A stretch of 64,000 nucleotides of DNA from NCBI GenBank assembly GCA_918797485.1, contig CAKKNE010000005.1, positions 4,836,001 to 4,900,000 on the forward strand, given 5' to 3'. The DNA is from Pelagomonas calceolata (taxonomy: Eukaryota; Sar; Pelagophyceae; Pelagomonadales; Pelagomonadaceae). The number at the start of each line of letters is the position of its first letter. The first letter of the stretch is position 1. The notes under the pieces are model-generated. The model worked only from the letters and a program-made list of their open reading frames with translations. It did not search any database and was not told the origin of the DNA. A program made the position numbers and the translations under genes. Positions 1 through 64,000 of this stretch are shown here, in pieces.

Positions 1-802
1 CGACGTAGCCCCTCGCAATGGTCGCTGGCGCTCGGAACGCGCGCCGCATGGACTCCGTCGTCGACGCGTGCGGGAAGACGTCGCCGCCGTACGTCTTGGC
101 GACGAGGCGCTCGCCGGCGGCGTCGCATTGGTCGGGGTCGCGCGGCGCGCAGCCGTTGACGTGGGGGCAGTAGGCGTCGAAGAGGTCCGGGCGCTCGACG
201 CTCAGCGCGCAGGCCTCGAGGCGCGCGCGGTTGCCCGCGTCCTTGTCGCAGGGCCGCGAGCTGATGTTGCCCCGCCAGAGGGCCTTGCTCGACCGCGCCG
301 CGAAGGGCACGACGTCCTCTGCCACGTCCCACGCGTCGAGGTCTGGCCCGAAGTAGGGGTTGGGCACGAGCGCGCCGCACTGCCGGTGGCCCCCGACCTT
401 GGCGATGACCGCCGTCGGCACCGGGCGGCACGACGACCGCTTGACGCCGCGCGTGCCCGCAGAGAAGCGGTAGGCGACGTTGCCGAGGCGGACGCGCCTC
501 GCGGCCGACGCGACGAACGCCGCGTGCGCCGCGTGCTTGCTCTTCGTCAGGAAAGCGCGGTCGACGAAGACGCGGTTCCGTAATATAAGCAGGAAGTCGT
601 CCCTCGATTGCAAGACCGCCCGGAGCACGTCCGCCGCGGCGCCCGGCGCGGGCGCGTCCCGCCGGAGCGTCGCGGCGACCTCGCGCGCCGCGAGCGCCGT
701 GGCGTTGGCCGTGGCGCGCTGGCCCGCCATGGCCGTGGCCGGGACCGGCGGGCAGTCCGTTGCGTAGCTCTGTGCGCCGAGGACGAGGCAGTACCACCAC
801 AT
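1..802 (-). CDS. Partial secretory-pathway glycosyltransferase, GT90/CAP10-like
   Basis: The frame is open on the minus strand from an ATG at 802 to the window edge, so the C-terminus is missing. It begins MWWYCLVLGAQS, a plausible signal peptide. Further on it reads ALWRGNISSRPC followed about ten residues later by an Arg-rich stretch and SVERPDLFDAY. The W-R-G motif followed by Arg and a 'D.Y' segment resembles the CAP10/GT90 family (protein O-glucosyl- and xylosyltransferases, PF05686). Several Cys fit a luminal or secreted location. The overlapping plus-strand frame (68-583) has only GC-driven composition and no recognisable motif. The family call is my reading of motifs; the coding frame itself is more certain than the name. 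Confidence 0.55.
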   Translation of the reverse strand, partial: MWWYCLVLGAQSYATDCPPVPATAMAGQRATANATALAAREVAATLRRDAPAPGAAADVLRAVLQSRDDFLLILRNRVFVDRAFLTKSKHAAHAAFVASAARRVRLGNVAYRFSAGTRGVKRSSCRPVPTAVIAKVGGHRQCGALVPNPYFGPDLDAWDVAEDVVPFAARSSKALWRGNISSRPCDKDAGNRARLEACALSVERPDLFDAYCPHVNGCAPRDPDQCDAAGERLVAKTYGGDVFPHASTTESMRRAFRAPATIARGYV

Positions 803-1006
803 TGTTGTGGTGCGGCCCGCAGCCCTCATCCTTCAACGGTGTGGGCCTCCGCGACAGCGTGGCCGCGGCGGCAGCTTCGCTAGTGAGGGGCAGCCCTCAT
901 TTTTGCTGCCCTCTCCAGCTTTTTGCTCTGCTTTTTGTTTGAATGGCCGGCCCTAAAGCGCGGCTCCCAGACCAGGATTGCCCGCCCCAGGACGCACGGA
1001 TCAGTC

Positions 1007-1606
1007 ATGGCGGCCCTGGAAGCGCAGCAGCAGCAGCTCACCAGCGATGCCCCAGTGGAAGCTGCCGCGCCTCCTGAACTACCCTGGTGGATGCAAACTC
1101 CGTCCGTGCAGAGGCTGCTCGCAGAGTACGATTCCAAGACGGACGCGGAGCGGGCGGAGATCAAGCGGCGGGCCGAGGAAGCCGAGGAGGAGGCGTTCCA
1201 GCGAATCGCCGCCCGGACGACGCCAAACAAACCGACGGAAGAAGGCGCGCAGCTCCGGACCCTCGCCGCGGCGCGCTATGTGAGCCGCCTGGAGAGCGTC
1301 CACGACCACGTGCCGAAGCGCGAAGAATTGGAATTGTTCGCCGACTTGATCGGCAAGCTCGGCCTGCGCATCGACTACGACCGGTACGAGGTCGTGCGGC
1401 GCAAGGTGTTGGAGGCGGGCGGGACGCCCGGCTTCTGGGAGCAAGCGCAAAACGCGACGCGGTTCTTCAGCGTCCGGCCGCGGGCCGCGGACGGCACGGT
1501 CGCGGTCGCGGCGCTGCGGCAAGCGACGTTCGACGAGGCGGAGAGTCTATGCGTGCTCGCGTCGCGGGCGCGGAAACTTCCGGAAGGGGGTGTAAGTTCT
1601 TCTTGA
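1007..1606 (+). CDS. Hypothetical protein, 199 aa
   Basis: I do not recognise the family. The frame extends upstream to 923, but the ATG at 1007 (MAALEAQQQQ) is the natural start. Residues about 25-75 contain WWMQTPSVQRLL and a Glu/Arg-rich helix (KRRAEEAEEEAFQRI) likely to form a coiled coil. The second half (about 90-150) is a mixed helical segment with an aromatic GFWEQAQNATRFF patch. No signal peptide or membrane segment. It lies head to head with the GT90-like gene, about 200 bp between starts, and precedes the pirin gene on the same strand. Codon use matches the neighbours, which supports a real gene. Confidence 0.6.
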   Translation: MAALEAQQQQLTSDAPVEAAAPPELPWWMQTPSVQRLLAEYDSKTDAERAEIKRRAEEAEEEAFQRIAARTTPNKPTEEGAQLRTLAAARYVSRLESVHDHVPKREELELFADLIGKLGLRIDYDRYEVVRRKVLEAGGTPGFWEQAQNATRFFSVRPRAADGTVAVAALRQATFDEAESLCVLASRARKLPEGGVSSS

Positions 1607-1627
1607 TTCATCTTGCGCTCTCAATTC

Positions 1628-1653
1628 ACGGTGCTAGGACACGGTGCTAGGAC
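1628..1653. repeat. Two tandem copies of ACGGTGCTAGGAC
   Basis: Two copies of ACGGTGCTAGGAC lie side by side in the spacer before the pirin gene. The same word, or its complement GTCCTAGCACCGT, recurs at 11966-11980, 18884-18898, 43681-43693 and in variant form at 59055-59068, so it belongs to a dispersed intergenic family. Confidence 0.5.
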
Positions 1654-1831
1654 TGCATTCTTGTGGCCTAGCCTTTGACACACTAGCTTTCTCAGGCCGG
1701 CCTGAACACCGAGCAGCCTGAACACAAAGAGCGGCCTTGTCTGGAGCAAGAGAGCATTTGCAGAGTACATAGCACTGTCCACCCTGGCCTCTGCTAGCTT
1801 GTACCGCAAGCTCGTTCCGTCAGTTGCTCGC

Positions 1832-2884
1832 ATGCGCACGGCAGCCTTGAGCACAATGAGCACCATCCTGAGTGTCGACCCGCTATCGTTCCCGTTCGCA
1901 ACTGACAGTCCGTTCCTGTTTGGTGTCCACCACGACGACCGCTACCCGAAGGGTAATGCTAAAATGGGTCCGGACGCCAGCCTGCGCGGCCATAGCATCG
2001 GAGCCGACTTTGGCAATCCCGCGGGCTGGAGCATGTACCACGGCGAGGGAGGCGTCCCCGGCTTCCCGCAGCACCCGCACCGCGGCTTCGAGACGATCAC
2101 TGTGACCGTCAGAGGCTTCATCGACCACGCGGACAGTCTGGGGGCTGCGGGAAGATTTGGAGACGGCGACGTGCAGTGGATGACCGCCGGCGCTGGCATC
2201 AGCCATGCCGAGATGTTTCCTTGCTTGGCCCAAACGGAGGAAAATCGGCTCGAGCTCTTCCAGATCTGGCTGAATCTACCACGGGCCAAGAAGATGTCGC
2301 CGCCGCACTTCAAGATGTTCTGGGGCGAAGATATCCCTAGCATCGAGGCCGACGGCGTGACGGCGAAGCTCATCGCGGGCTCCGCTCCCGGGTTCGAGAA
2401 GCAAGCGCTCGCGCCGCCGCCGGACTCCTATGCGTCCGACCCGAATTCCTCGCTGCTCGTCATGACGATCAAGCTCGAGCCGCGGAAGTGTTATACCATT
2501 GCCGGCGCCTCGGGCTCTGGGAAGATCCACCGGAACTTGTACTTCTACGCGGATGGCAGCGCGACCGTCGACGGCACAAAGGTCGTCGGGCGGAAGCGGG
2601 TCAAAGTCGACGCGAGCGCGGATTTGAGACTAGAGGCCGGGGACGCGCCGGTCGGCGTCTTGGTTTTGCAGGGCCGCGACCTCGAGGAGCCCGTCATGCA
2701 GCACGGTCCCTTCGTCGGATGCACTTCGGCCGACATTCGCAAGGCGTTCACGGACTATCAACAAACTGGATTTGGTGGGTGGCCCTGGCCCGACGTGGGA
2801 GTCGTCCACGCGCGGGAAGAACAGCGCTTCGCCCTCTTTCCCGACGGCACGAAGGAGACGCGGCCGCGGCGCGAGACGAAATGA
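1832..2884 (+). CDS. Pirin family cupin protein
   Basis: Pirins are double-cupin, usually iron-binding proteins; members act as transcription cofactors or quercetin dioxygenases. The N-terminal cupin carries the pirin metal-site pattern HPHRGFETIT (about residues 80-90), then H-A-D-S and GDVQWMTAGAGISHAE. The motif H-P-H-R-G-F-E-T plus the later His and Glu give the expected 3-His/1-Glu metal site. Residues 1-25 (MRTAALSTM...) could be a short targeting extension, or translation could begin at the second ATG at 1856, right before STILSVDPL. The length, about 350 aa, is slightly above the usual ~300. The frame runs intronless to 2884, 46 bp from the stop of the convergent PDI-like gene. Confidence 0.85.
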   Translation: MRTAALSTMSTILSVDPLSFPFATDSPFLFGVHHDDRYPKGNAKMGPDASLRGHSIGADFGNPAGWSMYHGEGGVPGFPQHPHRGFETITVTVRGFIDHADSLGAAGRFGDGDVQWMTAGAGISHAEMFPCLAQTEENRLELFQIWLNLPRAKKMSPPHFKMFWGEDIPSIEADGVTAKLIAGSAPGFEKQALAPPPDSYASDPNSSLLVMTIKLEPRKCYTIAGASGSGKIHRNLYFYADGSATVDGTKVVGRKRVKVDASADLRLEAGDAPVGVLVLQGRDLEEPVMQHGPFVGCTSADIRKAFTDYQQTGFGGWPWPDVGVVHAREEQRFALFPDGTKETRPRRETK

Positions 2885-2929
2885 CGACGGGGTTTTGTAA
2901 GATTGTAACACAGCACAAAGAATTACAAA

Positions 2930-4089
2930 CTAGAGCTCGTCGGCCAAGCGCGCCTGGTCGACGAGGCCCTTGGGGACACCCATCACCGAGATGAGCGACG
3001 CCATCCGCTCGTCGCTGAGCAGCGCCTGGAACTTCGGGTCCCGCAGGATCTCCGCGTACTTCACGTCGAGGCCGTCGCGCCGCGCTAATGCCTTCGCCGC
3101 GAATGGTTTTTGAAAGGCGAGGACTGCGTCCTTGTCCTCGAGGTCGCCCCGGAAATGCGTCTGCGCCCCGCCCGGGTGCTCGTCGTCAACCTCGGTCATG
3201 TCCGAGATCAAGTAGGAAGGAAATTCGGTCACCTTGAGGAACGCGAGCGTGTCCCTGAGCGCCGCGCCGTACTCGTCGTCGGCGTCGGCGGGCGCCTGTG
3301 TGGAAATCAAATTTCAGGCGCCCCACGCGACGTTGTCCTTGTGACTGCGTCTGCTCAATGGTGTGGAGATTCTACGCCATCGACGCGACGTTGTCCCCGT
3401 AACTGCGGCAGCACGATGGCGTATAACCTAACTCACTGGTTGATTTCCACACAGTCGGGTGCCTTGAACATGACGATGTGCATGACCTTGCCCCGATGCC
3501 GCTGCGCCGCGTGGTAGAAGGCGTCGCGGACCGGCGGCGCCGGCGGGTCCGCCGGGTCGACGGCCAGGATGGCGTGCATTTTCAGCGGGCCGCCGAAGAT
3601 CATGTCCACATAATCAGGGAGATAGGGCACAACTAACGGCAGCATGGTATCCTCGACCCACCGACTCAGCTTCTTTCGCCCTTTTTTTGATGTTGTAAAC
3701 GTAGTGACGTCGACCAACTCGTCGTAGGGCTTGAGGAGCAGCACGGCATTGCCGTGCGCCTTCGCCTCGGCGGCGGCGTACAACCGTAATCGCTCCGCCT
3801 GGTCGACGGCCCGGCCCACGAGGTCCGGCCCGTCTACCAAGTAGAACTCGGCCGGATATTTGAAGGATGCCGCCACGGCTCGAAATGCGGCCGCCGCCTT
3901 GCCCTCATCGGGCACCAGGGCGAGGACGCGGACGCCCACGCGTCCGCCGAACAACTCGTCGACTGCTTTCACACTCCTGAGCGTTCTGCAGCGGTCCGCC
4001 TGCTCGCCGTCGACAGCCGCGGCGTGCTGCAGCTGGCATAGCAGGGCAATCAGTGTGAGCGCGAGGGATCGCATGGATGGTGCGCGCAT
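2930..4089 (-). CDS. PDI-like ER protein lacking CxxC, C-terminal ADEL
   Basis: Exons 4089-3463 and 3295-2930; spliced 330 aa. MRSLALTLIALLCQLQHAAA (from the ATG at 4074 or 4089) is a clear signal peptide. Two thioredoxin-fold domains follow, resembling the b and b' domains of protein disulfide isomerase: EFYLVDGPDLVGRA in the first, then FGGPLKMHAILAV, GKVMHIVMF and VTEFPSYLISDM. No CxxC active site is present, so it is more likely a chaperone or client-binding PDI relative than an oxidase. A tail with DPKFQALLSDERMASLI looks like a DP/STI1-type repeat, and the protein ends LADEL, a DEL-type ER retention signal. An introner with an apparent GC 5' splice site interrupts it after VMFK; removing it joins APADADDEYG in frame. 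Confidence 0.75.
3296..3462 (-). mobile_element. Introner element, GC-AG intron of PDI-like gene
   Basis: Element 3296-3454 has CTGTGTGGAAATCAA at its left end and the inverted repeat TTGATTTCCACACAG at its right end. Flanking 8-mers are GCGGGCGC (3288-3295) and TCGGGTGC (3455-3462), 6 of 8 identical. In the sense of the gene the intron runs from the first 8-mer (GCACCCGA) to the terminal CACAG, so the 5' splice site is GC. An alternative in-frame GT lies a few bases further in (TGT|GTGG). Confidence 0.85.
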
Positions 4090-4480
4090 TGCTGGCAAAA
4101 GGTACAGAGCGATCTGTGCGGAGCCTGGTTGACCTATGCTGTGATATAGCCCGCTCGCGCGGTTCACGGCAGAATTAGCTAGCGGCATGTAAGACCACTA
4201 GCCAGCCGCGGGCGAAGCAGACTTGCAGCGCCCGAGCGGTCGAACCAGTCAAAAGTACACACGCTCGGCTTGCGTATTAGTACAAATAGCCGTGAGCTGC
4301 CTGCCCACTCAAGCTGACCGACACAAATCCATCGCTTGCCGCCGAAATAGCCCCCTCAGCGCTGCCACTGCAATCGCACGCCGTCGACGCGAACGATAGA
4401 ACAAACACGACGCAGCGCTCGAGCAAAGCACTGCCGCTGCAACCGCACGCCGTCGACGCAACACAGCGCTCAAACAAACA
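4090..4480. other. Divergent intergenic region with a 69-bp imperfect tandem duplication
   Basis: Spacer between the PDI-like gene and the 99-aa gene. Positions 4359-4427 and 4428-4478 are two diverged copies of one unit (GC[G/A]CTGCC.CTGCAA.CGCACG..., each followed by CCGTCGACGC and a CAGCGCTC word). It also holds the GCTAGC palindrome at 4178. No coding evidence of its own. Confidence 0.5.
4178..4202. repeat. GCTAGC near-palindrome (promoter-proximal family)
   Basis: GCTAGCGGCATG followed by TAAGACCACTAGC: inverted GCTAG/CTAGC ends around an asymmetric core. One of at least 13 similar intergenic copies in the window. It lies about 90 bp upstream of the PDI-like start and 280 bp upstream of the 99-aa gene. 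Confidence 0.65.
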
Positions 4481-4780
4481 ATGGCCAAGCAGGGTCGCAT
4501 CGGCCTCGGCGGCCGCAAGGTCTTGCCCAGCAAAAATCAGGCCAAGCGCCTCCGCAAGGTCTCTGCGTCGACGAACGTCGAGAAGGCCATGGTCGTGTCC
4601 ACGAAGCGCCGCGGCCACCAGCCGAAGCGGGCGCTCCGGCCAAAGCGCGGTATTGATAGGGAGAAGCTGCGGCGGCTCGCGCGCGAGCCGTCGCCCGACG
4701 AGCCGCGGCCCGACGGCAAGTTCGTCTTCGCGCACCCGAAGCGCGCGGCCCGGCTCGAGGCCGCCAAGATGAAAGACTAA
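4481..4780 (+). CDS. Small basic hypothetical protein, 99 aa
   Basis: Not recognised. A strongly Lys/Arg-rich protein (MAKQGRIGLGGRKVLPSKNQ...) with no signal peptide or membrane segment; composition suggests a nuclear or nucleolar RNA/DNA-binding role, which is inference only. The tail FVFAHPKRAARLEAAKMKD reads as a short conserved-looking helix. The ATG at 4481 is the first in frame after the tandem duplication. Its stop is only 16 bp from the stop of the convergent ZMAT2 gene. Confidence 0.65.
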   Translation: MAKQGRIGLGGRKVLPSKNQAKRLRKVSASTNVEKAMVVSTKRRGHQPKRALRPKRGIDREKLRRLAREPSPDEPRPDGKFVFAHPKRAARLEAAKMKD

Positions 4781-4795
4781 GACACTGTAGTAGTA

Positions 4796-5512
4796 CTACC
4801 TACCTTTCCTGCTTCCCCCAAAGCTCCCGAAGCCCATCATCGCGTTCATCGCCGCGGCCTCGTCGTCGACGTCCTCCTCGGCCTCGGCGGCCGCGGCCGC
4901 GGCCTCCTCGCGCTTCCGCTTCTTCGCGTCCTTTTTGGCTTCGCGCTTCGCGGCCTCGTCGGCCTCGCGCGCCTCGAGGATGCGCTCGTACTCCTGGTTC
5001 GTGTCGAGGCCGCGCCGCCGCTTCGCCTCCTCCTCGGCGCGCCGCCGCTCCTCCGTGACCGTGGCGAGGCGGTCGCGCACCTGCTCGACGCCGACGCGCT
5101 GCGTGCGCATCGAGTAGCCCAGCTTGCGCTGGTGCTTCTTGCCGTTCACGTGGTCCAAATACGACGCCGAGTCCCGCAGCAAGCACTCGCAGACGTCGCA
5201 GTACCAGCCCGTCGCCTTCTTCTGGATCTCGGCGTTCATGAGCACTTGCGTGTGGCCCGCCTGCTGCTCAAACCCATACGTCTTCTCGCGCGGCTGGAGC
5301 CACGCGCGCTTCGAGCCGGCCGGGCCCGCGGCGCCGGGCTCCGCTGCCCTAAATTCCTGGCGGTCGCGGATGCCCTCTTCCTCATTTGTTGTGGGCTTGT
5401 CGACGTGCTCGTCGCCGTATTCCTCTCTATCTTTCGCCTTTTGCTCGTATTTGTCCTTGTCCCACGTGCGCCGGACGACGTTCGCGGAGCCCTTGGGGTT
5501 GCGCTCGGCCAT
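4796..5512 (-). CDS. ZMAT2: ZMAT2 / Snu23, U4/U6.U5 tri-snRNP zinc-finger protein
   Basis: 238 aa. Snu23/ZMAT2 is a component of the spliceosomal tri-snRNP that acts near the 5' splice site during activation. The N-terminal RRTWDKDKYEQKAKDREEYG matches the family's opening 'WDK.EYE' segment. A U1C-type C2H2 matrin finger follows, GWYCDVCECLLRDSASYLDH then VNGKKHQRKLGYSMR (C-x2-C...H-x5-H). Then comes a long charged helix and the typical ending AMNAMMGFGSFGGSRKG. The start at 5512 was chosen because it gives the family's N-terminus; upstream in-frame codons add only low-complexity residues. A gene specialised for 5' splice-site work fits a genome where introners create many introns, though that link is only thematic. 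Confidence 0.92.
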   Translation of the reverse strand: MAERNPKGSANVVRRTWDKDKYEQKAKDREEYGDEHVDKPTTNEEEGIRDRQEFRAAEPGAAGPAGSKRAWLQPREKTYGFEQQAGHTQVLMNAEIQKKATGWYCDVCECLLRDSASYLDHVNGKKHQRKLGYSMRTQRVGVEQVRDRLATVTEERRRAEEEAKRRRGLDTNQEYERILEAREADEAAKREAKKDAKKRKREEAAAAAAEAEEDVDDEAAAMNAMMGFGSFGGSRKGR

Positions 5513-5706
5513 CGTTTGCTGGTGGCGCGTCGACGGCGTACGAGCGCTGCTGCGGCGCTGCGCTTGCGCTAGCTGGCTGTGGTGCCGCGGCGACGACGGG
5601 CGGCGTTTCCGACACAGAGCGTCCAAGGCGCGCTGGCAAGCTGTGTTTGGTGACCTCTGTGCGTACGAAACACACTAATGCGCGTCGTCTCCTCTGCCAG
5701 CATAAA

Positions 5707-5728
5707 GCTAGCGGACCAACATACTAGC
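5707..5728. repeat. GCTAGC near-palindrome, variant core
   Basis: GCTAGCGGACCAA followed by CATACTAGC. The ends match the family but the core lacks GTAAGACA. It lies about 195 bp upstream of the ZMAT2 start and 170 bp upstream of the SHOCT/Tudor gene, again in a divergent spacer. Confidence 0.45.
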
Positions 5729-5896
5729 ACCGCTCTCCCTGTTTCTTTGAGAGGGCTACTGGATCAAGACAGCGGCGTCGTCCGACGATCTACGACGAGG
5801 TTCTGTGGCCTCCGACGTGCCCACTCCCGATAACGTCGAAAGCGCGGCGCTTTGGGGCTGCCCCCGGCCTCAAAAGTCGACTGACAGCTCCCCACC

Positions 5897-6973
5897 ATGG
5901 CCGAGACCACGACGACGCCCCCCCCAAAAAAGAGCAAGGTCGAGCCCCCGCCGCTGTCGGAGTACGAGCTCCAGCGCAACGAGAGGATCGCGGCCAACCA
6001 GGCGTTCCTGGAAACGCTAGGCCTCGGTGGGACTGGCCAGAAGCTACCCAAAAAACCAGCGCGGGCGAAGCCCAAGAAGCGCAAGGTCGAGGAGCACGAG
6101 AAGCGCAAAAGTGTCAGGCTGGCGGGCGGGCCGGCGCCCATCGAGCGGCTCCAGGACGACCCTCGCTCGTACGACGATTTCTTCGAGAGCCGGAAGCGGC
6201 AGAAGCGCGCGCCGCGCCAGGAGCCGTGGGAGCCTACAGACGAGCAGCGCGACAAACTCGGCGAGTTTTGCATGGAAGAGTGCTACGACTTCCTCGGGAC
6301 GACGACGCCTTATCACAAGGAGATCTCGCCGGACAACCGGAAGACCGTGATCCGGCAAATTACTAAGCTTGTAACCGGCGTAGGCGTCGACTACCACCGC
6401 TGGCCCGCGGGCGTCGTGTTTCGCAAGGGAGAACCTGTGACTCTCCAGGACGATCTTGTGCAGATAAAAGAGGACGCGAAAGATTTCGAGGCCCAGCACG
6501 GCCGCGACCTCGGCAACGGCTGGCTCCTGAACCATCCGTTGCAGAAGATGATTCTGTTCCGAGACCACCTCGCCGCCACCAAGCTCCCCGGGAAGGCGCG
6601 GAAGAAGACCAAGGCCGCGACGGCCCCGTCGAGTGACGACGACGAGGAGGAGGCCGCCGCCGCGCCGCCCGAGGCAAAGCCGGCGAAAGGCACGCTGACC
6701 CCCGAGACCGTACGGGCCATACGCGAGGTGAAGAAGCGCTTCGACGAAGGGGAAATCGACGAAGCCACGTACAAGGAGACGAAGGCCGGGCTGCTCAATA
6801 AGTCGGCGCCGTCGCTGGTCGGCCGCGCGGTCCGCAAGAGATTCCCTGGCTCGGGCTGGTTCGACGGCATCATCGAAAGCGTCGCGGAGGACGGGCGCTG
6901 CGAGATCGCGTGGTCGGACGGCGCCGTAACGTCTATGAAGGTCTCGGCTGTCGCGAAGATTCTGAAGGACTAA
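5897..6973 (+). CDS. SHOCT + Tudor-like nuclear protein (candidate chromatin reader)
   Basis: 358 aa. Residues 20-42 read EYELQRNERIAANQAFLETL, a motif near the N-terminus of several chromatin-associated proteins. Basic clusters PPPKKSKVE and KPKKRKVEEHEKRK are nuclear localisation candidates. After an acidic/Ala linker comes LTPETVRAIREVKKRFDEGE with IDEATYKETKAGLL, a SHOCT-like short C-terminal helical motif. The last 50 residues, LVGRAVRKRFPGSGWFDGII through CEIAWSDGAV, match the PTM/DIR17-type Tudor pattern (R.V.K.F....WF.G.V......Y.V...DGD). I infer histone-tail or DNA-associated binding. Its stop is 13 bp from that of the convergent plastid preprotein gene. Confidence 0.65.
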   Translation: MAETTTTPPPKKSKVEPPPLSEYELQRNERIAANQAFLETLGLGGTGQKLPKKPARAKPKKRKVEEHEKRKSVRLAGGPAPIERLQDDPRSYDDFFESRKRQKRAPRQEPWEPTDEQRDKLGEFCMEECYDFLGTTTPYHKEISPDNRKTVIRQITKLVTGVGVDYHRWPAGVVFRKGEPVTLQDDLVQIKEDAKDFEAQHGRDLGNGWLLNHPLQKMILFRDHLAATKLPGKARKKTKAATAPSSDDDEEEAAAAPPEAKPAKGTLTPETVRAIREVKKRFDEGEIDEATYKETKAGLLNKSAPSLVGRAVRKRFPGSGWFDGIIESVAEDGRCEIAWSDGAVTSMKVSAVAKILKD

Positions 6974-6985
6974 CAATTATCACAC

Positions 6986-7690
6986 TTATTTCTTCTTCTT
7001 AGGTAGGCTCAGCTGCTTCGTCGCCGGGTGTCGGACGCCGGCGACGCCGTGCGCGTCGTAGAAGCGCAGATCCTCGATGACGAGGCGCCGCACCGGCAGC
7101 GGCCTGATGCCCCTATCCTTGCAAATCGCCTTGAGCTCCGCCGTCTCCATGGACTCGTAGTCGACCACGTCAAGCACCGGCGCGGCACGCGTCTCTGCCG
7201 CGGCCGCGGCCCACGCGGCCTCGTCGACTACGCCATTGGGCGCAATTGCTCGGAGCTTCGACTGCACCTCGTTTCTGCGCAGCAGTTTCGGCGCCGACGT
7301 GAGAGTCCGCCAGGCGACGTCGATCTCCTCCGCGGGTAGCTCGTCAAGCGCCGCCTCGAAGCCGTCTCGCGTCACGTTCGTCGCCTCGCCGAAGACGACG
7401 TCGACCCATTTCGCGGTCTGCAGCCGCGGCGGCACCGAGGTCTCAGCCTGCGTCGGCAGCCAGCGGCCGCCGGTCCTCTCCTCGTACGCATATTCGCCGT
7501 CGTCGTGGTAGCTGCAAGAGGCGCATTCGTTGCGGCAACACGTGCCGTCCGCGGGATCTATGAGCACGCACTCCTCTGCTAGGACGTCAAAAAACGTGGC
7601 CCCTGGTCGCGTTGACGTCGTGCGCGCGTACGGAGCGACAAATGCTGTGGCACCACAGCCCAGCAGTGTGAGCCGCCAAAATTGCATCAT
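6986..7690 (-). CDS. Plastid-targeted preprotein of unknown function, Cys-rich
   Basis: 234 aa. MMQFWRLTLLGCGATAFVAP has a signal peptide ending in the AFVAP motif, the stramenopile bipartite plastid-targeting signature with Phe right after the cleavage site. A compact Cys cluster TCCRNECASCSYHDDGEY at about residues 50-68 suggests metal binding. The middle is helical, and a Lys-rich KKKK tail ends the protein. ETAELKAICKDRGIRPL near residue 190 resembles a SAP- or Rho-N-like helix. The function is unknown to me. Confidence 0.65.
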   Translation of the reverse strand: MMQFWRLTLLGCGATAFVAPYARTTSTRPGATFFDVLAEECVLIDPADGTCCRNECASCSYHDDGEYAYEERTGGRWLPTQAETSVPPRLQTAKWVDVVFGEATNVTRDGFEAALDELPAEEIDVAWRTLTSAPKLLRRNEVQSKLRAIAPNGVVDEAAWAAAAAETRAAPVLDVVDYESMETAELKAICKDRGIRPLPVRRLVIEDLRFYDAHGVAGVRHPATKQLSLPKKKK

Positions 7691-7808
7691 TGGTTGTCGG
7701 TACGCTCTCGATCAATGATAAGGATGCGTGTGTACTGCTCGCAGCCTGTGGCCAGCCAAAGATGCCTGTCTGCCGAGCAAAAGCTTGTCTGAGGTTGGGT
7801 TTAGTTTT

Positions 7809-7833
7809 GACTAGTGACTTACATGTCGCTAGC
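7809..7833. repeat. GCTAGC near-palindrome
   Basis: GACTAGTGACTTACATG followed by TCGCTAGC; the reverse complement of the 4178 copy with few changes. It lies 119 bp upstream of the minus-strand preprotein gene and about 50 bp upstream of the plus-strand gene at 7884. Confidence 0.6.
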
Positions 7834-7883
7834 TAATCTTGGTCGAGAGACACAGCGCAAACAGAGCGCAAACCGCAACAAAA

Positions 7884-8471
7884 ATGATTAATATACACGC
7901 TAGAGCATCAATGTTTGTCGTACTGTTGCTTCAACTAACGAAAACGGCAGCCTTCAGCCAGAGGCCATACAGCAACATCAAACAGAGCGCACTGCAAGCC
8001 GCCTCAGCCATCGCAGACGTCAGCGACGGCTGGCTGAGCCCACAACAGATCAAAACCCTGAGAAAAGAAATCGACGATAGACGCCGACGGAAGCGCCTCG
8101 CCTACAAGCGCCTCCACGACGGCGAGCTCGCGGGCGACTTCGACCAAGCGACGGTCGATGCCGCCGACGCGGCGCTGGCGAGCAGCGAGTTCTTCGAGGC
8201 CGGCGGCCCGGAAAAGCTCAACGTCAAGGCCTGGCCGGCGGTCGCGTTCGCCCTCGCGGAGTCGTGCGACGCCATGGTCGTCCAGCTCAAGAAGAAGAAG
8301 TGCGTGCTCTACCGGCCCCTGCCCCCGGGCACGCCCGGCGCCGTCGTGCTGCGGACGACGGGGAAGCAGATCCCGTGGAAGGCGCGGTCGCCGGCCGTCC
8401 GCGACGGCAAGGGGCGCATCCTGGGGCGGGAGGAGGACTTCGAGGACGAGGAGGACGCGGAGGACGCGTAG
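7884..8471 (+). CDS. Putative plastid preprotein, possibly CRM/YhbY-like
   Basis: 195 aa. The start at 7884 gives MINIHARASMFVVLLLQL then TKTAAFSQRP: a signal peptide with Phe after an Ala-Ala cleavage site, as in stramenopile plastid proteins. The core has LSPQQIKTLRKEI near residue 50 and later MVVQLKKKKCVLYRPLPPG, which recalls the end of CRM (CRS1/YhbY) RNA-binding domains (VV...G..VLYR). The match is partial and the middle does not fit well, so the family is tentative. An acidic tail EEDFEDEEDAEDA closes it. Confidence 0.5.
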   Translation: MINIHARASMFVVLLLQLTKTAAFSQRPYSNIKQSALQAASAIADVSDGWLSPQQIKTLRKEIDDRRRRKRLAYKRLHDGELAGDFDQATVDAADAALASSEFFEAGGPEKLNVKAWPAVAFALAESCDAMVVQLKKKKCVLYRPLPPGTPGAVVLRTTGKQIPWKARSPAVRDGKGRILGREEDFEDEEDAEDA

Positions 8472-8582
8472 GCGGCGGGAGGCCATTTTCCCGGCGCGGC
8501 GGAGGGAGATTATTTTCCTGGCGCGGCGGAGACATCTAGAGTAATTGTTGTGTGCTTAGAGACCATGTGCCCCCAAACACCC

Positions 8583-11500
8583 CTACTCGAAGAACAGCGC
8601 GAACTGTGCCACGTCCGCGCTCTGCGACGCGTAGGCGAACTCGGAGAACGCCGGTCGCGCCCCCGCCTCCGCGCGCCGCCGGCCCTCCGCGACGAAGTCC
8701 TGCGTGGTCACGTCCTCGACCGCGGCCGCGTGGTCGGCGCCCGCCGCCTGGGCCGCCATCGCGTCGGCGTCGCGCAGCGCGAGCCGCGTCGTGTGCGCCT
8801 GCACCAGCGAGATCTGCCACCACTCCACGTCCAGGACCTTGCGCACGTCGCTCCGCGACCGCCCCGCCGCGAGCGCCGCCTTTATGGCCGCGAAGACGTG
8901 GGGCCCGCCGACGTCCTCCTCGAAGCGCGCCCAGTCGTAGGCCAGGCCCCGGTCGACGGCCTCGCTCAGGTAGTTGTACACCGTCCCGATCTTGATGGAC
9001 TTGTCCGCCGCGATGGCTTCAGCCGTCTTACCAAACAGGAAGTAGTCGTCGTAGGCGGCCTGCTTCGCCGGCTGGACGTGGCCGACCTGGGGCCGCGCCG
9101 CGACGGGGTCGCGCCACGCGACGGCGGACCTCCGCGGCTTGCACTCCAGTTCCGGCTGGGACTCCGGGGGCGTCTCGCCCGCCGGCATCACGGGCGGCAC
9201 GCTGTCGGCCGCGCGGTTCGTCACGTCGCCCAGCGCCGTGGGCGACGCCCGCGCCGCGAGCATCGAGAAGACGCGGAAGGAGGCGTAGGCGTCGAGCGCA
9301 GCGTAGTCGCGCTGCTCGGCCGTCAGCGGGTAGGCCTCCCAGTCGCCCGTGCGCGTCCGGGCCGGCTTCGGCAGCAAGCACTTCAGCGCCGTCGCCACGA
9401 GGTCCGCGAGGCCCCGGTTGCCCGGCAGGTGCACGGCGTCCGCGAGGTCCCGCAGGTCGACGACGGGCGCGACCTTCTTCTCCAGCGCGTAGTCCGTCGA
9501 TAGCTTCCGCGCGTCGTTCCGCGCGCCGACGCCGACCTTCAAAATCGTCGGCGACGCTAGCAAAAAGGCGAGGCGCGGCGGCACCTTGCCGAGCTTCGAC
9601 ACGTGGAAGACGCAGGCGTAGTCGTGCGCCGCGAGCTGGACCGTGGCGACCTTGCGCGGCGGGCAGCCCGCCTCGTAGGTCACCTTCCACTCGACGTCGA
9701 AGCCCAGGACGGCGTCGACGCGGGGCCAGCGGCCCTTCTGCGTCCGGCAGCACCGCTGGAGCTTGGCGCAGGCGTCGGCCGCGTCGCTCAACGTCGCGGC
9801 GTACTCCACGACGCCCGTGAACTTGAGCGCGCGCGTCGGCGGCGACGCCGCCGCCGCCCAGGGCGCCCGGGACCGCTTGTCGCCCCTTTTCTCCGGCGAC
9901 CGGTGCGTCGACGGCCGCTTCTGGAGGAGCGTCTTCGGGTCGAGCGGCGGCGACGGGCCCGTCAGCGGCGACGCGGGGACGCCGGCCTTCTCCTCTTTTG
10001 GCACTTGCTTGCCCCAGGCCGACGGTTCGGTCAGCGACGACACGGCGTCCATGGACGGCGGCCGCGGCGGCGCTTTCGGCGCGTCGTCGTCGTCGCTCGA
10101 GTCGCTCGCGTTCGCGTCGAACCAGGCCCGGACGGCCGCGCGCGGGTCGCCGCCCGGGCGGCAGTGCTCGCGGAAGCCGGCCTGCGTGAGCTTGCCCGGC
10201 GGCTTTTGCGCCTCGTCGATCTTCTTGTACTCCGCGCCGAGGTTGCGGCCGTCGGCGGTCTCGTAGAACGAAGCGGCCGGCGGCTGCGCGACGGGCGGTC
10301 GCTTGCGTGCCTCGTCGATCTTCTTGTACTCCGCGCCAAGGTTGCGGCCGTCCGCGGTCTCGTAGAAAGAAGCGGCGGGCGGTCGCGGCGCGACGGCCGA
10401 GAGCCGGAGCGCCGAGGTGTCGGCGGCCCCGGCCTTGACGCCGGCGGCCGGCGTCGGCGCGCGGCGCGGCGCCGCTTCCGTGGGCGGCGGCGACGCCTCG
10501 GGCGCGGCGCCGCCGCGGCGGAACCCGGGCGGCGCCGGCGTCGGCGGCCGGCCTCCGCGCGCTGCGGGCGCCACGGGCGGCGGCCCCCGCGGGGCGACGG
10601 GCCGCAGGCCGCCGGGCAGCAGCACGGCGGCGCCACGGCGGGCGGGCGCCGCGCCCGGCGCTGGGGCCGGCGCGGACGCCGGTGGCCGCGCGCGCGCCGC
10701 GGCGAGCGCCTTTCGCTCCGCCTCGCTGTGGAAGAGAGCCCGCGCGTCGGGCCGTTCGGGCACGCCGTCGTGACCGCCGGCCGGCGGCGGCGGCGACGAG
10801 AAGTCCATCAGGTCCTGGCTGCACTGCGGCTCAGGAGTCGGCGGGCACAGCACCGACGGCTGCGGCGGTGCTACTGCTGGCGCCGGCGTCGGCGCCGGCG
10901 CGGCGCGCGGCGCGACTTGCGGGGGCCCGCGGCGCCGCGGCGCAACCTTCGCGACTTCCGCCAGGATGTACTCTATCACTCCTTTCTGCCGCGGGTCTGT
11001 CGCCGACTTTGCCGCCGCGGTCATGCCCTGCACGTCGGCGCTCGCCGCGTGCTCGAGCGCGAAGCGCAGCTGATCATCAAATCCCGGGCAGACGGCGTAG
11101 AAGTCGCCCGCCCGCGCGGCCCGCCGATGCGCGGCCCACGCGTCGCCCTCGTCCTCGGCGTCCCACTCCGTCTCGAGCGTCGTCTGCTGCTGCGGCATCG
11201 CGACTTGCGGGATTGCGACCTTGGGTGGCCCGCGTCTCTGCTGCAGCGGCGCGACGGGGGGCGGGCCGCGCCTCGGTGGCGCTGCGGCCTTCGGCGGCTT
11301 CGGCGCCGTCGGTTTGGGCGCTTTGGGCGCGGGCGCCGCGGGCGGCGGCAGGCGCTGGAGCGAGTCGGCCTTCGGCGGCGCCGCGGCGCGCGGTTGCGGC
11401 AGTGGCGCTTTGCGCGCGGGCGGCGCGGCGGTGCGCGGTTGCGGCGGCACTGCTCGTGGCACCGGCGGTGCCGCCTTGCGCGCGGGCGCCGGCGCGGCCA

Positions 11501-11648
11501 GCCGCGCGAGGCTTTCGGCCCGCGCCGGCGGCACCGGCTTAGGCGCGGGCTTCGGCTCGCCGCTCGTCCACGCCGCGCCCGCGTCCCGCTCGGCCGCGAT
11601 CACTGACGCTAATAGGCTCTCGTCGTCGAAGCCGTCGTCGCTGGCCAT
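8583..11648 (-). CDS. DEDDy 3'-5' exonuclease (WRN/RNase D type) with C-terminal HTH
   Basis: 1021 aa, intronless. Residues 1-570 are low-complexity Pro/Ala/Arg-rich and likely disordered. They include a perfect tandem repeat of about 30 residues (AASFYETADGRNLG...IDEA twice). Around 600-800 lies the exonuclease: GFDVEWKVTYE (ExoI Asp/Glu), GVGARNDARKLSTDY (ExoII Asp), and DYAALDAYASFRVF (ExoIII Tyr and Asp), the WRN-type DEDDy set. After it, AYDDYFLFGKTAEAIAADK through GTVYNYLSEAVDRG matches the HTH_40 helix-turn-helix found at the end of WRN-like helicases. No helicase motor is present. A role in DNA repair or replication-fork processing is inferred from the family. The long plus-strand open frame 9603-11606 is an antisense GC artefact. 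Confidence 0.8.
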   Translation of the reverse strand: MASDDGFDDESLLASVIAAERDAGAAWTSGEPKPAPKPVPPARAESLARLAAPAPARKAAPPVPRAVPPQPRTAAPPARKAPLPQPRAAAPPKADSLQRLPPPAAPAPKAPKPTAPKPPKAAAPPRRGPPPVAPLQQRRGPPKVAIPQVAMPQQQTTLETEWDAEDEGDAWAAHRRAARAGDFYAVCPGFDDQLRFALEHAASADVQGMTAAAKSATDPRQKGVIEYILAEVAKVAPRRRGPPQVAPRAAPAPTPAPAVAPPQPSVLCPPTPEPQCSQDLMDFSSPPPPAGGHDGVPERPDARALFHSEAERKALAAARARPPASAPAPAPGAAPARRGAAVLLPGGLRPVAPRGPPPVAPAARGGRPPTPAPPGFRRGGAAPEASPPPTEAAPRRAPTPAAGVKAGAADTSALRLSAVAPRPPAASFYETADGRNLGAEYKKIDEARKRPPVAQPPAASFYETADGRNLGAEYKKIDEAQKPPGKLTQAGFREHCRPGGDPRAAVRAWFDANASDSSDDDDAPKAPPRPPSMDAVSSLTEPSAWGKQVPKEEKAGVPASPLTGPSPPLDPKTLLQKRPSTHRSPEKRGDKRSRAPWAAAASPPTRALKFTGVVEYAATLSDAADACAKLQRCCRTQKGRWPRVDAVLGFDVEWKVTYEAGCPPRKVATVQLAAHDYACVFHVSKLGKVPPRLAFLLASPTILKVGVGARNDARKLSTDYALEKKVAPVVDLRDLADAVHLPGNRGLADLVATALKCLLPKPARTRTGDWEAYPLTAEQRDYAALDAYASFRVFSMLAARASPTALGDVTNRAADSVPPVMPAGETPPESQPELECKPRRSAVAWRDPVAARPQVGHVQPAKQAAYDDYFLFGKTAEAIAADKSIKIGTVYNYLSEAVDRGLAYDWARFEEDVGGPHVFAAIKAALAAGRSRSDVRKVLDVEWWQISLVQAHTTRLALRDADAMAAQAAGADHAAAVEDVTTQDFVAEGRRRAEAGARPAFSEFAYASQSADVAQFALFFE

Positions 11649-11902
11649 CGTAGCGTGGTATGTGGGCGCTGCGCTGGGCCTGGGACCGCTGCGCTAGTCC
11701 CTAGCGCGCGGCGCGCGTAGTTTGTACCGTTCCGCGCCGCAAGCGCACAGTGGCTGTTCCCGGCCGCTGGTGGAAATCTGTTGACGGCGCGGCACAGCGC
11801 TACAGCGCCCACACAGCTGGGACCAGCTGGCAAGCTCAGTAGCGAATCTGTGCCGATGGTGAGCCGTCAGAGTCGATGAAAGCGAGTCCCGCTCCCTTTC
11901 CC

Positions 11903-11924
11903 GCTAGTGTCTTGCACCACTAGC
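11903..11924. repeat. GCTAGC near-palindrome
   Basis: GCTAGTGTCTTG followed by CACCACTAGC. It lies 255 bp upstream of the exonuclease start. Confidence 0.6.
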
Positions 11925-11940
11925 TGAATGCACAGATAAA

Positions 11941-11983
11941 CTCCCCCCCAGGGGCTCCGCCCACTAGTCCTAGCACCGTAACA
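11941..11983. repeat. 43-bp interspersed repeat, copy 1
   Basis: Starts CTCCCCCCCAGGGGCTCCGC and ends CACTAGTCCTAGCACCGTA. It is almost identical (about 2 differences in 43) to 59030-59072, and its right two thirds recur at 18870-18900. It sits between 15-bp direct repeats, so it may be a small insertion. Confidence 0.55.
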
Positions 11984-12005
11984 TCGACTTCATGCACAGA
12001 TAAAC

Positions 12006-13646
12006 TTAAGCCTCCCCACCGTCAACCGCGGAAAGATGCAGATGCACCGACCCGAGCCGTCTCGCCTGCTCCTGGCTATGCGTCACGACGACGAGCGCGC
12101 CGGGGAACGCCGACAGGGACGCTTCGACGAGGGCCGTCGTCGCCGCGTCGCAGGCGCTCGTCGGCTCGTCTAGGAGCAAAACGTCCGGCGCGAGCGCGAG
12201 CGCGATCGCCAGGTTCGCCCGTTGGGCTTCGCCGCCCGAAAGCGACGCCCAGGGCGCGCCGAGCTTCTCCGTGGGGAGCCGCCAGCTCTCCGCGTAGCTC
12301 TCGATCGAGGACCGCACCTGGACCGGGTCGCGGTGCCGCTGCGCGCCGAAGGCCAGCACCTGGTCCAGGTGGTCGCGCGGGCTGCCGGCGACGGTGGGCC
12401 GGTCCTGGCTGACGAACGCCACGCGCGCGCGGTAGGCCGGCGGTGGTCCGTCGAAGCCCGCGAGGCGGCCGCCCGTCGCGGGCACGAGCTTCGCCAGCGT
12501 CTTCAGCAGCTGCGTCTTGCCGGCGCCGGTCTCGCCGGTCAGGGCCGTGCGGCCGCCCCGCCGCAGCTCGAGCGAGCACGTCAGGTTCGTGAGGGCGACG
12601 ACCACGTTTTCCGCCTTTAAGAGGACCTCGCCGGTCGACGCGGTCCCGCGCACGACGCTCACGGCGTACGCGCGCGGTTGGGGTTCGTCCTTCGCCACGA
12701 CGTCGTCGGCGATCGGCGCGTAGGCCCGGCCCGCGAAGGACGCCCTGAGAAGGGCGACGCTTCGTACCGCCGCGTCCCGCAGGAATAGAAGGAAGGAGAC
12801 GAGTATGTCGCGGCGCTGCGCCGGCGGCCGCGGCGCCAGCGCGCCGCGGCGGAGCGCGTGCCGCGCCGTGTCGAACGCCGCCGTCGACGCCAACCCTAAC
12901 AACACCAGCGTCGTGAGGCACGACGCCGCGCAGACCAAGTACATGATCATGACCTGGTAGCAGCCGGCGACGACGGGCGGCTGGCCCCCCAGCATCTGGC
13001 CCGTCATCATGCCCGGCATCATCACGAGCCCCATGACGGCCATGCTGTTCAGCGTCGGCGTCAGCGCGGCCGTCGTCGCCGAGCGCAAGGACGGCAGTGC
13101 CGCCTCGCGCCACGTCGCGCCGCGGGCGAGCGCGAGCTCGACGACGTCCGCGCGCTCCGCGACGTCCGTGAGGAACGCGCCGCAGCCCAGCGCCGTCGCC
13201 GTGAGCACATTGCCCACGACCATGCCCGACACGGGCACGACGTACTTGGCGTCCCACGGCGGGCTCAGCGCGAGGACGAACACCGCCGCGTAGAGGATCA
13301 CCGTGCCCGCGCCGCACGCGAACGCGGCGGCGAAGTGGAGCCGCAGGCCCGCGTAGCCGTACTTCAGGCGCGACGACGCCTCCTTCGCCGCGAGGGCGAC
13401 TATTAACGAGAGGTAGGCGACGATGAGTCTCGGGTCGTTGCGGCCGAAGAGCGGCTCGAGCACGAACGCGCAGAGGATAAGGAGCTGGACCGCGCACCGC
13501 GACGCGGAGACGACGATTCTGCCGGCGAGGTCCAACCTTAACGCGTGCGACGCCGCGATGACGAATATCAACAACAACGCGCAAGCGAATAAATGCGTAA
13601 CACCGAGTTGCTGGATGGCGGCCTGGTGCTTTTGCGCTGCTACCAT
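12006..13646 (-). CDS. Single-chain FetB-FetA type ABC transporter
   Basis: 546 aa. The N-terminal half (about 1-270) is a UPF0014/FetB permease with several membrane segments and the family hallmark VMMPGMMTGQMLGGQPPVVA. The C-terminal half is an ABC ATPase: Walker A ALTGETGAGKTQLLKTLAK, Q-loop VAFVSQDRP, signature LSGGEAQRANLA, Walker B VLLLDEPTS and switch VVVTHSQEQA. In E. coli FetA and FetB are separate polypeptides (iron homeostasis under peroxide stress); plant STAR1 and STAR2/ALS3, linked to aluminium tolerance, are also separate. Here they are fused permease-first in one intronless frame. The exported substrate is not evident from sequence. The ATG at 13646 is the only good start. 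Confidence 0.88.
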   Translation of the reverse strand: MVAAQKHQAAIQQLGVTHLFACALLLIFVIAASHALRLDLAGRIVVSASRCAVQLLILCAFVLEPLFGRNDPRLIVAYLSLIVALAAKEASSRLKYGYAGLRLHFAAAFACGAGTVILYAAVFVLALSPPWDAKYVVPVSGMVVGNVLTATALGCGAFLTDVAERADVVELALARGATWREAALPSLRSATTAALTPTLNSMAVMGLVMMPGMMTGQMLGGQPPVVAGCYQVMIMYLVCAASCLTTLVLLGLASTAAFDTARHALRRGALAPRPPAQRRDILVSFLLFLRDAAVRSVALLRASFAGRAYAPIADDVVAKDEPQPRAYAVSVVRGTASTGEVLLKAENVVVALTNLTCSLELRRGGRTALTGETGAGKTQLLKTLAKLVPATGGRLAGFDGPPPAYRARVAFVSQDRPTVAGSPRDHLDQVLAFGAQRHRDPVQVRSSIESYAESWRLPTEKLGAPWASLSGGEAQRANLAIALALAPDVLLLDEPTSACDAATTALVEASLSAFPGALVVVTHSQEQARRLGSVHLHLSAVDGGEA

Positions 13647-13815
13647 GGTAGATGCGGTGGTCCTGCCTTTGAGTTGTCTGGTGATATGGAGAGCTATTTA
13701 TGCGACTGAGCCTGGGTTTGCGAGATGGTGCTATTGGAGCTTGCTATTGCAGCTCGCTGCTGTTGTTTGGTCTCCCTTCAAGGCTGTCGTGGCGACCAAA
13801 AACACGAGGTGTGTG

Positions 13816-13840
13816 GCTATAGCGGGCGTAAGACACTAGC
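13816..13840. repeat. GCTAGC near-palindrome
   Basis: GCTATAGCGGGCG followed by TAAGACACTAGC. It lies 170 bp upstream of the FetB-FetA start. Confidence 0.55.
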
Positions 13841-13853
13841 TTTACGGACCTAC

Positions 13854-14297
13854 TTACCCATCGCTAGGAAGCGCGTCGTTCAGCGCCTTCGCGCGCGCCG
13901 CGAGCGCGTCCGCCGCCGCCTTGTCCTTCCGTCGCAGCAGCGCGAATTCCTTCGCGAGGCGCTTCGTCGCCGCCGCGCGCTCCGAGCCGCCGAGCGATGC
14001 ATCGATGCGGTCGGCGACGAAGAGGCTGAGCGCGCTGTGCCGGACCTTCGACGTCCCCTTCGGTATCGCCTTTATCTCCGGCTCCGGCGGCTCCTCGCGA
14101 GCCTCGATCTCGCGCACGCTGACGAGCGACTTGTCGTTGAACGACACGCGGCGGCCGTTTTTCCTTGCGGAAGGGGCTCCGCCCCCGCGGTCGCGCGCCC
14201 AGGCGTGGATGTCGACGCCAGAAGTCGCGTAGGCGAGGCCGAGGCTCACGAGGCGCTCGTCGTGGAGCAGCGGGTGGTCCGTGATGCGTTCGACCAT
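13854..14297 (-). CDS. Hypothetical protein with RVxF (PP1-docking) motif, 147 aa
   Basis: Not recognised as a known family. Around residue 50 it has NGRRVSFNDKSLVSVREIEA, an RVSF element followed by basic and Val-Arg residues, the usual form of a protein phosphatase 1 docking site. The rest is a helical segment rich in Ala, Lys and Arg. No signal peptide. If the motif is used, this would be a PP1 regulatory subunit; that is inference. It starts at the ATG at 14297, head to head with the selenoprotein gene. Confidence 0.6.
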   Translation of the reverse strand: MVERITDHPLLHDERLVSLGLAYATSGVDIHAWARDRGGGAPSARKNGRRVSFNDKSLVSVREIEAREEPPEPEIKAIPKGTSKVRHSALSLFVADRIDASLGGSERAAATKRLAKEFALLRRKDKAAADALAARAKALNDALPSDG

Positions 14298-14521
14298 CGC
14301 TACGAGTAATCGTGCACGGTAGGCGCCGTGCGGCGGTGCAACTTATGGGCGCCGCAAGCAAAAAGAGGGCCGGTGCAGGGAGGCTGCCCCAATCGTTTTT
14401 TAGAGGGTGGGCGCGGCACGATCGCTGGAAGATCGAATGACGCGGTCACTGTGGCTGTGTGCCTGCCGCCGATGGCGTGTTAAGGCAGCTGTGCGGCCGC
14501 GTCGTCTGCTTCTCGTCTTTT

Positions 14522-14543
14522 GCTAGTGTCTTACACCGCTAGC
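14522..14543. repeat. GCTAGC near-palindrome
   Basis: GCTAGTGTCTTACA followed by CCGCTAGC: perfect 6-bp family ends and the common TGTCTTACA core. It lies in the divergent spacer 225 bp from one start and 113 bp from the GPx start. Confidence 0.65.
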
Positions 14544-14655
14544 AAGCATCCGTGGAGTCGCTCGATTGAGGCCCTGCGGGGCTGTGCGGTGCTTTGTGGT
14601 GCTGTGCGCAAGCGGTGCGAACCTCTGCTTGCAGGGCGCACCACCTGCGCGAACT

Positions 14656-15315
14656 ATGGCGGCCCGCCATGCGCCGCCATCGCGCACCTGCGCCGCACTG
14701 CTCCTAAATATCGCACTGCTGGCCGGCGCCCAGAACAACCACGCGAGCTGCAGCGACTGGGCGGCCACCGGCGAATGCGAGAACAACCCTGGCTACATGC
14801 TCACCAACTGCAAGGACGCCTGCGACCTCCAGACGATGGAGGTCGCCGCGTCGTTCTACGACTTATCAGCCGAAACGGCGTCGGGAGGATCGCTGGACTT
14901 TGAAACGTTACGCGACAAGGTCGTCCTGATCACGAATGTCGCGAGCGAATGAGGCAAGACGGACGCGCACTACTCCGAGATGGTTCGATTACACGCGGAG
15001 CTGGGCGCGTCCGGCCTCGAGATTTTAGCGTTCCCGTGCAACCAGTTCGGGAACCAGGAGCCCCAGGCCGCGCGCGACGTCGAAGCGCGCATCCGGAAGC
15101 GGTACGGCGTCGCGTTCCACGTCATGGCCAAGGTCGACGTCAACGGTCCCAATTCCCACGCCGTCTTCCGGTACCTCAAGCACAAGACGCCCAAGGTCCC
15201 GCGGATCTCCTGGAACTTCGGCGTCTACTACGTCGTCGGCCGGGACGGCTACGCGCGCGCCTTCCCGGACACGTCGCCCGCACTGCTGTCCGAAGCCATC
15301 CGCGCCGAGCTCTAG
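14656..15315 (+). CDS. Selenocysteine glutathione peroxidase with ShKT domain
   Basis: 219 aa if the in-frame TGA at 14950-14952 is read as selenocysteine (residue 99). MAARHAPPSRTCAALLLNIA plus LLAGAQ is a signal peptide. Then a six-Cys ShKT domain (CSDWAATGECENNPGYM...CKDACDL), then the GPx fold: KVVLITNVASE-U-GKTDAHYSEM, the position where GPx enzymes carry Sec in NVAS(Q/E)UG. Downstream LAFPCNQFGNQEP supplies the catalytic Gln and RISWNFGVYYV the Trp/Asn of the tetrad. Both sides of the TGA are in one frame and conserved, so this is not a pseudogene. The enzyme reduces hydroperoxides with thiol donors and is likely secreted or endomembrane. An ATG at 14566 could add 30 residues but would hide the signal peptide. 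A candidate SECIS follows the stop. Confidence 0.9.
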
Positions 15316-15321
15316 GTCAGG

Positions 15322-15385
15322 ACCGGGCTGCCGCTCGTGACGCCGCAGCGCACGCCACCGCGCGTTGCGGCCGACCCGCGCAGTC
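15322..15385 (+). promoter_or_regulatory. Candidate SECIS element of the GPx mRNA
   Basis: The 3' UTR contains GTGA at 15337-15340 and GA at 15373-15374, spaced to form a SECIS quartet. Between them CCGCAGCGC pairs with GCGTTGCGG (nine pairs, one G-U), closing a loop ACGCCACC that carries a CC where SECIS loops have AA or CC. Below the quartet CTGC and GCAG can pair. Folded by eye only. Confidence 0.6.
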
Positions 15386-15416
15386 GTTCCCGAACTAGTA
15401 AGTGTGCTGTGAATTA

Positions 15417-16103
15417 CTAGTCGGGCGATGCCTCGAAGCGCCGCAGCGCCGCGTTGCGGATGAGGGCCCGTTTGCCGGGAGCCATCTCCTGCGACTCGAA
15501 GCGCACCGAGGGGGGCGGCGTCCGCGCGCGCGACAGCGTCGGCGAGTCGGTCCCGCCGAGCGCGTTGCCCCTCCCGGAGAAGGCCCGCGGCAGCGGCGCC
15601 GTCAAGGGCTGGCGATCGGCCGGCGCCCCCGTCGTCGGGTCGCGGTGCCTCTCCTGAGCCGGCACGAGGCATGCCACGCAGCTCCCGACCGTCGCGGCCC
15701 GGTTCACCCAGCCCGGCGTGTGCCGCCCGCACAGCGCGAAAACCAAAGCGTCCGTGAAGTGGTTGCAATTCCTCTGCACGAGATCGTAGGCCGACGCCGG
15801 GAAGCGGCCCCGCAGCTCGTCGACGGCGCGCCCCAACGCCTGCAGCGACTCGGCCTGACCCATAACGTAGCTACCTCTAAACCGCGCGACGCCCGGGTTC
15901 TGCGCGGCGCTCCGCGGCCGCGCGTCGCCGATGCCGTAGCCCGCGCCGTACGAGTACTCTCGCCCGTCGACCTCGACGCCCGTGTGGTAGAGGCCCAGGC
16001 CGAGCGCCGACAGGAACTCGTTGCCCGGGCTGTCGAGGTCGTAGACGTTGAGTTTCACGGTCACGCCCGCTGGCTGGCGGCCACCGGGCCAGAGGGCTCT
16101 CAT
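15417..16103 (-). CDS. DeSI-like PPPDE isopeptidase
   Basis: 228 aa. PPPDE-superfamily thiol peptidases (DeSI1/2) remove SUMO or ubiquitin from substrates. The domain occupies about residues 10-140: VKLNVYDLDSP, GLGLYHTGVEVDGREYSYG (catalytic His) and YDLVQRNCNHFTDALVFALC (catalytic Cys in NCNHF). The remaining 80 residues are Pro/Arg-rich and probably disordered. The ATG at 16103 is used; upstream in-frame codons lack an ATG. Its stop is about 100 bp from the convergent GPx stop, so the two 3' UTRs nearly touch the SECIS. Confidence 0.87.
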   Translation of the reverse strand: MRALWPGGRQPAGVTVKLNVYDLDSPGNEFLSALGLGLYHTGVEVDGREYSYGAGYGIGDARPRSAAQNPGVARFRGSYVMGQAESLQALGRAVDELRGRFPASAYDLVQRNCNHFTDALVFALCGRHTPGWVNRAATVGSCVACLVPAQERHRDPTTGAPADRQPLTAPLPRAFSGRGNALGGTDSPTLSRARTPPPSVRFESQEMAPGKRALIRNAALRRFEASPD

Positions 16104-16121
16104 TTTGTGATCTGTTTTCAA

Positions 16122-16511
16122 CCGCTTGCCGCGTCGGCGGCGTATTTAGCGCTCAGTTTTCGTGTGGCCCAGCTGGCTTATGAGCTTGTGGCGGCTCTCG
16201 CTGGGCAGGAATCGCTGTAGCGGTGGGCGTAGCGTATCGAACTGGTGTATGAGACCCCCAAACAATTCGCTAGCGGCACTAAGACACTAGCAAAAAGCAG
16301 GTCGTCCGCTTTACAGGCCTTGTTACGGCCCTGTGGCGCCCAGGTGACGCTACAGCCGTGTAACTGCGCTGCAGAACCAGCGCTGCGGGCTGGAGGCTGG
16401 AAACCGCATCTCTAGGCGCCGCGCTGCGCCACAGAGAACCGTCCGCGTCCTCAGCCTCGTCGGCGCGGCCGTCGGCGCGGCACGCCGTCGGCGCGCCCCA
16501 CGCCTATAACG
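16122..16511. other. Divergent promoter region
   Basis: Spacer between the DeSI-like and Wss1-like genes; it holds the palindrome at 16269. Apart from that I see no gene, repeat or clear promoter motif. Confidence 0.4.
16269..16291. repeat. GCTAGC near-palindrome
   Basis: GCTAGCGGCACTA followed by AGACACTAGC. It lies 166 bp upstream of the DeSI-like start and 220 bp upstream of the Wss1-like start. Confidence 0.65.
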
Positions 16512-17792
16512 ATGGCCAAGCGCGGCACCCTGGACGACAACACGGTCTGGAAGGTCGAAGAAATAAAAAAAATCCCGAATTCCGACGAGGCGCGCAAGTT
16601 GTTGCTCCGCGTCAAGGAGCACGCCGACAACGTGCTCAAGGCGCGCGGCTGGAAGGTCAAGCGGCTGATCGAGATCTGCTGCTGCGAGCGCAAGAACATG
16701 GGCACGAACCTGGGCGTCGGCGGCTGGTGCCGCGGCGACGGGCCCGGCGCCGCGCACACGATCGCGCTGCGCCTGCGCCGCCCGCGGTCGCACGACTTCG
16801 TGAGCTTCGAGCACTGTTTGAAAGTTATGTGGCACGAGATGGCGCACATCGTGCACGGCAACCACTCGGCGGCCTTCTACCAGGAGATGGACGACATCGC
16901 GCGCCACTACGAGCTCATCAAGAGCAAGGGCCAGCTCGTCGGGCTCGACGGCTTCCCGATCGGCGGCGGCCGCAACGCGGACCCGCAGCGGCACAACCCG
17001 TCGCGCGCGGAGGGGCGCGCCGCGGGGCTCAAGGCCGCCGAGGCCCGGGCGAAGAAGCAGCGCGTCATGGGCGGCGGGCGCCTCGGCGGCGGCGCCGCGC
17101 ACCGGAAGCTGTCGCCCCGGGAGGCCGCGGCCCGCGCGGCGGAGCGGCGCGCCCAGGACGCGCGGAACGGCCTCGGCGACGCGGAGTTGGAGGTCGCAGC
17201 GGGCCGCGGCGAGAAGCGCAAGTCCGGGCCGGGCCTCGTCTGGGACGGGACCTTCCGCGCGGTCTGCCCCGTGTGCGGGCCGGTCTGCACGGACAAGGTG
17301 GAGCACGCGGAGGTCATCTCCGACTCGGACGACGACGACCTCGCGGGGCCGGTGGACTACAGCCAGGAGAGCCAGGAGGACGAAAAGCCGCCGGCTCCGG
17401 CGAAGCCGGCGGCGCGGCCGAGGCCGGCGCCGACCGCACAAGCTCGGCGGCCGCCGCCTCCGCCCGCGGACCGGCGACCGGCCAAGCGCAAGGCGCCGCC
17501 GTCGCCCATCGACCTCACCGCGGAGGACTCGGACGGCGGGAGCGGGCCTCCGGCGGTGGCTTGGACGTGCGCGCGCTGCACCCTTGTCAACTCCGGCGGC
17601 GACGTCTGCAACGCGTGCGCGGCGCCGCGGAACGCGGGAGCGCAAGAGGAGGCCGACGCCGCGCTCGCGAGACGGCTCCAGGAGGGCCAGGCGCCGCGGC
17701 CAGCGCCGGACTCGCGGCCGGAGCCTGCGCCGTTCGACCCGTGCAAGCCGTCGCTGAACGGTTCAAGCATGGCTCGCCCGGCAAAGAAGTGA
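16512..17792 (+). CDS. Wss1/SPRTN-like WLM metalloprotease
   Basis: 426 aa. WLM-domain proteases (yeast Wss1) cleave DNA-protein crosslinks and bind SUMO/p97 pathways. The domain spans residues 5-150: ARKLLLRVKEHADNVLKARG, then GTNLGVGGWCRG, then the zinc site WHEMAHIVHGNHSAAFY (HExxH plus a third His). A Cys pair segment VCPVCGPVCTDKVEH follows near residue 255. The C-terminus has acidic IDLTAEDSDGG-type patches, which look like SUMO-interacting motifs, and a RanBP2 zinc finger WTCARCTLVNSGGDVCNACA. Metalloprotease plus RanBP2 finger is a known plant and protist arrangement. The stop is 24 bp from that of the convergent WW gene. Confidence 0.88.
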   Translation: MAKRGTLDDNTVWKVEEIKKIPNSDEARKLLLRVKEHADNVLKARGWKVKRLIEICCCERKNMGTNLGVGGWCRGDGPGAAHTIALRLRRPRSHDFVSFEHCLKVMWHEMAHIVHGNHSAAFYQEMDDIARHYELIKSKGQLVGLDGFPIGGGRNADPQRHNPSRAEGRAAGLKAAEARAKKQRVMGGGRLGGGAAHRKLSPREAAARAAERRAQDARNGLGDAELEVAAGRGEKRKSGPGLVWDGTFRAVCPVCGPVCTDKVEHAEVISDSDDDDLAGPVDYSQESQEDEKPPAPAKPAARPRPAPTAQARRPPPPPADRRPAKRKAPPSPIDLTAEDSDGGSGPPAVAWTCARCTLVNSGGDVCNACAAPRNAGAQEEADAALARRLQEGQAPRPAPDSRPEPAPFDPCKPSLNGSSMARPAKK

Positions 17793-17815
17793 CTGTCATG
17801 TGTGACTAACTTATG

Positions 17816-18736
17816 TTATGCAATTGTTGGGAATCGTGGCACCAAGAGCCGTGCGAGCCCGCCGAGGAACGCTCGCAGCGGCGCTAGCACCATCGTCAGG
17901 ACGCCCCCGGCGCGCGCCGCGGCGGGCAAGTCCGCTTTCACTGGGATCACGAGTTCCGTCGCGTTGGAGAGTATGACTTCGACGGGCGGTGGCGCGGTCT
18001 CGACAGCGCGCCGCTGGTCGTAAATCGCAAAATACAAATTCGCCGCGAGGAGCGCGGTCAGGATTCCGAGCAGGGCGTCGCGCGCGGTGAGGTCGCCGTT
18101 TGATGTGGCGACCTTCGCGGGCGACGGCGTGGCGACGATTGGTTGATCGACGACCGCCAACGGCGCGGCGACGGCGGCCGGCGCGGCTGGGGGCGCAACG
18201 ACGGCAGGCGACGACGAGGTGACGGCCGGTGGCGCTTCGACCTCCGGCTGTACAGCGACAGGTGACGCCGCTGCTATCGCAGCAGGCGCGGCGGCACTCC
18301 GGACTATACGGTCGCGCACCTCGGTGCGGAGCTTCTCCGAGCGCGCGGCCTCCGCCGTCCTGGCGGCCGCCTCCCGGCGGATGGCCTCGTCGGCGTCTCC
18401 GTCGAACCAGCTCGCCCAGAAGTCACCGTCCTCGGCGGCCGCGGGCTGCTCGTCGACCCAGGCCTCGTCCGGCTCGGTCCAGGTGCTGACGCCTCGCTCA
18501 TGATTGTACCAATAATGATACTTGTAGCGCGGGTCGAAGCAGCGCGTCCACGGCGGGTACTCGCTCGACGCGGCGGGGCTGGGGGACGGCAGCGGAATGC
18601 TGGGGCTGGGCGCTGCTTGCGTCCGAGCAACCGGCTTCTTTCGCGTGGCCGCGCGCTCAGCACTATTGCTCAGGTCCGCGAAGGCGACGCGCCGCCGCGG
18701 CATCGGACTGGCTTCCGCAAGGCGGTCGAGCTCCAT
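17816..18736 (-). CDS. WW-domain protein with C-terminal membrane segment
   Basis: 306 aa from the ATG at 18736 (MELDRLAEASP). Residues about 55-90 read PPWTRCFDPRYKYHYWYNHE then RGVSTWTEPDEAW, a WW domain with the two Trp and the central aromatic cluster; it would bind Pro-rich ligands. A long Ala/Val/Pro-rich linker follows. Near residue 230 a hydrophobic stretch ALLGILTALLAANLYFAIY is a probable tail anchor, followed by a second moderately hydrophobic segment. The organelle cannot be read from the sequence. Confidence 0.65.
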   Translation of the reverse strand: MELDRLAEASPMPRRRVAFADLSNSAERAATRKKPVARTQAAPSPSIPLPSPSPAASSEYPPWTRCFDPRYKYHYWYNHERGVSTWTEPDEAWVDEQPAAAEDGDFWASWFDGDADEAIRREAAARTAEAARSEKLRTEVRDRIVRSAAAPAAIAAASPVAVQPEVEAPPAVTSSSPAVVAPPAAPAAVAAPLAVVDQPIVATPSPAKVATSNGDLTARDALLGILTALLAANLYFAIYDQRRAVETAPPPVEVILSNATELVIPVKADLPAAARAGGVLTMVLAPLRAFLGGLARLLVPRFPTIA

Positions 18737-18794
18737 GCTCGTGCCGGGGCAGCCTGCCAAAAAGCTTGCCAAAAACCAACCGGCAGCCAGGATC

Positions 18795-18818
18795 CCTAGT
18801 GTCTTACAAGTCGCTAGC
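18795..18818. repeat. GCTAGC near-palindrome
   Basis: CCTAGTGTCTTACAAG followed by TCGCTAGC. It lies 59 bp upstream of the WW-protein start. Confidence 0.6.
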
Positions 18819-18833
18819 GAGATTGCCTGATTG

Positions 18834-18900
18834 GCCTAGGCACCGTAACATCGACTCGATTGCCTGATTGGCTTCGCCCACTTGTCCTAGCACCGTAACA
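18834..18900. repeat. Tandem partial copies of the CTAGCACCGTAACA repeat
   Basis: CCTAGGCACCGTAACATCGA at 18834 and CTTGTCCTAGCACCGTAACA at 18881 are two partial copies, each beside GATTGCCTGATTGGC. The second includes the CTTCGCCCACT part of the 43-bp repeat at 11941 and 59030. Confidence 0.45.
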
Positions 18901-19039
18901 ATTATCGATTGCCTAATTAGCTAACGCTGAGAGAGTACTCTCATTGAGCGGCCCGTTGACGGCGCATGTTCCAATCATATGCATTCTAGAATACGAATAC
19001 GAATTAGACGGTACGGGCCAGGACTCCCACGTTGCGAAT

Positions 19040-21612
19040 TTAAGCGTTCAAAAGCCCGTTCCACCACGCCTTGACTGCCGTGATGAAGACGAAGCCGAGG
19101 ACGCAGAGCATGAATAGGAGGAAGAGATAGGGGTCTGGCAGGCATACGCCGAGCCACCTCATGCGTCCCCGGAGGGGCGCCGCGGTGAGGGCCACGAGCG
19201 TCCCGGCGACCATCGCGAGCATCCCGCCGCCGTAGCTCTGGACGCAGCCCGACGCGCACGGGGTCGCGACGGTCGCCCACGGGCCGTCATCCCACCTCGA
19301 CGTGGCGATCTCCAGCAGCGCCCCGTACGCGCCGGCCCCGGAGACCGCGGCCGCGCCCGAGACGAAGAGGGCGCATCCCACGAGCGCCGTCTGCCGGCGC
19401 CACGAGGCCGTGCAGGACCCGACGATCCCGCCGAGGCGCCGCTTCGAAACGATGTAGTCGAGCTCGTAGGCCGCCGCGAACGCCACGAGGCCCGCGAAGA
19501 ACGCCATCGCGCGCGCCTGCACGGAGGCGTCGTAGATGCGCTGGCACGACGCGGCCTGAGCGGCATCATCGCCGCAGTGCGCCTTGATCTCGTACGTGGT
19601 CGAGGCCGCGTCGCTCGCATCCCTGCAAGGCTTGTCGAGGGTGCCGCAGTCCACGTCGAATTCGATGTAGCCCCGCCAGAGGTCGAGGCTCACCGTCATG
19701 ACCTGTGTGGAAATCAAAATTCACGGCGCGTCCGTGCCAAATCTTCGCGTCGACCTCCACGCCATCGACGCGACAACTGCTCGATGGCGTGGCGATGCCG
19801 GTTCCGCACCGCTCGACGGAACTAGCGCGGCCACGTCACCCGACACACTGGTTGATTTCCACACAGGTCATGACCGCGGGCACCCAAGAGCCGAAAAGGG
19901 CGCCAGCAGTGGACTCACCGAGGTCGTAGTCGGTCTTGGACCAGTGGCCTCGCGTGCAGAGCGCGAGGATCTGGAGGACGCCGGCGATGGTCCCCATGTA
20001 AATCGCGAGCATCAGGCGCTTCCCGGCGGCCTCCGAGATGCCGTCGCTCGGGGGTGCTTCCGTCGGCGCCGCGGGGCTCTCCTCCACGTCGGGTTCGCCG
20101 ACGAGGGCGCGCCGCCACGCCCGCAGCGCGCCGAGTTCCACCCTCAGATCCGCCGGGCCGCGCTCGACGAGGCGCTCGCGAATCTTGCGCGCGACGTCCG
20201 CGCGCTCCAGCGCGAACTCTTCGCCGACGCGCAGCGCCTGGAGCTCCGCGAGCAGCGCCCCGTCCCGGCCTCCGAATCGGGCGGTCCCCTCGAGCGCGGC
20301 CTCGACGCGGAGAAGGAGCGCCCCCTCGGCCTCGCGCAGCTGCCGGAGGTCGCCCTTGACCTGTGTGGAAATCAAATTTCGGCTCGATGGCGTCGTCGGC
20401 TCGACGGCGTGATGACCTAACTCACTGGTTGATTCCCGCACAGCCCTTGACGTAGGTCCCGTCCAGGAAGGGTCCCGCCGCGTAGGTCCCGTCGGCCTCC
20501 TCGCGCGCCTTCGCCTCGGCGGCCTCGCGCGCCCGCCGCGCCTCGGCCTCGACCTCGCGGGCCCGCGCCTCGGCCTCGGCCTTCTTGGCCGCGAGCGCTT
20601 TTTTCTCCGCCGCGTGTTCCGCAGCGAGCGCGCGCTGCTTCTCCGCGAGCTCGCGCCGCTCCCGCGCGTGCTCCTCCTCGAGCGCGCGCTGCTCCGCCTC
20701 GAGCCGGGCCTTCTCTTCGGCCGCGCGGCGCCGGGCGGCCTCCTCGCGCTGCAACCATTCGAGACCCTCGCACAAGCCGTCGCCGTTCGTCGCGCAGCAC
20801 GCCTGGACGTGCCACGGGCGGCCGAAGAATTTGCGACCGTTCAGGCCCAGCTTCTCCTCCAGCTCCCGGGGGTACAGCGCCGTCGGCACGTCCTGCTTGT
20901 TCGCGAAGACCAAGAGGACGGCCTCCCGCAGCCGCTTGTCCTTGCAAAGGCGGTGCAGCTCGTCCCGCGCCTGCTGCAGCCGGTCCGCGTCGGTGGAATC
21001 GACGACGAAGACGAGGCCCCGCACGTCTCCGACGTTGTTGTGCCGGAGGAGATCGTTAAAGGGATGGCCGAGGTCGCACGCCGTGAAGTTCCAGCCCGTG
21101 AGCTCGACCACCTCGAGAACGTGATGCGTGACCACCTCGCCCAGCTTGAGCTGGTGGAGGGCCGTCGTCTTGCCGGCGCCGGCGAGGCCGACCAAGAGGA
21201 CGGTCTTCGTCTTCGCCTCGGCGGCCCGGGCCTCCCGGGCCGCCTCGGCCTCGCGCGCGCGGCGCTGGGCGGCCTTCTGGAGCTCCTGGGCGCGCCGCGC
21301 ATCCTCGCGCGCGCGAGTCGCGGCGGCGAGCTCCTCGGCCGCGCGGCGCTCGGACGCTTCTTTCTCGCGCGCCTCCGCTGCCTCCTCCTCCGCGAGCTGC
21401 GCCTGCATCTTCGCGATGCGTTGCCTGAGCGCAGCCACTTCGTCCTCCTCGCCGACCGGTTCAGCCACGACCGCCTCGGGACCGGTTCCGCGCCAGGACG
21501 CCAGCCTCGTGAGCAGCGAAGGGCGCGCCGCGTCGGGGTAGTAGTCCGTGACGCCATGCCGCGTGGTATACACGTAGCCGGGGCGGCTGCCCGTGTACGC
21601 GCTACCGCCCAT
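19040..21612 (-). CDS. Arf-like GTPase fused to coiled coil and membrane domain
   Basis: Exons 21612-20452, 20360-19875 and 19702-19040; spliced 769 aa, all phase 0. Residues 60-145 are coiled coil. An Arf/Arl-type GTPase follows: G1 TVLLVGLAGAGKTTALHQLK, G4 LVFANKQDVPTAL, G5 CCATNGDGLCEGLEWL. The G3/switch II segment reads WNFTACDLGHPFNDLLRHNN instead of WDxGGQ, so the catalytic Gln is absent, suggesting slow or altered hydrolysis. A second long coiled coil (about 300-385) and a soluble helical region follow. The last 290 residues hold several hydrophobic helices (LMLAIYMGTIAGVLQILAL; AMAFFAGLVAFAAAYELDYI; LFLLFMLCVLGFVFITAV) with a Cys-bearing loop between. Membrane-tethering a small GTPase this way is unusual. 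The GTPase call is firm; the role is unknown. Confidence 0.8.
19703..19874 (-). mobile_element. Introner element, intron 2 of the Arf-fusion gene
   Basis: Element 19703-19866 with full inverted ends, flanked by perfect 8-bp duplications GTCATGAC at 19695-19702 and 19867-19874. It has the long-type core with the hairpin CACGCCATCGA...TCGATGGCGTG. The core faces opposite to the gene, yet excision of one duplication plus element joins PA|VMTVSLDL in frame. Confidence 0.93.
20361..20451 (-). mobile_element. Short introner element, intron 1 of the Arf-fusion gene
   Basis: Element 20361-20443 (83 bp). Perfect duplications CCCTTGAC at 20353-20360 and 20444-20451 (GTCAAGGG in gene sense, giving the GT). 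The right end is GATTCCCGCACAG, slightly decayed. Excision joins DGTY|VKGDLRQL. Confidence 0.92.
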
Positions 21613-21972
21613 TTGTCACTCGTGTGGGGCAGCTTGTTGGGCAGCACGGGGGTCCTGTGGACGCACGCAAGTCCGCCGGACGCGAGGTGCAGGACGGCAG
21701 CAATGACCACCGATAGACGCAGCTGGACCTTGCCGGAACTCGGCTCGCGCGCCGGGCAATCTAGACTCTGCAGACTTTGGATGGAAGGAAGTTGAAGGAC
21801 CCCGCACGGATTTAAGCGAAGGACTCGCGCGAGCACGTCGGAGAGACCCCTCGAGGCACGCTTCGCGGCCGCCGCGCGAGCTGCGCGGCGCCTCGCTTCC
21901 AAGGATCCAGAAAAGCAGGGCAGCCTGTCGCGAACGCGTGCGCCGGCCCCGTGGACGCCAAAGCCGGTAACC
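21613..21972. other. Divergent promoter region, no palindrome
   Basis: Spacer between the Arf-fusion and first AIM24 gene. I see no gene, no GCTAGC palindrome and no repeat in it. Confidence 0.4.
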
Positions 21973-23171
21973 ATGGCGATGCCTGTCGCGCACGTGATTC
22001 CCCCTTCGCTGCGGGCCTTCGGCATCGACGAGGTCCAGCCCCAGCAAAAGCTAGACCCCAACAAATATGAGGTGCCGCGCGGCGTCGACCGTCGGGACGC
22101 CTTCGACGCGACGGCGGCTGCTCGTCGAGCGTCGGGACGCCTTCGACGCGACGGCGGCTGCTCGTTGACGGTCGGGATGCCTTCGATGCGACGGCTCGTC
22201 GACCGTCGGGACGCCTTCGACGCGACGGCGGCTGCCCAATCGACCCGCGCAGGTGCTCGGCCAGGACATGCAGGTGCTGCGTATCCACTTGAATCGGGGC
22301 GAAAAGGCCCTGGCGGAGCCCGGGGCCATGGTCTACATGTCGGAGAACGTCGAGGCCGGCTGCGACTCGGCCAAGTGGTGGCCGCGCTGCATGGGCTGCG
22401 AGCCCTGCTGCTTCGCGACGTTCGAGGCGAAAGGCGACGGCGCCTACGTCGGGTTGACGCCGAACCGGCCGGCGAAGGTCCTGCCCCTCGTGTTGGGGGG
22501 GCGGCGCTTCCTCGGCAAGAAGGGCATGTACTTCGCGTCGACGGGGCACGTGGACGTGGACTTCAACATGGATCTGAACCCCGTGACCTGCTGCTGCGGC
22601 GGCCAAGGCATGATCCGCCAGGTCCTGAAGGGCGACGGCATCGCCTTCATCGGCGCCATGGGCGTGCTCACGCACAAGGTGCTGGCGCCGGGCGAGAAGC
22701 TGATCGTGGACACCTGCGTGGAAACCAAAATTTACGGCGCGTTCTCTCGACCTCCACGCCATCGGCGCGACGCCTGCCCGATGGCGTGGCGATGCCGGTT
22801 CTTCAACGCTCGACCGAGCCAGGACGGCCGCGTCATCGCCGAGAAATGACTTAGTGAAGAGTTGTCGGGTGCACCCGACGCACTTGTTGATTTCCACACA
22901 GGTGGACACGAACAGCGTCGTCGCCTGGGAAGAGACCGTGGAGTACGGCGTCAAGAAGAACTCGGGCGGCCTGTGCATGTGCTGCTGCGGCGGCGAAGGC
23001 TTCTTCTCGACGCAGCTCACGGGGCCCGGCGAGGTCTACGTCCAGAGCTATAGCCACGCGAAGTTCAAGCAGTACGCGGTCGACTGGTACCTGGGCGCGC
23101 ACCCCATGACGCGCCAGGGCGGCGCCGCGTTCGGGGGCGCGGCGCCCGCGGCGGAGATGGACCGGTCCTAA
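21973..23171 (+). CDS. AIM24/DUF124 family protein, paralogue A
   Basis: Exons 21973-22071, 22253-22705 and 22902-23171; spliced 273 aa, all phase 0. AIM24/TIGR00266 proteins are beta-rich; yeast Aim24 is a mitochondrial inner-membrane protein tied to MICOS, while bacterial homologues are of unknown function. Family hallmarks: LNRGEKALAEPGAMVYMSEN, then a Gly-rich core and AFIGAMGVLTHKVLAPGEKL. Cys clusters CMGCEPCCF, VTCCCGGQGM and CMCCCGGEGFF are striking. The tail ends AAEMDRS, shared with the two neighbouring paralogues. No clear presequence. Confidence 0.85.
22072..22252 (+). mobile_element. Decayed introner with expanded internal repeats, intron 1 of AIM24-A
   Basis: Intron GTGCCGCG...CCGCGCAG; the following exon begins GTGCTCGG, a weak match to the first 8 bases, as expected of an old target duplication. 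Inside are four copies of a 35-45 bp unit built on TCGGGACGCCTTCGACGCGA, with GGCGGCTGCTCG between. Typical TIRs are not visible; the CTTCGACGCGAC core relates it to introners. Excision joins NKYE|VLGQDM in frame. Confidence 0.75.
22706..22901 (+). mobile_element. Introner element, intron 2 of AIM24-A
   Basis: Element 22714-22901, perfect duplications GTGGACAC at 22706-22713 and 22902-22909. Left end CTGCGTGGAAACCAA, right end TTGATTTCCACACAG. Long-type core with hairpin, in the same direction as the gene. Excision joins KLI|VDTNSVVAW. Confidence 0.95.
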
Positions 23172-23187
23172 AATTCATCCAATTAAA

Positions 23188-24267
23188 CTAGCGCGCCATC
23201 TCCGCCGCCTCGGGCCCGCCGCCCCCGCCGTCCTGCGGCTCGGACTCCTTGGTGATCGTGACGAGCTGCGACATGAGCTTGTCGACGGAGATGGACTGGA
23301 GGTAGACGTGGCCGGGGCCCGTGAGCACGGTGTTGAAGCAACCCTCGCCACCGCAACAGACTGTGACGATGTCGCCCGTTTTTTTGACGTCGAACTGCAC
23401 CGACTGCTCGAAGCCGACGATGACGTCCGAGTCGACCTGGATGGCCTCGCCGGCCTGCAGCTGCCGGCTGACGACCGTGCCCGCCGCGCTCAGGAACGCG
23501 ACGCCGGACGGCGGGCCCTTGACGACCTGGATCACGGGCGGCAGGCCGCCGCAGCAGCACGCGAGCATGTTCTTGGCCGGCAGGCGCTTCGCCGACGCGT
23601 GGACGTCCGTCGTGCCCGCCATGTAGGCGCCGCGCTTCACGTTCAGGGCTCCGCCCGGCACGGCGCCCAGCTGCACGGGCACGACCGTCGAGAAGGGCTG
23701 GTTCGCCGTGAAGCCCACGTGGCCGACGCCGGGGCCGTTGTTCCGGTAGTCGACCGTCACGAGCGCCTCGCCGGACACGACCTGGGAGAAGGCCCCCTTG
23801 AGGCCCCGCCCGCCGCCCGTCTTTGCGCTCATTTCCACATTATCCGACATGAAGACCATCGCGCCGGGCTCCGACTTGACGACCTCGCCGGGCTGCAGCG
23901 TCTTGGCCACGATGCCGTACTTGTCCCCGAAGAGGTCCCAGCCGGAGGGCATGTGCTGCTGGCCGAGGCACTGGAAGCCGGAGACGCCGCTCACGTCGCC
24001 CGTCGCCTCGATGGCCACGACCGTCCCGACCGGCGGCGCCGGCGGCTGCGCCTGCCGCGGGCTGCCGCCGAACCAGCTCGACTTCCGCTCGACGGGCGGC
24101 GCGACCGCTTGCACGGGCCGGGGCGTGGCCCCGGGGTCCGGCACGACGAGGACCGCGCCGGGCGGCGCGTTCGGCGGGATCTCGATGCTGCAGTCCGTGC
24201 CCGAGGGCATGCGGACGAGCATGTGGCTGCCCGGGGCGGCGCCCTCGGGCACCACGACCTGGACCAT
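23188..24267 (-). CDS. AIM24/DUF124 family protein, paralogue B with N-terminal extension
   Basis: 359 aa, intronless. The first 100 residues are an extra segment (MVQVVVPEGAAPGSHMLVRM ... ERKSSWFGGSP) with a short beta-like module resembling the 'V.VP.G..PG....V' strands seen in other stramenopile proteins, then a Pro-rich linker. From about 120 comes the AIM24 core: LQPGEVVKSEPGAMVFMSDN, LACCCGGLPPVIQVVKGPP and VTVCCGGEGCFNTVLTGPGH. It ends PEAAEMAR. Its stop is 17 bp from that of paralogue A. It shares a divergent promoter with paralogue C. Confidence 0.87.
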   Translation of the reverse strand: MVQVVVPEGAAPGSHMLVRMPSGTDCSIEIPPNAPPGAVLVVPDPGATPRPVQAVAPPVERKSSWFGGSPRQAQPPAPPVGTVVAIEATGDVSGVSGFQCLGQQHMPSGWDLFGDKYGIVAKTLQPGEVVKSEPGAMVFMSDNVEMSAKTGGGRGLKGAFSQVVSGEALVTVDYRNNGPGVGHVGFTANQPFSTVVPVQLGAVPGGALNVKRGAYMAGTTDVHASAKRLPAKNMLACCCGGLPPVIQVVKGPPSGVAFLSAAGTVVSRQLQAGEAIQVDSDVIVGFEQSVQFDVKKTGDIVTVCCGGEGCFNTVLTGPGHVYLQSISVDKLMSQLVTITKESEPQDGGGGGPEAAEMAR

Positions 24268-24701
24268 CCTTCACGCGGCGCGCGGCGCAGAGGCTGCCGA
24301 CTGCCGATCTGCCGCGGCGAGTGGCGGCGCGGGACGACGAGCGAGGTCGCGTGTGCGGTGGCGCGCGCGTCGTGGTCGGCGCGTGGCGGAAGTGCCTCCT
24401 TTGGCGCCGCGGCACGCGAGGCTCGAGGCTGCCCTTCCCCAAGATCTGCGAGGCAAAACAGAAAACGCGGTCACGTGCCGGCGGATTGCACGGCGCGGTC
24501 GCGTCCGCGCTGCCCCGGGAAGCCCACGAGGAGCCCTCGGCACCCTTAAGCAGCTGCCGCCGTTGCGCGCGCTGCCGCCTCGCTCCGTGCCGGCGGATTT
24601 CGCGGCCATTCGCGTCCGCTGCCCCGTGGAGCCCACGCGGCCCTTAAGCAGCTGCCCGCCGCCGTTGCGCGCGCTGCTGCCTCCGCGCTCCCGCCGATAA
24701 C
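24268..24701. repeat. Bidirectional promoter of AIM24-B/C with about 105-bp direct duplication
   Basis: Two copies of one unit lie at about 24475-24585 and 24588-24690. Both begin GTGCCGGCGGATT, contain CGCGTCCGCTGCCCCG and CCTTAAGCAGCTGCC, and end CGTTGCGCGCGCTG. Duplicated promoter segments could carry paired regulatory sites for the divergent pair. No GCTAGC palindrome here. Confidence 0.6.
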
Positions 24702-25987
24702 ATGGGCTACGCCGACCTCATCGCGCGCGAGCGCATGCCCGACCGGATGGTCGACGTCGAGCTGGCCCACAGCCAGTCCCAGAAGGGCATGGGCCTCGGC
24801 TTCTACCGCGCCGGCGCGGGCAACGACGCCGGCCGCGGCAAGTGGGACATCGTCGGCGAGCACATGCAGATCCTGAGCGTGGCGCTCGCGCCCGGCGAGC
24901 AGCTGGAGTCGGAGCCGGGGGGCATGATGTACATGTCCGACGGCGTCAAGGCCGAGGCGGACTTTTCGTGCCCGGGGGCCTGCGTCCGCTGCAGCGCATA
25001 AATCAAATGGTCGCGGCGCGTCTCCGCCACTGCTGGATCATGACCTCCACGCCATCGACGCGACGCCAGCTCGATGGCGTGGCGGTGTGGTCGTTTACCG
25101 CTCGTTCCAGCCAGCACGGCCGCTTTCTCGCCGAGAAAGGACTTAGTGAAGAGTTATTGTGCACCCGGCTCACTGTTTGATTTGCGCACAGGTCCGCTGC
25201 CTCGGGGGCGAGAAGTGCGTGCTGATGCACTACAAGAACGCGGGAGGGAAACCGGGCTTCGTGGGTATCACGCCGGCCCGGCCGGCCGACATTGTGGCCC
25301 TGGACTGTGTGGAAATCAGCCAGTGCGACGGGTGCACCCGGCAATTCTTCGCTAAGTCATTTCTCGGCGATGACGCGGCGGTCCTGGCTCTGTCGAGCGG
25401 TGAGGAACCGGCATCACCACGCCATCGAGCAGGCGTCGCGTCGATGGCGTGGAGGACGACGCAACGATTCAGCGCGAACGCGCCGTAAAATTTTGATTTC
25501 CACACAGGCCCTGGATCTCGCCACCTACGGCAACAAGATTTCCGCCCGGTCGGGCGCGTACCTCACGTCCATCGACGGGGCCACGCCGGGCTGCGAGCCC
25601 GAGCTCAATCCCCTGCTCTGCTGCTGCGCGGGCTTCGGCTGCATACGCCAGGTCATCGAGGGGACGGGCACCGCCTTCGTCGAGGCCTCGGGGACCGTGG
25701 AACGGAAAGCGCTCAAGGCGGGCGAAAAGCTCGTGCTGGACTCCGCTTCGCTCGTCGCGTACAGCGACGCCGAGCTCGGCGTGCAGATGGTGCCCACGTG
25801 GTACGCCTGCTGCTTCAACGGCGAGGGCATGTGCTACACGACGCTGACGGGCCCGGGCACGGCGTGGGTCCAGTCGATGCCCTGGGCGCGGTTCAAGAAG
25901 CACATGAGCGTCACAATCCAGCTGGACAAGGACGGCAACGTGAAGAACGTGGGCGGGCCCCCGGCGGCGGAGATGGCGCGTAATTAG
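24702..25987 (+). CDS. AIM24/DUF124 family protein, paralogue C
   Basis: Exons 24702-24983, 25192-25296 and 25508-25987; spliced 288 aa, all phase 0. The family motif ALAPGEQLESEPGGMMYMSD sits near residue 70. Cys clusters CPGACVRCLGGEKC and LLCCCAGFGCIRQV follow, then CCFNGEGMCYTTLTGPGTAW; the tail is PPAAEMARN. Both introns are introners, one with a GC 5' splice site. The cluster probably arose by local duplication, but intron positions differ from paralogue A, so the insertions came after duplication. Confidence 0.85.
24984..25191 (+). mobile_element. Introner element with variant ends, intron 1 of AIM24-C
   Basis: Perfect duplications GTCCGCTG at 24984-24991 and 25192-25199. Ends are variant: left CAGCGCATAAATCAAATGG, right TTTGATTTGCGCACAG. 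The hairpin core is present. Excision joins GACV|RCLGGEK in frame. The left end resembles that of the element at 50062 (CTGTGCATAAATCAA), hinting at a subfamily. Confidence 0.9.
25297..25507 (+). mobile_element. Introner element, reversed, GC-AG intron 2 of AIM24-C
   Basis: Perfect duplications GCCCTGGA at 25297-25304 and 25508-25515, so the 5' splice site is GC. Element 25305-25507 has full TIRs and its long-type core is inverted relative to the gene and to its neighbour at 24992. Excision joins DIV|ALDLATY. Confidence 0.92.
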
Positions 25988-26240
25988 TTTCCCTATGATT
26001 TATTATCGGTCCCGGGTCCACGAACGGAATGGCCGGCGCGGTCGGCGGTCGCGCGGCCGCGTCGGGACGGCCGGCTGCTGTGCAGCCCTCGCGGCCTCGC
26101 CTAGGTAATTTTATGGGAAAATATTAGACGTGCGAGAGAAGTGGGCCCTGGCAGCTGCTCTCGAAAATGGGGACTTTGAGTGGCAAGGGGGGCGCGCCGG
26201 GTCGGATAATCTTGTACGAGAGACCAGCGCGCGAGTAACT
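25988..26240. other. Convergent spacer, AIM24-C / OSCA-like
   Basis: About 250 bp between two stop codons. I see nothing coding or repeated in it. Confidence 0.35.
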
Positions 26241-29200
26241 TCAGAGGCCGCCGCAGCCCATCGTGCCGCACGCGATGTCGTCCGAGTCGACGATCACGTC
26301 GTCGGTGCCGCCGAATAGCGACGGCTGGTCCGTCGCGTCCGCCGACGCGCCCTTGACGCGCTCGAGGAACGCGGCCGCGGCGTCGTCGTGGCGCTCGAGC
26401 CACGCGTTCACGGCCTCGAGCCGCGCCTCGACGTCCGTGTCCTTGTCGATCGGCGGCCCCGGCAGGGCGTCCCGATAAACCGGATGGTCTTCGGGTGGCA
26501 GCACCTGTGTGAAAATCAAAATTTTACGGCGCGTTCGTGCTGAATCATCGCGTCGACCTCCACGCCATCGACGCGACGCCTGCTCGATGGCGTGGCGATG
26601 CCGGTTCCTCGCCGCTCGACCGAGCCAGGACGGCCACGTCATCGCCGAGAAATGACTTAGTGAAGAATTGTCAGGTGCACCCGACACACTGGTTGATTTC
26701 CACACAGGGCAGCACCTCCGGCGCCTCGAAAAAGCGGTCGCGGTCGGCGAGGTGGGCCAGGGCATCACGCACCGTCTCCGCGTCGCGTCCGCGGTCGACC
26801 GCCGCCGCGCCCTGCAGCGGCATCCGCCCGCGCGACAGGCCGTGAAGGTTCCGCTTGGCGTAGCGCCGCCGGGCGATGTCCCGGTAGCGCTTCCACATGA
26901 GGAAGATGGGTATGCCGCCGAGCGCGGGATACCACCCCTTGCTGGTGCTGTTGAAGCAAATAATGCCAAGCTGGACGACCAGCGCGATGAAGAGCGCGGC
27001 GTGGGTCTGCGCGACGCCGTCGAACCAGAGCGAGCCGCGCGTGTCGAAGGGCATGGACTCGAGGCAGCAGAGCGCGTGCTTGCCGGCCTCGTACGCGGCC
27101 ACGAAGTAGAGGTAGCAGACGGCGCACGTGAACGGCGACACGGCCGCGTACGACGCGCCCACGAGCAGCGCGAACGCCTCCCAGCCGGCCGGCGCGCCCA
27201 CGTCGGCGTCGTCCGGCTCGAGTGACTCTTCGACGGACGCGTCCGAGGCGACCTTGGCCCGCTTTAGGAGCTTGTACTTGATGTACGGGACTACCCTGAG
27301 AGCGTCGGCCACCATGTCGCCGATCTGCATGAGGAAAATCGAGGCGAACGGCCACGCGTGGCGGGGCACCGCGCGCGCCATCAGCTTGAGCGCGATGCCG
27401 GGGTTGAACTTCTCGCCGCCTTCGAGGTCGTAGGCCTCGTCGGTGTCCTCGTCCTCCGCGGTGTCGCACGCGCCCTCGCAGACCCAGGCCTCGTTCGTGA
27501 TGTCGGCCCAGGTGACGGAGAGCAAATACGCGCCGAACGCGACGATCCAGAAGAAGATCGAGTAGTCCCGCGCGACGGACCCCTGGAGCTTCGACTCGCT
27601 CCACAAACTGTTGAACATGCGGTTCGTGTTGTACAAGATGACGGCCACGTAGTCGAAGAGCCAGTCCTGGAAGTAGGCCGGCACGAAGCCGGCGATCAGG
27701 TCCCAGAGCAGCGCGTTGTCCGTGGGCTCGCCGTCGTCGTCGGTGGCGTACTTCTCGCAGAGCGCCTCGAAGTTGACGGCGAAGATCTGTGCGCAAATGA
27801 ACCAGTGACTCGGGCGGTCCCAGGGAACCGCACCTCCACGCCGTCGAGTAAGCGTCGCGAAATATTGATTCGCGCACCGGCAACCACCGCGACGATCGCC
27901 GAGTAGCCGAACCAGACGCCCAGCTTGATGAGCCGACCGGCGTTCATCCGGTCCGCCTTCTCGCCGTGCTCCTCGTCGAGCGTCTCGAGCTCGCCCCAAT
28001 CTATGTCTCTCGGCTCCGGGAGGGGCGTCACCTCCATTGGCGGAGGCTTCCGCTTGGTCCAGCCGCAGCCCTGCACGCCCGTTAGGTAATAGCCGGCCGT
28101 CTCCAGCGCGACGACCAAGCGGCCGCGCTGTTCCTGCTTCCGGTGCGGCTTGTCCTCGCGGTACGTCGGCCCCTTGTGAGCCGCGTCCGCGGCGTCCGAC
28201 GCCCCCAGCGGGCAGTTCGCGGCGGCCTGGGCGATCTCGAGGCTCGAGAAGACGACGATCGCCGACCCGCCGTTCGGAGACGCCTCGGCCGCGTGGTCCG
28301 CGACGGCCTTGCGCGCCTCCTCGCAGCGGCGCCGCGCGTCCGCGGGCGACGCCGCCTCGTCCTGGATCCGGTGCTCGACGAACGAGCAGCAGCAGATGCA
28401 GCCGTCGATGCACTTGGCGCAGCTCCGCTGGCACTTCTCCATCTTCTTCTCCTCGCTTTCCCAGCGCTCGTACAGCGCCTGCCGCCACTCGGCCCGCTCG
28501 ACCTCCTTGAGGGCCTCGCGGAACGCCTGGACGCGGCCGCGCGCGCCGCCGTCGCCGCCGAATAAGTCGGCCAGCCGGTCCTTCACCGACTCCTGCCGCG
28601 CCTCGGCCGCCGCGACGGTCCGCGTCGACGCGCCGGCGGCCTTGAGCTCCGCGACGCGCGCGGCGGCCGCGTCGGCGCCCGCGGCCGCCCCCCCCTCCAC
28701 GTCCTTCACCGCGCGCGCGGCCTCGCTCAGGTGGCGACACGGCACGACGCGGACGACGCTTCCCTGCGCCGCGAAGACGCCCTCGAAGAACGCCTCGAGC
28801 GCGGCCGGGGCGCGCAGGTCCGCGCGCAGGCCCGTCATCGCGACGGCGTAGTGGTGCGGCGGCGCGTCCTCCGCCGCGGCGCGGATGGTGTCCGTGGCCT
28901 CCTCGTCGTGCGCGTCGATGATCCGATACGCGGCCCAGTGGCCGAGGTACAGCGCCAGCACCGCGATCCAGAGCTGCCACGTCGCCGTGTTGCCCTCGCT
29001 GCACATGACGTTCTCGAGCGAGATGCGGTCGAACCCCGGCGACCGGGCCCGGCCCCAGCCCGCGCTTTTGACCTTGACCTCGCAGACGGGCTCGCATTCT
29101 TTTCCTTCGCTTATCAGCCCCTCACATTTAGCGCTTATACTTGATGAGCCACACCCCGTGCCACATGCGGGCACCGATAGTCCTGTAGCATATCCCCCCC

Positions 29201-30284
29201 CTTGACTGACATAGATCGTGCCCATGCTTCCCCAATTATTCGGTTCATAGTCGATACCCAGCATATCACAACAAAGCTCATAGGTGATTTCCGACGGATT
29301 GTGGAAATGGGCTTCCGACCCCGTCCAACAATATTGTTCCCCTTCGCCGCAAACCTCCATCGCCGAATCCCATCCAGAGCTAGGGTGGTTTTGCCATTCG
29401 CAGCACGGGTTCACGCCCGTGCAGTCGGGTGCTTCCTCCACTACCGTTCGTTCTGGGAACCACCCGCATCTCTTCGGGTCCAGCGCGTAGACGCACGCAA
29501 GCGGCACGGCCAGCAACGCCCAGACCTCCAGACACGCGAGCCGCATCCGGATCCGCCGCACGTGCAGCTCCGCGTCGACGCCGCCCCGCGCGCGCGCGCT
29601 CGCCGCGTCCAGCTCGAAGGTCTCGTGCGTCCACGCGCGCAAGCTCGTCGCCGTGCCGACCTTTCCCTCCGGGTCCGCCGGCGCGACGACGGCGCCCGCG
29701 CCCGCGCCGGCGACGTAGCGCGCGAAGAGCAGCGCCATGACGCCCGACTTGAGCGTCACCTCGAAGACGACCGCCGCGAAGCCGACGACGTCCTCCGGCA
29801 GCTCCTCCTCGTAGACGACGAGCCAGACGACGAGCCACACGCAGAGGCTCACGAGGGCGAGGGCCGCGAGGTGCAGCTTGAGCTGCGCCCGCCAGGTGCC
29901 CTTCTTGCGCGTGCCCGCCCGCTCGGCCTTCAGGTCGCGGCGGACCGAGAACGCGATGGCCCCGAGCGCCAGCGCGAAGGCCAGCGCGGCGCCGAGGACG
30001 AGCCAGAGCCACGCGTCGCCGTCGCCGCCGTCGCCGCCGTCGCCGTCGCCGGCGCCGCCGTCGCCAGACTCCGCCGCCTCGTACCACTCGCAGATATTCG
30101 GAATGCCGTTGTGTTTTGCCCCTGCGCACTCTTCTTGCGTCGTGTGCTCGGTGCACGAAGTTCTGGTTATAGGTGTTTGAAAGTCGCCTGTGACTTCGTT
30201 TGCACATCTCGTAAGACTGTATGGATTCTTGCAATCACAACCGGGATACGGGTGCTCGTTTTTTGATGGCGCGGGCGTCGCCAT
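26241..30284 (-). CDS. OSCA/TMEM63 (CSC1-like) mechanosensitive channel homologue
   Basis: Exons 30284-27885, 27786-26716 and 26504-26241; spliced 1244 aa, all phase 0. OSCA/TMEM63 proteins are mechanically or osmotically gated cation channels of the plasma or endomembrane. An extracellular Cys-bearing N-terminus precedes the first membrane helix WLWLVLGAALAFALALGAIA. Then come several helices, a cytosolic region with the hallmark PLPEPRDIDWGELETLDEEH just before LIKLGVWFGYSAIVAVV, and the pore-region helices (YSIFFWIVAFGAYLLSVTW; WEAFALLVGASYAAVSPF; LFIALVVQLGIICF). A Cys-rich cytosolic cluster CQRSCAKCIDGCICCCSF lies near residue 640. The length exceeds the usual 750-900 aa because of the N-terminal extracellular domains. 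Confidence 0.82.
26505..26715 (-). mobile_element. Introner element, intron 2 of the OSCA-like gene
   Basis: Perfect duplications GGCAGCAC at 26497-26504 and 26708-26715 (GTGCTGCC in gene sense). Full TIRs (left end CTGTGTGAAAATCAA) and long core, inverted relative to the gene. Excision joins FFEAPE|VLPPEDH. Confidence 0.94.
27787..27884 (-). mobile_element. Decayed introner, intron 1 of the OSCA-like gene
   Basis: Left end CTGTGCGCAAATGAACCAG, right end TTGATTCGCGCACCGG, about 98 bp. Target duplications are no longer recognisable (GTTGCCGG against ATCTTCGC in gene sense). Excision at GT (27884) and AG (27787) joins AIVAV|IFAVNFEAL in frame. Confidence 0.75.
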
Positions 30285-30667
30285 TGTGGTCCGGCTCTTT
30301 GGCGCGCGGTCGGCGCTGCCCCGTCGCCCTGTTTCTCTCGGCCCCTGCTCCCGCGCGAGGAGGAGGCAGGCGCTGGTCCGCTGGTCCCCTCCACGCCGCG
30401 GCGATTCTGGGGCCTGGGCAGCTTCCGCTGCCCCGGGCCGGGCGGGGACACATAAGTGCTTCAAATGCGAATCTTTCTCGCCGCAGTCGTCCGCGACGGG
30501 CCGTCGTCACGGCGACGGCGTGCGCGGGGTTTCGCAGGCATGGGGGGGTACGTACCAAGGTAGGTATCACGTTTCTGCTCTCCTCGCGCTGGGGGCAGCC
30601 AGCGCTCTACGACAGCGACCAAAAAACGTGCCAGCGGCGCGGCGGTTAGCAGGAGGACCGCAGCAAA
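30285..30667. other. Divergent spacer, OSCA-like / Tudor-like
   Basis: About 380 bp between two start codons. Nothing coding is convincing, and there is no GCTAGC palindrome. Confidence 0.35.
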
Positions 30668-32134
30668 ATGGACACCAAGAAGCCGTCGAAGAAGCCCGCC
30701 AAGAAGCCGACCGCGGCCAAGGGCAGGCAGGGCCCGCGGCCGCCCGGCGGCGAAAAGCGCTGGGTCCGCGCCTGCCTCGAGCTCTGCGGGGGCAGCTTCG
30801 AGGCCCCGATCCGGTGCAAGACGTGGCGCGAGGCGTTCACGCGGCTCGAGGCCGCGCGCGCGGACTTCGTGCGGGACACGACGCGCAAGGCGGGGAGCTA
30901 CGAGGCCGACGCGCGCTGGGCGCCGCCGCCGACGCTCCCCTTCGGCGGCGAGACGTGGACGAGGCGGGAGCCGCCGGACGCCCTCCGCGTCGCCTTCGAG
31001 CGCTGCGGCCTGCTCTTCCCGGACCTGGTCGACGGCGCGGGCGACCCGCAGACGGACACCTTCCCGGTAGGGGTGGCGATTTACGATCGCGACTGGGACG
31101 CAGTCGAGGAGGACGACGGCGCCTGCTCCTACGTGCTGGGCAAGGCCGGCGCCGGGAACGCGGCCCTCGCGGAGTCGCTCTACAAGCTCGCGGCCGCGAC
31201 GGGCTCCAAGGCCCTCGAGACGCTCGAGGACGACGACGTGCATCAATTGGTTGGCAAGGTGCGCACAGTCCGGCAGCTCCTGGAGGCGGGCCCGTCGCCC
31301 GTGCTGGCGGACGCCTCGAGCAAGCTGCTCCGGGGGCGGTGCCTCGAGCTCATGGTGACGAAGGCGATCGCGGACTGCGACGCGTTCGTCGCGTTCTGCG
31401 CGTCGCGCCTGACGCCGGCCCAGGGGCTCAAGGTCGTGCGGGACGCCGTGCAGTCGCTGGGCTACAACGGGGACAGCCTGCGCGAGACGTGCGCGGACTG
31501 CGACGGCGCCGTGCGGCTCGCCGCGGTCGCGCCGGAGGACAACGACGGCGACGTGTACGTCGTCGGCGCGGACGCCGTGGCGCGGAAACTGCGGGAGGCC
31601 GCCGCCGCCGTCGCGGGCGGCGGCGTCCCGGAGTTTCCGCTGGCCTTCGCCGAGACGGACGTCGAGGCGTTCCTCAAGGATGTGCTGCGGCGGGAGGACG
31701 GGGCGCTGCGGGAGGCCATCCGCAGGGAGCTCCGGGCCGCCGAGGGCCTGCCCGAGCGACCGACGCCGCGGAAGGGCGCGCGCGTTTTGGCACCCTGGAC
31801 CGACGGCACGCTGTACGCGGCCAAGGTGACGGCGGTCGAGGGCGCGTCCGTGTCTCTCGTCTTCGACGACGGCGACACGCGCGACGGCGTCGCGTGGGCG
31901 GCCTGCGAGCTTCCGGACTTCCTCGACGACGACGCCGTCGATTCGGACGACGACGACGAATCCGACGGGAACGACGACGTCGTGCCCCTTGGGCTGTCGC
32001 TGAGCGACCGCATGAGCCTCTTCCCCGGCGCCGGGCTGAAGGACGGCTCCAACGACCACGAGGGCCACATGGCCTGCGTCTACGTCGCGCCGACGTGGGC
32101 GCTGCTCCTGCTCTACAAGACGGCGTCCTGCTGA
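30668..32134 (+). CDS. Hypothetical protein with C-terminal Tudor-like domain, 488 aa
   Basis: The N-terminus is basic and Lys-rich (MDTKKPSKKPAKKPTAAKG), a likely nuclear signal. Residues 35-370 contain no domain I can name; a Cys-bearing segment GRCLELMVTKAIADCDAFVA and a helical region AAVAGGGVPEFPLAFAETDV are notable. Residues about 370-425 (RKGARVLAPWTDGTLYAAKV then VFDDGDTRDGV) match a Tudor/SMN-like reader, which binds methylated Arg or Lys. An acidic run follows (DDDAVDSDDDDESDGNDD). A nuclear methyl-reader role is inference. Confidence 0.6.
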   Translation: MDTKKPSKKPAKKPTAAKGRQGPRPPGGEKRWVRACLELCGGSFEAPIRCKTWREAFTRLEAARADFVRDTTRKAGSYEADARWAPPPTLPFGGETWTRREPPDALRVAFERCGLLFPDLVDGAGDPQTDTFPVGVAIYDRDWDAVEEDDGACSYVLGKAGAGNAALAESLYKLAAATGSKALETLEDDDVHQLVGKVRTVRQLLEAGPSPVLADASSKLLRGRCLELMVTKAIADCDAFVAFCASRLTPAQGLKVVRDAVQSLGYNGDSLRETCADCDGAVRLAAVAPEDNDGDVYVVGADAVARKLREAAAAVAGGGVPEFPLAFAETDVEAFLKDVLRREDGALREAIRRELRAAEGLPERPTPRKGARVLAPWTDGTLYAAKVTAVEGASVSLVFDDGDTRDGVAWAACELPDFLDDDAVDSDDDDESDGNDDVVPLGLSLSDRMSLFPGAGLKDGSNDHEGHMACVYVAPTWALLLLYKTASC

Positions 32135-32216
32135 ACGTCGAATTCCCTTCCCTCCCCCCGTTCAAGTTAGATTAATTCGAAGACCACCTTTACCTCTGAC
32201 TTAGGGCGAACTGGAG

Positions 32217-33191
32217 CTAGCCCCGGTCCTTGCGCTCCGCGTGGCCGCGCGACCGCGTCCGCGCGTCGGGCCAGCCCATGTACTCGTCGTCGTCGTCGTC
32301 GTTCGCGGCGCGGCGCGGGGCGCCGGCCCGCGAGTCGTCGTCGCGCGAGTCCTGGGGGGAGTCGCGCGGCGACCGGCGGCGAGCGGTTCGGCGCTCGGTC
32401 CGGCGCGACGGCGCCTCGTCCTCGTCGCGGCCGATGGCGAGGCGCCGCGGTGCCTCGTCCTCGTCGCCGCGGCGCCCGGAGCGGCGCGCCGAGGCCGGCG
32501 CCTCGGCTTCGTCGCCGCGCCGCCCGGAGCTCCGGCGCGACGCGTCCTCGCGGCGGCCGGACCGCGTCCGGCGCGGCGCCTCGGCCTCTTCCTCGCGGCG
32601 GCGCGAGGTGGAGGACCGCGACGGGTTGCGCGGCGCGGTGGCGACGTCGCCCGCCCGCCGCCGGTCGCCGCGGCGCACGGGCTTCCGCTCGTCGTCGGCC
32701 CCGCGGAGCCGCCGGCCCTGCGTGACGGGCCGCGGCCGGTCCTCCCCGAGCAGGCGGCTGTTCTCCTTGCCCGCGCCCTGCGCGAGGTCGCGCAGGAACT
32801 CCTTGTCGGAGGGCTCGAGCCGCACCAGCGCCTCGCCGTACTCCTCCCGGGCCTTCTCGTCGACGGCCGTGATGGGCTTGAGCTCGTCGCCGTCGAGGAC
32901 CATGAGCTCGCTGCCCGGGTTGAAGTCCTCCCCGTCCGCGGCGTCGCCGTCGGGCAGCGCGTCGCCGTCGACGGCCTCCGGCACGCGCAGTCGCGGCGGC
33001 TCCGGGACCTTGGGGCAGCCCGCGAACTTCGGGTGCGCCTCGAGCTCCTCGATGAGCTGCTGGTTCTCGTAGACTTGCGCGGCCATCTCGTGGATCTGCG
33101 CCATGAGCGCGCGGACCTCGGGGTCGTCCTCCTCGTCCGCCTCCGCCCGGCGCCGGGCGCTGGCGGGGCGCTTCTTCGGCTTGCCGAACAT
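32217..33191 (-). CDS. Low-complexity charged hypothetical protein, 324 aa
   Basis: MFGKPKKRPASARRRAEADE starts at the ATG at 33191. Residues 25-60 form an amphipathic helix (DPEVRALMAQIHEMAAQVYE) and the next 90 residues are acidic with GSELMVLDGDELKPITAV. From about 150 it is Arg/Asp/Ser-rich, with repeated GRRGDEAEAPA-like units in tandem, giving a diverged coding repeat. Likely disordered and nuclear by composition. Not recognised. The frame downstream of 33191 has no better ATG. Confidence 0.5.
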   Translation of the reverse strand: MFGKPKKRPASARRRAEADEEDDPEVRALMAQIHEMAAQVYENQQLIEELEAHPKFAGCPKVPEPPRLRVPEAVDGDALPDGDAADGEDFNPGSELMVLDGDELKPITAVDEKAREEYGEALVRLEPSDKEFLRDLAQGAGKENSRLLGEDRPRPVTQGRRLRGADDERKPVRRGDRRRAGDVATAPRNPSRSSTSRRREEEAEAPRRTRSGRREDASRRSSGRRGDEAEAPASARRSGRRGDEDEAPRRLAIGRDEDEAPSRRTERRTARRRSPRDSPQDSRDDDSRAGAPRRAANDDDDDEYMGWPDARTRSRGHAERKDRG

Positions 33192-33534
33192 CGCGTGCGG
33201 CCGGCGCCGGCTCTGGCTCAGACAGACACGGTGTGTGCACACGCTGTGCGGCGACGCGCTAGCTGTGGTGGGCCGCGCGTGCCAAGCTGTGCGCTTAGGA
33301 CCGCACAATGCGGCCGTATGTGTAGAGACTGGCAGTCCGCGCGTCGACGGGCAGCCCAAAAAAGTTAAAATTGGCACACCGGCTGAACGCCAGCCCCGCA
33401 CTCACCGCCGGCGCGGCGCGCGGGATATTTCCTCGCTTCAAGGGACCGAGGCTCTTTCTTCCTCGGGGGGACAGTCATGCCTCGTATTTTTTTTTCTAGC
33501 AATCACAAAACTACATATTAAACTGAGAGGAGGG
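33192..33534. other. Intergenic spacer between two minus-strand genes
   Basis: About 340 bp. A microsatellite-like T run lies near 33487. No gene or palindrome seen. Confidence 0.3.
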
Positions 33535-34060
33535 CTACCAGTCGTCGTCCTCGGACTCGTCCTCGTCCTCGTACTCATCCTCCTCCTCCTCCTCGTCGTA
33601 CTCGTCCTCGTCGTCCTCATCGTCTTCATCCTCATCGTATTCGTCCTCGTCCTCGTCGTCATATTCCTCGTCGTCGTCTTCGTCCTCGTCGTACTCGTCG
33701 TACTCTTCATCATCGTCGTCCTCCAGGTCCTCGTCGTCGTCGTAGTGATCACACTCGTCGTCGTCCTCCTCGTCCTCGTCATCGTCGTCGTAGTGATCAC
33801 ACTCGTCGTCGTCGTCGTCCTCCTCCTCCTCGACGTCATCTAGCTCCTCGTCCTCGTCCTCAGCAGCAGTGTCTTCGTCGTCCTCGTCGACTGCCTCCTG
33901 CGAGTCCTCGTCCTCGCCGTCGTAGGCCTCGTCCTCGTCCTCGTCGGATTCGTCGTCCGAGCCTTCCTCCTCCGCCGCGTCGGCGTCAGCATCCTCGTCC
34001 TCGTCCTCCTCGTCCTCGTCCTCGTCCTCCTCGTCGTCCTCGTCCTCGTCCTCGTCCCAG
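33535..34060. repeat. Coding GAC/GAG simple-sequence tract
   Basis: About 525 bp of TCG/TCC/TCA triplets (GAC/GAG/GAT in the gene). Two copies of CGTAGTGATCACACTCGTCG at 33738 and 33789 show local duplication inside the tract. Confidence 0.8.
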
Positions 34061-34710
34061 GCCGCACCGTCGTCGCCCGCGTCGCGCCGCATTGCCGCTC
34101 GCCGCAGCGACCCGCGCTCGGCCTTCAGCGCCTTGCCCCCGAAGATCGAGTCGACGTCCTTCGACGACGCCGCCGCCGCCGCGTACCTGCCGAGGCCCTC
34201 GCGCCGCAGGAACGCGTCCGACACGGAGGCGTACTTGTCGAAGGGCTTGTCGAGGAAGGCGTCGGCCTCGGCCGGCGCCAGCCCGTAGTAGCGGTGGCGC
34301 GCCTGGAACTCCTGCGACCGTGGGTCCGCGGCGCGCCGCTGGAACGCGCGTCGCACGTCGCGCCGGTCGGCGCCCGCGACCCAGTACGGCGCCAGCACGT
34401 CGGCGCAGAGCCGCTGCCAGCCGTAGCGGCTCGCGCACGCGAGCGGCGGCGCGTACGTGTCCAGCAGGTCCAGCATCTCGAAGCCCGTCAGCGCGGCGCG
34501 GCGGCCCGAGCCCGTCGCGAGGAGCCGCGCCGCGACGGCCTCGCGCGGCGGCCGGCGCCGCTGCGGCGGTGGTGGCGGTTGTGGCGGTTGTGGCGGCGGC
34601 GCGTCGGCGCCGCCGCGCAGCTTGAGCGGCACCGGCGCCGTCGCCCGCGGCCGCACGGCCGACAGGGGCGCGAGGAGCAGGCACGCAGCGATGAGTTTTT
34701 GCATGGTCAT
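33535..34710 (-). CDS. Secreted or endomembrane protein with long acidic tail, 391 aa
   Basis: MTMQKLIAACLLLAPLSAVR (ATG at 34710 or 34704) is a signal peptide. A Pro-rich stretch precedes a compact domain, residues 55-190: FEMLDLLDTYAPPLACASRY, then DRRDVRRAFQRRAADPRSQE and ADAFLDKPFDKYASV. The last 170 residues are almost only Asp and Glu with some Tyr, Ser and Cys. The acidic tail comes from a GAC/GAG-rich simple-sequence tract at 33535-34060, so its length may be polymorphic. Calcium or cation buffering is possible, as in other acidic luminal proteins, but not shown. Confidence 0.6.
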   Translation of the reverse strand: MTMQKLIAACLLLAPLSAVRPRATAPVPLKLRGGADAPPPQPPQPPPPPQRRRPPREAVAARLLATGSGRRAALTGFEMLDLLDTYAPPLACASRYGWQRLCADVLAPYWVAGADRRDVRRAFQRRAADPRSQEFQARHRYYGLAPAEADAFLDKPFDKYASVSDAFLRREGLGRYAAAAASSKDVDSIFGGKALKAERGSLRRAAMRRDAGDDGAAWDEDEDEDDEEDEDEDEEDEDEDADADAAEEEGSDDESDEDEDEAYDGEDEDSQEAVDEDDEDTAAEDEDEELDDVEEEEDDDDDECDHYDDDDEDEEDDDECDHYDDDEDLEDDDDEEYDEYDEDEDDDEEYDDEDEDEYDEDEDDEDDEDEYDEEEEEDEYEDEDESEDDDW

Positions 34711-35183
34711 TTGTCTGGGCGCGTCGGCGAGCCTTCAAAAAATGCCGCGCGCGTTTGCGAGCGTTCAACAAATGCCGCGCGCGTTTGCTGCAACAAGCTG
34801 TCCGTACGGGCTCCAGGTGTTTGAGCTTTGCAGCCACTTTGGAGCGCTGAGCGTAGCGCTGCCGCTCAAGTCTGAAAGGTGATTATATAATATTGCGTTC
34901 TTGACGCGATTGGGCGTGCATAAACCCGCTTTTAAGGCGTCGCGCTTCCGCAAAGATTGTGTCCTAGTGCCTTACCGCTAGCAGCCGTGCTTGGGCTCAA
35001 GGTGTGTGTTAGCTAGGTCCTGCGTGGCTAGCGACGTCTGGAGATCGAGAAAACAATTGATCCTAACGCCACCACAGCCGTTGGGCATCACTAGCCATCC
35101 GCATCCATTTCACGCCAAGCAATTACCAGCGGACACCTCATCAGAGACGCCATCGACGCGAGCCCGAAGACGCATAGATCACA
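34711..35183. other. Divergent promoter region
   Basis: Contains a short tandem repeat AATGCCGCGCGCGTTTGC at 34740 and 34770, and the palindrome at 34963. A lower-GC stretch at about 34880-34960. No gene seen. Confidence 0.4.
34963..34982. repeat. GCTAGC near-palindrome, short form
   Basis: CCTAGTGCCTTACCGCTAGC, 20 bp. It lies about 255 bp upstream of the acidic-tail gene and 200 bp upstream of the plastid membrane gene. Confidence 0.55.
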
Positions 35184-36143
35184 ATGAGACGAACAGCCAG
35201 GATAAGCGCCTTGCTCCTCTGCGCGGCGCACGCGCTCGTCGCGCCGCCCGCGCGGCGCTGCCGGCCGACCGCGCGGCGGGCCGACCGCGTCGAGGAGGTG
35301 CAGGAGGTGACGAGCGACGACCCGCTCGTCCAGCGCATCGCGGCCGAGGTCGCGGAGATCAACAACGGCGCGTCGATGGACGCGCTCCTCAACCCCGCGA
35401 AGCTTATTAATGTGGAGCGCGAGCTCATCGAGCTGCGGGCGCGGCGCGACGCCGGCGATTCTTCATCTGATCTGCTCAAGCAGATCGAGAAGAAGGAGAG
35501 CGTGGCCTACGTCGAGAAGCGCGCGGTCATGCGCGACTGGCTCAAGGCGCTGTTCCGCGGCCAGGCGTACGCGACGATCGGCCTGAGCTTCCTGCTGTCC
35601 TACGACCTCATCCCCTTCGTGGATTTGGATTTGAGCATCCGCGTGCTCGGCTTCTGGTCGTGGTGGCTCTTCACGGTGCCGTCCTTACGAAGCATCAAGC
35701 CGCTGCCCGCGCCGGAGAAGAAGGCGCTCGACGCGGCCTTCTTGGCCACGCTCGTCGCGTCGCTCGCGGCTCCTTTTGCAACCAAGGACCCGGGCGCCAT
35801 CTGGTGGGTCGACGCGGTAGTCGTCGGCGCGTGCTACGCGTACGGCTACCTCGCGCCCGAGTCCGCCGACAGCGACGACGACGACGTCTTCGACTCGAAG
35901 ACGGGCGTCGGCGGCGGCGCCTTCGGCCAGCAGCTCTGGCGCTCCGTCAAGTGGGCCGGGCGGGCCCTCGACTTCGGCGCGGGCCAGGAGCGCGGCGCGC
36001 GGTCCGACGAGGCGTCCGCCGTCGAGAAGGCCCTCGAGCGGACCGTCTCGCAGAAGGCGGAGCGCGTCGCCGCCGAGGACGACGAGGCCGGCGAGGAGGT
36101 CGCCGCCGACGGCTCAGGGACCTACGAGGGGTACGCGCCCTAG
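35184..36143 (+). CDS. Putative plastid membrane protein, 319 aa
   Basis: MRRTARISALLLCAAHALVA is a signal peptide, followed by an Arg-rich transit-like segment (PPARRCRPTARRADR), so plastid targeting is likely. Residues 40-115 are a charged helix (QRIAAEVAEINNGASMDALL). Four hydrophobic segments follow: AYATIGLSFLLSYDLIPFVD, VLGFWSWWLFTVP, AAFLATLVASLAAPF and WWVDAVVVGACYAYGYLAP. An acidic cytosol- or stroma-facing tail closes the protein. I do not recognise the family. Confidence 0.6.
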   Translation: MRRTARISALLLCAAHALVAPPARRCRPTARRADRVEEVQEVTSDDPLVQRIAAEVAEINNGASMDALLNPAKLINVERELIELRARRDAGDSSSDLLKQIEKKESVAYVEKRAVMRDWLKALFRGQAYATIGLSFLLSYDLIPFVDLDLSIRVLGFWSWWLFTVPSLRSIKPLPAPEKKALDAAFLATLVASLAAPFATKDPGAIWWVDAVVVGACYAYGYLAPESADSDDDDVFDSKTGVGGGAFGQQLWRSVKWAGRALDFGAGQERGARSDEASAVEKALERTVSQKAERVAAEDDEAGEEVAADGSGTYEGYAP

Positions 36144-36202
36144 TGGGGGATATTAAGTGGTCTTCGAATTTATCATGATCCGCGGGCAACAAAGTACCCG
36201 CC

Positions 36203-36610
36203 TCACTTCTCGGCGGCGGCCGCTTTCGCGCGGCGCTCGGCCGCTTCGGCCGCGCGGCGCCGACGCGTCGCCGCGTCGACGACGGGCGCCGGTGCTGTCT
36301 GTTGTTCCGCCGGTCTCCGCGGCGCGGCCGTACCGGCGTCGCTGTCGTCCGGTCGCGGGCCGCCGCGCAGTTGGGCGTCGAACTGTTCGGCGGTGAACGT
36401 GCCCGCGATTCTTCGGCCGCCGTTGAATACGCTGTAGGCGGAGGTCTCACCATCCCACGCGTCTCTACCGAAGACGAACGGCGCGATTATCAGCAATAAT
36501 AAGGCACAAGGGCCGCCGAAGCCGCTCCTCGTCGCGTACGCCTGCAGCGCCACCGCCGCCGCCGCGATGGCGAGGTCTCGCTTCGACCACGCGTTTGCGG
36601 CGCGTACCAT
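36203..36610 (-). CDS. SAYSvFN-domain protein (SAYSD1-like)
   Basis: 135 aa. Two hydrophobic segments near the N-terminus (LAIAAAAVALQAYA and ALLLLIIAPFVFG) are followed by GETSAYSVFNGGRRIAGTFT and AEQFDAQLRGG, matching the SAYSvFN signature (PF10260). Human SAYSD1 is an ER membrane protein that recognises UFMylated ribosomes at the translocon. The Lys/Ala/Arg-rich tail is unstructured. The upstream 110-codon frame (36613-36942) ends in a TAA that overlaps this ATG (TAATG) and may be part of the transcript. Confidence 0.7.
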   Translation of the reverse strand: MVRAANAWSKRDLAIAAAAVALQAYATRSGFGGPCALLLLIIAPFVFGRDAWDGETSAYSVFNGGRRIAGTFTAEQFDAQLRGGPRPDDSDAGTAAPRRPAEQQTAPAPVVDAATRRRRAAEAAERRAKAAAAEK

Positions 36611-38860
36611 TATTGCTCTTGAGAGTCGTCGTCCGGGACGATGGTTGCGAAGTCGCCGAACAGGTTCGGGATCTTTGGCGGGTCCTTGCCGATGATATGT
36701 ACGAGTCCTGAGCGCTGCACTTTGCTCGAAACCGGCGGCGGCGTCACGAGGCGGCGTTGGCTGTTCACGGGAGTGTGAGGGTCAGAATCTTCGAACTGTA
36801 TTTGCCCAACGGGAGTGCTGTGAGACATCTGTGGAAGTCTCCGGAGGTGCTGCGAGTTTTGAGCTTGCGTTGGAAACAGTGCAAGTTCCACTGAGATGCT
36901 GCTGGTCGTCGCGGAGCCAAAAAAATGCTGTACACCGCTCACGGAGTATCCTGAGAGGGGATGAGCTGTCTGGAATTGCGCTACGGTGCCTTAAGTGGTC
37001 GTGTATGCCTGGCAAATGTTGCTCTGTTGCGGCTGATGTGGACGCAGGCGGCCGCAAACAATGGGCTGGAGGCATCCCACGGCACTCGTTGTGACCTGTG
37101 TAGATACCTCCTGGCCCCCGTTTTTGAATTTGGAGAATTAGGTCTCGGGTTTTCAAATGTGTGAAAACGCGGCATGCCGCTGTTTGAGTACCGTTCGGCT
37201 CGCGAATGGTCCAAAGAGATCAATGGGACACGTACTGAAGGCCGAAAAAATTAATTTTTTTAATTCGCGATATTGGCCGTCCCGCCATGACGGCCGCGCC
37301 GGCTGAATCCTGTCAATTCGTGGCCCGGAGGTCTCCCGGGGGTCGCTTTTGGTCGGTCATAGACGTGCGCAATCGCCTACGCCGCCTACGCTGCCGCTTC
37401 TAGAGTAAGATACATCTCCCATGGTCCTTTGCGCTATACCTCTATTGGCCATGATCCCCCAAAGTTTTCGATCCAGAGCTCTCTGGCGAGCCCCAAGAAT
37501 CGGCGCATGCGGCGTAGGCGACTATCCGACCTTAGATCTATCCCGGAGGACGTCCACGAGCCGATCTACCCCCGAAAAAAGTAAATAATTTGGGCCCGAT
37601 GGCGCCCCGTTCCCGTCAAAAACGTCAATTACCCGAGGGCCCCCAGTAGTCGCCGTAGCGGTCTCGTTGGACCCCATACTACCCCAGCGATAGTCAATTA
37701 CAAGTATATGACATCTACACCACGAGAAGGGTACTTTTGGCCGCCCACGCTCGGGACGTGAACATCTTGATCTGGACCTCGCGCAAGTCGGTCGATCATA
37801 GAACAAATGATCGCGTCATGGTCCATGGTGATGGTACACGGGCTGATGGTCGCCGGTCCAAGTGAAATGCCGAAATTAGCGAGATGTGGGGTCTCGAGAC
37901 CGACGAGCAGCCGGGAGCCTTCGGAACAGTAAATCAAATGTGTGACCACTCAGGCGGTTCGGATGGCCGGTCCTACAACTGAAGTGCCTAAAAAGCAAAT
38001 TTATTTTATAACTCACGGGTCTGGGGCCTTTCCGGTGCTCCGTCAACGTACCGTCGTCCGCGGAGAACGGGCAGGTCGGTCGATTGTGAATAGAACAACG
38101 GCGTTATGGTCCATCTGGATGGTGTCGTCGCTGATACTCGCGGGTCTAGGTTTTACGCGTGTCCTTAGGAAACGTGGGGTCGCGGATTCGTCGTTTCGCG
38201 CGGCTCTAACGGAGCACCTAAAATAGATGAGTAATTGTTCAATTGGCCTAGATGGACTCTACCACCAACAAACGGAAGGAAACGAACATAAACTCGGGAG
38301 TTGTCTAGTAGAATTCTTCTCCCGCCCTCCGAGCGCGCGCCGTCGGCTCCGGTTCCGTCGATTGTGTATGAAAACTGGGCTGGAGTTGATATAATGTGCC
38401 ATTTGGACGGTAGAAGGCGCCATCAATTGCTGGTGTATTTTGGCAAGCCGTAAGATTCATCCGCGAATGTCGCGAGCGGTGCCTTCCGGGAGGCGCGAGG
38501 GTACGTTCCCCGGCCGCTACTCTGAAATATTTGGTCTCGGCGAACGACTTGGATGTATTCTGAATTTGGGTCATTCTTTTGACGCTATCGAGGCGCATCT
38601 TTGAATTTTCTAGTGTGTCGTTTTACGCTAGGTAACTAGTGTCTTTTTACGCAGGTAAGGACGGTAGGCAATGTGTCGAGGCGGATCTGCGAATTGGCCA
38701 GCGGCTCGACGGAACTTCCGGGAGCCGCGAGGGTATGTTCCTCGGCCGTTTCGAGCGAAGAGTACGTCTATCGACGCGCCCCAAGTAGTGTTCTTCATTT
38801 GGTTATAATTATATGGACAGACAGACCCGTGCGGGGGGGAGGGTCAAGGGGGGAAACAGG
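36611..38860. other. 2.2-kb AT-richer region without convincing genes; diverged internal duplications
   Basis: GC drops clearly compared with both sides. Frames such as 36613-36942 (minus) encode peptides without recognisable domains. Two diverged duplications are visible. In the first, GGTCGGTCGAT...ATAGAACAA..G...GT.ATGGTCCAT occurs near 37788 and 38072; both translate on the minus strand as TI.MDH.A...(x)5IDR.AR. In the second, CCGGGAG(C/G)CGCGAGGGTA.GTTCC.CGGCCG occurs near 38486 and 38715. CTAGTGTGTCG and CTAGTGTCTTTTTACGC near 38611-38650 resemble the palindrome family. I read this as decayed, locally duplicated sequence, origin unknown. Confidence 0.5.
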
Positions 38861-41795
38861 CTAGCCCATCACGGTCTTGGAGGACTTGCCCGTGCTCGCG
38901 TAGAACGGGTTGTACTGCTTGAAGGTCGTGACGATCTCGTCGTCGGGCCCCAGCGACATGATGAAGTCGAGGCGCTCGAGGATCTTCGGGAGCACCTCGT
39001 CGTGCTTCGACTTGTCGAAGCCCGTCAGCGCGATGCGCAGCACGCCCGTGTCAACGAGCACGGGGCAGCCCAGCCGAAGGCTGAGTTCGCGGAACCCTTT
39101 ATTGGATAGGCCGAGCTTTTCCAATTTATCGCGCACATCCAACGTGATGAACGGCGGGCCGTCCGGCCGCGCCAAATAGTCGCAGCCCCACCGCGCCTTG
39201 TGTTCATCCACGAAGGCCAGCATGGGCTTCTGGAGCTTCTCCCACACGCTCGGCATGTAGGCGTCATCTAAGGTGTCGCGGTAGTAGGGCAGGTCGTGCA
39301 CAAAGACACTGGTAGGCCCCGTCGCGACCCGCTGGTAGTGGTCCACGAGGAAGGGCAACGAATCCTTGTCGGCCATGTACAGCGCCGGCTGGCCCGACGC
39401 GTACATCGACTTCGACGTACTCAACACAGCCACATAAATTTGATTCTTGTGCGGCATGCCGTCGTCGCGGTACCGCTTCCCCGAGTCCTGCTGCTGCGGC
39501 TGGTAGCCCTGATACGCAATATCGTGGATCACGGACACGTTGGGGCAGTCCCGGACCACGGCGTGGAACTCCTCGACCTCCTCTTCGTTCATCGTGATCG
39601 CCGTCGGGTTGTGCGGCTCCAACAGCAATAGCACCACAGGCTCATCTGGTAAAGCCTCGGCCGAGGCCTTGCGCGTCGCCTCGAAGAGGGCCTTGAAGCG
39701 CCCTCCCGGCTGCACCTCGACGATCTCGTGCTGCGACGTGTTCCGCGCCGCGTCGATCGTGGAGGCGTACGTCGGCACGTGGCAGACGACCTTGCCCGGC
39801 TTGAATAAAGAGAGGAGGTGCTGGAGCAATACTTTCGAGCGTAGCGCGGAGATGGCGACCTGCCGCGGCTGGACGTCGACACCTAGTCTCTGAAAAATGT
39901 CCGCCACTATCTGTTTATCTTTCGGCGTCGCGTGCGTGACGTAGCCCCTACTAACATTCTTGAACTCCGTGCGGTCCGGCGTATCTCTATAAACGCCGCC
40001 GATCGTCAGGTTGTAGAACGGCGGCGGCGGTACTGGTGAAGAGGAGGACGCGCCGGGTAGACCAGACGTAACTTGCAAATTCTCGTAGAAGGCCTTGTAC
40101 TCTCCTAACCTTTCCTGGAAGGACATGGCGTGCTCGCCCATGTCGCGTAAACCCGTCACGAACGTGTCGGGGATGACGGGCTTCTGGAAGTGGTGCGCCT
40201 GGATCTTCACGAGCTGGACGGGGTCGTAGGCCGCCTCCACGTTCGTCTTGATGGTGTCGACCTCCGGCGTCTCGAGCCAGGACCGTTCCTCGTTCCACTT
40301 GAAGTCGTTCGAGAGCGGCTCGTTGTCGCCCTCGACGCGGCGGAAGGCCTCCAGCAAAGCGCGCATCTCCGGCGTCTGGCAGACGCCCACCGCATCAATC
40401 ACGTCCTCGAGGAGCGGCTCCGACGGGCGCCGCTCGAAGACCGCTAAAGCATGGGTGGGCGGGTGGTTCGACGGGATGCGCTTGCCATTATCATCCAGCT
40501 CCGTCCAGTAGAGCTTCGCCGCGTCCAAGACACTAGCTTTGTTGATGCCGACGTCCTCGAAGAGCTCCTCGTGGACGTCGTGGTACTCGCCGACGGCTTT
40601 CAACGACATGTCGCGCGCCGCCGCGATCTGGTCCCTGACGACGCCCAGGCGGTCCTGTCCTACCAGTTCCCCAAAAGCCCCCTCAACATCAAAATCCGGG
40701 TGGAGGACGCCGTACGGCAGGGGCCCCTCCAACGTCTTCCCATTCAACTCCGCGTGGTGCTGCACGACCTTCGTGACGATGGCCGCGCCGTAGTTGCCGC
40801 CAATGTTGTTCGCCGTCTTCGCGAGCTTGCCCGACACGGCCTCCGGCCGTAAAGTCACGTGCGTGTCCTCGGCGCCGGCGTCCGTCGCGTCTAGTAATTT
40901 AAACCACTCCGTGAAGTTCTGGGCCTTCTCGAGCGTCTTGGGAGAGACCTCCTGGTTCAGGGCGACGCCGCCGCCCCCCAGCAACTCGTAGGCTCCAAAC
41001 ACCCACTTCGCGCCGGGCTGGAGCACCGTCGCGGCGCGCGTGTCCGTCGCCGACATCTTGACGAACATGGCGGCGTCGATGCCTGCGTTTATTCGTGTCT
41101 CTCGTTCGACGGCGTCATGAGCGTCCAGCTCTGTCGAGGCGACGACGTCGCGTCGACGGCGTCTCGACGCCGTCGCGGCGACGACCGGAAGGCGTCGACG
41201 ACAGAAAGGACGCCGAAACGAGACCGACGACGTTCTCGAGGATGGCCTTCTTCTCCGGGTGGCGCTCCACGTACTTCTGGGCCGCGTCGGCGAGCATGCG
41301 CGCCGACGGGCCGTTCTGCGCCGTGACGACGAACTCCGTGGCCGGGCCCATGCTGTCGAAGATCTCATCGTAGTCGCCGCCGAGCTGTCTTCCATTCAAG
41401 ACGATGCGCGGGCTCGCGATCTTCTCCCCCAATTCCTTGATGACGCTCGTCTGGGGCAGCTTGATGTCGCCGGCGGGCACGACGTACTCGTCTCCTCTGT
41501 GATGGAGCGTCACGCCGTCCTTTTCGATGTCGTCGGCGTAGCGGCTCACCAACGAGAGGTTCGAGGAGACCTGGGACATGAGCGCGAGGAGCGTGTTGTT
41601 CACGGCGCCGGCGCCGAAGGCGACGATGCCCTCGTCCTCCTTGAAGCCGAGCTTGTTCGCGGCGTCGACCTTGGACGGCTGGAGGCCCGAGACCACCTCG
41701 GGGCCCTGGTCCGGCAGGCTGGCGAGGGTGCGCGCGTGCACCGGCGTCTTCGCCAGCGCCGCGGCGGCGTGGCGGGCTCTCTGTACGAAGAGCAT
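38861..41795 (-). CDS. PLP-dependent aminotransferase-like protein (fold type I), mitochondrial-type N-terminus
   Basis: Exons 41795-41225 and 41082-38861; spliced 930 aa. The N-terminus MLFVQRARHAAAALAKTPVH is Arg/Ala-rich and presequence-like. Residues 40-430 form an unusual extension I cannot assign. From about 440 the aspartate-aminotransferase fold appears: SFQERLGEYKAFYENLQV, PTYASTIDAARN, LLEPHNPTAITM, SVIHDIAYQGY (the Asp that contacts PLP) and VLSTSKSMYASGQPALYMAD, whose Lys is the likely Schiff-base residue. The C-terminal small domain ends VDTGVLRIALTGFDKS. The reaction is not certain; aspartate or a related amino donor is the natural guess. Much longer than ordinary aminotransferases (~400 aa). 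Confidence 0.72.
41083..41224 (-). mobile_element. Decayed introner-like intron of the aminotransferase-like gene
   Basis: GTCTCGTT...TAAACGCAG; excision joins ENVV|GIDAAMF in frame (phase 1). TIRs are gone, but the GCGTCGACGCG hairpin-like core (GTCGACGCGACG / CGTCGAGACGCCGTC) is introner-like. The exact 5' site is inferred; other GTs lie nearby. Confidence 0.6.
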
Positions 41796-42161
41796 CTTTG
41801 TCTTGGGTCACTGAGCTCGGAGCAGTGCGTGTTCGCGAGGCGCGCAGAGTTCTTTCGGCGCGGTGGTGGCGTCGACAGAGTGTCACTTACACTCCTGAAC
41901 GCTGTTGGAAGCCGTCTAGCTCCGCTCGGAGCGCGTTTTGGCAGCTCTTTTTGCGGCTGATGTGTCTAAAAAATCGCATCGGAAGATGCTCTGACGCGCG
42001 GAGAACGCGTCAGCCACCCGTCCAAGGGGCCTCTCGATGCGTGAAACCCGCGTCGAGAGCTAGGGCCAGGAAACGACGTACCCGCACGGCATCCGATCGA
42101 GTTGGCCTCGGCATAAAATCGACTTGCCTGATCGCATAAATAACTCGCTGCGAGTAGAAAT
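41796..42161. other. Divergent spacer, aminotransferase / glycerate kinase
   Basis: About 365 bp between two start codons. No palindrome copy, no repeat and no gene recognised. Confidence 0.35.
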
Positions 42162-43636
42162 ATGCTCACCTACGCCACAAGGTCAGCCCTGCTCCTGAGG
42201 CCGCTCATTCAGAGCACCAGAGCAACGGCTCGAGCTCTCTCAGCCACCCCTTACCTGGACCGCACGCAGCAGGGCCCGGTGTGGCCCACATTAACACAAA
42301 AACCGGACGAGAAAACCCTGGAGAAGGACGGCAAGGGCGTCTGCGCCTGGCTCGGCTCCGCGAGCTCGAAACCGGCGGACCTTGACGCACAGCTCGCCGC
42401 GCGCGTCTACGACCTCTACCTGCCCGTCTACTACTGGTGCAAAGACGTCGTGGAGAAGAACCCCACCAAACCGACGGTCATCTTCATGAGCGCGCCGCAA
42501 GGCTGCGGGAAGACGACGATCTGCGACGCTTTGGTCGAGCGCTTCGCGGCCGACGGCAAGCAGTGCGCCGCTCTGTCGTACGACGACTTCTACCTGACGC
42601 ACGCGGAACAGAACGAGGTCGCGAAGACCCACGAGCACAACCGGCTCCTGGAGTTAAGGGGCAACGGCGGCACGCACGACCTCCAGCTCTTCGACGACGT
42701 GCTGACCTGTGTGGAAATCAAATTTCTCGCGGCGCGTCTCCACGCCATCGACGCGACGCCTGCTCGATAGCGTGGCGATGTCGGTTCTTCACCGCTCGAC
42801 GGAGCTAGCACGGCCGCGCCATCACCGAGAAATGACTTAGTGAAGAATTGTCGGGTGCACCCGACGCACTGGTTGATTCGTGCTGAATCGTCGCGTCGAC
42901 CTCCACGCCATCGACGCGACGCCTGCTCGATGGCGTGGCGGTTTGGGTCTCTCACCGCTCGACCGAGCCAGCACGGCAGCCTCATCGCCGAGAAACGACT
43001 TCGTGAAGAATTGTCGGGTGCACCCGATACACTGGTTGATTTCCACACAGGTCCTGACCGCCCTGAAACGCGACGGCAAGGCGAAGGCGCCGCGCTACGA
43101 CAAGACGGCCTTCGGCGGCTTCGGCGACCGCGCCGGGCTCGTGGACGTCGAGGGCGCGGACGTCGTGCTGGTTGAGGGTTGGATGGCGGGGTTCAAGCCC
43201 GTAGCGTCCCGCGTCGACGCGTCGACGGCGCCGAGGGGGTCACGGTCGCATCGACGGAGCCGAGGGGGTCACGGTCGCATCGACGCAGGTCGGCGCCGCC
43301 GCCGCGACGGCAGTCGACGTGGACCTTGGCGCCGTCGACGCGTGCCTGGGCGCCTACGCGCGGTGGGACGCGCACGCCGACGCGTGGCTCGTCGTCGCGA
43401 TCGATTCGCCGGCGGACACGGTCTACGGCTGGCGCCGCGAGGCCGAGCGCCGCGCGGGCGGCGGCCTGAGCGACGAGCAGGTCCGGGACTTCGTCGGGCG
43501 CTTCCTGCCTTCTTATGAAGCGTATTGCCCGGCATTATACGCGGCGGCGGCGGGCAGTGGCGTCGACGCGAAGCCCACGCTGCGGCTCGACGTCGACACG
43601 ACGCGGTCCCCCGTCGGCGCGGTGCGCGGCGGCTAG
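42162..43636 (+). CDS. GLYK: D-glycerate 3-kinase (photorespiration)
   Basis: Exons 42162-42698, 43051-43200 and 43289-43636; spliced 344 aa, all phase 0. GLYK phosphorylates D-glycerate to 3-phosphoglycerate, the last step of photorespiration. MLTYATRSALLLRPLIQSTR is a targeting peptide. The P-loop VIFMSAPQGCGKTTICDALV lies near residue 110, SYDDFYLTHAEQNEVA near 155, then VDVEGADVVLVEGWMAGFKP, DSPADTVYGWRREAERRAGG and VRDFVGRFLPSYEAYCPALY, all standard in plant-type glycerate kinases. The end DVDTTRSPVGAVRGG resembles the normal 'ID..R.P' finish. Introner 1 is a tandem composite; intron 2 is a decayed one. Confidence 0.93.
42699..43050 (+). mobile_element. Composite (two-unit) introner, intron 1 of glycerate kinase
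   Basis: Outer target copies GTGCTGAC (42699-42706) and GTCCTGAC (43051-43058). Two long-type units are joined near 42886: the first lacks its last nine bases (TTGATT, then stops), the second lacks about 33 bases of its left end (starts CGTGCTGAATCGTCGCG). Only the outermost TIRs survive. Excision joins LFDD|VLTALKRD. Confidence 0.92.
43201..43288 (+). mobile_element. Decayed introner-like intron 2 of glycerate kinase
   Basis: GTAGCGTC...CGACGCAG; the next exon starts GTCGGCGC. Inside, a 29-bp unit (GCCGAGGGGGTCACGGTCGC then ATCGACG) occurs twice in tandem. Excision joins GFKP|VGAAAATA. Confidence 0.75.
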
Positions 43637-43978
43637 CCTAGTGTTGTGCTTAACTCTATTGTCCATATCTGCGTATTCTTACGGTGCTAGGACTAGTTTT
43701 TGGAGCCCCAGGACTAGTGGTGCAAAAAACTAATTGCTAGCGTCTGTGAGACACTAGCCAGCTCCGAGAGGATCAGTGTGATTCACGCTGCTAAATGCGT
43801 ACAGGAAGCACCGATTTAGATAAAATTCGCAAGACAAAAATTACACGATAACCCACAATGCTAGCGACCTTTGTTCTCGACGGCGCGATGACGACGACGC
43901 GGGCTCGCGGGTAAATTTCATTATTATAAAAGATACATAAACAAAAACATAATGCTCCCCGCCGTCGTCGAGCACAAC
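43637..43978. other. Convergent spacer, glycerate kinase / Vps34
   Basis: AT-rich, about 340 bp. Holds ACGGTGCTAGGACTAG at 43681 and the palindrome at 43736, the one copy not next to a start codon. No gene seen. Confidence 0.4.
43736..43758. repeat. GCTAGC near-palindrome, convergent location
   Basis: GCTAGCGTCTGTG followed by AGACACTAGC. The exception to promoter placement: it lies between two stop codons. Confidence 0.6.
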
Positions 43979-46900
43979 TAGTACTTGAACGCCACCGCCA
44001 TGCGATGGAACTTTTCCAGCACGACGGGCGCGATGGCGTTGAGCGACTCGTGGATGAGCTCGAGGAAGAAGTGCTCCGCGTCCTCGTCCGACAGGTCGAG
44101 CCGGAAGCGGTCCTGGAATTTTTGGGAAGCGTCCTCGCTCAGGTGCTCGACGCCCGCGTCCTTCATCAGCGACATTAAATTCAGTAACAGGGGCGCGTGG
44201 CGTCGCAAGCAACAATACGCCTGGCAGCACTTGGTTCGGAACTCCGTCCAATTGGCTCCGTCCGGGTAGCCCATGGCCTCGGCCATCTCTCGAGTTAACC
44301 GGAACGGCGGCGGGTACGGCTTTGGATCTCTACCGAGGATGAAGCCGAAGTCGATGTGGAAGAGCTGGCCGTTCTTGCGGACCATGATGTTGTCTAAATG
44401 GCGATCGCCGACGCCGAGGAGATATGTAATCACGCAGTACCCGGCGCACGACTTCGTGAACGCGTCGACGGCGTCCGCTCTGACGCCGTTCGGCGCCGCG
44501 GCGTCGGGGTTATTCGATCTCAGATAATTCAGGATCGACGACTGATTCTCGGCGAGAATGTCGGATATGGCCTTCGAGTCCTCTACAAATTGCACGATGC
44601 CGCTCGAGGCCCCCGTAGCTAGAGCCCCGTAGCAAGTCAGCTTCATGTCCAGGTTCACGCGCTTAAGCAATAAATCCATAAGAAGTACAAACCTGTGCGG
44701 AAATCAAACATTCGGGCGCCCCGCATGTTGAAGGTTTCTCGAATAAGCGAACACTGGTTGATTTCCACACAGGCACTGACTGCAGCACGACCTGGTCCTG
44801 CCGCAAATCGTCGCCGTGTTTAACAATGACTCGGTACGGTTTTGTAGTTGTGGGCTCGTCCGGTGCCGTCGGCGGCTTCGCGGGTTTGTCACCGAAGGCC
44901 GCGTCTCGTAACGCGTCGAAGAAGCCGCCGTCCTGCGTGAACGATATGAGGCGCGTCGAAGGCGTGGAGCATCACACATTGAAGCCACGAAGGTACACCG
45001 AGGCGCGCGGTCGACGGCGCCCGCTTCCTTGGCGGCGGCGGTGGAGGCATTTGCGGCGGCGCCGCAGTCGTCTGCGGCCTTCGAACCGTGAATCCAACGA
45101 GCGAAGGCGTCAAGGCGGATTTAAACATGGTCGGCGACGAAGTCGGCGCGTGCAGACCGCTTATCATAACATCTGGATCGAGTGGGCACGGGACGCCGCG
45201 CTCGACAACTAAGGATGGCGTCCGCAGCGCTCCAAGCGCCTCCCTCAACTTCTTCTGCTTCTGAGGTGCTCTCCCCTTCTCGTCTTTGGCGCGCGCCTGC
45301 GCCTCCAAGACGCCGACGATGAGTTCCTCCTGGGCTCGCAGCGTCGCATACACGTCTGGCGCTTTCTCGGCGAGGTCCTCGGCGAATCTACCTCTAAACA
45401 CGCGATACGTAGCACAGGACTGCTCGTCGGTCGCGTCCTCCGCCTGCGTGAGAATTGAGGCGTCGCGTCGATGGCGTAGAGGGGGGGGGAAACGCGACAT
45501 ATCGAAGCTGTTTGACGCCGCATGCGCACGCCTACTTTCAGATACCACCACACGAAATTTGCGACCGCGATTGATTGCGCAGCTCTCTCCGAAAGAAAGC
45601 TAGCGAGAGGCGAACGACCCTTCTCGTCCTTCTCGTCGTAGCGCAGCGCTTGCACGAGCTGTAGCAAGTAAGTAACTAGCTCGATGTCAGACGCCTGGCG
45701 AAGAGCGTCGACGGCGAAGGCTCGCACGACGCGTCGCTGGTAGGCTTGATCTGGTCCCAATAGTTTAATGGCATCCGCCACATCTATCCGAGTCCACTGC
45801 TTGAGTAAAGCAGGTACCTGTGCTACTTCCGTCGCGTCGCGCCAATCAACGGCTAACAAGAACTTCGGGAGGGCTTTCTTCTCCCCCGTAAGCGCATGCC
45901 GGAACTTCCACAGCAGCTCGAGGTCCGACGACGCGAGCGAATCGCCGGGCGCCGACATAACGCGCTTTAGCGCTCTTCCTTCCTCAGCGTCGGGCCGCAG
46001 CTCTGTGTCGACCAAGGCGCGCGTCGCGTCTCTGGCTAGCGCACCTGCGCGGGAATTGCGGTGAGTGACGCGCCGCGTCGATGGCGTGACGCTGGAAACG
46101 CGCGATACTTCTCCTCCGCGGGCGTTCCGCGAGCGGCCTGGGCTTCGTCATCATCGAAGTCGTAGACGATCACGTCATTGTTCGTCTCGAGTCCCGCCTG
46201 CTTCAGCGCCTCACTGAGTTTCGAGGCATCGTCGCCGGTATCAGCGGCGTCCGCGACCAGTCGGGCCAGCGCAGCATCCACATCGGGCGCCACCGGCGGC
46301 GGGCCGTAGGGCCGCTCCTCCCAGAGCACAGGGTGGTCGAACTTGGGCAATTCGACACAAAGGAAGGCTCTATCAGCCATCGCGCGCTCGTCGTCGTGGC
46401 AGTGCGGCGCCCGCAGCCACTTCTCCCGATCATTTAAGGCGGCCCGCTGCTCGCCGATGCGCTTCAACGCGAGGTCGTCGAGCCAGTCCTCCCGCTCGTC
46501 CAGGATCGACCCGTGGTCGCCGCCGAAGCCCTCGCGAAAGACCTCGGCCCGAAACAAGTGGTCGTGCGGCGCATATCTTTTATACCCGCCCTCGGCCTCG
46601 GCGTCGCCGCGCAGCTCCCCGTGGAAGGCGCCCAGCCGGCCGCCGACCTCGGCGCTCGCGTGCGCCGCCTCGAGCTCGGCCTCGGCGGCCTCGGCGTCGT
46701 CGTGGAGCGCCAGCTTCTGCAGCCCGCCGCGGAAGACGCCCCGGGCGTCGAAGACGGGCAGCGACGCCGCCGCGACGATGGCGCCGGCGCCGTCGCGCAC
46801 CGTGAACACGAGCAGGCTGTCGCGGCTCAGGTCCCGCACGCGCACGGGCAGGCCCAGGGCCTCGCCGTAGAAGAACGCGACGCGCTGCTCGTCGTACGAC

Positions 46901-47124
46901 GCCGCGCCGCTCGTCTCCGCCTCGACGGCGTGGAGCGGCGCCCCGTTGTTCAGGACCTGGCAGCCGACCGACAGGTCCGCGTCGCCGCCCTCGCGCCAGC
47001 GCGACGCGTTCCCGTGGATGCCCGCGGGGTCGACGCGGTTGAGCGGCAGCTCGAGGTAGCAGACGCCGACCTCCAGCTCGGCGCTCAGGGAATGCGAGCT
47101 GTAAAAGGGAAAGCTTTTGTACAT
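43978..47124 (-). CDS. VPS34: Class III PI 3-kinase, Vps34
   Basis: Exons 47124-46104, 46044-45530, 45443-44997, 44932-44781 and 44692-43978; spliced 949 aa. Vps34 makes PI3P for autophagy and endosomal sorting. C2 domain: YLELPLNRVDPAG, then VFTVRDGAGAIVAAASLPVF. Helical domain: DLELLWKFRHALTGEKKALP, RVVRAFAVDALRQASDIELV and TYLLQLVQALRYDEKDEKG. Kinase: CPLDPDVMISGL, MFKSALTPSLVGFTV, VKHGDDLRQDQVVLQFVLLM, CVITYLLGVGDRHLDNIMVR (catalytic loop) and LFHIDFGFILGRDPKPYPPP (DFG and activation loop). Four introns, all introner or decayed, are removed in frame. Intron 2's 5' site is uncertain by 6 bp. Confidence 0.95.
44693..44780 (-). mobile_element. Short introner, intron 4 of VPS34
   Basis: Element 44693-44772 with CTGTGCGGAAATCAA and TTGATTTCCACACAG; flanking 8-mers GTACAAAC and GCACTGAC match at 5 of 8. 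In gene sense the intron starts GTCAGTGC. Excision joins QDQVVLQ|FVLLMD at the exact Vps34 consensus. Confidence 0.9.
44933..44996 (-). mobile_element. Decayed introner, intron 3 of VPS34 (64 nt)
   Basis: GTACCTTCGTGG...TTCACGCAG, with the core CTCCACGCCTTCGACGCG. No TIRs or target copies left. Excision joins ARLG|DGGFFDAL. Confidence 0.7.
45444..45529 (-). mobile_element. Decayed introner, intron 2 of VPS34
   Basis: GTGCGCAT (or GTAGGC six bases earlier) to CTCACGCAG, containing the CTACGCCATCGACGCGACGC core. Excision joins WWYLKVG|AEDATDE, where other Vps34 proteins have WYL.VE.ED. Confidence 0.7.
46045..46103 (-). mobile_element. Decayed introner, GC-AG intron 1 of VPS34 (59 nt)
   Basis: GCGCGTTT...CCGCGCAG; the next exon starts GTGCGCTA, 5 of 8 like the first 8-mer. 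Core TCACGCCATCGACGCGGC. Excision with the GC site joins EEKY(R)|ALARDATR, matching the family's '.KLARS'. Confidence 0.75.
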
Positions 47125-47564
47125 GGTTGGTTCTCGGCCTCTCGCGCGTCGATGGCGTGCGCTCCTGTATGTATGGTTCACAGCCTCGCGTCGATGCGTG
47201 AGTGCCTGTTTCGCGCAAGCCCTGCTCAGTGCTGTTCACAGGCGCTCTCCGCGCTCGCGCCACCAAATGATGACCGGCGAATGGCGCAAAATGCCGCCAA
47301 AAACGCTGCGCGTGAAAGACTTGCTAGTGTGTAACTGGACGCTAGCTTGTAGACGCCGCAGCGCTCAATTTTACGCGATGTGTGCGTGATTTTGCCATCG
47401 CATCAGTGCCTCAGACTCTGCAAGTGACCGCTGCTGCGCAGCGCGAAGCATCGAGCGCTGCACACCCTTTTGGTGTGGTGAGCCGAAAATCGGGACGCGC
47501 GGCGGCGGGAGCGCGAAGCGCTGCTTCGGGAGCCGCGCAGCGGCGGAACGGAACGCTAGCGAAC
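47125..47564. other. Divergent promoter, VPS34 / AP2-like gene
   Basis: About 440 bp between starts; holds the palindrome at 47323. GCGTCGATGGCGT at 47147 resembles an introner core fragment. No gene seen. Confidence 0.4.
47323..47346. repeat. GCTAGC near-palindrome
   Basis: GCTAGTGTGTAAC followed by TGGACGCTAGC. It lies about 200 bp from the VPS34 start and 219 bp from the AP2-like start. Confidence 0.6.
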
Positions 47565-48347
47565 ATGGCCGAAACCGCCAAGACGAACCGCCGGCGGCGG
47601 CGCACGGAGCACTTCGTCGCGACGAATCCCGAGGACGACCGCGCATTCCAGGAGTCGCTGCGGCTCGCGCTCGCCATGTCCGCGGCCGAGGCCGCGGGCG
47701 CGCCGCCGCCGCCGCCGCCCGCGCCGCCGCCGCCCGCGCGGCGGTCGCCGCCCGCGCCCAAGAGCGGCCGCGCGTCGTCGCCCACGAAGAAGGCGCCGTC
47801 GCGCAAGGGCGAGGCGGCCCGCGCGCCGAAGCGCCGCAAGAAGAGCGGCGCCGCCCCCGAGTCCGGCGCGCTCGAGGAGAACGCGAACCTCGCGCTCGAG
47901 CCGACGGCGTACGCCGGCGTCGAGAGCGCGCCGGCGGCCCGCAAGTTCCGCGCGACGCTCCCGGCCCGGGGCGGCGGCAAGGGCCAGGTGCTCGGCTGGT
48001 ACGCGACGTCGCTCGAGGCCGCCGCGAGCCACGACGAGGCCGCGCGGCTCAAGGGCCGGCGCACGAACTTCGCGGCGCGGCGCCCGGACAGCGACGAGCT
48101 GCCGCTCTTCGGCCGGCCGCCCGAGCCGAAGCGGCCGCCGCGCGCGCCGTGGTACGAGCGGCTCATCGCCGAGCGCGTCTCGTCGTCGCCGCGTCGCCCG
48201 CCGAAGAAGCCCGCGCCGCCGCCGCCCGCGGCCGACGCGTCTGACGACGACGACCTGCCGGCGGCGGCGGCATCGTGCGCCGCGTGCCGGGGCAAGCACT
48301 GCCGCCACACGTGCGGGCGGCAGACGCGGATGGATGGCGCGTACTAG
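47565..48347 (+). CDS. Hypothetical nuclear protein, possible degenerate AP2/ERF-like domain
   Basis: 260 aa from the ATG at 47565 (MAETAKTNRRRRRTEHFVAT). An Arg cluster, then FQESLRLALAMSAAEAAG, a UIM-like helix; a Pro/Ala stretch; KAPSRKGEAARAPKRRKKSG, a nuclear signal; and around residue 120-165 RKFRATLPARGGGKGQVLGW then YATSLEAAASHDEAARLKGR and RTNFAARRP. The last resembles the AP2/ERF pattern (R..L....GK...LG.F.T.EEAA.A.D.AA...G....NF) without the usual WVAEIR. A Cys/His ending CAACRGKHCRHTCGR may bind zinc. A DNA-binding regulator is plausible, not certain. Confidence 0.5.
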   Translation: MAETAKTNRRRRRTEHFVATNPEDDRAFQESLRLALAMSAAEAAGAPPPPPPAPPPPARRSPPAPKSGRASSPTKKAPSRKGEAARAPKRRKKSGAAPESGALEENANLALEPTAYAGVESAPAARKFRATLPARGGGKGQVLGWYATSLEAAASHDEAARLKGRRTNFAARRPDSDELPLFGRPPEPKRPPRAPWYERLIAERVSSSPRRPPKKPAPPPPAADASDDDDLPAAAASCAACRGKHCRHTCGRQTRMDGAY

Positions 48348-48401
48348 GGTATTAGTTGTTGTAAGTTTCAAAAGTCTGGCGCGCAATGTTGGGTTGCTAA
48401 C

Positions 48402-48617
48402 TTACGAACTCCCCGGCGCCGGCGGCGTTTCGCGGGCGCGGAGCGCGGCTCGCGCCTTGAGCAGCTCGCGCCCGACCCCTGCTGTGATCGGGTGCGCGGC
48501 GCCGAGCACGCGCCGCGCGATCCGTTGCGTCTCCTCGAGCGTCGTCACGGCCTCGCGGAGATCGTCGAGCGTGGCGTCGTCGGCTCCGCAAAGCGCCCAC
48601 GCGTAAAGCGACCTCAT
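48402..48617 (-). pseudogene. C-terminal TPR fragment of a MYND/RING-type gene
   Basis: 71 codons: MRSLYAWALCGADDATLDDL, REAVTTLEETQRIARRVLGA, AHPITAGVGRELLKARAALR. It reads as the last kinesin-light-chain-like TPR unit and tail of the MYND-type family. It starts two bases past the stop of the upstream MYND frame but in another frame, so the two pieces together look like one gene that lost its middle repeats. I cannot exclude translation as a separate small protein. Confidence 0.6.
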
Positions 48618-48618
48618 C

Positions 48619-48990
48619 CTACAAAATCTTCGCCTGCTCCACCAGGCACGACACGTGCGCGAGTCCCGCCGTCCCTCGACAGGAGCACCCGCGCACGAGG
48701 CCCTCCTTCGTCTTCCAGTGGAGGGCCTGCGTGCAAATGAAGCACGTCTGCCCCTTCGTGTCGTCCGCGCACGCCTCGACCGCGACCGCGACGGCCTCCT
48801 TGTATTTTTTGTTGGCGTGGTATTGTTCCGCGTTGCCGCCGCGGTGTATTTTCTTGCACATCTGCTTGTGGCCGCGGCGCCAGTGGTCGTGCTGGCAAGT
48901 TTTGTTACAATATCTTGTGTGACATCTAATGCATCGCGGCGCGTCGTGGGCCAGTGGGGCGGCGCAGGCGGCGCAGTTTGTGAGGATCAT
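48619..48990 (-). pseudogene. MYND finger + RING-variant N-terminus of a truncated family member
   Basis: 123 codons. Residues 6-46 CAACAAPLAHDAPRCIRCHT then RYCNKTCQHDHWRRGHKQMC form a MYND zinc finger (C-x2-C...C-x2-C...C-x3-C...H-x3-C). Residues 83-118 TCFICTQALHWKTKEGLVRG then CSCRGTAGLAHVSCLVEQ are a RING-CH-like finger. Full-length relatives, as I recall them from Aureococcus, continue into tandem TPR repeats ending in VLG.AHP..; here the frame stops right after EQAKIL, and only the last TPR unit remains just downstream. The family adapts protein-protein contacts; this copy is probably non-functional or a short two-finger protein. Confidence 0.65.
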
Positions 48991-49151
48991 CTTGCGTTTT
49001 GCGGTGAGTTATTGGCTTTGCGCGGAGGCAAAGTCCGAGAAACCCGTTTTTTTCGTCCCTCGACGCGCTGCGCGATACGGGTCTAATCTAAACCGGGAAT
49101 GATCGAGAAGAGACATCTGACAGACAACCACAACTTAGAGTAGTAGTACAA

Positions 49152-51341
49152 CTATGATCCAACGACCGCCCAGAGCGCGTCCTGGCCCAGGGCGACTTTT
49201 CCGATCGTCTTTTGGCGCGCCTTGCCGCGCTTCTGCTTCTCGAGGAGCTTCTTCTTGCGGTCCTTCCCTAGGACAGCTTTGCTCCCGCCAGTCGTCAACA
49301 CGTCCTTCCGGAGCGGAGCGATGCGTGCTCTCGCCACGACGGCGCCGTTGACGCGGGCCTGGATGATGCACTCGAAGAGCTGGCGCGGGACGTGCCGTCG
49401 CAGCTTCTCGACGGCGCGGCGGCCCCGGTCTCGGGCATCGGCCGACCGCGCGGCGAAGGCCAGCGCCTCCACTGGCTCGCCATTCAGGAGCACGTCGACC
49501 TTCGCGACGTCCGCGGCCTCGTACCGGGGCAATTCGTCGACGGCTAAAGTAGCGTGCCCTCGGGACGCATGCGCCAGGCGCTCGCCCAGTCCGTCGACGA
49601 CGGAGGCCCACGGTGCGGCGCAGGCGATGATCGAGCGGCCGTCGAGTGTCGACTCGATGCCTGTCTGCTGCGCGCGCGCCGTCTCGAGGTGCTCTAGGCC
49701 TGGGTGGAATCAAATTTCAGGTGCCCACGCCAAACCTAACTCACTGGTTGATTTCCACACAGCCCGAGGCAGGCGCCGACGTGTTCGCGCGGCGTCACTA
49801 CTTCGATGTCGACAACCGGTTCCAGTATATCTGAGACCTCGCGGCTTAGTTGCGCGGCGTCCGGCCAGTCGTCGAGGGCTTCGAGCGTCGTTACGTTCCC
49901 ATCCTTCCACCTCACCTTGTAAGGCACTGTCGGGCTCGTGAACAAGACCTCGGCGCCGAATTCGTCACGCAGTCGCTGCCTGAAGACATCCATATGAAGC
50001 AACCCGAGGAAGCCGAGCCGCAGCCCCGCACCCAACGTGGGTCGTGCTTTGGCCTCGCGGCCTGTGCATAAATCAAATTGTCGCGACGTGTCTCCGCCAC
50101 TGCTGAATCGTGGCCTCCACGCCATCGACGCGACGCACTGCTTGATTTCGACACAGCTCATGGCGGACGGTCACGCTCGCATCGTTCAGCGCAAGGCGGT
50201 CGACAGCGCGAGACATCTCATCAAAAAGACCACCATCGGGCGGAAAGACGGACGCGAAAAGGCCAGGCTGCGTCGCCGGCGGCAGCGGATCCACGGGCTC
50301 GAGACGGTCGCGTTCTGTCGCAAGACATAACGTGTCGCCGACGCGCGCCTGGCGCACATCACGCAAGCCCGCCACGAGGTATCCGACGCATCCCGCGTTC
50401 AGGAACCCCGTCCGGTGGTGCGCTGGCGTAAGCAGCCCGAGTTCCTGGACGGTATGCTCCTTGCCGTCTCCTCCTAGGAAGGCAATGCGGTCGCCCTCCC
50501 GCAAAGAACCGTCGACGCACTGGATCACGGCGACGACGCCCCGCGTGATGTCGTAGCGGCCGTCCAGGACGCGGCACCGCGTCGGCCGAGCTCTTCTGTC
50601 GTCCGCGGGTTGTTTAAAAGCGTCGATGATCGCGGGCATCACCCCATCTACGCCGTCACCGCTCTTCGCCGAGACGTAGAGCACGTCCTCCGGATCTTTG
50701 GTAAATTCTAAAGCTGCGAGCTCGAGCGCGACTTCCACCGCATCGGCCGTCGGGAGGTCTATCTTCGACGCGGCGCAAACGAGCGGCACGCCAGCAGCGC
50801 GCGCGGCCGCGGCGACTTTCAAGGTCTGAGCTTCGATACCTTGCGAAGCATCCACAAGTAAGAGCGCGCCGTCGCAGGCGCCGAGGCTCCGCCGCACTTC
50901 GTGGGCGAAGTCCGCGTGGCCCGGCGTATCCACGAGATTCACAAGGTACTCACCAACAAGCATCGACGCCGTCACCGCCTTGACCGTAATGCCCCGCTCG
51001 CGCTCGACGTCCAGCGTGTCTAAAGCCGACTGCCCGACCGCGTCCGTCGAGGCGATGTTGCCGTACATTTCGAGGAGGCGCTGCGCTAATGAGGACTTCC
51101 CGTGGTCAACGTGGGCGACGATGCTGAAGGTGACCGTTTTCTCGACTGGCAGTGCTGCCAGCCGTTGCTCGTCGAGCGCTGTGATCGATGACGCGCAGCG
51201 CTGCGCCAGCGCACGCTTTATGCGCCTGCACTGCGACCGATCGCACTGCGCTGAGACATGCGACGCATTGCGCTGCAGTGCAGCTTGCAAGCGTCTGCGC
51301 GGAGCACCAGGCGCAGCCAAGCGCCGAAGGAATTGCCGCAT
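49152..51341 (-). CDS. GUF1: Translation factor GUF1 / EF4 (LepA), mitochondrial
   Basis: Exons 51341-50165, 50061-49771 and 49699-49152; spliced 671 aa. GUF1 is the organellar LepA GTPase that acts on elongating ribosomes. MRQFLRRLAAPGAPRRRLQA is an Arg-rich mitochondrial presequence. GTPase motifs: SIVAHVDHGKSSLAQRLLEM (G1), RGITVKAVTASM (G2), NLVDTPGHADF (G3), AASKIDLPTAD (G4), VSAKSGDGVDG (G5). LepA-specific regions: LGAGLRLGFLGLLHMDVFRQ and, at the end, RKKKLLEKQKRGKARQKTIG then KVALGQDALWAV, the LepA C-terminal domain. Both introns are introners with GC 5' splice sites. A plastid copy would normally show AFxP; none here, so mitochondria are likely. Confidence 0.94.
49700..49770 (-). mobile_element. 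Short introner, GC-AG intron 2 of GUF1
   Basis: Element 49700-49762 (63 bp): CTGGGTGGAATCAAA...TTGATTTCCACACAG. Target copies CTCTAGGC and CCCGAGGC, 6 of 8. Gene sense starts GCCTCGGG. Excision joins EHVGA(C)|LEHLETA. Confidence 0.92.
50062..50164 (-). mobile_element. Introner, GC-AG intron 1 of GUF1
   Basis: Element 50062-50156 with CTGTGCATAAATCAA and TTGATTTCGACACAG. Target copies CTCGCGGC and CTCATGGC, 6 of 8; gene sense starts GCCATGAG. Core CCACGCCATCGACGCGACG without the partner arm. Excision joins ASVTV(R)|REAKARPTLGAG. Confidence 0.9.
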
Positions 51342-51437
51342 CGATGGTTTTGGGGATCAATGCATTTCTTCACGTCCACGAATGATGCACCAACAGCTCG
51401 CAAAGCTGCGATTGGCGGCGCTTGCAAAATGCGATTA

Positions 51438-51461
51438 GCTAGCGGCCTGTGAGACATTAGC
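51438..51461. repeat. GCTAGC near-palindrome
   Basis: GCTAGCGGCCTGTG followed by AGACATTAGC. It lies 97 bp upstream of the GUF1 start. Confidence 0.65.
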
Positions 51462-51579
51462 AGACGCCCGCCGGCGGAACAGGCCACCACCACCCCTGCC
51501 CCATCAGAATCAGTCACTACTACTTATAAAAGAATTGCCCGCCGTCACCGGCGAGCGCGGGGCCGAACGAACGCCGCGC

Positions 51580-52835
51580 TTAGTAGACCTCGACGCGCCA
51601 CTGGCCCTTCTTCTTCAGGTCGGCGACGAAGTCATCGTACGTCAGGCCCTTCTTCCGGCAGACCTCCTTGAGCATGTCCTGGATGCCGGGCATCATGCCC
51701 TTGAGGCCGCAGAAGTACATGACGGCGCCGTTCTGGAGGCGCTCAAAGATCTCGTCGGCGTACTCCTCGACCTGTGTGGTCAAATGTCGGTCGAGCGCTG
51801 CGCCGTCGTCGCGTCGAGCGCCGCGCCGTCGACGCGTCCCCCGCCGCAAATCAAATCGAAGCGACTGTGCGACGCCGCAACGGACCTTGTCCTGAATGTA
51901 CATCTTGCCGCCCTTCTTGTTCTTCTCCTCGCGCGAGAGCGCGTAGTCGACGCGGAAATTGTCGGGAAACTTGCTCTTGGCCGCCTGCCACCTGTGTGGA
52001 AATCAACCAGTGAGTTAGGTGGCGGGGCGCCCGGAATTTGATTTCCACACAGCCTGCCACTCCTCATCATATAAGAGGGCGTCGCTGTTGGCGACGCCGA
52101 GGAAGAGCCACGCCAGGCCCTTGTAGGCCTCGCCGGCGGGCGTCGTCTCCGTGAAGAGGCGGCGGATGAAGCCGCGGTACGGGGCGATGCCAGTGCCCGT
52201 CGCGACCATGATGTAGTCCGTGTCCGCCTTCTCCTCGGGCATCAGCCTGCGTGGAAATCAACCAGTGAGCTAGAGATACAGACGCAGCGCCTGGTATTTG
52301 ATCTCCACACAGGCGCTCACATCACTTTGCCAGTCGGGCCGGTCATCTTAACTTGTTCGCCCGCCGTGGCGTCGCACAGGAAGTTCGAGCAGACGCCCTT
52401 CTTCGCCGGGTCCTCCTTGCCCATGTCCGGGTCCCAGTACGTCGCGCGGCGCACGCACAGCGACGACGTCTTGCCGGCCATGTTGTCGCCGTAGCGCGAC
52501 GACGCGATGGAGTAGAGGCGCACCGTGTGCGGCTTGCCGTTCTTCGGGTTCGTGCCCGGCGGGATGACGCCGTAGGACTGGCCCTCCCAGTAGGGCATGT
52601 TGCCCTTGTGGTCGAAGATGATGTGGCACGTCTCGCCGGTCGCCTCGGGGCCGACGATGCGCTTGCAGCTGACGACCTTGGCCGTGTAGGGGCTCTTGTT
52701 CTTGAAGGTGTTCACGGGGACCGTGGACTGGTCCCAGTAGGGCGAGGCCTCGAGGAAGTCCTGCTTCTTGCCGGCCGGCGACTCCGTCAAAATGGTGCCC
52801 TTGTTGCCGCCGAAGAGGCCCGAGAGCAGGCCCAT
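51580..52835 (-). CDS. Ferredoxin-NADP+ reductase, plastid type
   Basis: Exons 52835-52321, 52246-52061, 51991-51886 and 51771-51580; spliced 332 aa from [13 protein letters not shown] transfers electrons from photosystem I ferredoxin to NADP+. FAD site: [15 protein letters not shown] and [37 protein letters not shown] site: [28 protein letters not shown], then [34 protein letters not shown] and the terminal QWRVEVY. The plastid presequence is not obvious: the frame opens upstream with an AG before [14 protein letters not shown], so a targeting exon may lie further 5'. Three introners split it; removing them gives perfect FNR sequence. Confidence 0.94.
51772..51885 (-). mobile_element. Decayed introner, intron 3 of FNR
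   Basis: GTCCGTTG...TGACCACACAG; the next exon starts GTCGAGGA. The 3' TIR CCACACAG is intact, the other is ATTTGATTTGCGG. Excision joins MYIQDK|VEEYADE. Confidence 0.85.
51992..52060 (-). mobile_element. Minimal introner, intron 2 of FNR (element 61 bp)
   Basis: Element 51992-52052, perfect target copies CCTGCCAC at 51984-51991 and 52053-52060 (GTGGCAGG in gene sense). It is nearly all TIR plus ACCAGTGAGTTAGGTGGCG. Excision joins LLYDE(E)|WQAAKSKFP. Confidence 0.95.
52247..52320 (-). mobile_element. Short introner, intron 1 of FNR
   Basis: Element 52247-52312: CTGCGTGGAAATCAA...TTGATCTCCACACAG. The 5' splice site is a strong GTGAGC. Target copies are now weak (3 of 8). Excision joins GPTGKV(M)|LMPEEKAD. 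Confidence 0.9.
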
Positions 52836-53735
52836 GCGCGGCGTCGCGCGGAGCGCGTCGGCGCCGCCGAGCGCGAGCCTGTGTTATCGATGCGTTTTAT
52901 ACGGCCGTGGCTGCGTTTTCTACCGCGGTCGCGTCGGCAGCGCTTCTGGCGCCTTCGGCGGATCCGGAAACGCGGCGGCGGGCGGTTTCGGCAGCGATGC
53001 TGCCTTGCGTCGCGCCAGAGCAGCTGCTGGTCTGCGCGCCTTCCTCTCGCAACGCGTGTTTTGTGTCTTAATGCCGCCGCACGGCTAGCAGGTCGCGCAT
53101 CCAGTTTATAGCCAAACTGGCCATACTCGCCATATGCGTAGCCGATTTCGTTCGCATTTTCGCTCACCGCGGCGACAAAGTAATAATTCTTCGATATTTT
53201 GCAACGCTGCTGCAATACGCTAAGATTACAGCCTTCATCGTAGCCTGTTTTAGTCTCGATGTCAGCGTGGGCCTCGATCCAAGTCCGGGCCCAGCGGCGC
53301 CGGACGTGTCGCAGTGCGAACGAAGTATCCCTCGGCGGAGAGATAGGCCCCGTTACGCGCAAATTTTAAGCTAAAAAATGGCCTTGCTCAAATCCAACTA
53401 ATTTTGAGTGCACGTGCTAGCCCTGCTACGCATCGGAAATCAATTTTCGTTCATTTGACCTCATGGACCCGTACTAGTATCGTCAAGGCCCCGCTAGCAC
53501 AATTACACCACAGAACGACGACGGCGACGCCCCGGGTGACAATAAAACGAACTTACAAGGACTACACCGCCTCCGCCGACCGCAGAGAAGAAGTTCGGTC
53601 AAAGATCAACAAGGAAACAAACCGTGCTTACAAAGACAGAGAAGACTACTACACCGCCTCCGCCGACCGCAGAGAAGAAGTCTGTTCAAAGATCAACAAT
53701 AAAACAACCCGTGCTTACAACGACAGAGAAGACTA
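52836..53735. other. 900-bp spacer upstream of FNR with relic coding stretch and tandem repeats
   Basis: 52868-53090 is GC-rich Arg/Ala-type sequence that may hold a missing FNR targeting exon. 53100-53340 is AT-richer and on the minus strand encodes YDEGCNLSVLQQRCKISKNY then YFVAAVSENANEIGYAYGEY, plausible protein without a start or domain I know: a relic exon. A palindrome-like copy (ACTAGTATCG...CCGCTAGC) lies at 53473-53498. An 87-bp tandem repeat fills 53560-53770. Confidence 0.45.
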
Positions 53736-53770
53736 CTAGACCGCCTCCGCCGACCGCAGAGAAGACGCCT
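53560..53770 (+). repeat. 87-bp tandem repeat, about 2.4 copies
   Basis: Units start at 53562, 53649 and 53736 (CTACACCGCCTCCGCCGACC and variants). On the plus strand they code a 29-aa repeat, YTASADRREEV then .SKIN..T.RAY.DRED, within a frame 53404-53739. The third, partial unit forms the last codons of the minus-strand ABCG gene, so the repeat array abuts or has rewritten that gene's end. Confidence 0.75.
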
Positions 53771-56700
53771 GGTCCCCCGGCCAGAGCTTTGGCGACCCGC
53801 TCTCCGCGTGCCGCACGGACCAGACCGTGTTGTCCGAGTCGACGGTGAGCGGCGAGTCCGGGCCCATCGACGAGCCATCATCGTCGACCGGCGGTGGGCC
53901 GAAGGGCGCGGTGCCGCGGCGGCAGGCCGACCGGACGAGGATCGCCAGGAGCAGGAGCCGCGCCAGGACGTAGTTCAAGACGATCACCGCGACCGCCGAC
54001 CCCACGCGGTCCTCGAACTTCTCGAAGCCAAAGTGCTCCACGACGACGTCGCCGTCGCTACAAATGGTGGGATGGGCCAGCGCGTCGCAGTCGAACGGCC
54101 GGTCCGCGAAGAGGTAGAACACCATCAGCCCCATCGCGTTCGCCCCGGGCAAGAGCTTCGCGATGCCCCGCCAGAACGGCGGCATCTGCGCCAGCGGCAC
54201 CACGACGCCGGCCAGCAAGAAGATGATAAAGTTGTACACTCCGGAGAAAGCGATGCCACAGAGCGCCGACTCCTTCGGCGTGCTCACGTAGTAAAACAGC
54301 GACCCCGCCGCGTGGAACGCGTGCTGCGCCAGCAGGAACACGACCACACACGGCGCGAGCCGCCCCCCGCCGGACCCATCCATTCTGCAACCCGCGTACG
54401 TCGCGAGAAAATACGGCGTCGCTCCGGAAGTGACCACGAGCACGTCCCGCCCGCAGACGAAGAGCCAGTGCGCGAGCGGGCTGTCGTACTGCGACGCCGC
54501 GTTCCGCTCGAAGCGCTTCCACTCGATGGGGCACGCGCCGCAGTTCACCTGGAAATTGGAGATGCCACACAACGTGGTAAGTCCCACGAACAGGATGAAG
54601 ACGACGTCGCCGCCTTCCGCCGTCGACGCCGGCTCCCGCGGCGCGTCGACGCGATCGAACAGCGTCACGAGCACCAGCGCCAGCAGCATGGCCGTCGCGA
54701 GATACCCAAACACCTGGCCCGGGCCGCTCGCGCGGTAGAAGCGAGCCGCCTTGAGCGCCGCGGTCCGGAGGCAGAGCGCGTCGACGCCGAGCGCCAGCGT
54801 CGCCTTCTCGGCCGGAACGACGGCGGATACGAAGTCGGGCGGCGGCGCGAAGATCTCGCTGCCCTGGAGCGCGTCGCCGAGCAGCACGTCGGCTGGGTTC
54901 GCCGCCAAGTTGGGTTGTCGTGGACGGAGCGCGGCGACGGCGTCGCAGATGGCTTGCGGCGAGGCGACGTCGCAGCCCGCGCCTCCGGGCCGCACGGCGA
55001 TGACCTGGTCGAAGAGGGCGAAGAGCTCCGCCGCCGGCTGGTGCACGACGACGACGACCGCCAAGCCGCGTCGCGTCAACTGCCCCGCGCCCATCGTGAG
55101 CGCCAGCGCCGTGCCGGCGTCCTGGCCCGTCGTGAGCTCGTCGAGACAGAGAATCGACGGCAAGACCAGCAACCGGATCGCCACGAGCAGTCGCCGGTAC
55201 AAGCCCTCCGACAACCGGTCGACCCGCGTGCCGTCGTGGGCCCGCAGGCCCGTCTCGAGCGCCACCGCCGCCGCGCGCTGGAGGCGGGCCGCGGTCGACG
55301 CGTTCAGCGCTGGGATCGTCAGGGCGTAGAACCGCAGCTGCTCGCCGCAGGTCAGCGCGCCCGTGAGGGGCACTTCTGTCGCGAAGGACGAGTACTGCGA
55401 CCGCGCCGCCGCCCAGGCGCGCGACCGCGGCGTCGCCTTGTCGCCGTACTCCGTCACGCGGAGCCGCCCCGTCGCCTTCAAGCCATAGAGCGCCTCGCGG
55501 CCCGCCAGGACTTTGAGTAGTGTCGTCTTGCCCGATCCCGACGGCCCGACTATGGCCGTGAGCGTCGCCGGCGCGACGGCGCCGTGGAGGCCCCGGACGA
55601 GCCGCCTCGGTTCGCCGCGCCAAGAGATCGCGTCGATGGCTATGTCTCGGAACTGGATGCCGACGCGCCGCGCCGGCAGCTCGTCCGGATGTGCGCCGTC
55701 GTCTTCGGCCGCGGGCGGCGCGCCGCTGCACGCGTCGTCGTCGACGAAGCGAGGGACCGGCCGGTGCGAGAGAGAGGTCCAGTCCGGGCGGTCGCGCAGC
55801 GGCGACGCGTCGCGCCGCATCGGCGACAGCTCCAGGCCCGACGCGTCGCGCGGCAGCGACAGGAGCGAGACCGAGGAGCCCAGCGACCGACGCAGGGAGC
55901 TGTCCGCGAGCGACTTCGAGCTCACGAGGTGAATGAGGCGGCGCCGCGCGTCGGTCGGCTCGGGCGCCGCCGGCGCGGCGACGTCGCCCCAGCCCCGCGC
56001 GCCGGCCGCCACGAGCACCAGCGCCAGCACCGCCGGGACGAGCAGGAACGCGACGCCGGACGCGGCGAGGCCCGGCCGCGTCGCGTCGCGCTCGAGGCCG
56101 AAGGGCGGCGACGTCGCGCCGCAGTAGGCCGTCACGCGCGACCCGGACCGCGCCTCGGCCGTGCACTTCTCCGAGTCGGGCCCCAGGTGGGGGCAGTGGA
56201 CGATCGGGTCCAGCAGCGCGAGCTGCAGATGCATCTGGCGGCACGCGCGCGTGTCCCCGCTGAAGAAGCCGCCGGCGCCGTCGAGGCAGGCCCCCGGCAC
56301 GGTCTCGGTCAGGTAGCTCACGCAGGCGTCCATGGAGTCGTAGGGGAAGAGCGTCCCGGGGCAGTACGCCAGCGCCGTGCCGCACAAGACGGTGGGCGTC
56401 ATCGAGATCTGCGACATGAACTCGTAGGTCGGTCGCGAGAACTCCGTGTAGGTCAGGCGGTAGGCCTGGCCCGGGTCGTCGGAGAACCCTAGCTTTAGGA
56501 TGGTTGTCTCGTCCGGCTTTCCGTCGAGCGTCTCGTCGTTGAACCCGGCGGCCGTGCGCCACGTGTAGTTCATGACCCAGTCGCCCTCGCCTTTTGCAAT
56601 GTCGACGATGTTGATCGGCGAGTGCAGGAACGCACCACCATTGAACTTCGGCGACAGCGTGTAGGCGTACTCGATGAACTCGTTTCGTCCTATATAAGCG

Positions 56701-57125
56701 CCGATGTGCGGCTGCCAGTACTCGATGTCGGCGTGGCAAATCGCCGTCATCTCGGCGTCCCATTTGAGGGTGTCGTCCTCGTAGCTCGGGCCCCAGTCGA
56801 TGAGCTTCGTCAGCTTGATCGCTGTCGCTTCTCGGTCCGCGTCGACGAAACATTGCGGCAGCGCCGCGCCGCACTCGTCCGCGACGCGGTAGGCGCCGTA
56901 GCCGTCTCCTGACCAGGCGTTCAGCGCCTGGAATCCTGAACTGTTCCGCACGCCGGCGGCGCACCAGACGCTCTCGTTGAGTTCCTTGTAGGCATCGCAA
57001 CAGTCTTCATAGGGCCACTCATGGGCAGTGGTGTTTCCGCTCATGCAGGCGCGCGTCAAGTTGTCCAACGCGCATGCCCGCGCGGCGTAAGGCGATAGCA
57101 GCAGGGGCAGCCATAACCGCGCCAT
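53736..57125 (-). CDS. ABCG-type half transporter with large N-terminal extracellular domain
   Basis: 1129 aa, intronless. MARLWLPLLLSPYAARACAL is a signal peptide. Residues 20-350 form a Cys-rich luminal domain; TLKWDAEMTAICHADIEYWQ through GRNEFIEYAYTLSP may be an NTF2/SnoaL-like fold. A membrane helix (GVAFLLVPAVLALVLVAAGA) leads to a cytosolic linker. The ABC domain: Walker A AIVGPSGSGKTTLLKVLAGR, signature VDRLSEGLYRRLLVAIRLLV (LSEG, not LSGG), Walker B ILCLDELTTGQDAGTALALT, VVVVVHQPAAELFALFDQVI. Six C-terminal helices follow, including GVYNFIIFLLAGVVVPLAQM (ABC2 type). ABCG half transporters dimerise to export lipids or metabolites. N-terminal extracellular domains this large are unusual. 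Confidence 0.85.
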   Translation of the reverse strand: MARLWLPLLLSPYAARACALDNLTRACMSGNTTAHEWPYEDCCDAYKELNESVWCAAGVRNSSGFQALNAWSGDGYGAYRVADECGAALPQCFVDADREATAIKLTKLIDWGPSYEDDTLKWDAEMTAICHADIEYWQPHIGAYIGRNEFIEYAYTLSPKFNGGAFLHSPINIVDIAKGEGDWVMNYTWRTAAGFNDETLDGKPDETTILKLGFSDDPGQAYRLTYTEFSRPTYEFMSQISMTPTVLCGTALAYCPGTLFPYDSMDACVSYLTETVPGACLDGAGGFFSGDTRACRQMHLQLALLDPIVHCPHLGPDSEKCTAEARSGSRVTAYCGATSPPFGLERDATRPGLAASGVAFLLVPAVLALVLVAAGARGWGDVAAPAAPEPTDARRRLIHLVSSKSLADSSLRRSLGSSVSLLSLPRDASGLELSPMRRDASPLRDRPDWTSLSHRPVPRFVDDDACSGAPPAAEDDGAHPDELPARRVGIQFRDIAIDAISWRGEPRRLVRGLHGAVAPATLTAIVGPSGSGKTTLLKVLAGREALYGLKATGRLRVTEYGDKATPRSRAWAAARSQYSSFATEVPLTGALTCGEQLRFYALTIPALNASTAARLQRAAAVALETGLRAHDGTRVDRLSEGLYRRLLVAIRLLVLPSILCLDELTTGQDAGTALALTMGAGQLTRRGLAVVVVVHQPAAELFALFDQVIAVRPGGAGCDVASPQAICDAVAALRPRQPNLAANPADVLLGDALQGSEIFAPPPDFVSAVVPAEKATLALGVDALCLRTAALKAARFYRASGPGQVFGYLATAMLLALVLVTLFDRVDAPREPASTAEGGDVVFILFVGLTTLCGISNFQVNCGACPIEWKRFERNAASQYDSPLAHWLFVCGRDVLVVTSGATPYFLATYAGCRMDGSGGGRLAPCVVVFLLAQHAFHAAGSLFYYVSTPKESALCGIAFSGVYNFIIFLLAGVVVPLAQMPPFWRGIAKLLPGANAMGLMVFYLFADRPFDCDALAHPTICSDGDVVVEHFGFEKFEDRVGSAVAVIVLNYVLARLLLLAILVRSACRRGTAPFGPPPVDDDGSSMGPDSPLTVDSDNTVWSVRHAESGSPKLWPGDQASSLRSAEAV

Positions 57126-57343
57126 CGCGCGGCCGTAGAGCGACTGTTTAAAAACAAGTCGTGTTGCAAGAATTTATTTGAGGCGCACCCGTTGAGGCAC
57201 ATCCGTAATCCCAGGAATTTCCCCCGCGCGCCCACCGATGACTCGGAGACTGCGCTTGTACCACTCGCGAGCAGGCCTCACTAGGCCGGACCGCAAAAAT
57301 CACACTAGATGGTAGTTAGAAGATAAAGCGAGCGGCGAGCGCA

Positions 57344-58837
57344 TCACATGACGCTGCACCGGGCCGTGCGCAGCGCGCGCATCTTGAGCCAGAGGTAGAG
57401 GTCGACGATGTTGCCCGCGCGGTCGTACGGCGGGTACAAACCGTCGAGCACGAGCTGCGAGAGCCCCGCGTGGCCGATCTGGCGGTGCACGCCGCGGACG
57501 TTCGACAGCTCGCGGAAGCCGTCGCGGCCGCGCGTGCGGCCGTGGCCCGACGCGCCGACGCCGCCGAAGGGCAAATCTTCCTGGCCGCAGTGCATGACCG
57601 TGTCGTTCACCGTGACGCCGCCCGACGCCACGGCGTCGAGGACGCGCCGCTCCTCGGCCCGGTCCGGCCCGAGGTAATATAAAGCGAGCGGCTTCGGCCG
57701 CGCCGCGATATAGGATAAGGCGTCCGCGAGTCGCGCGTACGTCCGGACCACGAGCAGCGGCCCGAAGATCTCCTCGGAGGACACGCGTAACGTGTCGCCC
57801 GCATCTAAAATCAGCGTCGGCGCGACGCGCCGCGCAGCGTCCGAGGGCGCGTCGTCGGCCGCGCCGCCGCGGCACTCGATGACGCGACAGCCGGCGCTCT
57901 TCGCTTCGGCCACCAGTGCCCGTAACCGGTCGCCGTGGGCCGCGGAGATAATCGAGGCGTAGTCGCCGCTCCCCAAAACACCATGAGGGAACATGTCGGC
58001 GATCGTCCGCTCGAACGCCTCCACAAAAGCGTCCCGGACCGACTCCTCCACAAAAACATAGTCCGGCGCGAGGCAGGTCTGCCCGGAATTCAAAATCTTG
58101 CCGTGGACGACGCGCTTCGCGCACGCGGTCACGTCCGCCCGCCTCCCGACGATGACGGGGCACTTGCCGCCCAATTCCAGCGTCGTCGGCGTCAGGTTCC
58201 GCGCGCACGCCGCCGCCACGAGCTTCCCGACGCGCGTCGAGCCCGTAAACACGAGATGGTCGAGGGGCAGCGCCGCGAGCGCCGCGGACGTTTCGGGCCC
58301 GCCGAGCACGACGCGCGCGATCGACTCGTCGTAGGCGCCGTTGACCAGCCGCGCGATCAGGAGCGCCGTCCGCGGCGCGAGCTCCGACGGCTTGAGGAGC
58401 ACGGCGTCGCCCGCCGCGAACGCCGACGCGACGGGCGTCAGGAGCAGCATGATGGGGTAGTTCCAGGGCGCGACGACGCCGACGACGCCCTTGGGCTGGT
58501 ACTCGACGGAGTTCGTCGCGCCCACGACGTTGAACGGGAAGTCGACGCGCCGCCGCTCCGGCCGGCACCAGCTCCGGACGCCGGCCCGCGCGGCCTTGAA
58601 GGCCTCGAGCGCCATGAGCACGTCGGCGAAGCGCGTGACCTCGCGCGGCCGCACGCCGAAGTCCGCCGTCACGGCGGCAACAAGATCATCCTCGTTCGCG
58701 AGCAGGAGCTGGACCATGACGTCGAGGCGGCGCTCGCGCTCCCGGACGCTCGGCGGGCCGCGCTCCCGCAGGGCTGCCTTTTGGACTTCTAGTAATCGTT
58801 GCAGCTCCGCTGGGGTTGTCTCCTCTGCCGCAGCCAT
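57344..58837 (-). CDS. Aldehyde dehydrogenase, ALDH3/coniferyl-type
   Basis: 497 aa from the ATG at 58837. Oxidises aldehydes with NAD(P)+. Family signs: VVGVVAPWNYPIMLLLTPVA, AVLLKPSELAPRTALLIARL, DHLVFTGSTRVGKLVAAACA, TLELGGKCPVIVG (catalytic Glu), KILNSGQTCLAPDYVFV (catalytic Cys) and SSEEIFGPLLVVRTYARLAD. GGVTVNDTVMHCGQEDLPFG then GVGASGHGRTRGRDGFREL places it in the ALDH3-like group. A hydrophobic C-terminal tail is absent, though RTARCSVM could be lipidated (CxxM-type end, C-S-V-M), a farnesylation-like signal. Confidence 0.93.
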   Translation of the reverse strand: MAAAEETTPAELQRLLEVQKAALRERGPPSVRERERRLDVMVQLLLANEDDLVAAVTADFGVRPREVTRFADVLMALEAFKAARAGVRSWCRPERRRVDFPFNVVGATNSVEYQPKGVVGVVAPWNYPIMLLLTPVASAFAAGDAVLLKPSELAPRTALLIARLVNGAYDESIARVVLGGPETSAALAALPLDHLVFTGSTRVGKLVAAACARNLTPTTLELGGKCPVIVGRRADVTACAKRVVHGKILNSGQTCLAPDYVFVEESVRDAFVEAFERTIADMFPHGVLGSGDYASIISAAHGDRLRALVAEAKSAGCRVIECRGGAADDAPSDAARRVAPTLILDAGDTLRVSSEEIFGPLLVVRTYARLADALSYIAARPKPLALYYLGPDRAEERRVLDAVASGGVTVNDTVMHCGQEDLPFGGVGASGHGRTRGRDGFRELSNVRGVHRQIGHAGLSQLVLDGLYPPYDRAGNIVDLYLWLKMRALRTARCSVM

Positions 58838-58948
58838 GGCTTCGTCGCGCAAACGAGATATGGTCGTGAGCGCAATCAAATAAATTCCCTAGCACGCCTA
58901 CTGCGAGCGCTGGCGCTGCCTACGCGGCTGTGGCGGCTGTGCTTGCTT

Positions 58949-58971
58949 GCTAGCGTCTTAAGGCCACTAGC
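58949..58971. repeat. GCTAGC near-palindrome
   Basis: GCTAGCGTCTTAA followed by GGCCACTAGC. It lies 112 bp upstream of the ALDH start. Confidence 0.6.
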
Positions 58972-59029
58972 AACAGCTTCCAGTAGAAATGGACGCTCCA
59001 GCCGCCTATTAGTCGGCGACGCGCGGTGT

Positions 59030-59072
59030 CTCCCCCCCAGGGACTCCGCCCACTAGTCCTAGCACCATAACA
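59030..59072. repeat. 43-bp interspersed repeat, copy 2
   Basis: CTCCCCCCCAGGGACTCCGC then CCACTAGTCCTAGCACCATA; nearly identical to 11941-11983. It sits directly before the 3' end of the EGF-like gene. Confidence 0.55.
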
Positions 59073-59091
59073 ATATATTTTGAAACAAAAT

Positions 59092-61412
59092 TTACCCTGT
59101 CGCTCCGCACCATGCGTCGGTACAGAGTGCTTTCCGGTAGCCGCAGTCGTCCTGCTTGCCGGGCCCGCCGACGCCGTCGCTGCTCGCGTAGCCGGGAAAG
59201 CACTCGCACTGCCCGGTCGATCGATCGCACAATCCGCGGCCCGAACATTCGAGCGACTCTGTTGTGCCCGTCACCGAGACCAGGGAGGCGTCCGACGCGG
59301 CCGCGGCGCCGTCAACGAAGAATACCACTGAGCCGCCGCCGATTTCGTCGCCGAAGTTCGAGTCGAACAATTGGCTCGTGTCCGCGCTGAGGTCTGGGAG
59401 ATCACCGTGTTCCGTGACGAAGGCGACCGTCACCGCGTTCACGGAGAGGCCTATGTCGGTGCACGTGGAGTTGCCCGACGAGAAGAGAACTATGACGTCG
59501 CCGATATTCGTCAGCCACTCGAGGGCTTCCTCTAATTCTTGCCTCGAGGCGTTGTACGCGATCGGCAAAGTCGTCTTCTGTCTAAAGCTAAGCGTAAGCG
59601 TGCCAGCTGTCCCGGCGCACTCGAAGAGCTGTACCTCGTTAACCTGGCCGTAGGTATTGGGGTCGTCGCCGTACGTACATTCCCGCTCGCTACAATCGTA
59701 ACCAGTCCAGCCCTCGTCGCAGATGCAGCCGTATATTCTATCCGCATCCCACGTGTTGCCGTTGTTGGGGTCAGAACCGTACAGGCGGGGGTCCGAGTCG
59801 CCGTTCGAAGTGGCAAGTAGCGCCATCTCGCGCATCGTCGCGCACCGCCCGTGCTTGTTGCACTCGTTCGTCAGCCCGCCGGGGCACTGAATAAATTCGC
59901 ACGCGTTGCCCGTGAAGGGTACCGCGCAGGCGCACTCGCCCTTCGTCGTGTCGCACGTGCCCGCGCCACTGCATACCTCGAGGACGTCGTGGCCGACGTT
60001 GTCTTCGGACCTACGTGGAAATCAAAATTCGGGCGCCCGACGCCATCGACGCGATGTTGTCTCCGTAGCTGCGTCTGCTCGATGGCGTGAGGTGGCCACG
60101 CCATCGACGCGATGTTGTCTCTGTAGCTGCGTCTGCTCGATGGCGTGGGGTGTCCAGGCCATCGACGCGTCGGCTCGATGGCGAGGAGGCTCGAATGACC
60201 TAACCCGCTGGTTGATTTCCACACAGCTTCAGACGGATAACTGAACCACGCGAGACCCTTCGGACACGTCCGCAAGGAACAGTCGGCGCCCGTGAAGCCT
60301 TTCGCGCAAGAGCATCGATAGGTACTCAGGTCACAAATGCCCGCCCCGGAGCACGCGGTCATCCCCGGGCATTCGTCGATCGCCGTGGCCGCGAAGCCGC
60401 AGTCGCCGCGGTTTCCCTCGTTGCCGTAGCCGTCCGAGCTCTTGAACGTGTCGCCGTTCGTGTCCAGGCACAGGCACGTCGCGTCGAACGGGTTGCAGAT
60501 GCCCCGGTTCGAGCACTCCTCGTCCTCCTTCGTGCCCTTCTTCGAGACGAAGTCGGCGCCCAAGCTGTCCGTAAACACCGTCTGGCCGTCGGCCGAGACC
60601 TGGATCGTGCCCGCGAGGTCGTCGTCCAGCGGCACCAACGGAGGCAGGCTCCCGAAGTCCTGCGTGAATTCGATGCGCACGACGTTGACCGAGTCCGTGG
60701 TGCACGCCGTCCCGTTGTCGATCGAGTAGGTGACGTCGACCTCGGTGATCGCGGCGGACTGCTCGAGCGCGGCCTTGAGCTGGTGCTCCTTCATGCCCGT
60801 CCGGATGTCTCCGGAGGCGTGGCCCGCCATCAACAGAACGAACGTCCCGCCCGTCGCCATGCACTTGAAGTACTGGACCTCGTTCTTCTGGTCCGGCGTC
60901 ATGGGGTCGTCGCCGGAAGGACAGCGTCGGAACGCGCAGTTGAACACGGCGTCGTAGGGCGAGTCGCAGACGCAGCCGTACATCTTGTCCGCGTCCCAGG
61001 GCGTCTCGTAGACGAACTGCTGCGAGTCCTCGTTGTACTGCGACGACGCGAAGTTCCGCATCGACACGCACTTGCCCTTGAAGCCGCATTCGCGGTCGCA
61101 GGCCAGGTGCTGGCACGCCTTGCCCGTGAAGCCCTCGGCGCACTCGCACTCGCCCGTCCCCTCGTCGCAGAGGCCGCGATTCGAGCACTCGGCCCGCGCA
61201 TGCGCGACCTCGTCGCTCGACGCGACGTCGGCCCACGCGTAGTGCGTCGGGCACTTCCGGTAGCCGCAGTCGGCGCCCGTCCAGCCCGAAAAACAGGTGC
61301 AGCGGCCGAAGGGGTCGCATTTGCCCTTGAGATTGCAGTTGTTGGGGCACTGCGCGTCGACCGCCGCCGCGATAAAGATCACGAGGAGGCGCTGCCTCTG
61401 GTGCCCAGGCAT
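59092..61412 (-). CDS. Secreted EGF-like repeat protein
   Basis: Exons 61412-60235 and 60010-59092; spliced 698 aa. Signal peptide MPGHQRQRLLVIFIAAAVDA. At least seven EGF-like modules, e.g. CPNNCNLKGKCDPFGRCTCF, CSNRGLCDEGTGECECAEGF, CSGAGICDLSTYRCSCAKGF and CSGRGLCDRSTGQCECFPGY, alternate with Cys-poor segments such as NEVQYFKCMATGGTFVLLMA and NEVQLFECAGTAGTLTLSFR. Those two segments are clearly related, so an EGF + globular unit was duplicated. No membrane helix: a secreted or cell-surface protein, perhaps adhesive or an extracellular matrix component. The introner joins FSYP|SEDNVGHDV. Confidence 0.85.
60011..60234 (-). mobile_element. Introner with tandem hairpin cores, intron of the EGF-like gene
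   Basis: Element 60011-60226 with CTACGTGGAAATCAA and TTGATTTCCACACAG. Target copies CTTCGGAC and CTTCAGAC, 7 of 8. Inside, the unit CGCCATCGACGCGATGTTGT ... GCGTCTGCTCGATGGCGTG occurs twice and a third, shortened time, making a row of potential hairpins. Shares the CGCGA.GTTGTC core with the element at 3296, a second subfamily. Confidence 0.93.
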
Positions 61413-62660
61413 GGCGCCCTTTAAGCGCTGGACCTCGTCCGTTGCAATGAACAGCGAAGAGTGGGCGTCCTTTCTCTCTTGCCCAAGGAGAGCGGGCCTG
61501 GCTTGCGCCTGCGTACAGACCGCCGCCCCTCCAGCGGACCGGCGCTCCTATGAGGGGGGTAGCTAGGTAGGAATATGCTGTACGTTGGTTTTGATGTCCA
61601 GCAGCTGGCTTGGCGGTGCTGCCGGCCATGCCCGCAGCGGGGCTTTGGCGTGGGGGCTCCTTATGATGTCGTCGGGTCCCATGCAAAGCGGGCTGCCATA
61701 TAATTGCGATGCTGCTTTGATCTCCTAATTAGCTGCCGACGGCGCCTAATTCACGCTAAAAACCGAGCATTTGAAAAATACGCTATCGGCGCGAGGGAGA
61801 GCCGCTTGGAGCCCTGGGCGCCCGAGACACGGACTCCTAGGAAAATTTAGATAAATCTCGGCGACCCCCAATTTTTACACCCCCTTCGCTTCGCCTTCCA
61901 GGGCTCCTCAGCGTCAATTATCGTTCACAGGGACGGATAGTACCCTCGGCTGCCCTCGCGTAACTTGGATTTGGTCGTTTCGGTGCTTTTAGTCGACTGC
62001 GAGACGGTCCCGCCCGAGACACATAATACGACACTATCTCCAGATTCTCGAGCGCTCGAACGCGGCCGCAGTGTCCGGGGGTACCCCACGCATGTGCCCG
62101 AGCCGTTTCCGTCTTTCGTGCATGCCGTCTAGCGATGGGGTGTAGGTCGCACCGCGGGGCGGTACGCCGAAAGTAATCTCAGCGACAGAATTGGTGCAGA
62201 TAGCTGCCCCTGCGCGTTCCACTGGCTTCAGTACCTTCTCGGGCAGCCTCGGCTCAGCAAAAGTTTTTCGCGGGGAGCCTCGCGCGGCCCGCTAAGGTGC
62301 GTCGAAGGGCCGAACTTCAGGCCAGCTTTTCTCGGCCGCTACAGGCGCACACTTGTCACGGCCAACGCGGCTGGGTAGCCCTGGCTATGGGCTTTCCAGC
62401 GCACCAGCCCGTGACAAGTGTGCACCCGATGGGGCTGAGCACTGGACGTGTTTTGCCCCCAGTGGCGCCAGCTCTAGACTCAGTGGCGCTCCTCGAAGCC
62501 TGGACGCTGCACCAAAAGCTGCCAGCCGCAGCAACTCTCGCGCCGGGACGCCTCCGAGCCCTATCTGACTGCTCGTGAGGAAAAGAACAGCCCACATTTC
62601 GTGCGGGTACACGCAGCCCGAAGCTTTTGCGCGCATCCAAAGGGCTGCCCAGAGAGCAGG
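61413..62660. other. 1.25-kb intergenic region with a long-armed inverted repeat
   Basis: No convincing gene. 61700-62000 is AT-richer than its surroundings. A perfect 15-bp inverted repeat GCACACTTGTCACGG (62347-62361) and its complement (62409-62423) encloses 47 bp, forming a possible cruciform or a small element. No GCTAGC palindrome found. Confidence 0.45.
62347..62423. repeat. 15-bp inverted repeat
   Basis: Arms GCACACTTGTCACGG and CCGTGACAAGTGTGC, 47 bp apart, about 240 bp upstream of the spermidine synthase start. No target duplication recognised. Confidence 0.6.
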
Positions 62661-63875
62661 ATGCCCGCCGAAGAGGCGGCGACGAGCGACAAAAAGCCGA
62701 AGCAGAATGGCTGGCGGGCGCTCCTTCGCGCGCGGCGGCGCCGCGAGAAGCGGGAGAAGCGGCAGGAGATGATGATCAACCACAAGCCGAGCCTCTTCCG
62801 CTGGCCCACGCGGGCTCTTCCAGCGGTGGCCGGCTGCCGCACGGAGCCCCACAAGCCGTGTTGCGTCAGCTGCGACCAGAACGTCGGCTCGCATTTGGTC
62901 CTCGACCTTGGTGCTCGGCTGCTGGCGACGAGATCCGCATTCCAAGCGATCGAGGTCTTCGACACGGAGGCTTTCGGCCACGTGATGACCATCGACGGCG
63001 ATCTGCAGCTTACGGAGCTCGACGAGTGCCACTACCACGAGATGATGGTCCACGTGCCGCTCGCCTCGAGAAAACCCGGCGCCGGCGCGCCGCGCGTGTT
63101 GATCATCGGCGGCGGCGACGGCGGCTGCGCGCGCGAGGCGCTGCGCTGGCCCGGCGCGACCGTCACGCTCGTCGACATCGACGCCGCCGTCCTCGACGCC
63201 GCGCGGCGCTTCTTCCCGGCGTGCGCCGCGGGCCTCGACGACCCGCGCACGGAAGTTCACGTTTCAGACGGCGCCGCGTTCGCGGCGGCGGCGGCTGCGC
63301 GCGGCGACACCTACGACCTCGTCATCTGCGACTCGACGGATTGTAGCGCAGCAGAACGAGCGTCCGGGACGCTCTACACGGACGCCTTTTTCGTCTCAGT
63401 CGCGGCGCTCGTAGCGCCGGGCGGCTTCTTCTGTAGAAATTATACAAGTCTGCTCCTGTGCACATGGAAATCAAAATTTCACGGCGCGTTCGCTGAATCG
63501 TCGCGTCGACCTCCACGCCATCGACGCGACGCCTGCTCGACGGCGTGTGCACCCGACGCACTGTTTGATTTCCACACAGGTCTCCTCTGGAATACTGATG
63601 AAGCCGCAGCGACGCTGCCCCGCTACGCCGCGCATTTCGCGCACGCTAGCCCTTTTGTATGGAATCAACCGACATACTCGTCGGGCTCCTACTCGGCCCT
63701 CCTCTGCGGCGCCGCCGCGCCGTGCGCGACGCGTGACCTCGCCGCCATCGCCGCGACCCTCGGCGAGACGGACTACTGGACGCCCGCGGTTCACCGCGCA
63801 GCATTCGCTCTCCCCGCATTCGTGGCGCGCCGCATGAGTCCCTCAGCGCCCCCCGCGCCGCCCAACGAGTCCTAG
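62661..63875 (+). CDS. Spermidine synthase-like aminopropyltransferase
   Basis: Exons 62661-63447 and 63580-63875; spliced 360 aa. Transfers an aminopropyl group from decarboxylated SAM to putrescine. The N-terminus to about 50 is basic (REKREKRQEMM). Core: NVGSHLVLDLGARLLATRSA, VMTIDGDLQLTELDECHYHE, PRVLIIGGGDGGCAREALRW (SAM site), VTLVDIDAAVLDAARRFFP, TYDLVICDSTDC (catalytic Asp), then the spliced end NYTSLLWNTDEAAATLPRYA and QPTYSSGSYSALLCG, matching the family's TIPTYPSG. The TD in DSTD favours spermidine or thermospermine synthase; the substrate is not decided. The start at 62661 avoids an upstream low-complexity run. Confidence 0.9.
   Translation: MPAEEAATSDKKPKQNGWRALLRARRRREKREKRQEMMINHKPSLFRWPTRALPAVAGCRTEPHKPCCVSCDQNVGSHLVLDLGARLLATRSAFQAIEVFDTEAFGHVMTIDGDLQLTELDECHYHEMMVHVPLASRKPGAGAPRVLIIGGGDGGCAREALRWPGATVTLVDIDAAVLDAARRFFPACAAGLDDPRTEVHVSDGAAFAAAAAARGDTYDLVICDSTDCSAAERASGTLYTDAFFVSVAALVAPGGFFCRNYTSLLLCTWKSKFHGAFAESSRRPPRHRRDACSTACAPDALFDFHTGLLWNTDEAAATLPRYAAHFAHASPFVWNQPTYSSGSYSALLCGAAAPCATRDLAAIAATLGETDYWTPAVHRAAFALPAFVARRMSPSAPPAPPNES
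63448..63579 (+). mobile_element. Introner, intron of spermidine synthase
   Basis: Target copies GTCTGCTC (63448-63455) and GTCTCCTC (63580-63587), 7 of 8. Element 63456-63579, left end CTGTGCACATGGAAATCAA with a 4-base insertion, right end TTGATTTCCACACAG. A shortened long-type core with the hairpin. Excision joins RNYT|SLLWNTDE. Confidence 0.93.
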
Positions 63876-63900
63876 TAGCACTATAACAAAATTAAAAAAC

Positions 63901-64000
63901 TCAGAGCGTCGGCGTCGCGAGAGCGAGTTCCTCCTGGGCGTCGGTTTGAACGAGGGCGCGCGCCGGCGTGTTGAGGCGGAAGACGGCCCCCGCGTCGCCA
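63901..64000 (-). CDS. 3' end of an unidentified gene
   Basis: The minus frame entering from the right edge reads GDAGAVFRLNTPARALVQTD then AQEELALATPTL and stops at TGA 63901-63903. GC-rich codon use fits a gene; 25 bp separate it from the spermidine synthase stop, as at other convergent pairs here. Too short to identify. Confidence 0.5.
   Translation of the reverse strand, partial: GDAGAVFRLNTPARALVQTDAQEELALATPTL

Follow-up and report, generated by a model that had tools for sequence, protein, structure and literature searches.

Putative MITE-like introners with splice donors in their target-site duplications in a 64-kb window of the Pelagomonas calceolata genome

Sixteen introns in a 64-kb window of the Pelagomonas calceolata genome (the whole stretch of DNA analysed here) are very probably MITE-like introners, that is, non-autonomous DNA transposons that would take their splice donor from the target-site duplication and their acceptor from the element, and would be spliced out of the transcript. 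The first-pass annotation had applied this reading to all placed introns; duplication statistics, strand asymmetry and homology sustain it for the 16, and not for all.

The elements are 61-344 bp long and carry CTGTGTGGAAATCAA/TTGATTTCCACACAG ends, present as terminal inverted repeats in all 16. Allowing up to 3 mismatches, 29 end sites were observed against 0.46 expected from 50 first-order Markov sequences; at up to 4 mismatches there are 32 end-like sites, 30 of which are ends of the 16 elements. Left-end sites at 48727 (3 mismatches) and 58079 (4 mismatches) stand without a partner and were discarded. In 24992-25191 and 63456-63579 the left end has changed too much to enter the mismatch list, and its position was set manually from the duplication. 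Aligned without gaps, the ends across the 16 carry 0 to 7 mismatches. The coordinates, inverted ends, 8-bp duplications, genic positions and excision rule first annotated were borne out. The count of introns falls from the claimed 17 to 16 with two recognisable ends, and the elements are found in 11 genes rather than ten.

The flanks of the elements match over exactly 8 bp, with neighbouring positions on either side at background. At copy positions 3-8, 77 of 96 comparisons match, against a permutation mean of 32.6 (sd 5.2, maximum 59; 20,000 permutations). The match is 8/8 in seven elements, in agreement with the seven perfect duplications first reported, 7/8 in three, 6/8 in three, and 5/8, 4/8 and 3/8 in one each. 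A palindromic target, GTnnnnAC, was rejected, fitting only 3 of the 16 copies. Transposons of the hAT superfamily make 8-bp duplications at the target pattern nTnnnnAn; 5 of the 16 copies have A at position 7, and position 2 is fixed by splicing.

Apart from two related AIM24 genes, the 11 host genes are unrelated. They are given here with intron coordinates and strand, element coordinates and, for perfect duplications, the copy in gene sense. E1 (3296..3462, -; element 3296-3454) has a GC donor and a 6/8 duplication, GCACCCGA/GCGCCCGC, and its gene, which has no Pfam family, is at a guess thioredoxin-like. An ARF-domain gene houses E2 (19703..19874, -; element 19703-19866; perfect GTCATGAC), the excision of which unites two predicted ORFs as a single gene bearing that domain, and E3 (20361..20451, -; element 20361-20443; perfect GTCAAGGG). 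The first AIM24-family gene contains E4 (22706..22901, +; element 22714-22901; perfect GTGGACAC), and the second contains E5 (24984..25191, +; element 24992-25191; perfect GTCCGCTG), with a decayed left end, and E6 (25297..25507, +; element 25305-25507, 203 bp; perfect GCCCTGGA), with a GC donor. E7 (26505..26715, -; element 26505-26707, 203 bp; perfect GTGCTGCC) shares a gene with an RSN1_7TM (calcium-dependent channel) domain with E8 (27787..27887, -; element 27787-27879; 4/8), which has altered ends. A head-to-tail fused dimer, E9 (42699..43050, +; element 42707-43050; 7/8), interrupts the glycerate kinase gene, and E10 (44693..44780, -; element 44693-44772; 5/8) the Vps34 PI3-kinase gene. 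Both introners of the GUF1/LepA gene have GC donors: E12 (49700..49770, -; element 49700-49762; 6/8) and E13 (50062..50164, -; element 50062-50156; 6/8). The ferredoxin-NADP reductase (FNR) gene holds E14 (51992..52060, -; element 51992-52052, 61 bp; perfect GTGGCAGG) and E15 (52247..52320, -; element 52247-52312; 3/8). E16 (60011..60234, -; element 60011-60226; 7/8) has three tandem core units and lies in an EGF-repeat gene; E17 (63448..63579, +; element 63456-63579; 7/8) has a 4-bp insertion in its left end and lies in the spermidine synthase gene.

All 16 elements fall inside gene spans, 7 in sense and 9 in antisense orientation to the gene, although a genic preference is only weakly indicated because gene spans already cover 79% of the window. 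If retained, 14 of the 16 would shift the reading frame; 51992-52052 would bring in an in-frame stop, and 63456-63579 would stay open and in frame.

Seven further placed introns lack the two ends. Three are in the Vps34 gene, all without clear ends: 46045..46103 (-), with the core ACGCCATCGACGCG and a GC donor, 45444..45535 (-), with the core, and 44933..45086 (-), with one change in the core, the borders of the latter two being approximate. A decayed FNR intron, 51772..51885 (-), was placed by homology; it is 114 nt long, a multiple of three, and has a CACACAG acceptor end. The borders of two others come from the gene finder only, namely 22117..22252 (+) in the first AIM24 gene, with core repeats of about 40 bp, and 41083..41224 (-) in an aminotransferase-domain gene, without clear ends. 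These six resemble the elements weakly, mainly through a 14-bp core. The second glycerate kinase intron, 43201..43288 (+), bears no useful likeness to them (E 9.2). A transposon origin for every placed intron, as first claimed, is therefore not upheld. A series from fresh to decayed is evident among the 16, with duplications from 8/8 to 3/8 and ends with 0-7 mismatches, but its supposed last stage depends mostly on the core.

It is a serious possibility, if a little short of an even chance, that the introns without ends are simply old and ordinary and that the core common to six of them is a host motif rather than an insertion relic. In 5 of the 6 core-bearing introns the profile matches fall mostly on the core, and for 43201-43288 there is no match of note. 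The core ACGCCRTCGACGCG, at no more than 1 mismatch, also precedes 6 of 37 start codons by 27-40 nt on the coding strand, against 0.11 expected from the exon rate, the distance range having been fixed after the hits had been seen. Against this, a profile search outside the 16 elements placed its seven best matches (E 0.0018-0.23) all within the six introns, which make up under 1 kb of the 61.7 kb searched, and the match in the FNR intron extends into the terminal repeat (E 0.005).

Because of its position upstream of start codons, the core may be a host motif. It is tempting, if rather unlikely, to go further and equate the introner hairpin core with a host promoter-proximal motif, ACGCCRTCGACGCG, so that introners would bring a start-site motif into gene bodies or, conversely, elements would have seeded some promoters. 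In the first case, the core would be retained in gene bodies because of a role in transcription or, as open linker DNA, in chromatin, and would outlast the terminal repeats in old introns.

Several other gene-finder introns were set aside. Those at 1561, 3652, 7576, 7920, 18248, 29110 and 30087 were rejected and taken as coding sequence of unusual composition because all are multiples of three. The five predicted in Vps34 besides the one over E10 were replaced by homology-guided introns, as was 43201-43264 by 43201-43288; 58786-59123 merged two genes.

In gene sense, the upstream copy starts with GT in 12 of the 16 introners and with GC in 4, an unusually large number of GC donors. A gene finder blind to repeats predicted an intron over 14 of the 16 elements, and at the remaining two it divided the gene model; its donor was exactly that of the duplication in four (E3, E5, E9 and E14). 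Alignments to homologues cross the junctions in FNR (454 bits), GUF1 (395.6), spermidine synthase (145.4) and glycerate kinase (211.6), and for Vps34 the score climbs from 263.5 to 426.8 bits once the introns of the gene finder give way to E10 and three end-less ones.

A donor inside the terminal repeat, after CTGT, would serve the same elements differently: each insertion would add 12 nt (8 of the copy and 4 of the element), or four amino acids. We consider this improbable. Of the 16 inward sites, 12 have GT and 4 have GC, with GTGG in 11; the inward donor was exact in three blind predictions (E1, E4 and E12) and keeps the frame equally well except at E15. Whole-codon totals, first offered as evidence for the splice rule, therefore do not single it out, since a donor 12 nt further in has the same frame. 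With an inward donor, however, the start of the copy would be unconstrained, but its first bases are GT or GC in 16/16, and GT or GC at the inward site simply belongs to the shared repeat. Homologue scores were compared at 10 of the 16 junctions, and removal of the element plus one copy fits better in 8 of them. The gain over the inward donor is 9.7 bits for E4, 6.7 for E6, 8.5 for E10, 2.2 for E12, 4.2 for E13, 3.8 for E14 and 4.1 for E17, and at E15, where an inward donor would bring in a stop, the duplication donor is needed. E5 is neutral (142.2 bits, against 142.4 inward, a difference of 0.2), and E9 leans inward by 2.7 bits (211.6 against 214.3).

A GT/GC start on the coding strand in 16/16, compared with a share of 18.5% among gene-model dinucleotides, contrasts with the mirror dinucleotides AC/GC at the other end of the copies in 6/16 (hypergeometric 1.2e-4), and this asymmetry points to RNA splicing. 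Excision from DNA, as for the internal eliminated sequences of ciliates, would by exact loss of the element and one copy yield the same proteins, but it is almost certainly not the explanation, being blind to the coding strand, leaving the AG at 16/16 acceptor ends unexplained, and at odds with assembled DNA that still contains the elements.

We propose a model in which introners arise with a donor in the duplication. A transposase from elsewhere would make a staggered cut at an 8-bp target within an exon, and insertion would leave an 8-bp copy on each side, as is observed. Because both element ends read ...CACACAG outward, an acceptor AG would be supplied in either orientation, and all 16 elements do end in AG in gene sense. 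Wherever the first two coding-strand bases of the upstream copy are GT or GC, they would become the donor; the intron would then comprise the copy plus the element, and splicing would restore the prior coding sequence down to the last base. Insertions lacking a donor of this kind would presumably be lost by selection, and later decay would affect the interior and the copies, with GT/GC...AG kept. No transposase family appeared in a Pfam scan of 34 window proteins. Insertion-free comparisons came from distant homologues and the AIM24 paralogues of the window, no close relative having been found.

The same element occurs in one other contig, probably misbinned, where it interrupts an EcKL-family gene between perfect copies of GTCGGCCG with a GT start on the coding strand; the frame rejoins after excision. 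Three exact element patterns found no match in a viral contig collection, and the window yielded neither an Rfam match at gathering score nor a tRNA. A literature text search with strings from the end sequence gave no title on introners among the matches listed.

The window presents what is very probably intron birth by transposition in a compact, readable form: its 64 kb hold 16 insertions in which the borrowed donor can still be seen, among them 61-bp derivatives, a fused dimer and cases with a GC donor. How far new introns can decay and stay recognisable becomes testable, as does the question of whether the core of the elements serves the host as a regulatory motif.

Huff, Zilberman and Roy are said to have described the introner elements of Aureococcus anophagefferens in 2016 (reportedly Nature 538:533), with one splice site reportedly drawn from the duplication and the other from the element. 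By description, those introners are alike in their terminal inverted repeats and constant-length direct repeats (PMC7789003) and in their characteristic intron length near 210 bp (PMC9481584), compared with 203 + 8 bp here; the splice motifs given there are canonical (PMC7789003), whereas 4 of 16 donors here are GC. Amoebophrya introners (PMC7789003) also have inverted and direct repeats at the intron ends and can fold into a hairpin, but their direct repeats are 3-5 nt long and most of their splice sites are non-canonical. In the Fig. 2F legend of Gozashti et al. 2022 (PMC9860276), introner family 4 of the metagenome-derived Aureococcus sp. TARA_AOS_82_MAG_00129 makes an 8-bp duplication and adds 12 bp to the transcript; here as well a donor could lie 4 bp inside the element, although our evidence favours one in the duplication. 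Introns of Pelagomonas calceolata itself are given in PMC9481584 as peaking near 210 bp, at 0.45 per gene, and the window is alike in length and density, with 23 placed in 37 gene models. The mechanism is already published for Aureococcus / pelagophyte algae, and the window is a new example of it.

The 16 introners of the window that keep two recognisable ends between 8-bp flanking copies (E1-E10 and E12-E17) are, to judge from sequence, very probably spliced with a donor supplied by the target duplication. In this window, of 66.5% GC, 29 sites match the end word CTGTGTGGAAATCAA or its reverse complement with up to three mismatches, against 0.46 expected, and 32 do so with up to four, against 4.9 expected (50 first-order Markov sequences). 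Thirty of the 32 are the termini of the 16 elements, which measure 61-344 bp. When the 16 are aligned, both ends are common to all, and the longer elements contain a core that is palindromic (CCACGCCATCGACGCG...CGATGGCGTGG). Several elements resemble internal deletions, the smallest being 61 bp. Two 203-bp elements lie on opposite strands and, flanks included, show 91% similarity across 214 nt. The element at 42707-43050 consists of two copies fused head-to-tail, and that at 60011-60226 carries the core unit three times in tandem.

Compared position by position, the flanks agree above the cross-element background in eight positions only, with either side close to background. The first position is uninformative because G is almost invariant there; across positions 3-8, 77 of 96 pairs match (permutation mean 32.6, maximum 59, 20,000 permutations). 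The duplication is perfect in 7/16 elements. Retention would shift the frame in 14/16 cases and bring a stop into the incoming frame in 12/16; E17 (63456-63579), the sole element open and in frame if retained, was judged by homology alone. A home-made gene finder, using codon usage and bare GT/GC-AG rules, predicted introns overlapping 14 of the elements, and the remaining two sit between split gene models.

Seven further introns lack both ends; homology places those in Vps34 (three), FNR and glycerate kinase, and frame places two elsewhere. A profile built from the 16 elements and run on the window with those elements masked (61.7 kb) gave seven matches with E <0.5, every one within six of these introns (E 0.0018-0.23; 0.7 kb of the 61.7 kb), which supports common descent of the six with the elements. 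The intron at 43201-43288 gave no useful profile match (E 9.2). In five of the six, the match spans chiefly the 14-bp core, ACGCCRTCGACGCG. With up to one mismatch, this core also precedes the start codon by 27-40 nt on the coding strand of 6/37 gene models (4447-4460, 5526-5539, 16130-16143, 16482-16495, 35147-35160 and 47145-47158; 0.11 expected from the exon rate), and an exact copy does so in 3/37 (0.02 expected). The distance range was picked after the hits were seen, and a few start codons are uncertain, two models lacking an initial ATG. At these places the core is possibly a promoter or 5'-UTR motif. Given this recurrence, a host motif, not an insertion relic, is a live alternative for the core in the end-less introns.

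For the 16 complete elements, the first-pass annotation had taken whole-codon totals as support for its splice rule, an argument that proved not decisive. A rival donor inside the terminal repeat lies 12 nt further in, so both donors keep the frame except at E15. The inward site retains GT or GC in all 16 elements, and the gene finder chose the exact intron with the duplication donor in 4/16 and with the inward donor in 3/16. Both spliced forms were scored at ten junctions (E1, E2, E3, E7, E8 and E16 left out). The duplication donor scored higher than the inward one in Pfam bits at E4 (160.5 vs 150.8), E6 (142.2 vs 135.5) and E14 (84.3 vs 80.5), against NCBIfam lepA at E12 (471.0 vs 468.8) and E13 (471.0 vs 466.8), and in homology score at E10 (426.8 vs 418.3) and E17 (145.4 vs 141.3); at E15 the inward form contains a stop. 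E5 is neutral (142.2 vs 142.4 bits, Pfam) and E9 leans to the inward donor (211.6 vs 214.3). Worse at eight of ten junctions, the inward donor is improbable as the general rule.

The duplication donor also has a strand. With gene strands assigned via coding frames and homology, the upstream copy starts, on the coding strand, with GT in 12 elements and GC in four. Together GT and GC account for 18.5% of the dinucleotides in the gene models. If the target preference were palindromic, AC/GC should be equally frequent at the opposite end of the copy, where they occur in 6/16 (hypergeometric 1.2e-4). AG closes the element in 16/16, and elements lie sense (7) or antisense (9) to their host genes. 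The start and end rules, set against the mirror count, therefore place the filter on the coding strand. Such a filter fits splicing and speaks against removal of the elements from DNA.

The 19-bp end word CTGGTTGATTTCCACACAG was found in one contig of the prokaryote collection, NZGT01000054.1, assigned to a Spirochaeta sp. MAG (MED672). Its element at 1432-1539 has one mismatch per end and perfect 8-bp copies, GTCGGCCG; excision rejoins an ORF matching an ecdysteroid-kinase-like family (49 bits), and a second, decayed element lies near 2204-2397. As the same introner is present, the contig looks eukaryotic and is probably misbinned, a binning contamination of the reference collection. Viral contigs gave no match to three exact element patterns.

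Three adjacent AIM24-family genes (21973-25987) hold one, none and two introners. By eye no site is common to the paralogues, so the insertions probably postdate the gene duplications. The glutathione peroxidase gene at 14656-15315 (+) has an in-frame TGA (NVASE-TGA-GKT) where the family carries selenocysteine, and its read-through product matches GSHPx (119.6 bits); Rfam gave no SECIS match, either across the window at gathering score or, with E relaxed to 10, in 15200-15700. Together with the 66.5% GC and the 211-nt length of two of the introns, this selenocysteine-type gene points to a pelagophyte or a relative as the probable source of the window. At 22074-22252 (+), in or at an AIM24 gene intron, the core recurs within tandem repeats of roughly 40 bp, some copies of which may be coding. 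A predicted protein at 33535-34710 (-), matching no Pfam family, has a very acidic Asp/Glu-rich tail, the origin of the window's largest direct-repeat family. Another, of 1021 residues (8583-11648, -), has a 3'-5' exonuclease domain and weakly matches a helix-turn-helix family; its N-terminal part is long and proline-rich.

For Aureococcus and Micromonas, introners are already on record, together with their terminal repeats, duplications of constant length and splice-site sharing (PMC9860276, PMC9481584, PMC12768974 and PMC7789003). Should the window come from A. anophagefferens itself, its elements have probably been catalogued before. PMC9481584 reports a Pelagomonas intron length peak at 210 bp, attributed to Aureococcus introners, which is close to the 211-nt introns that the two 203-bp elements would form here.
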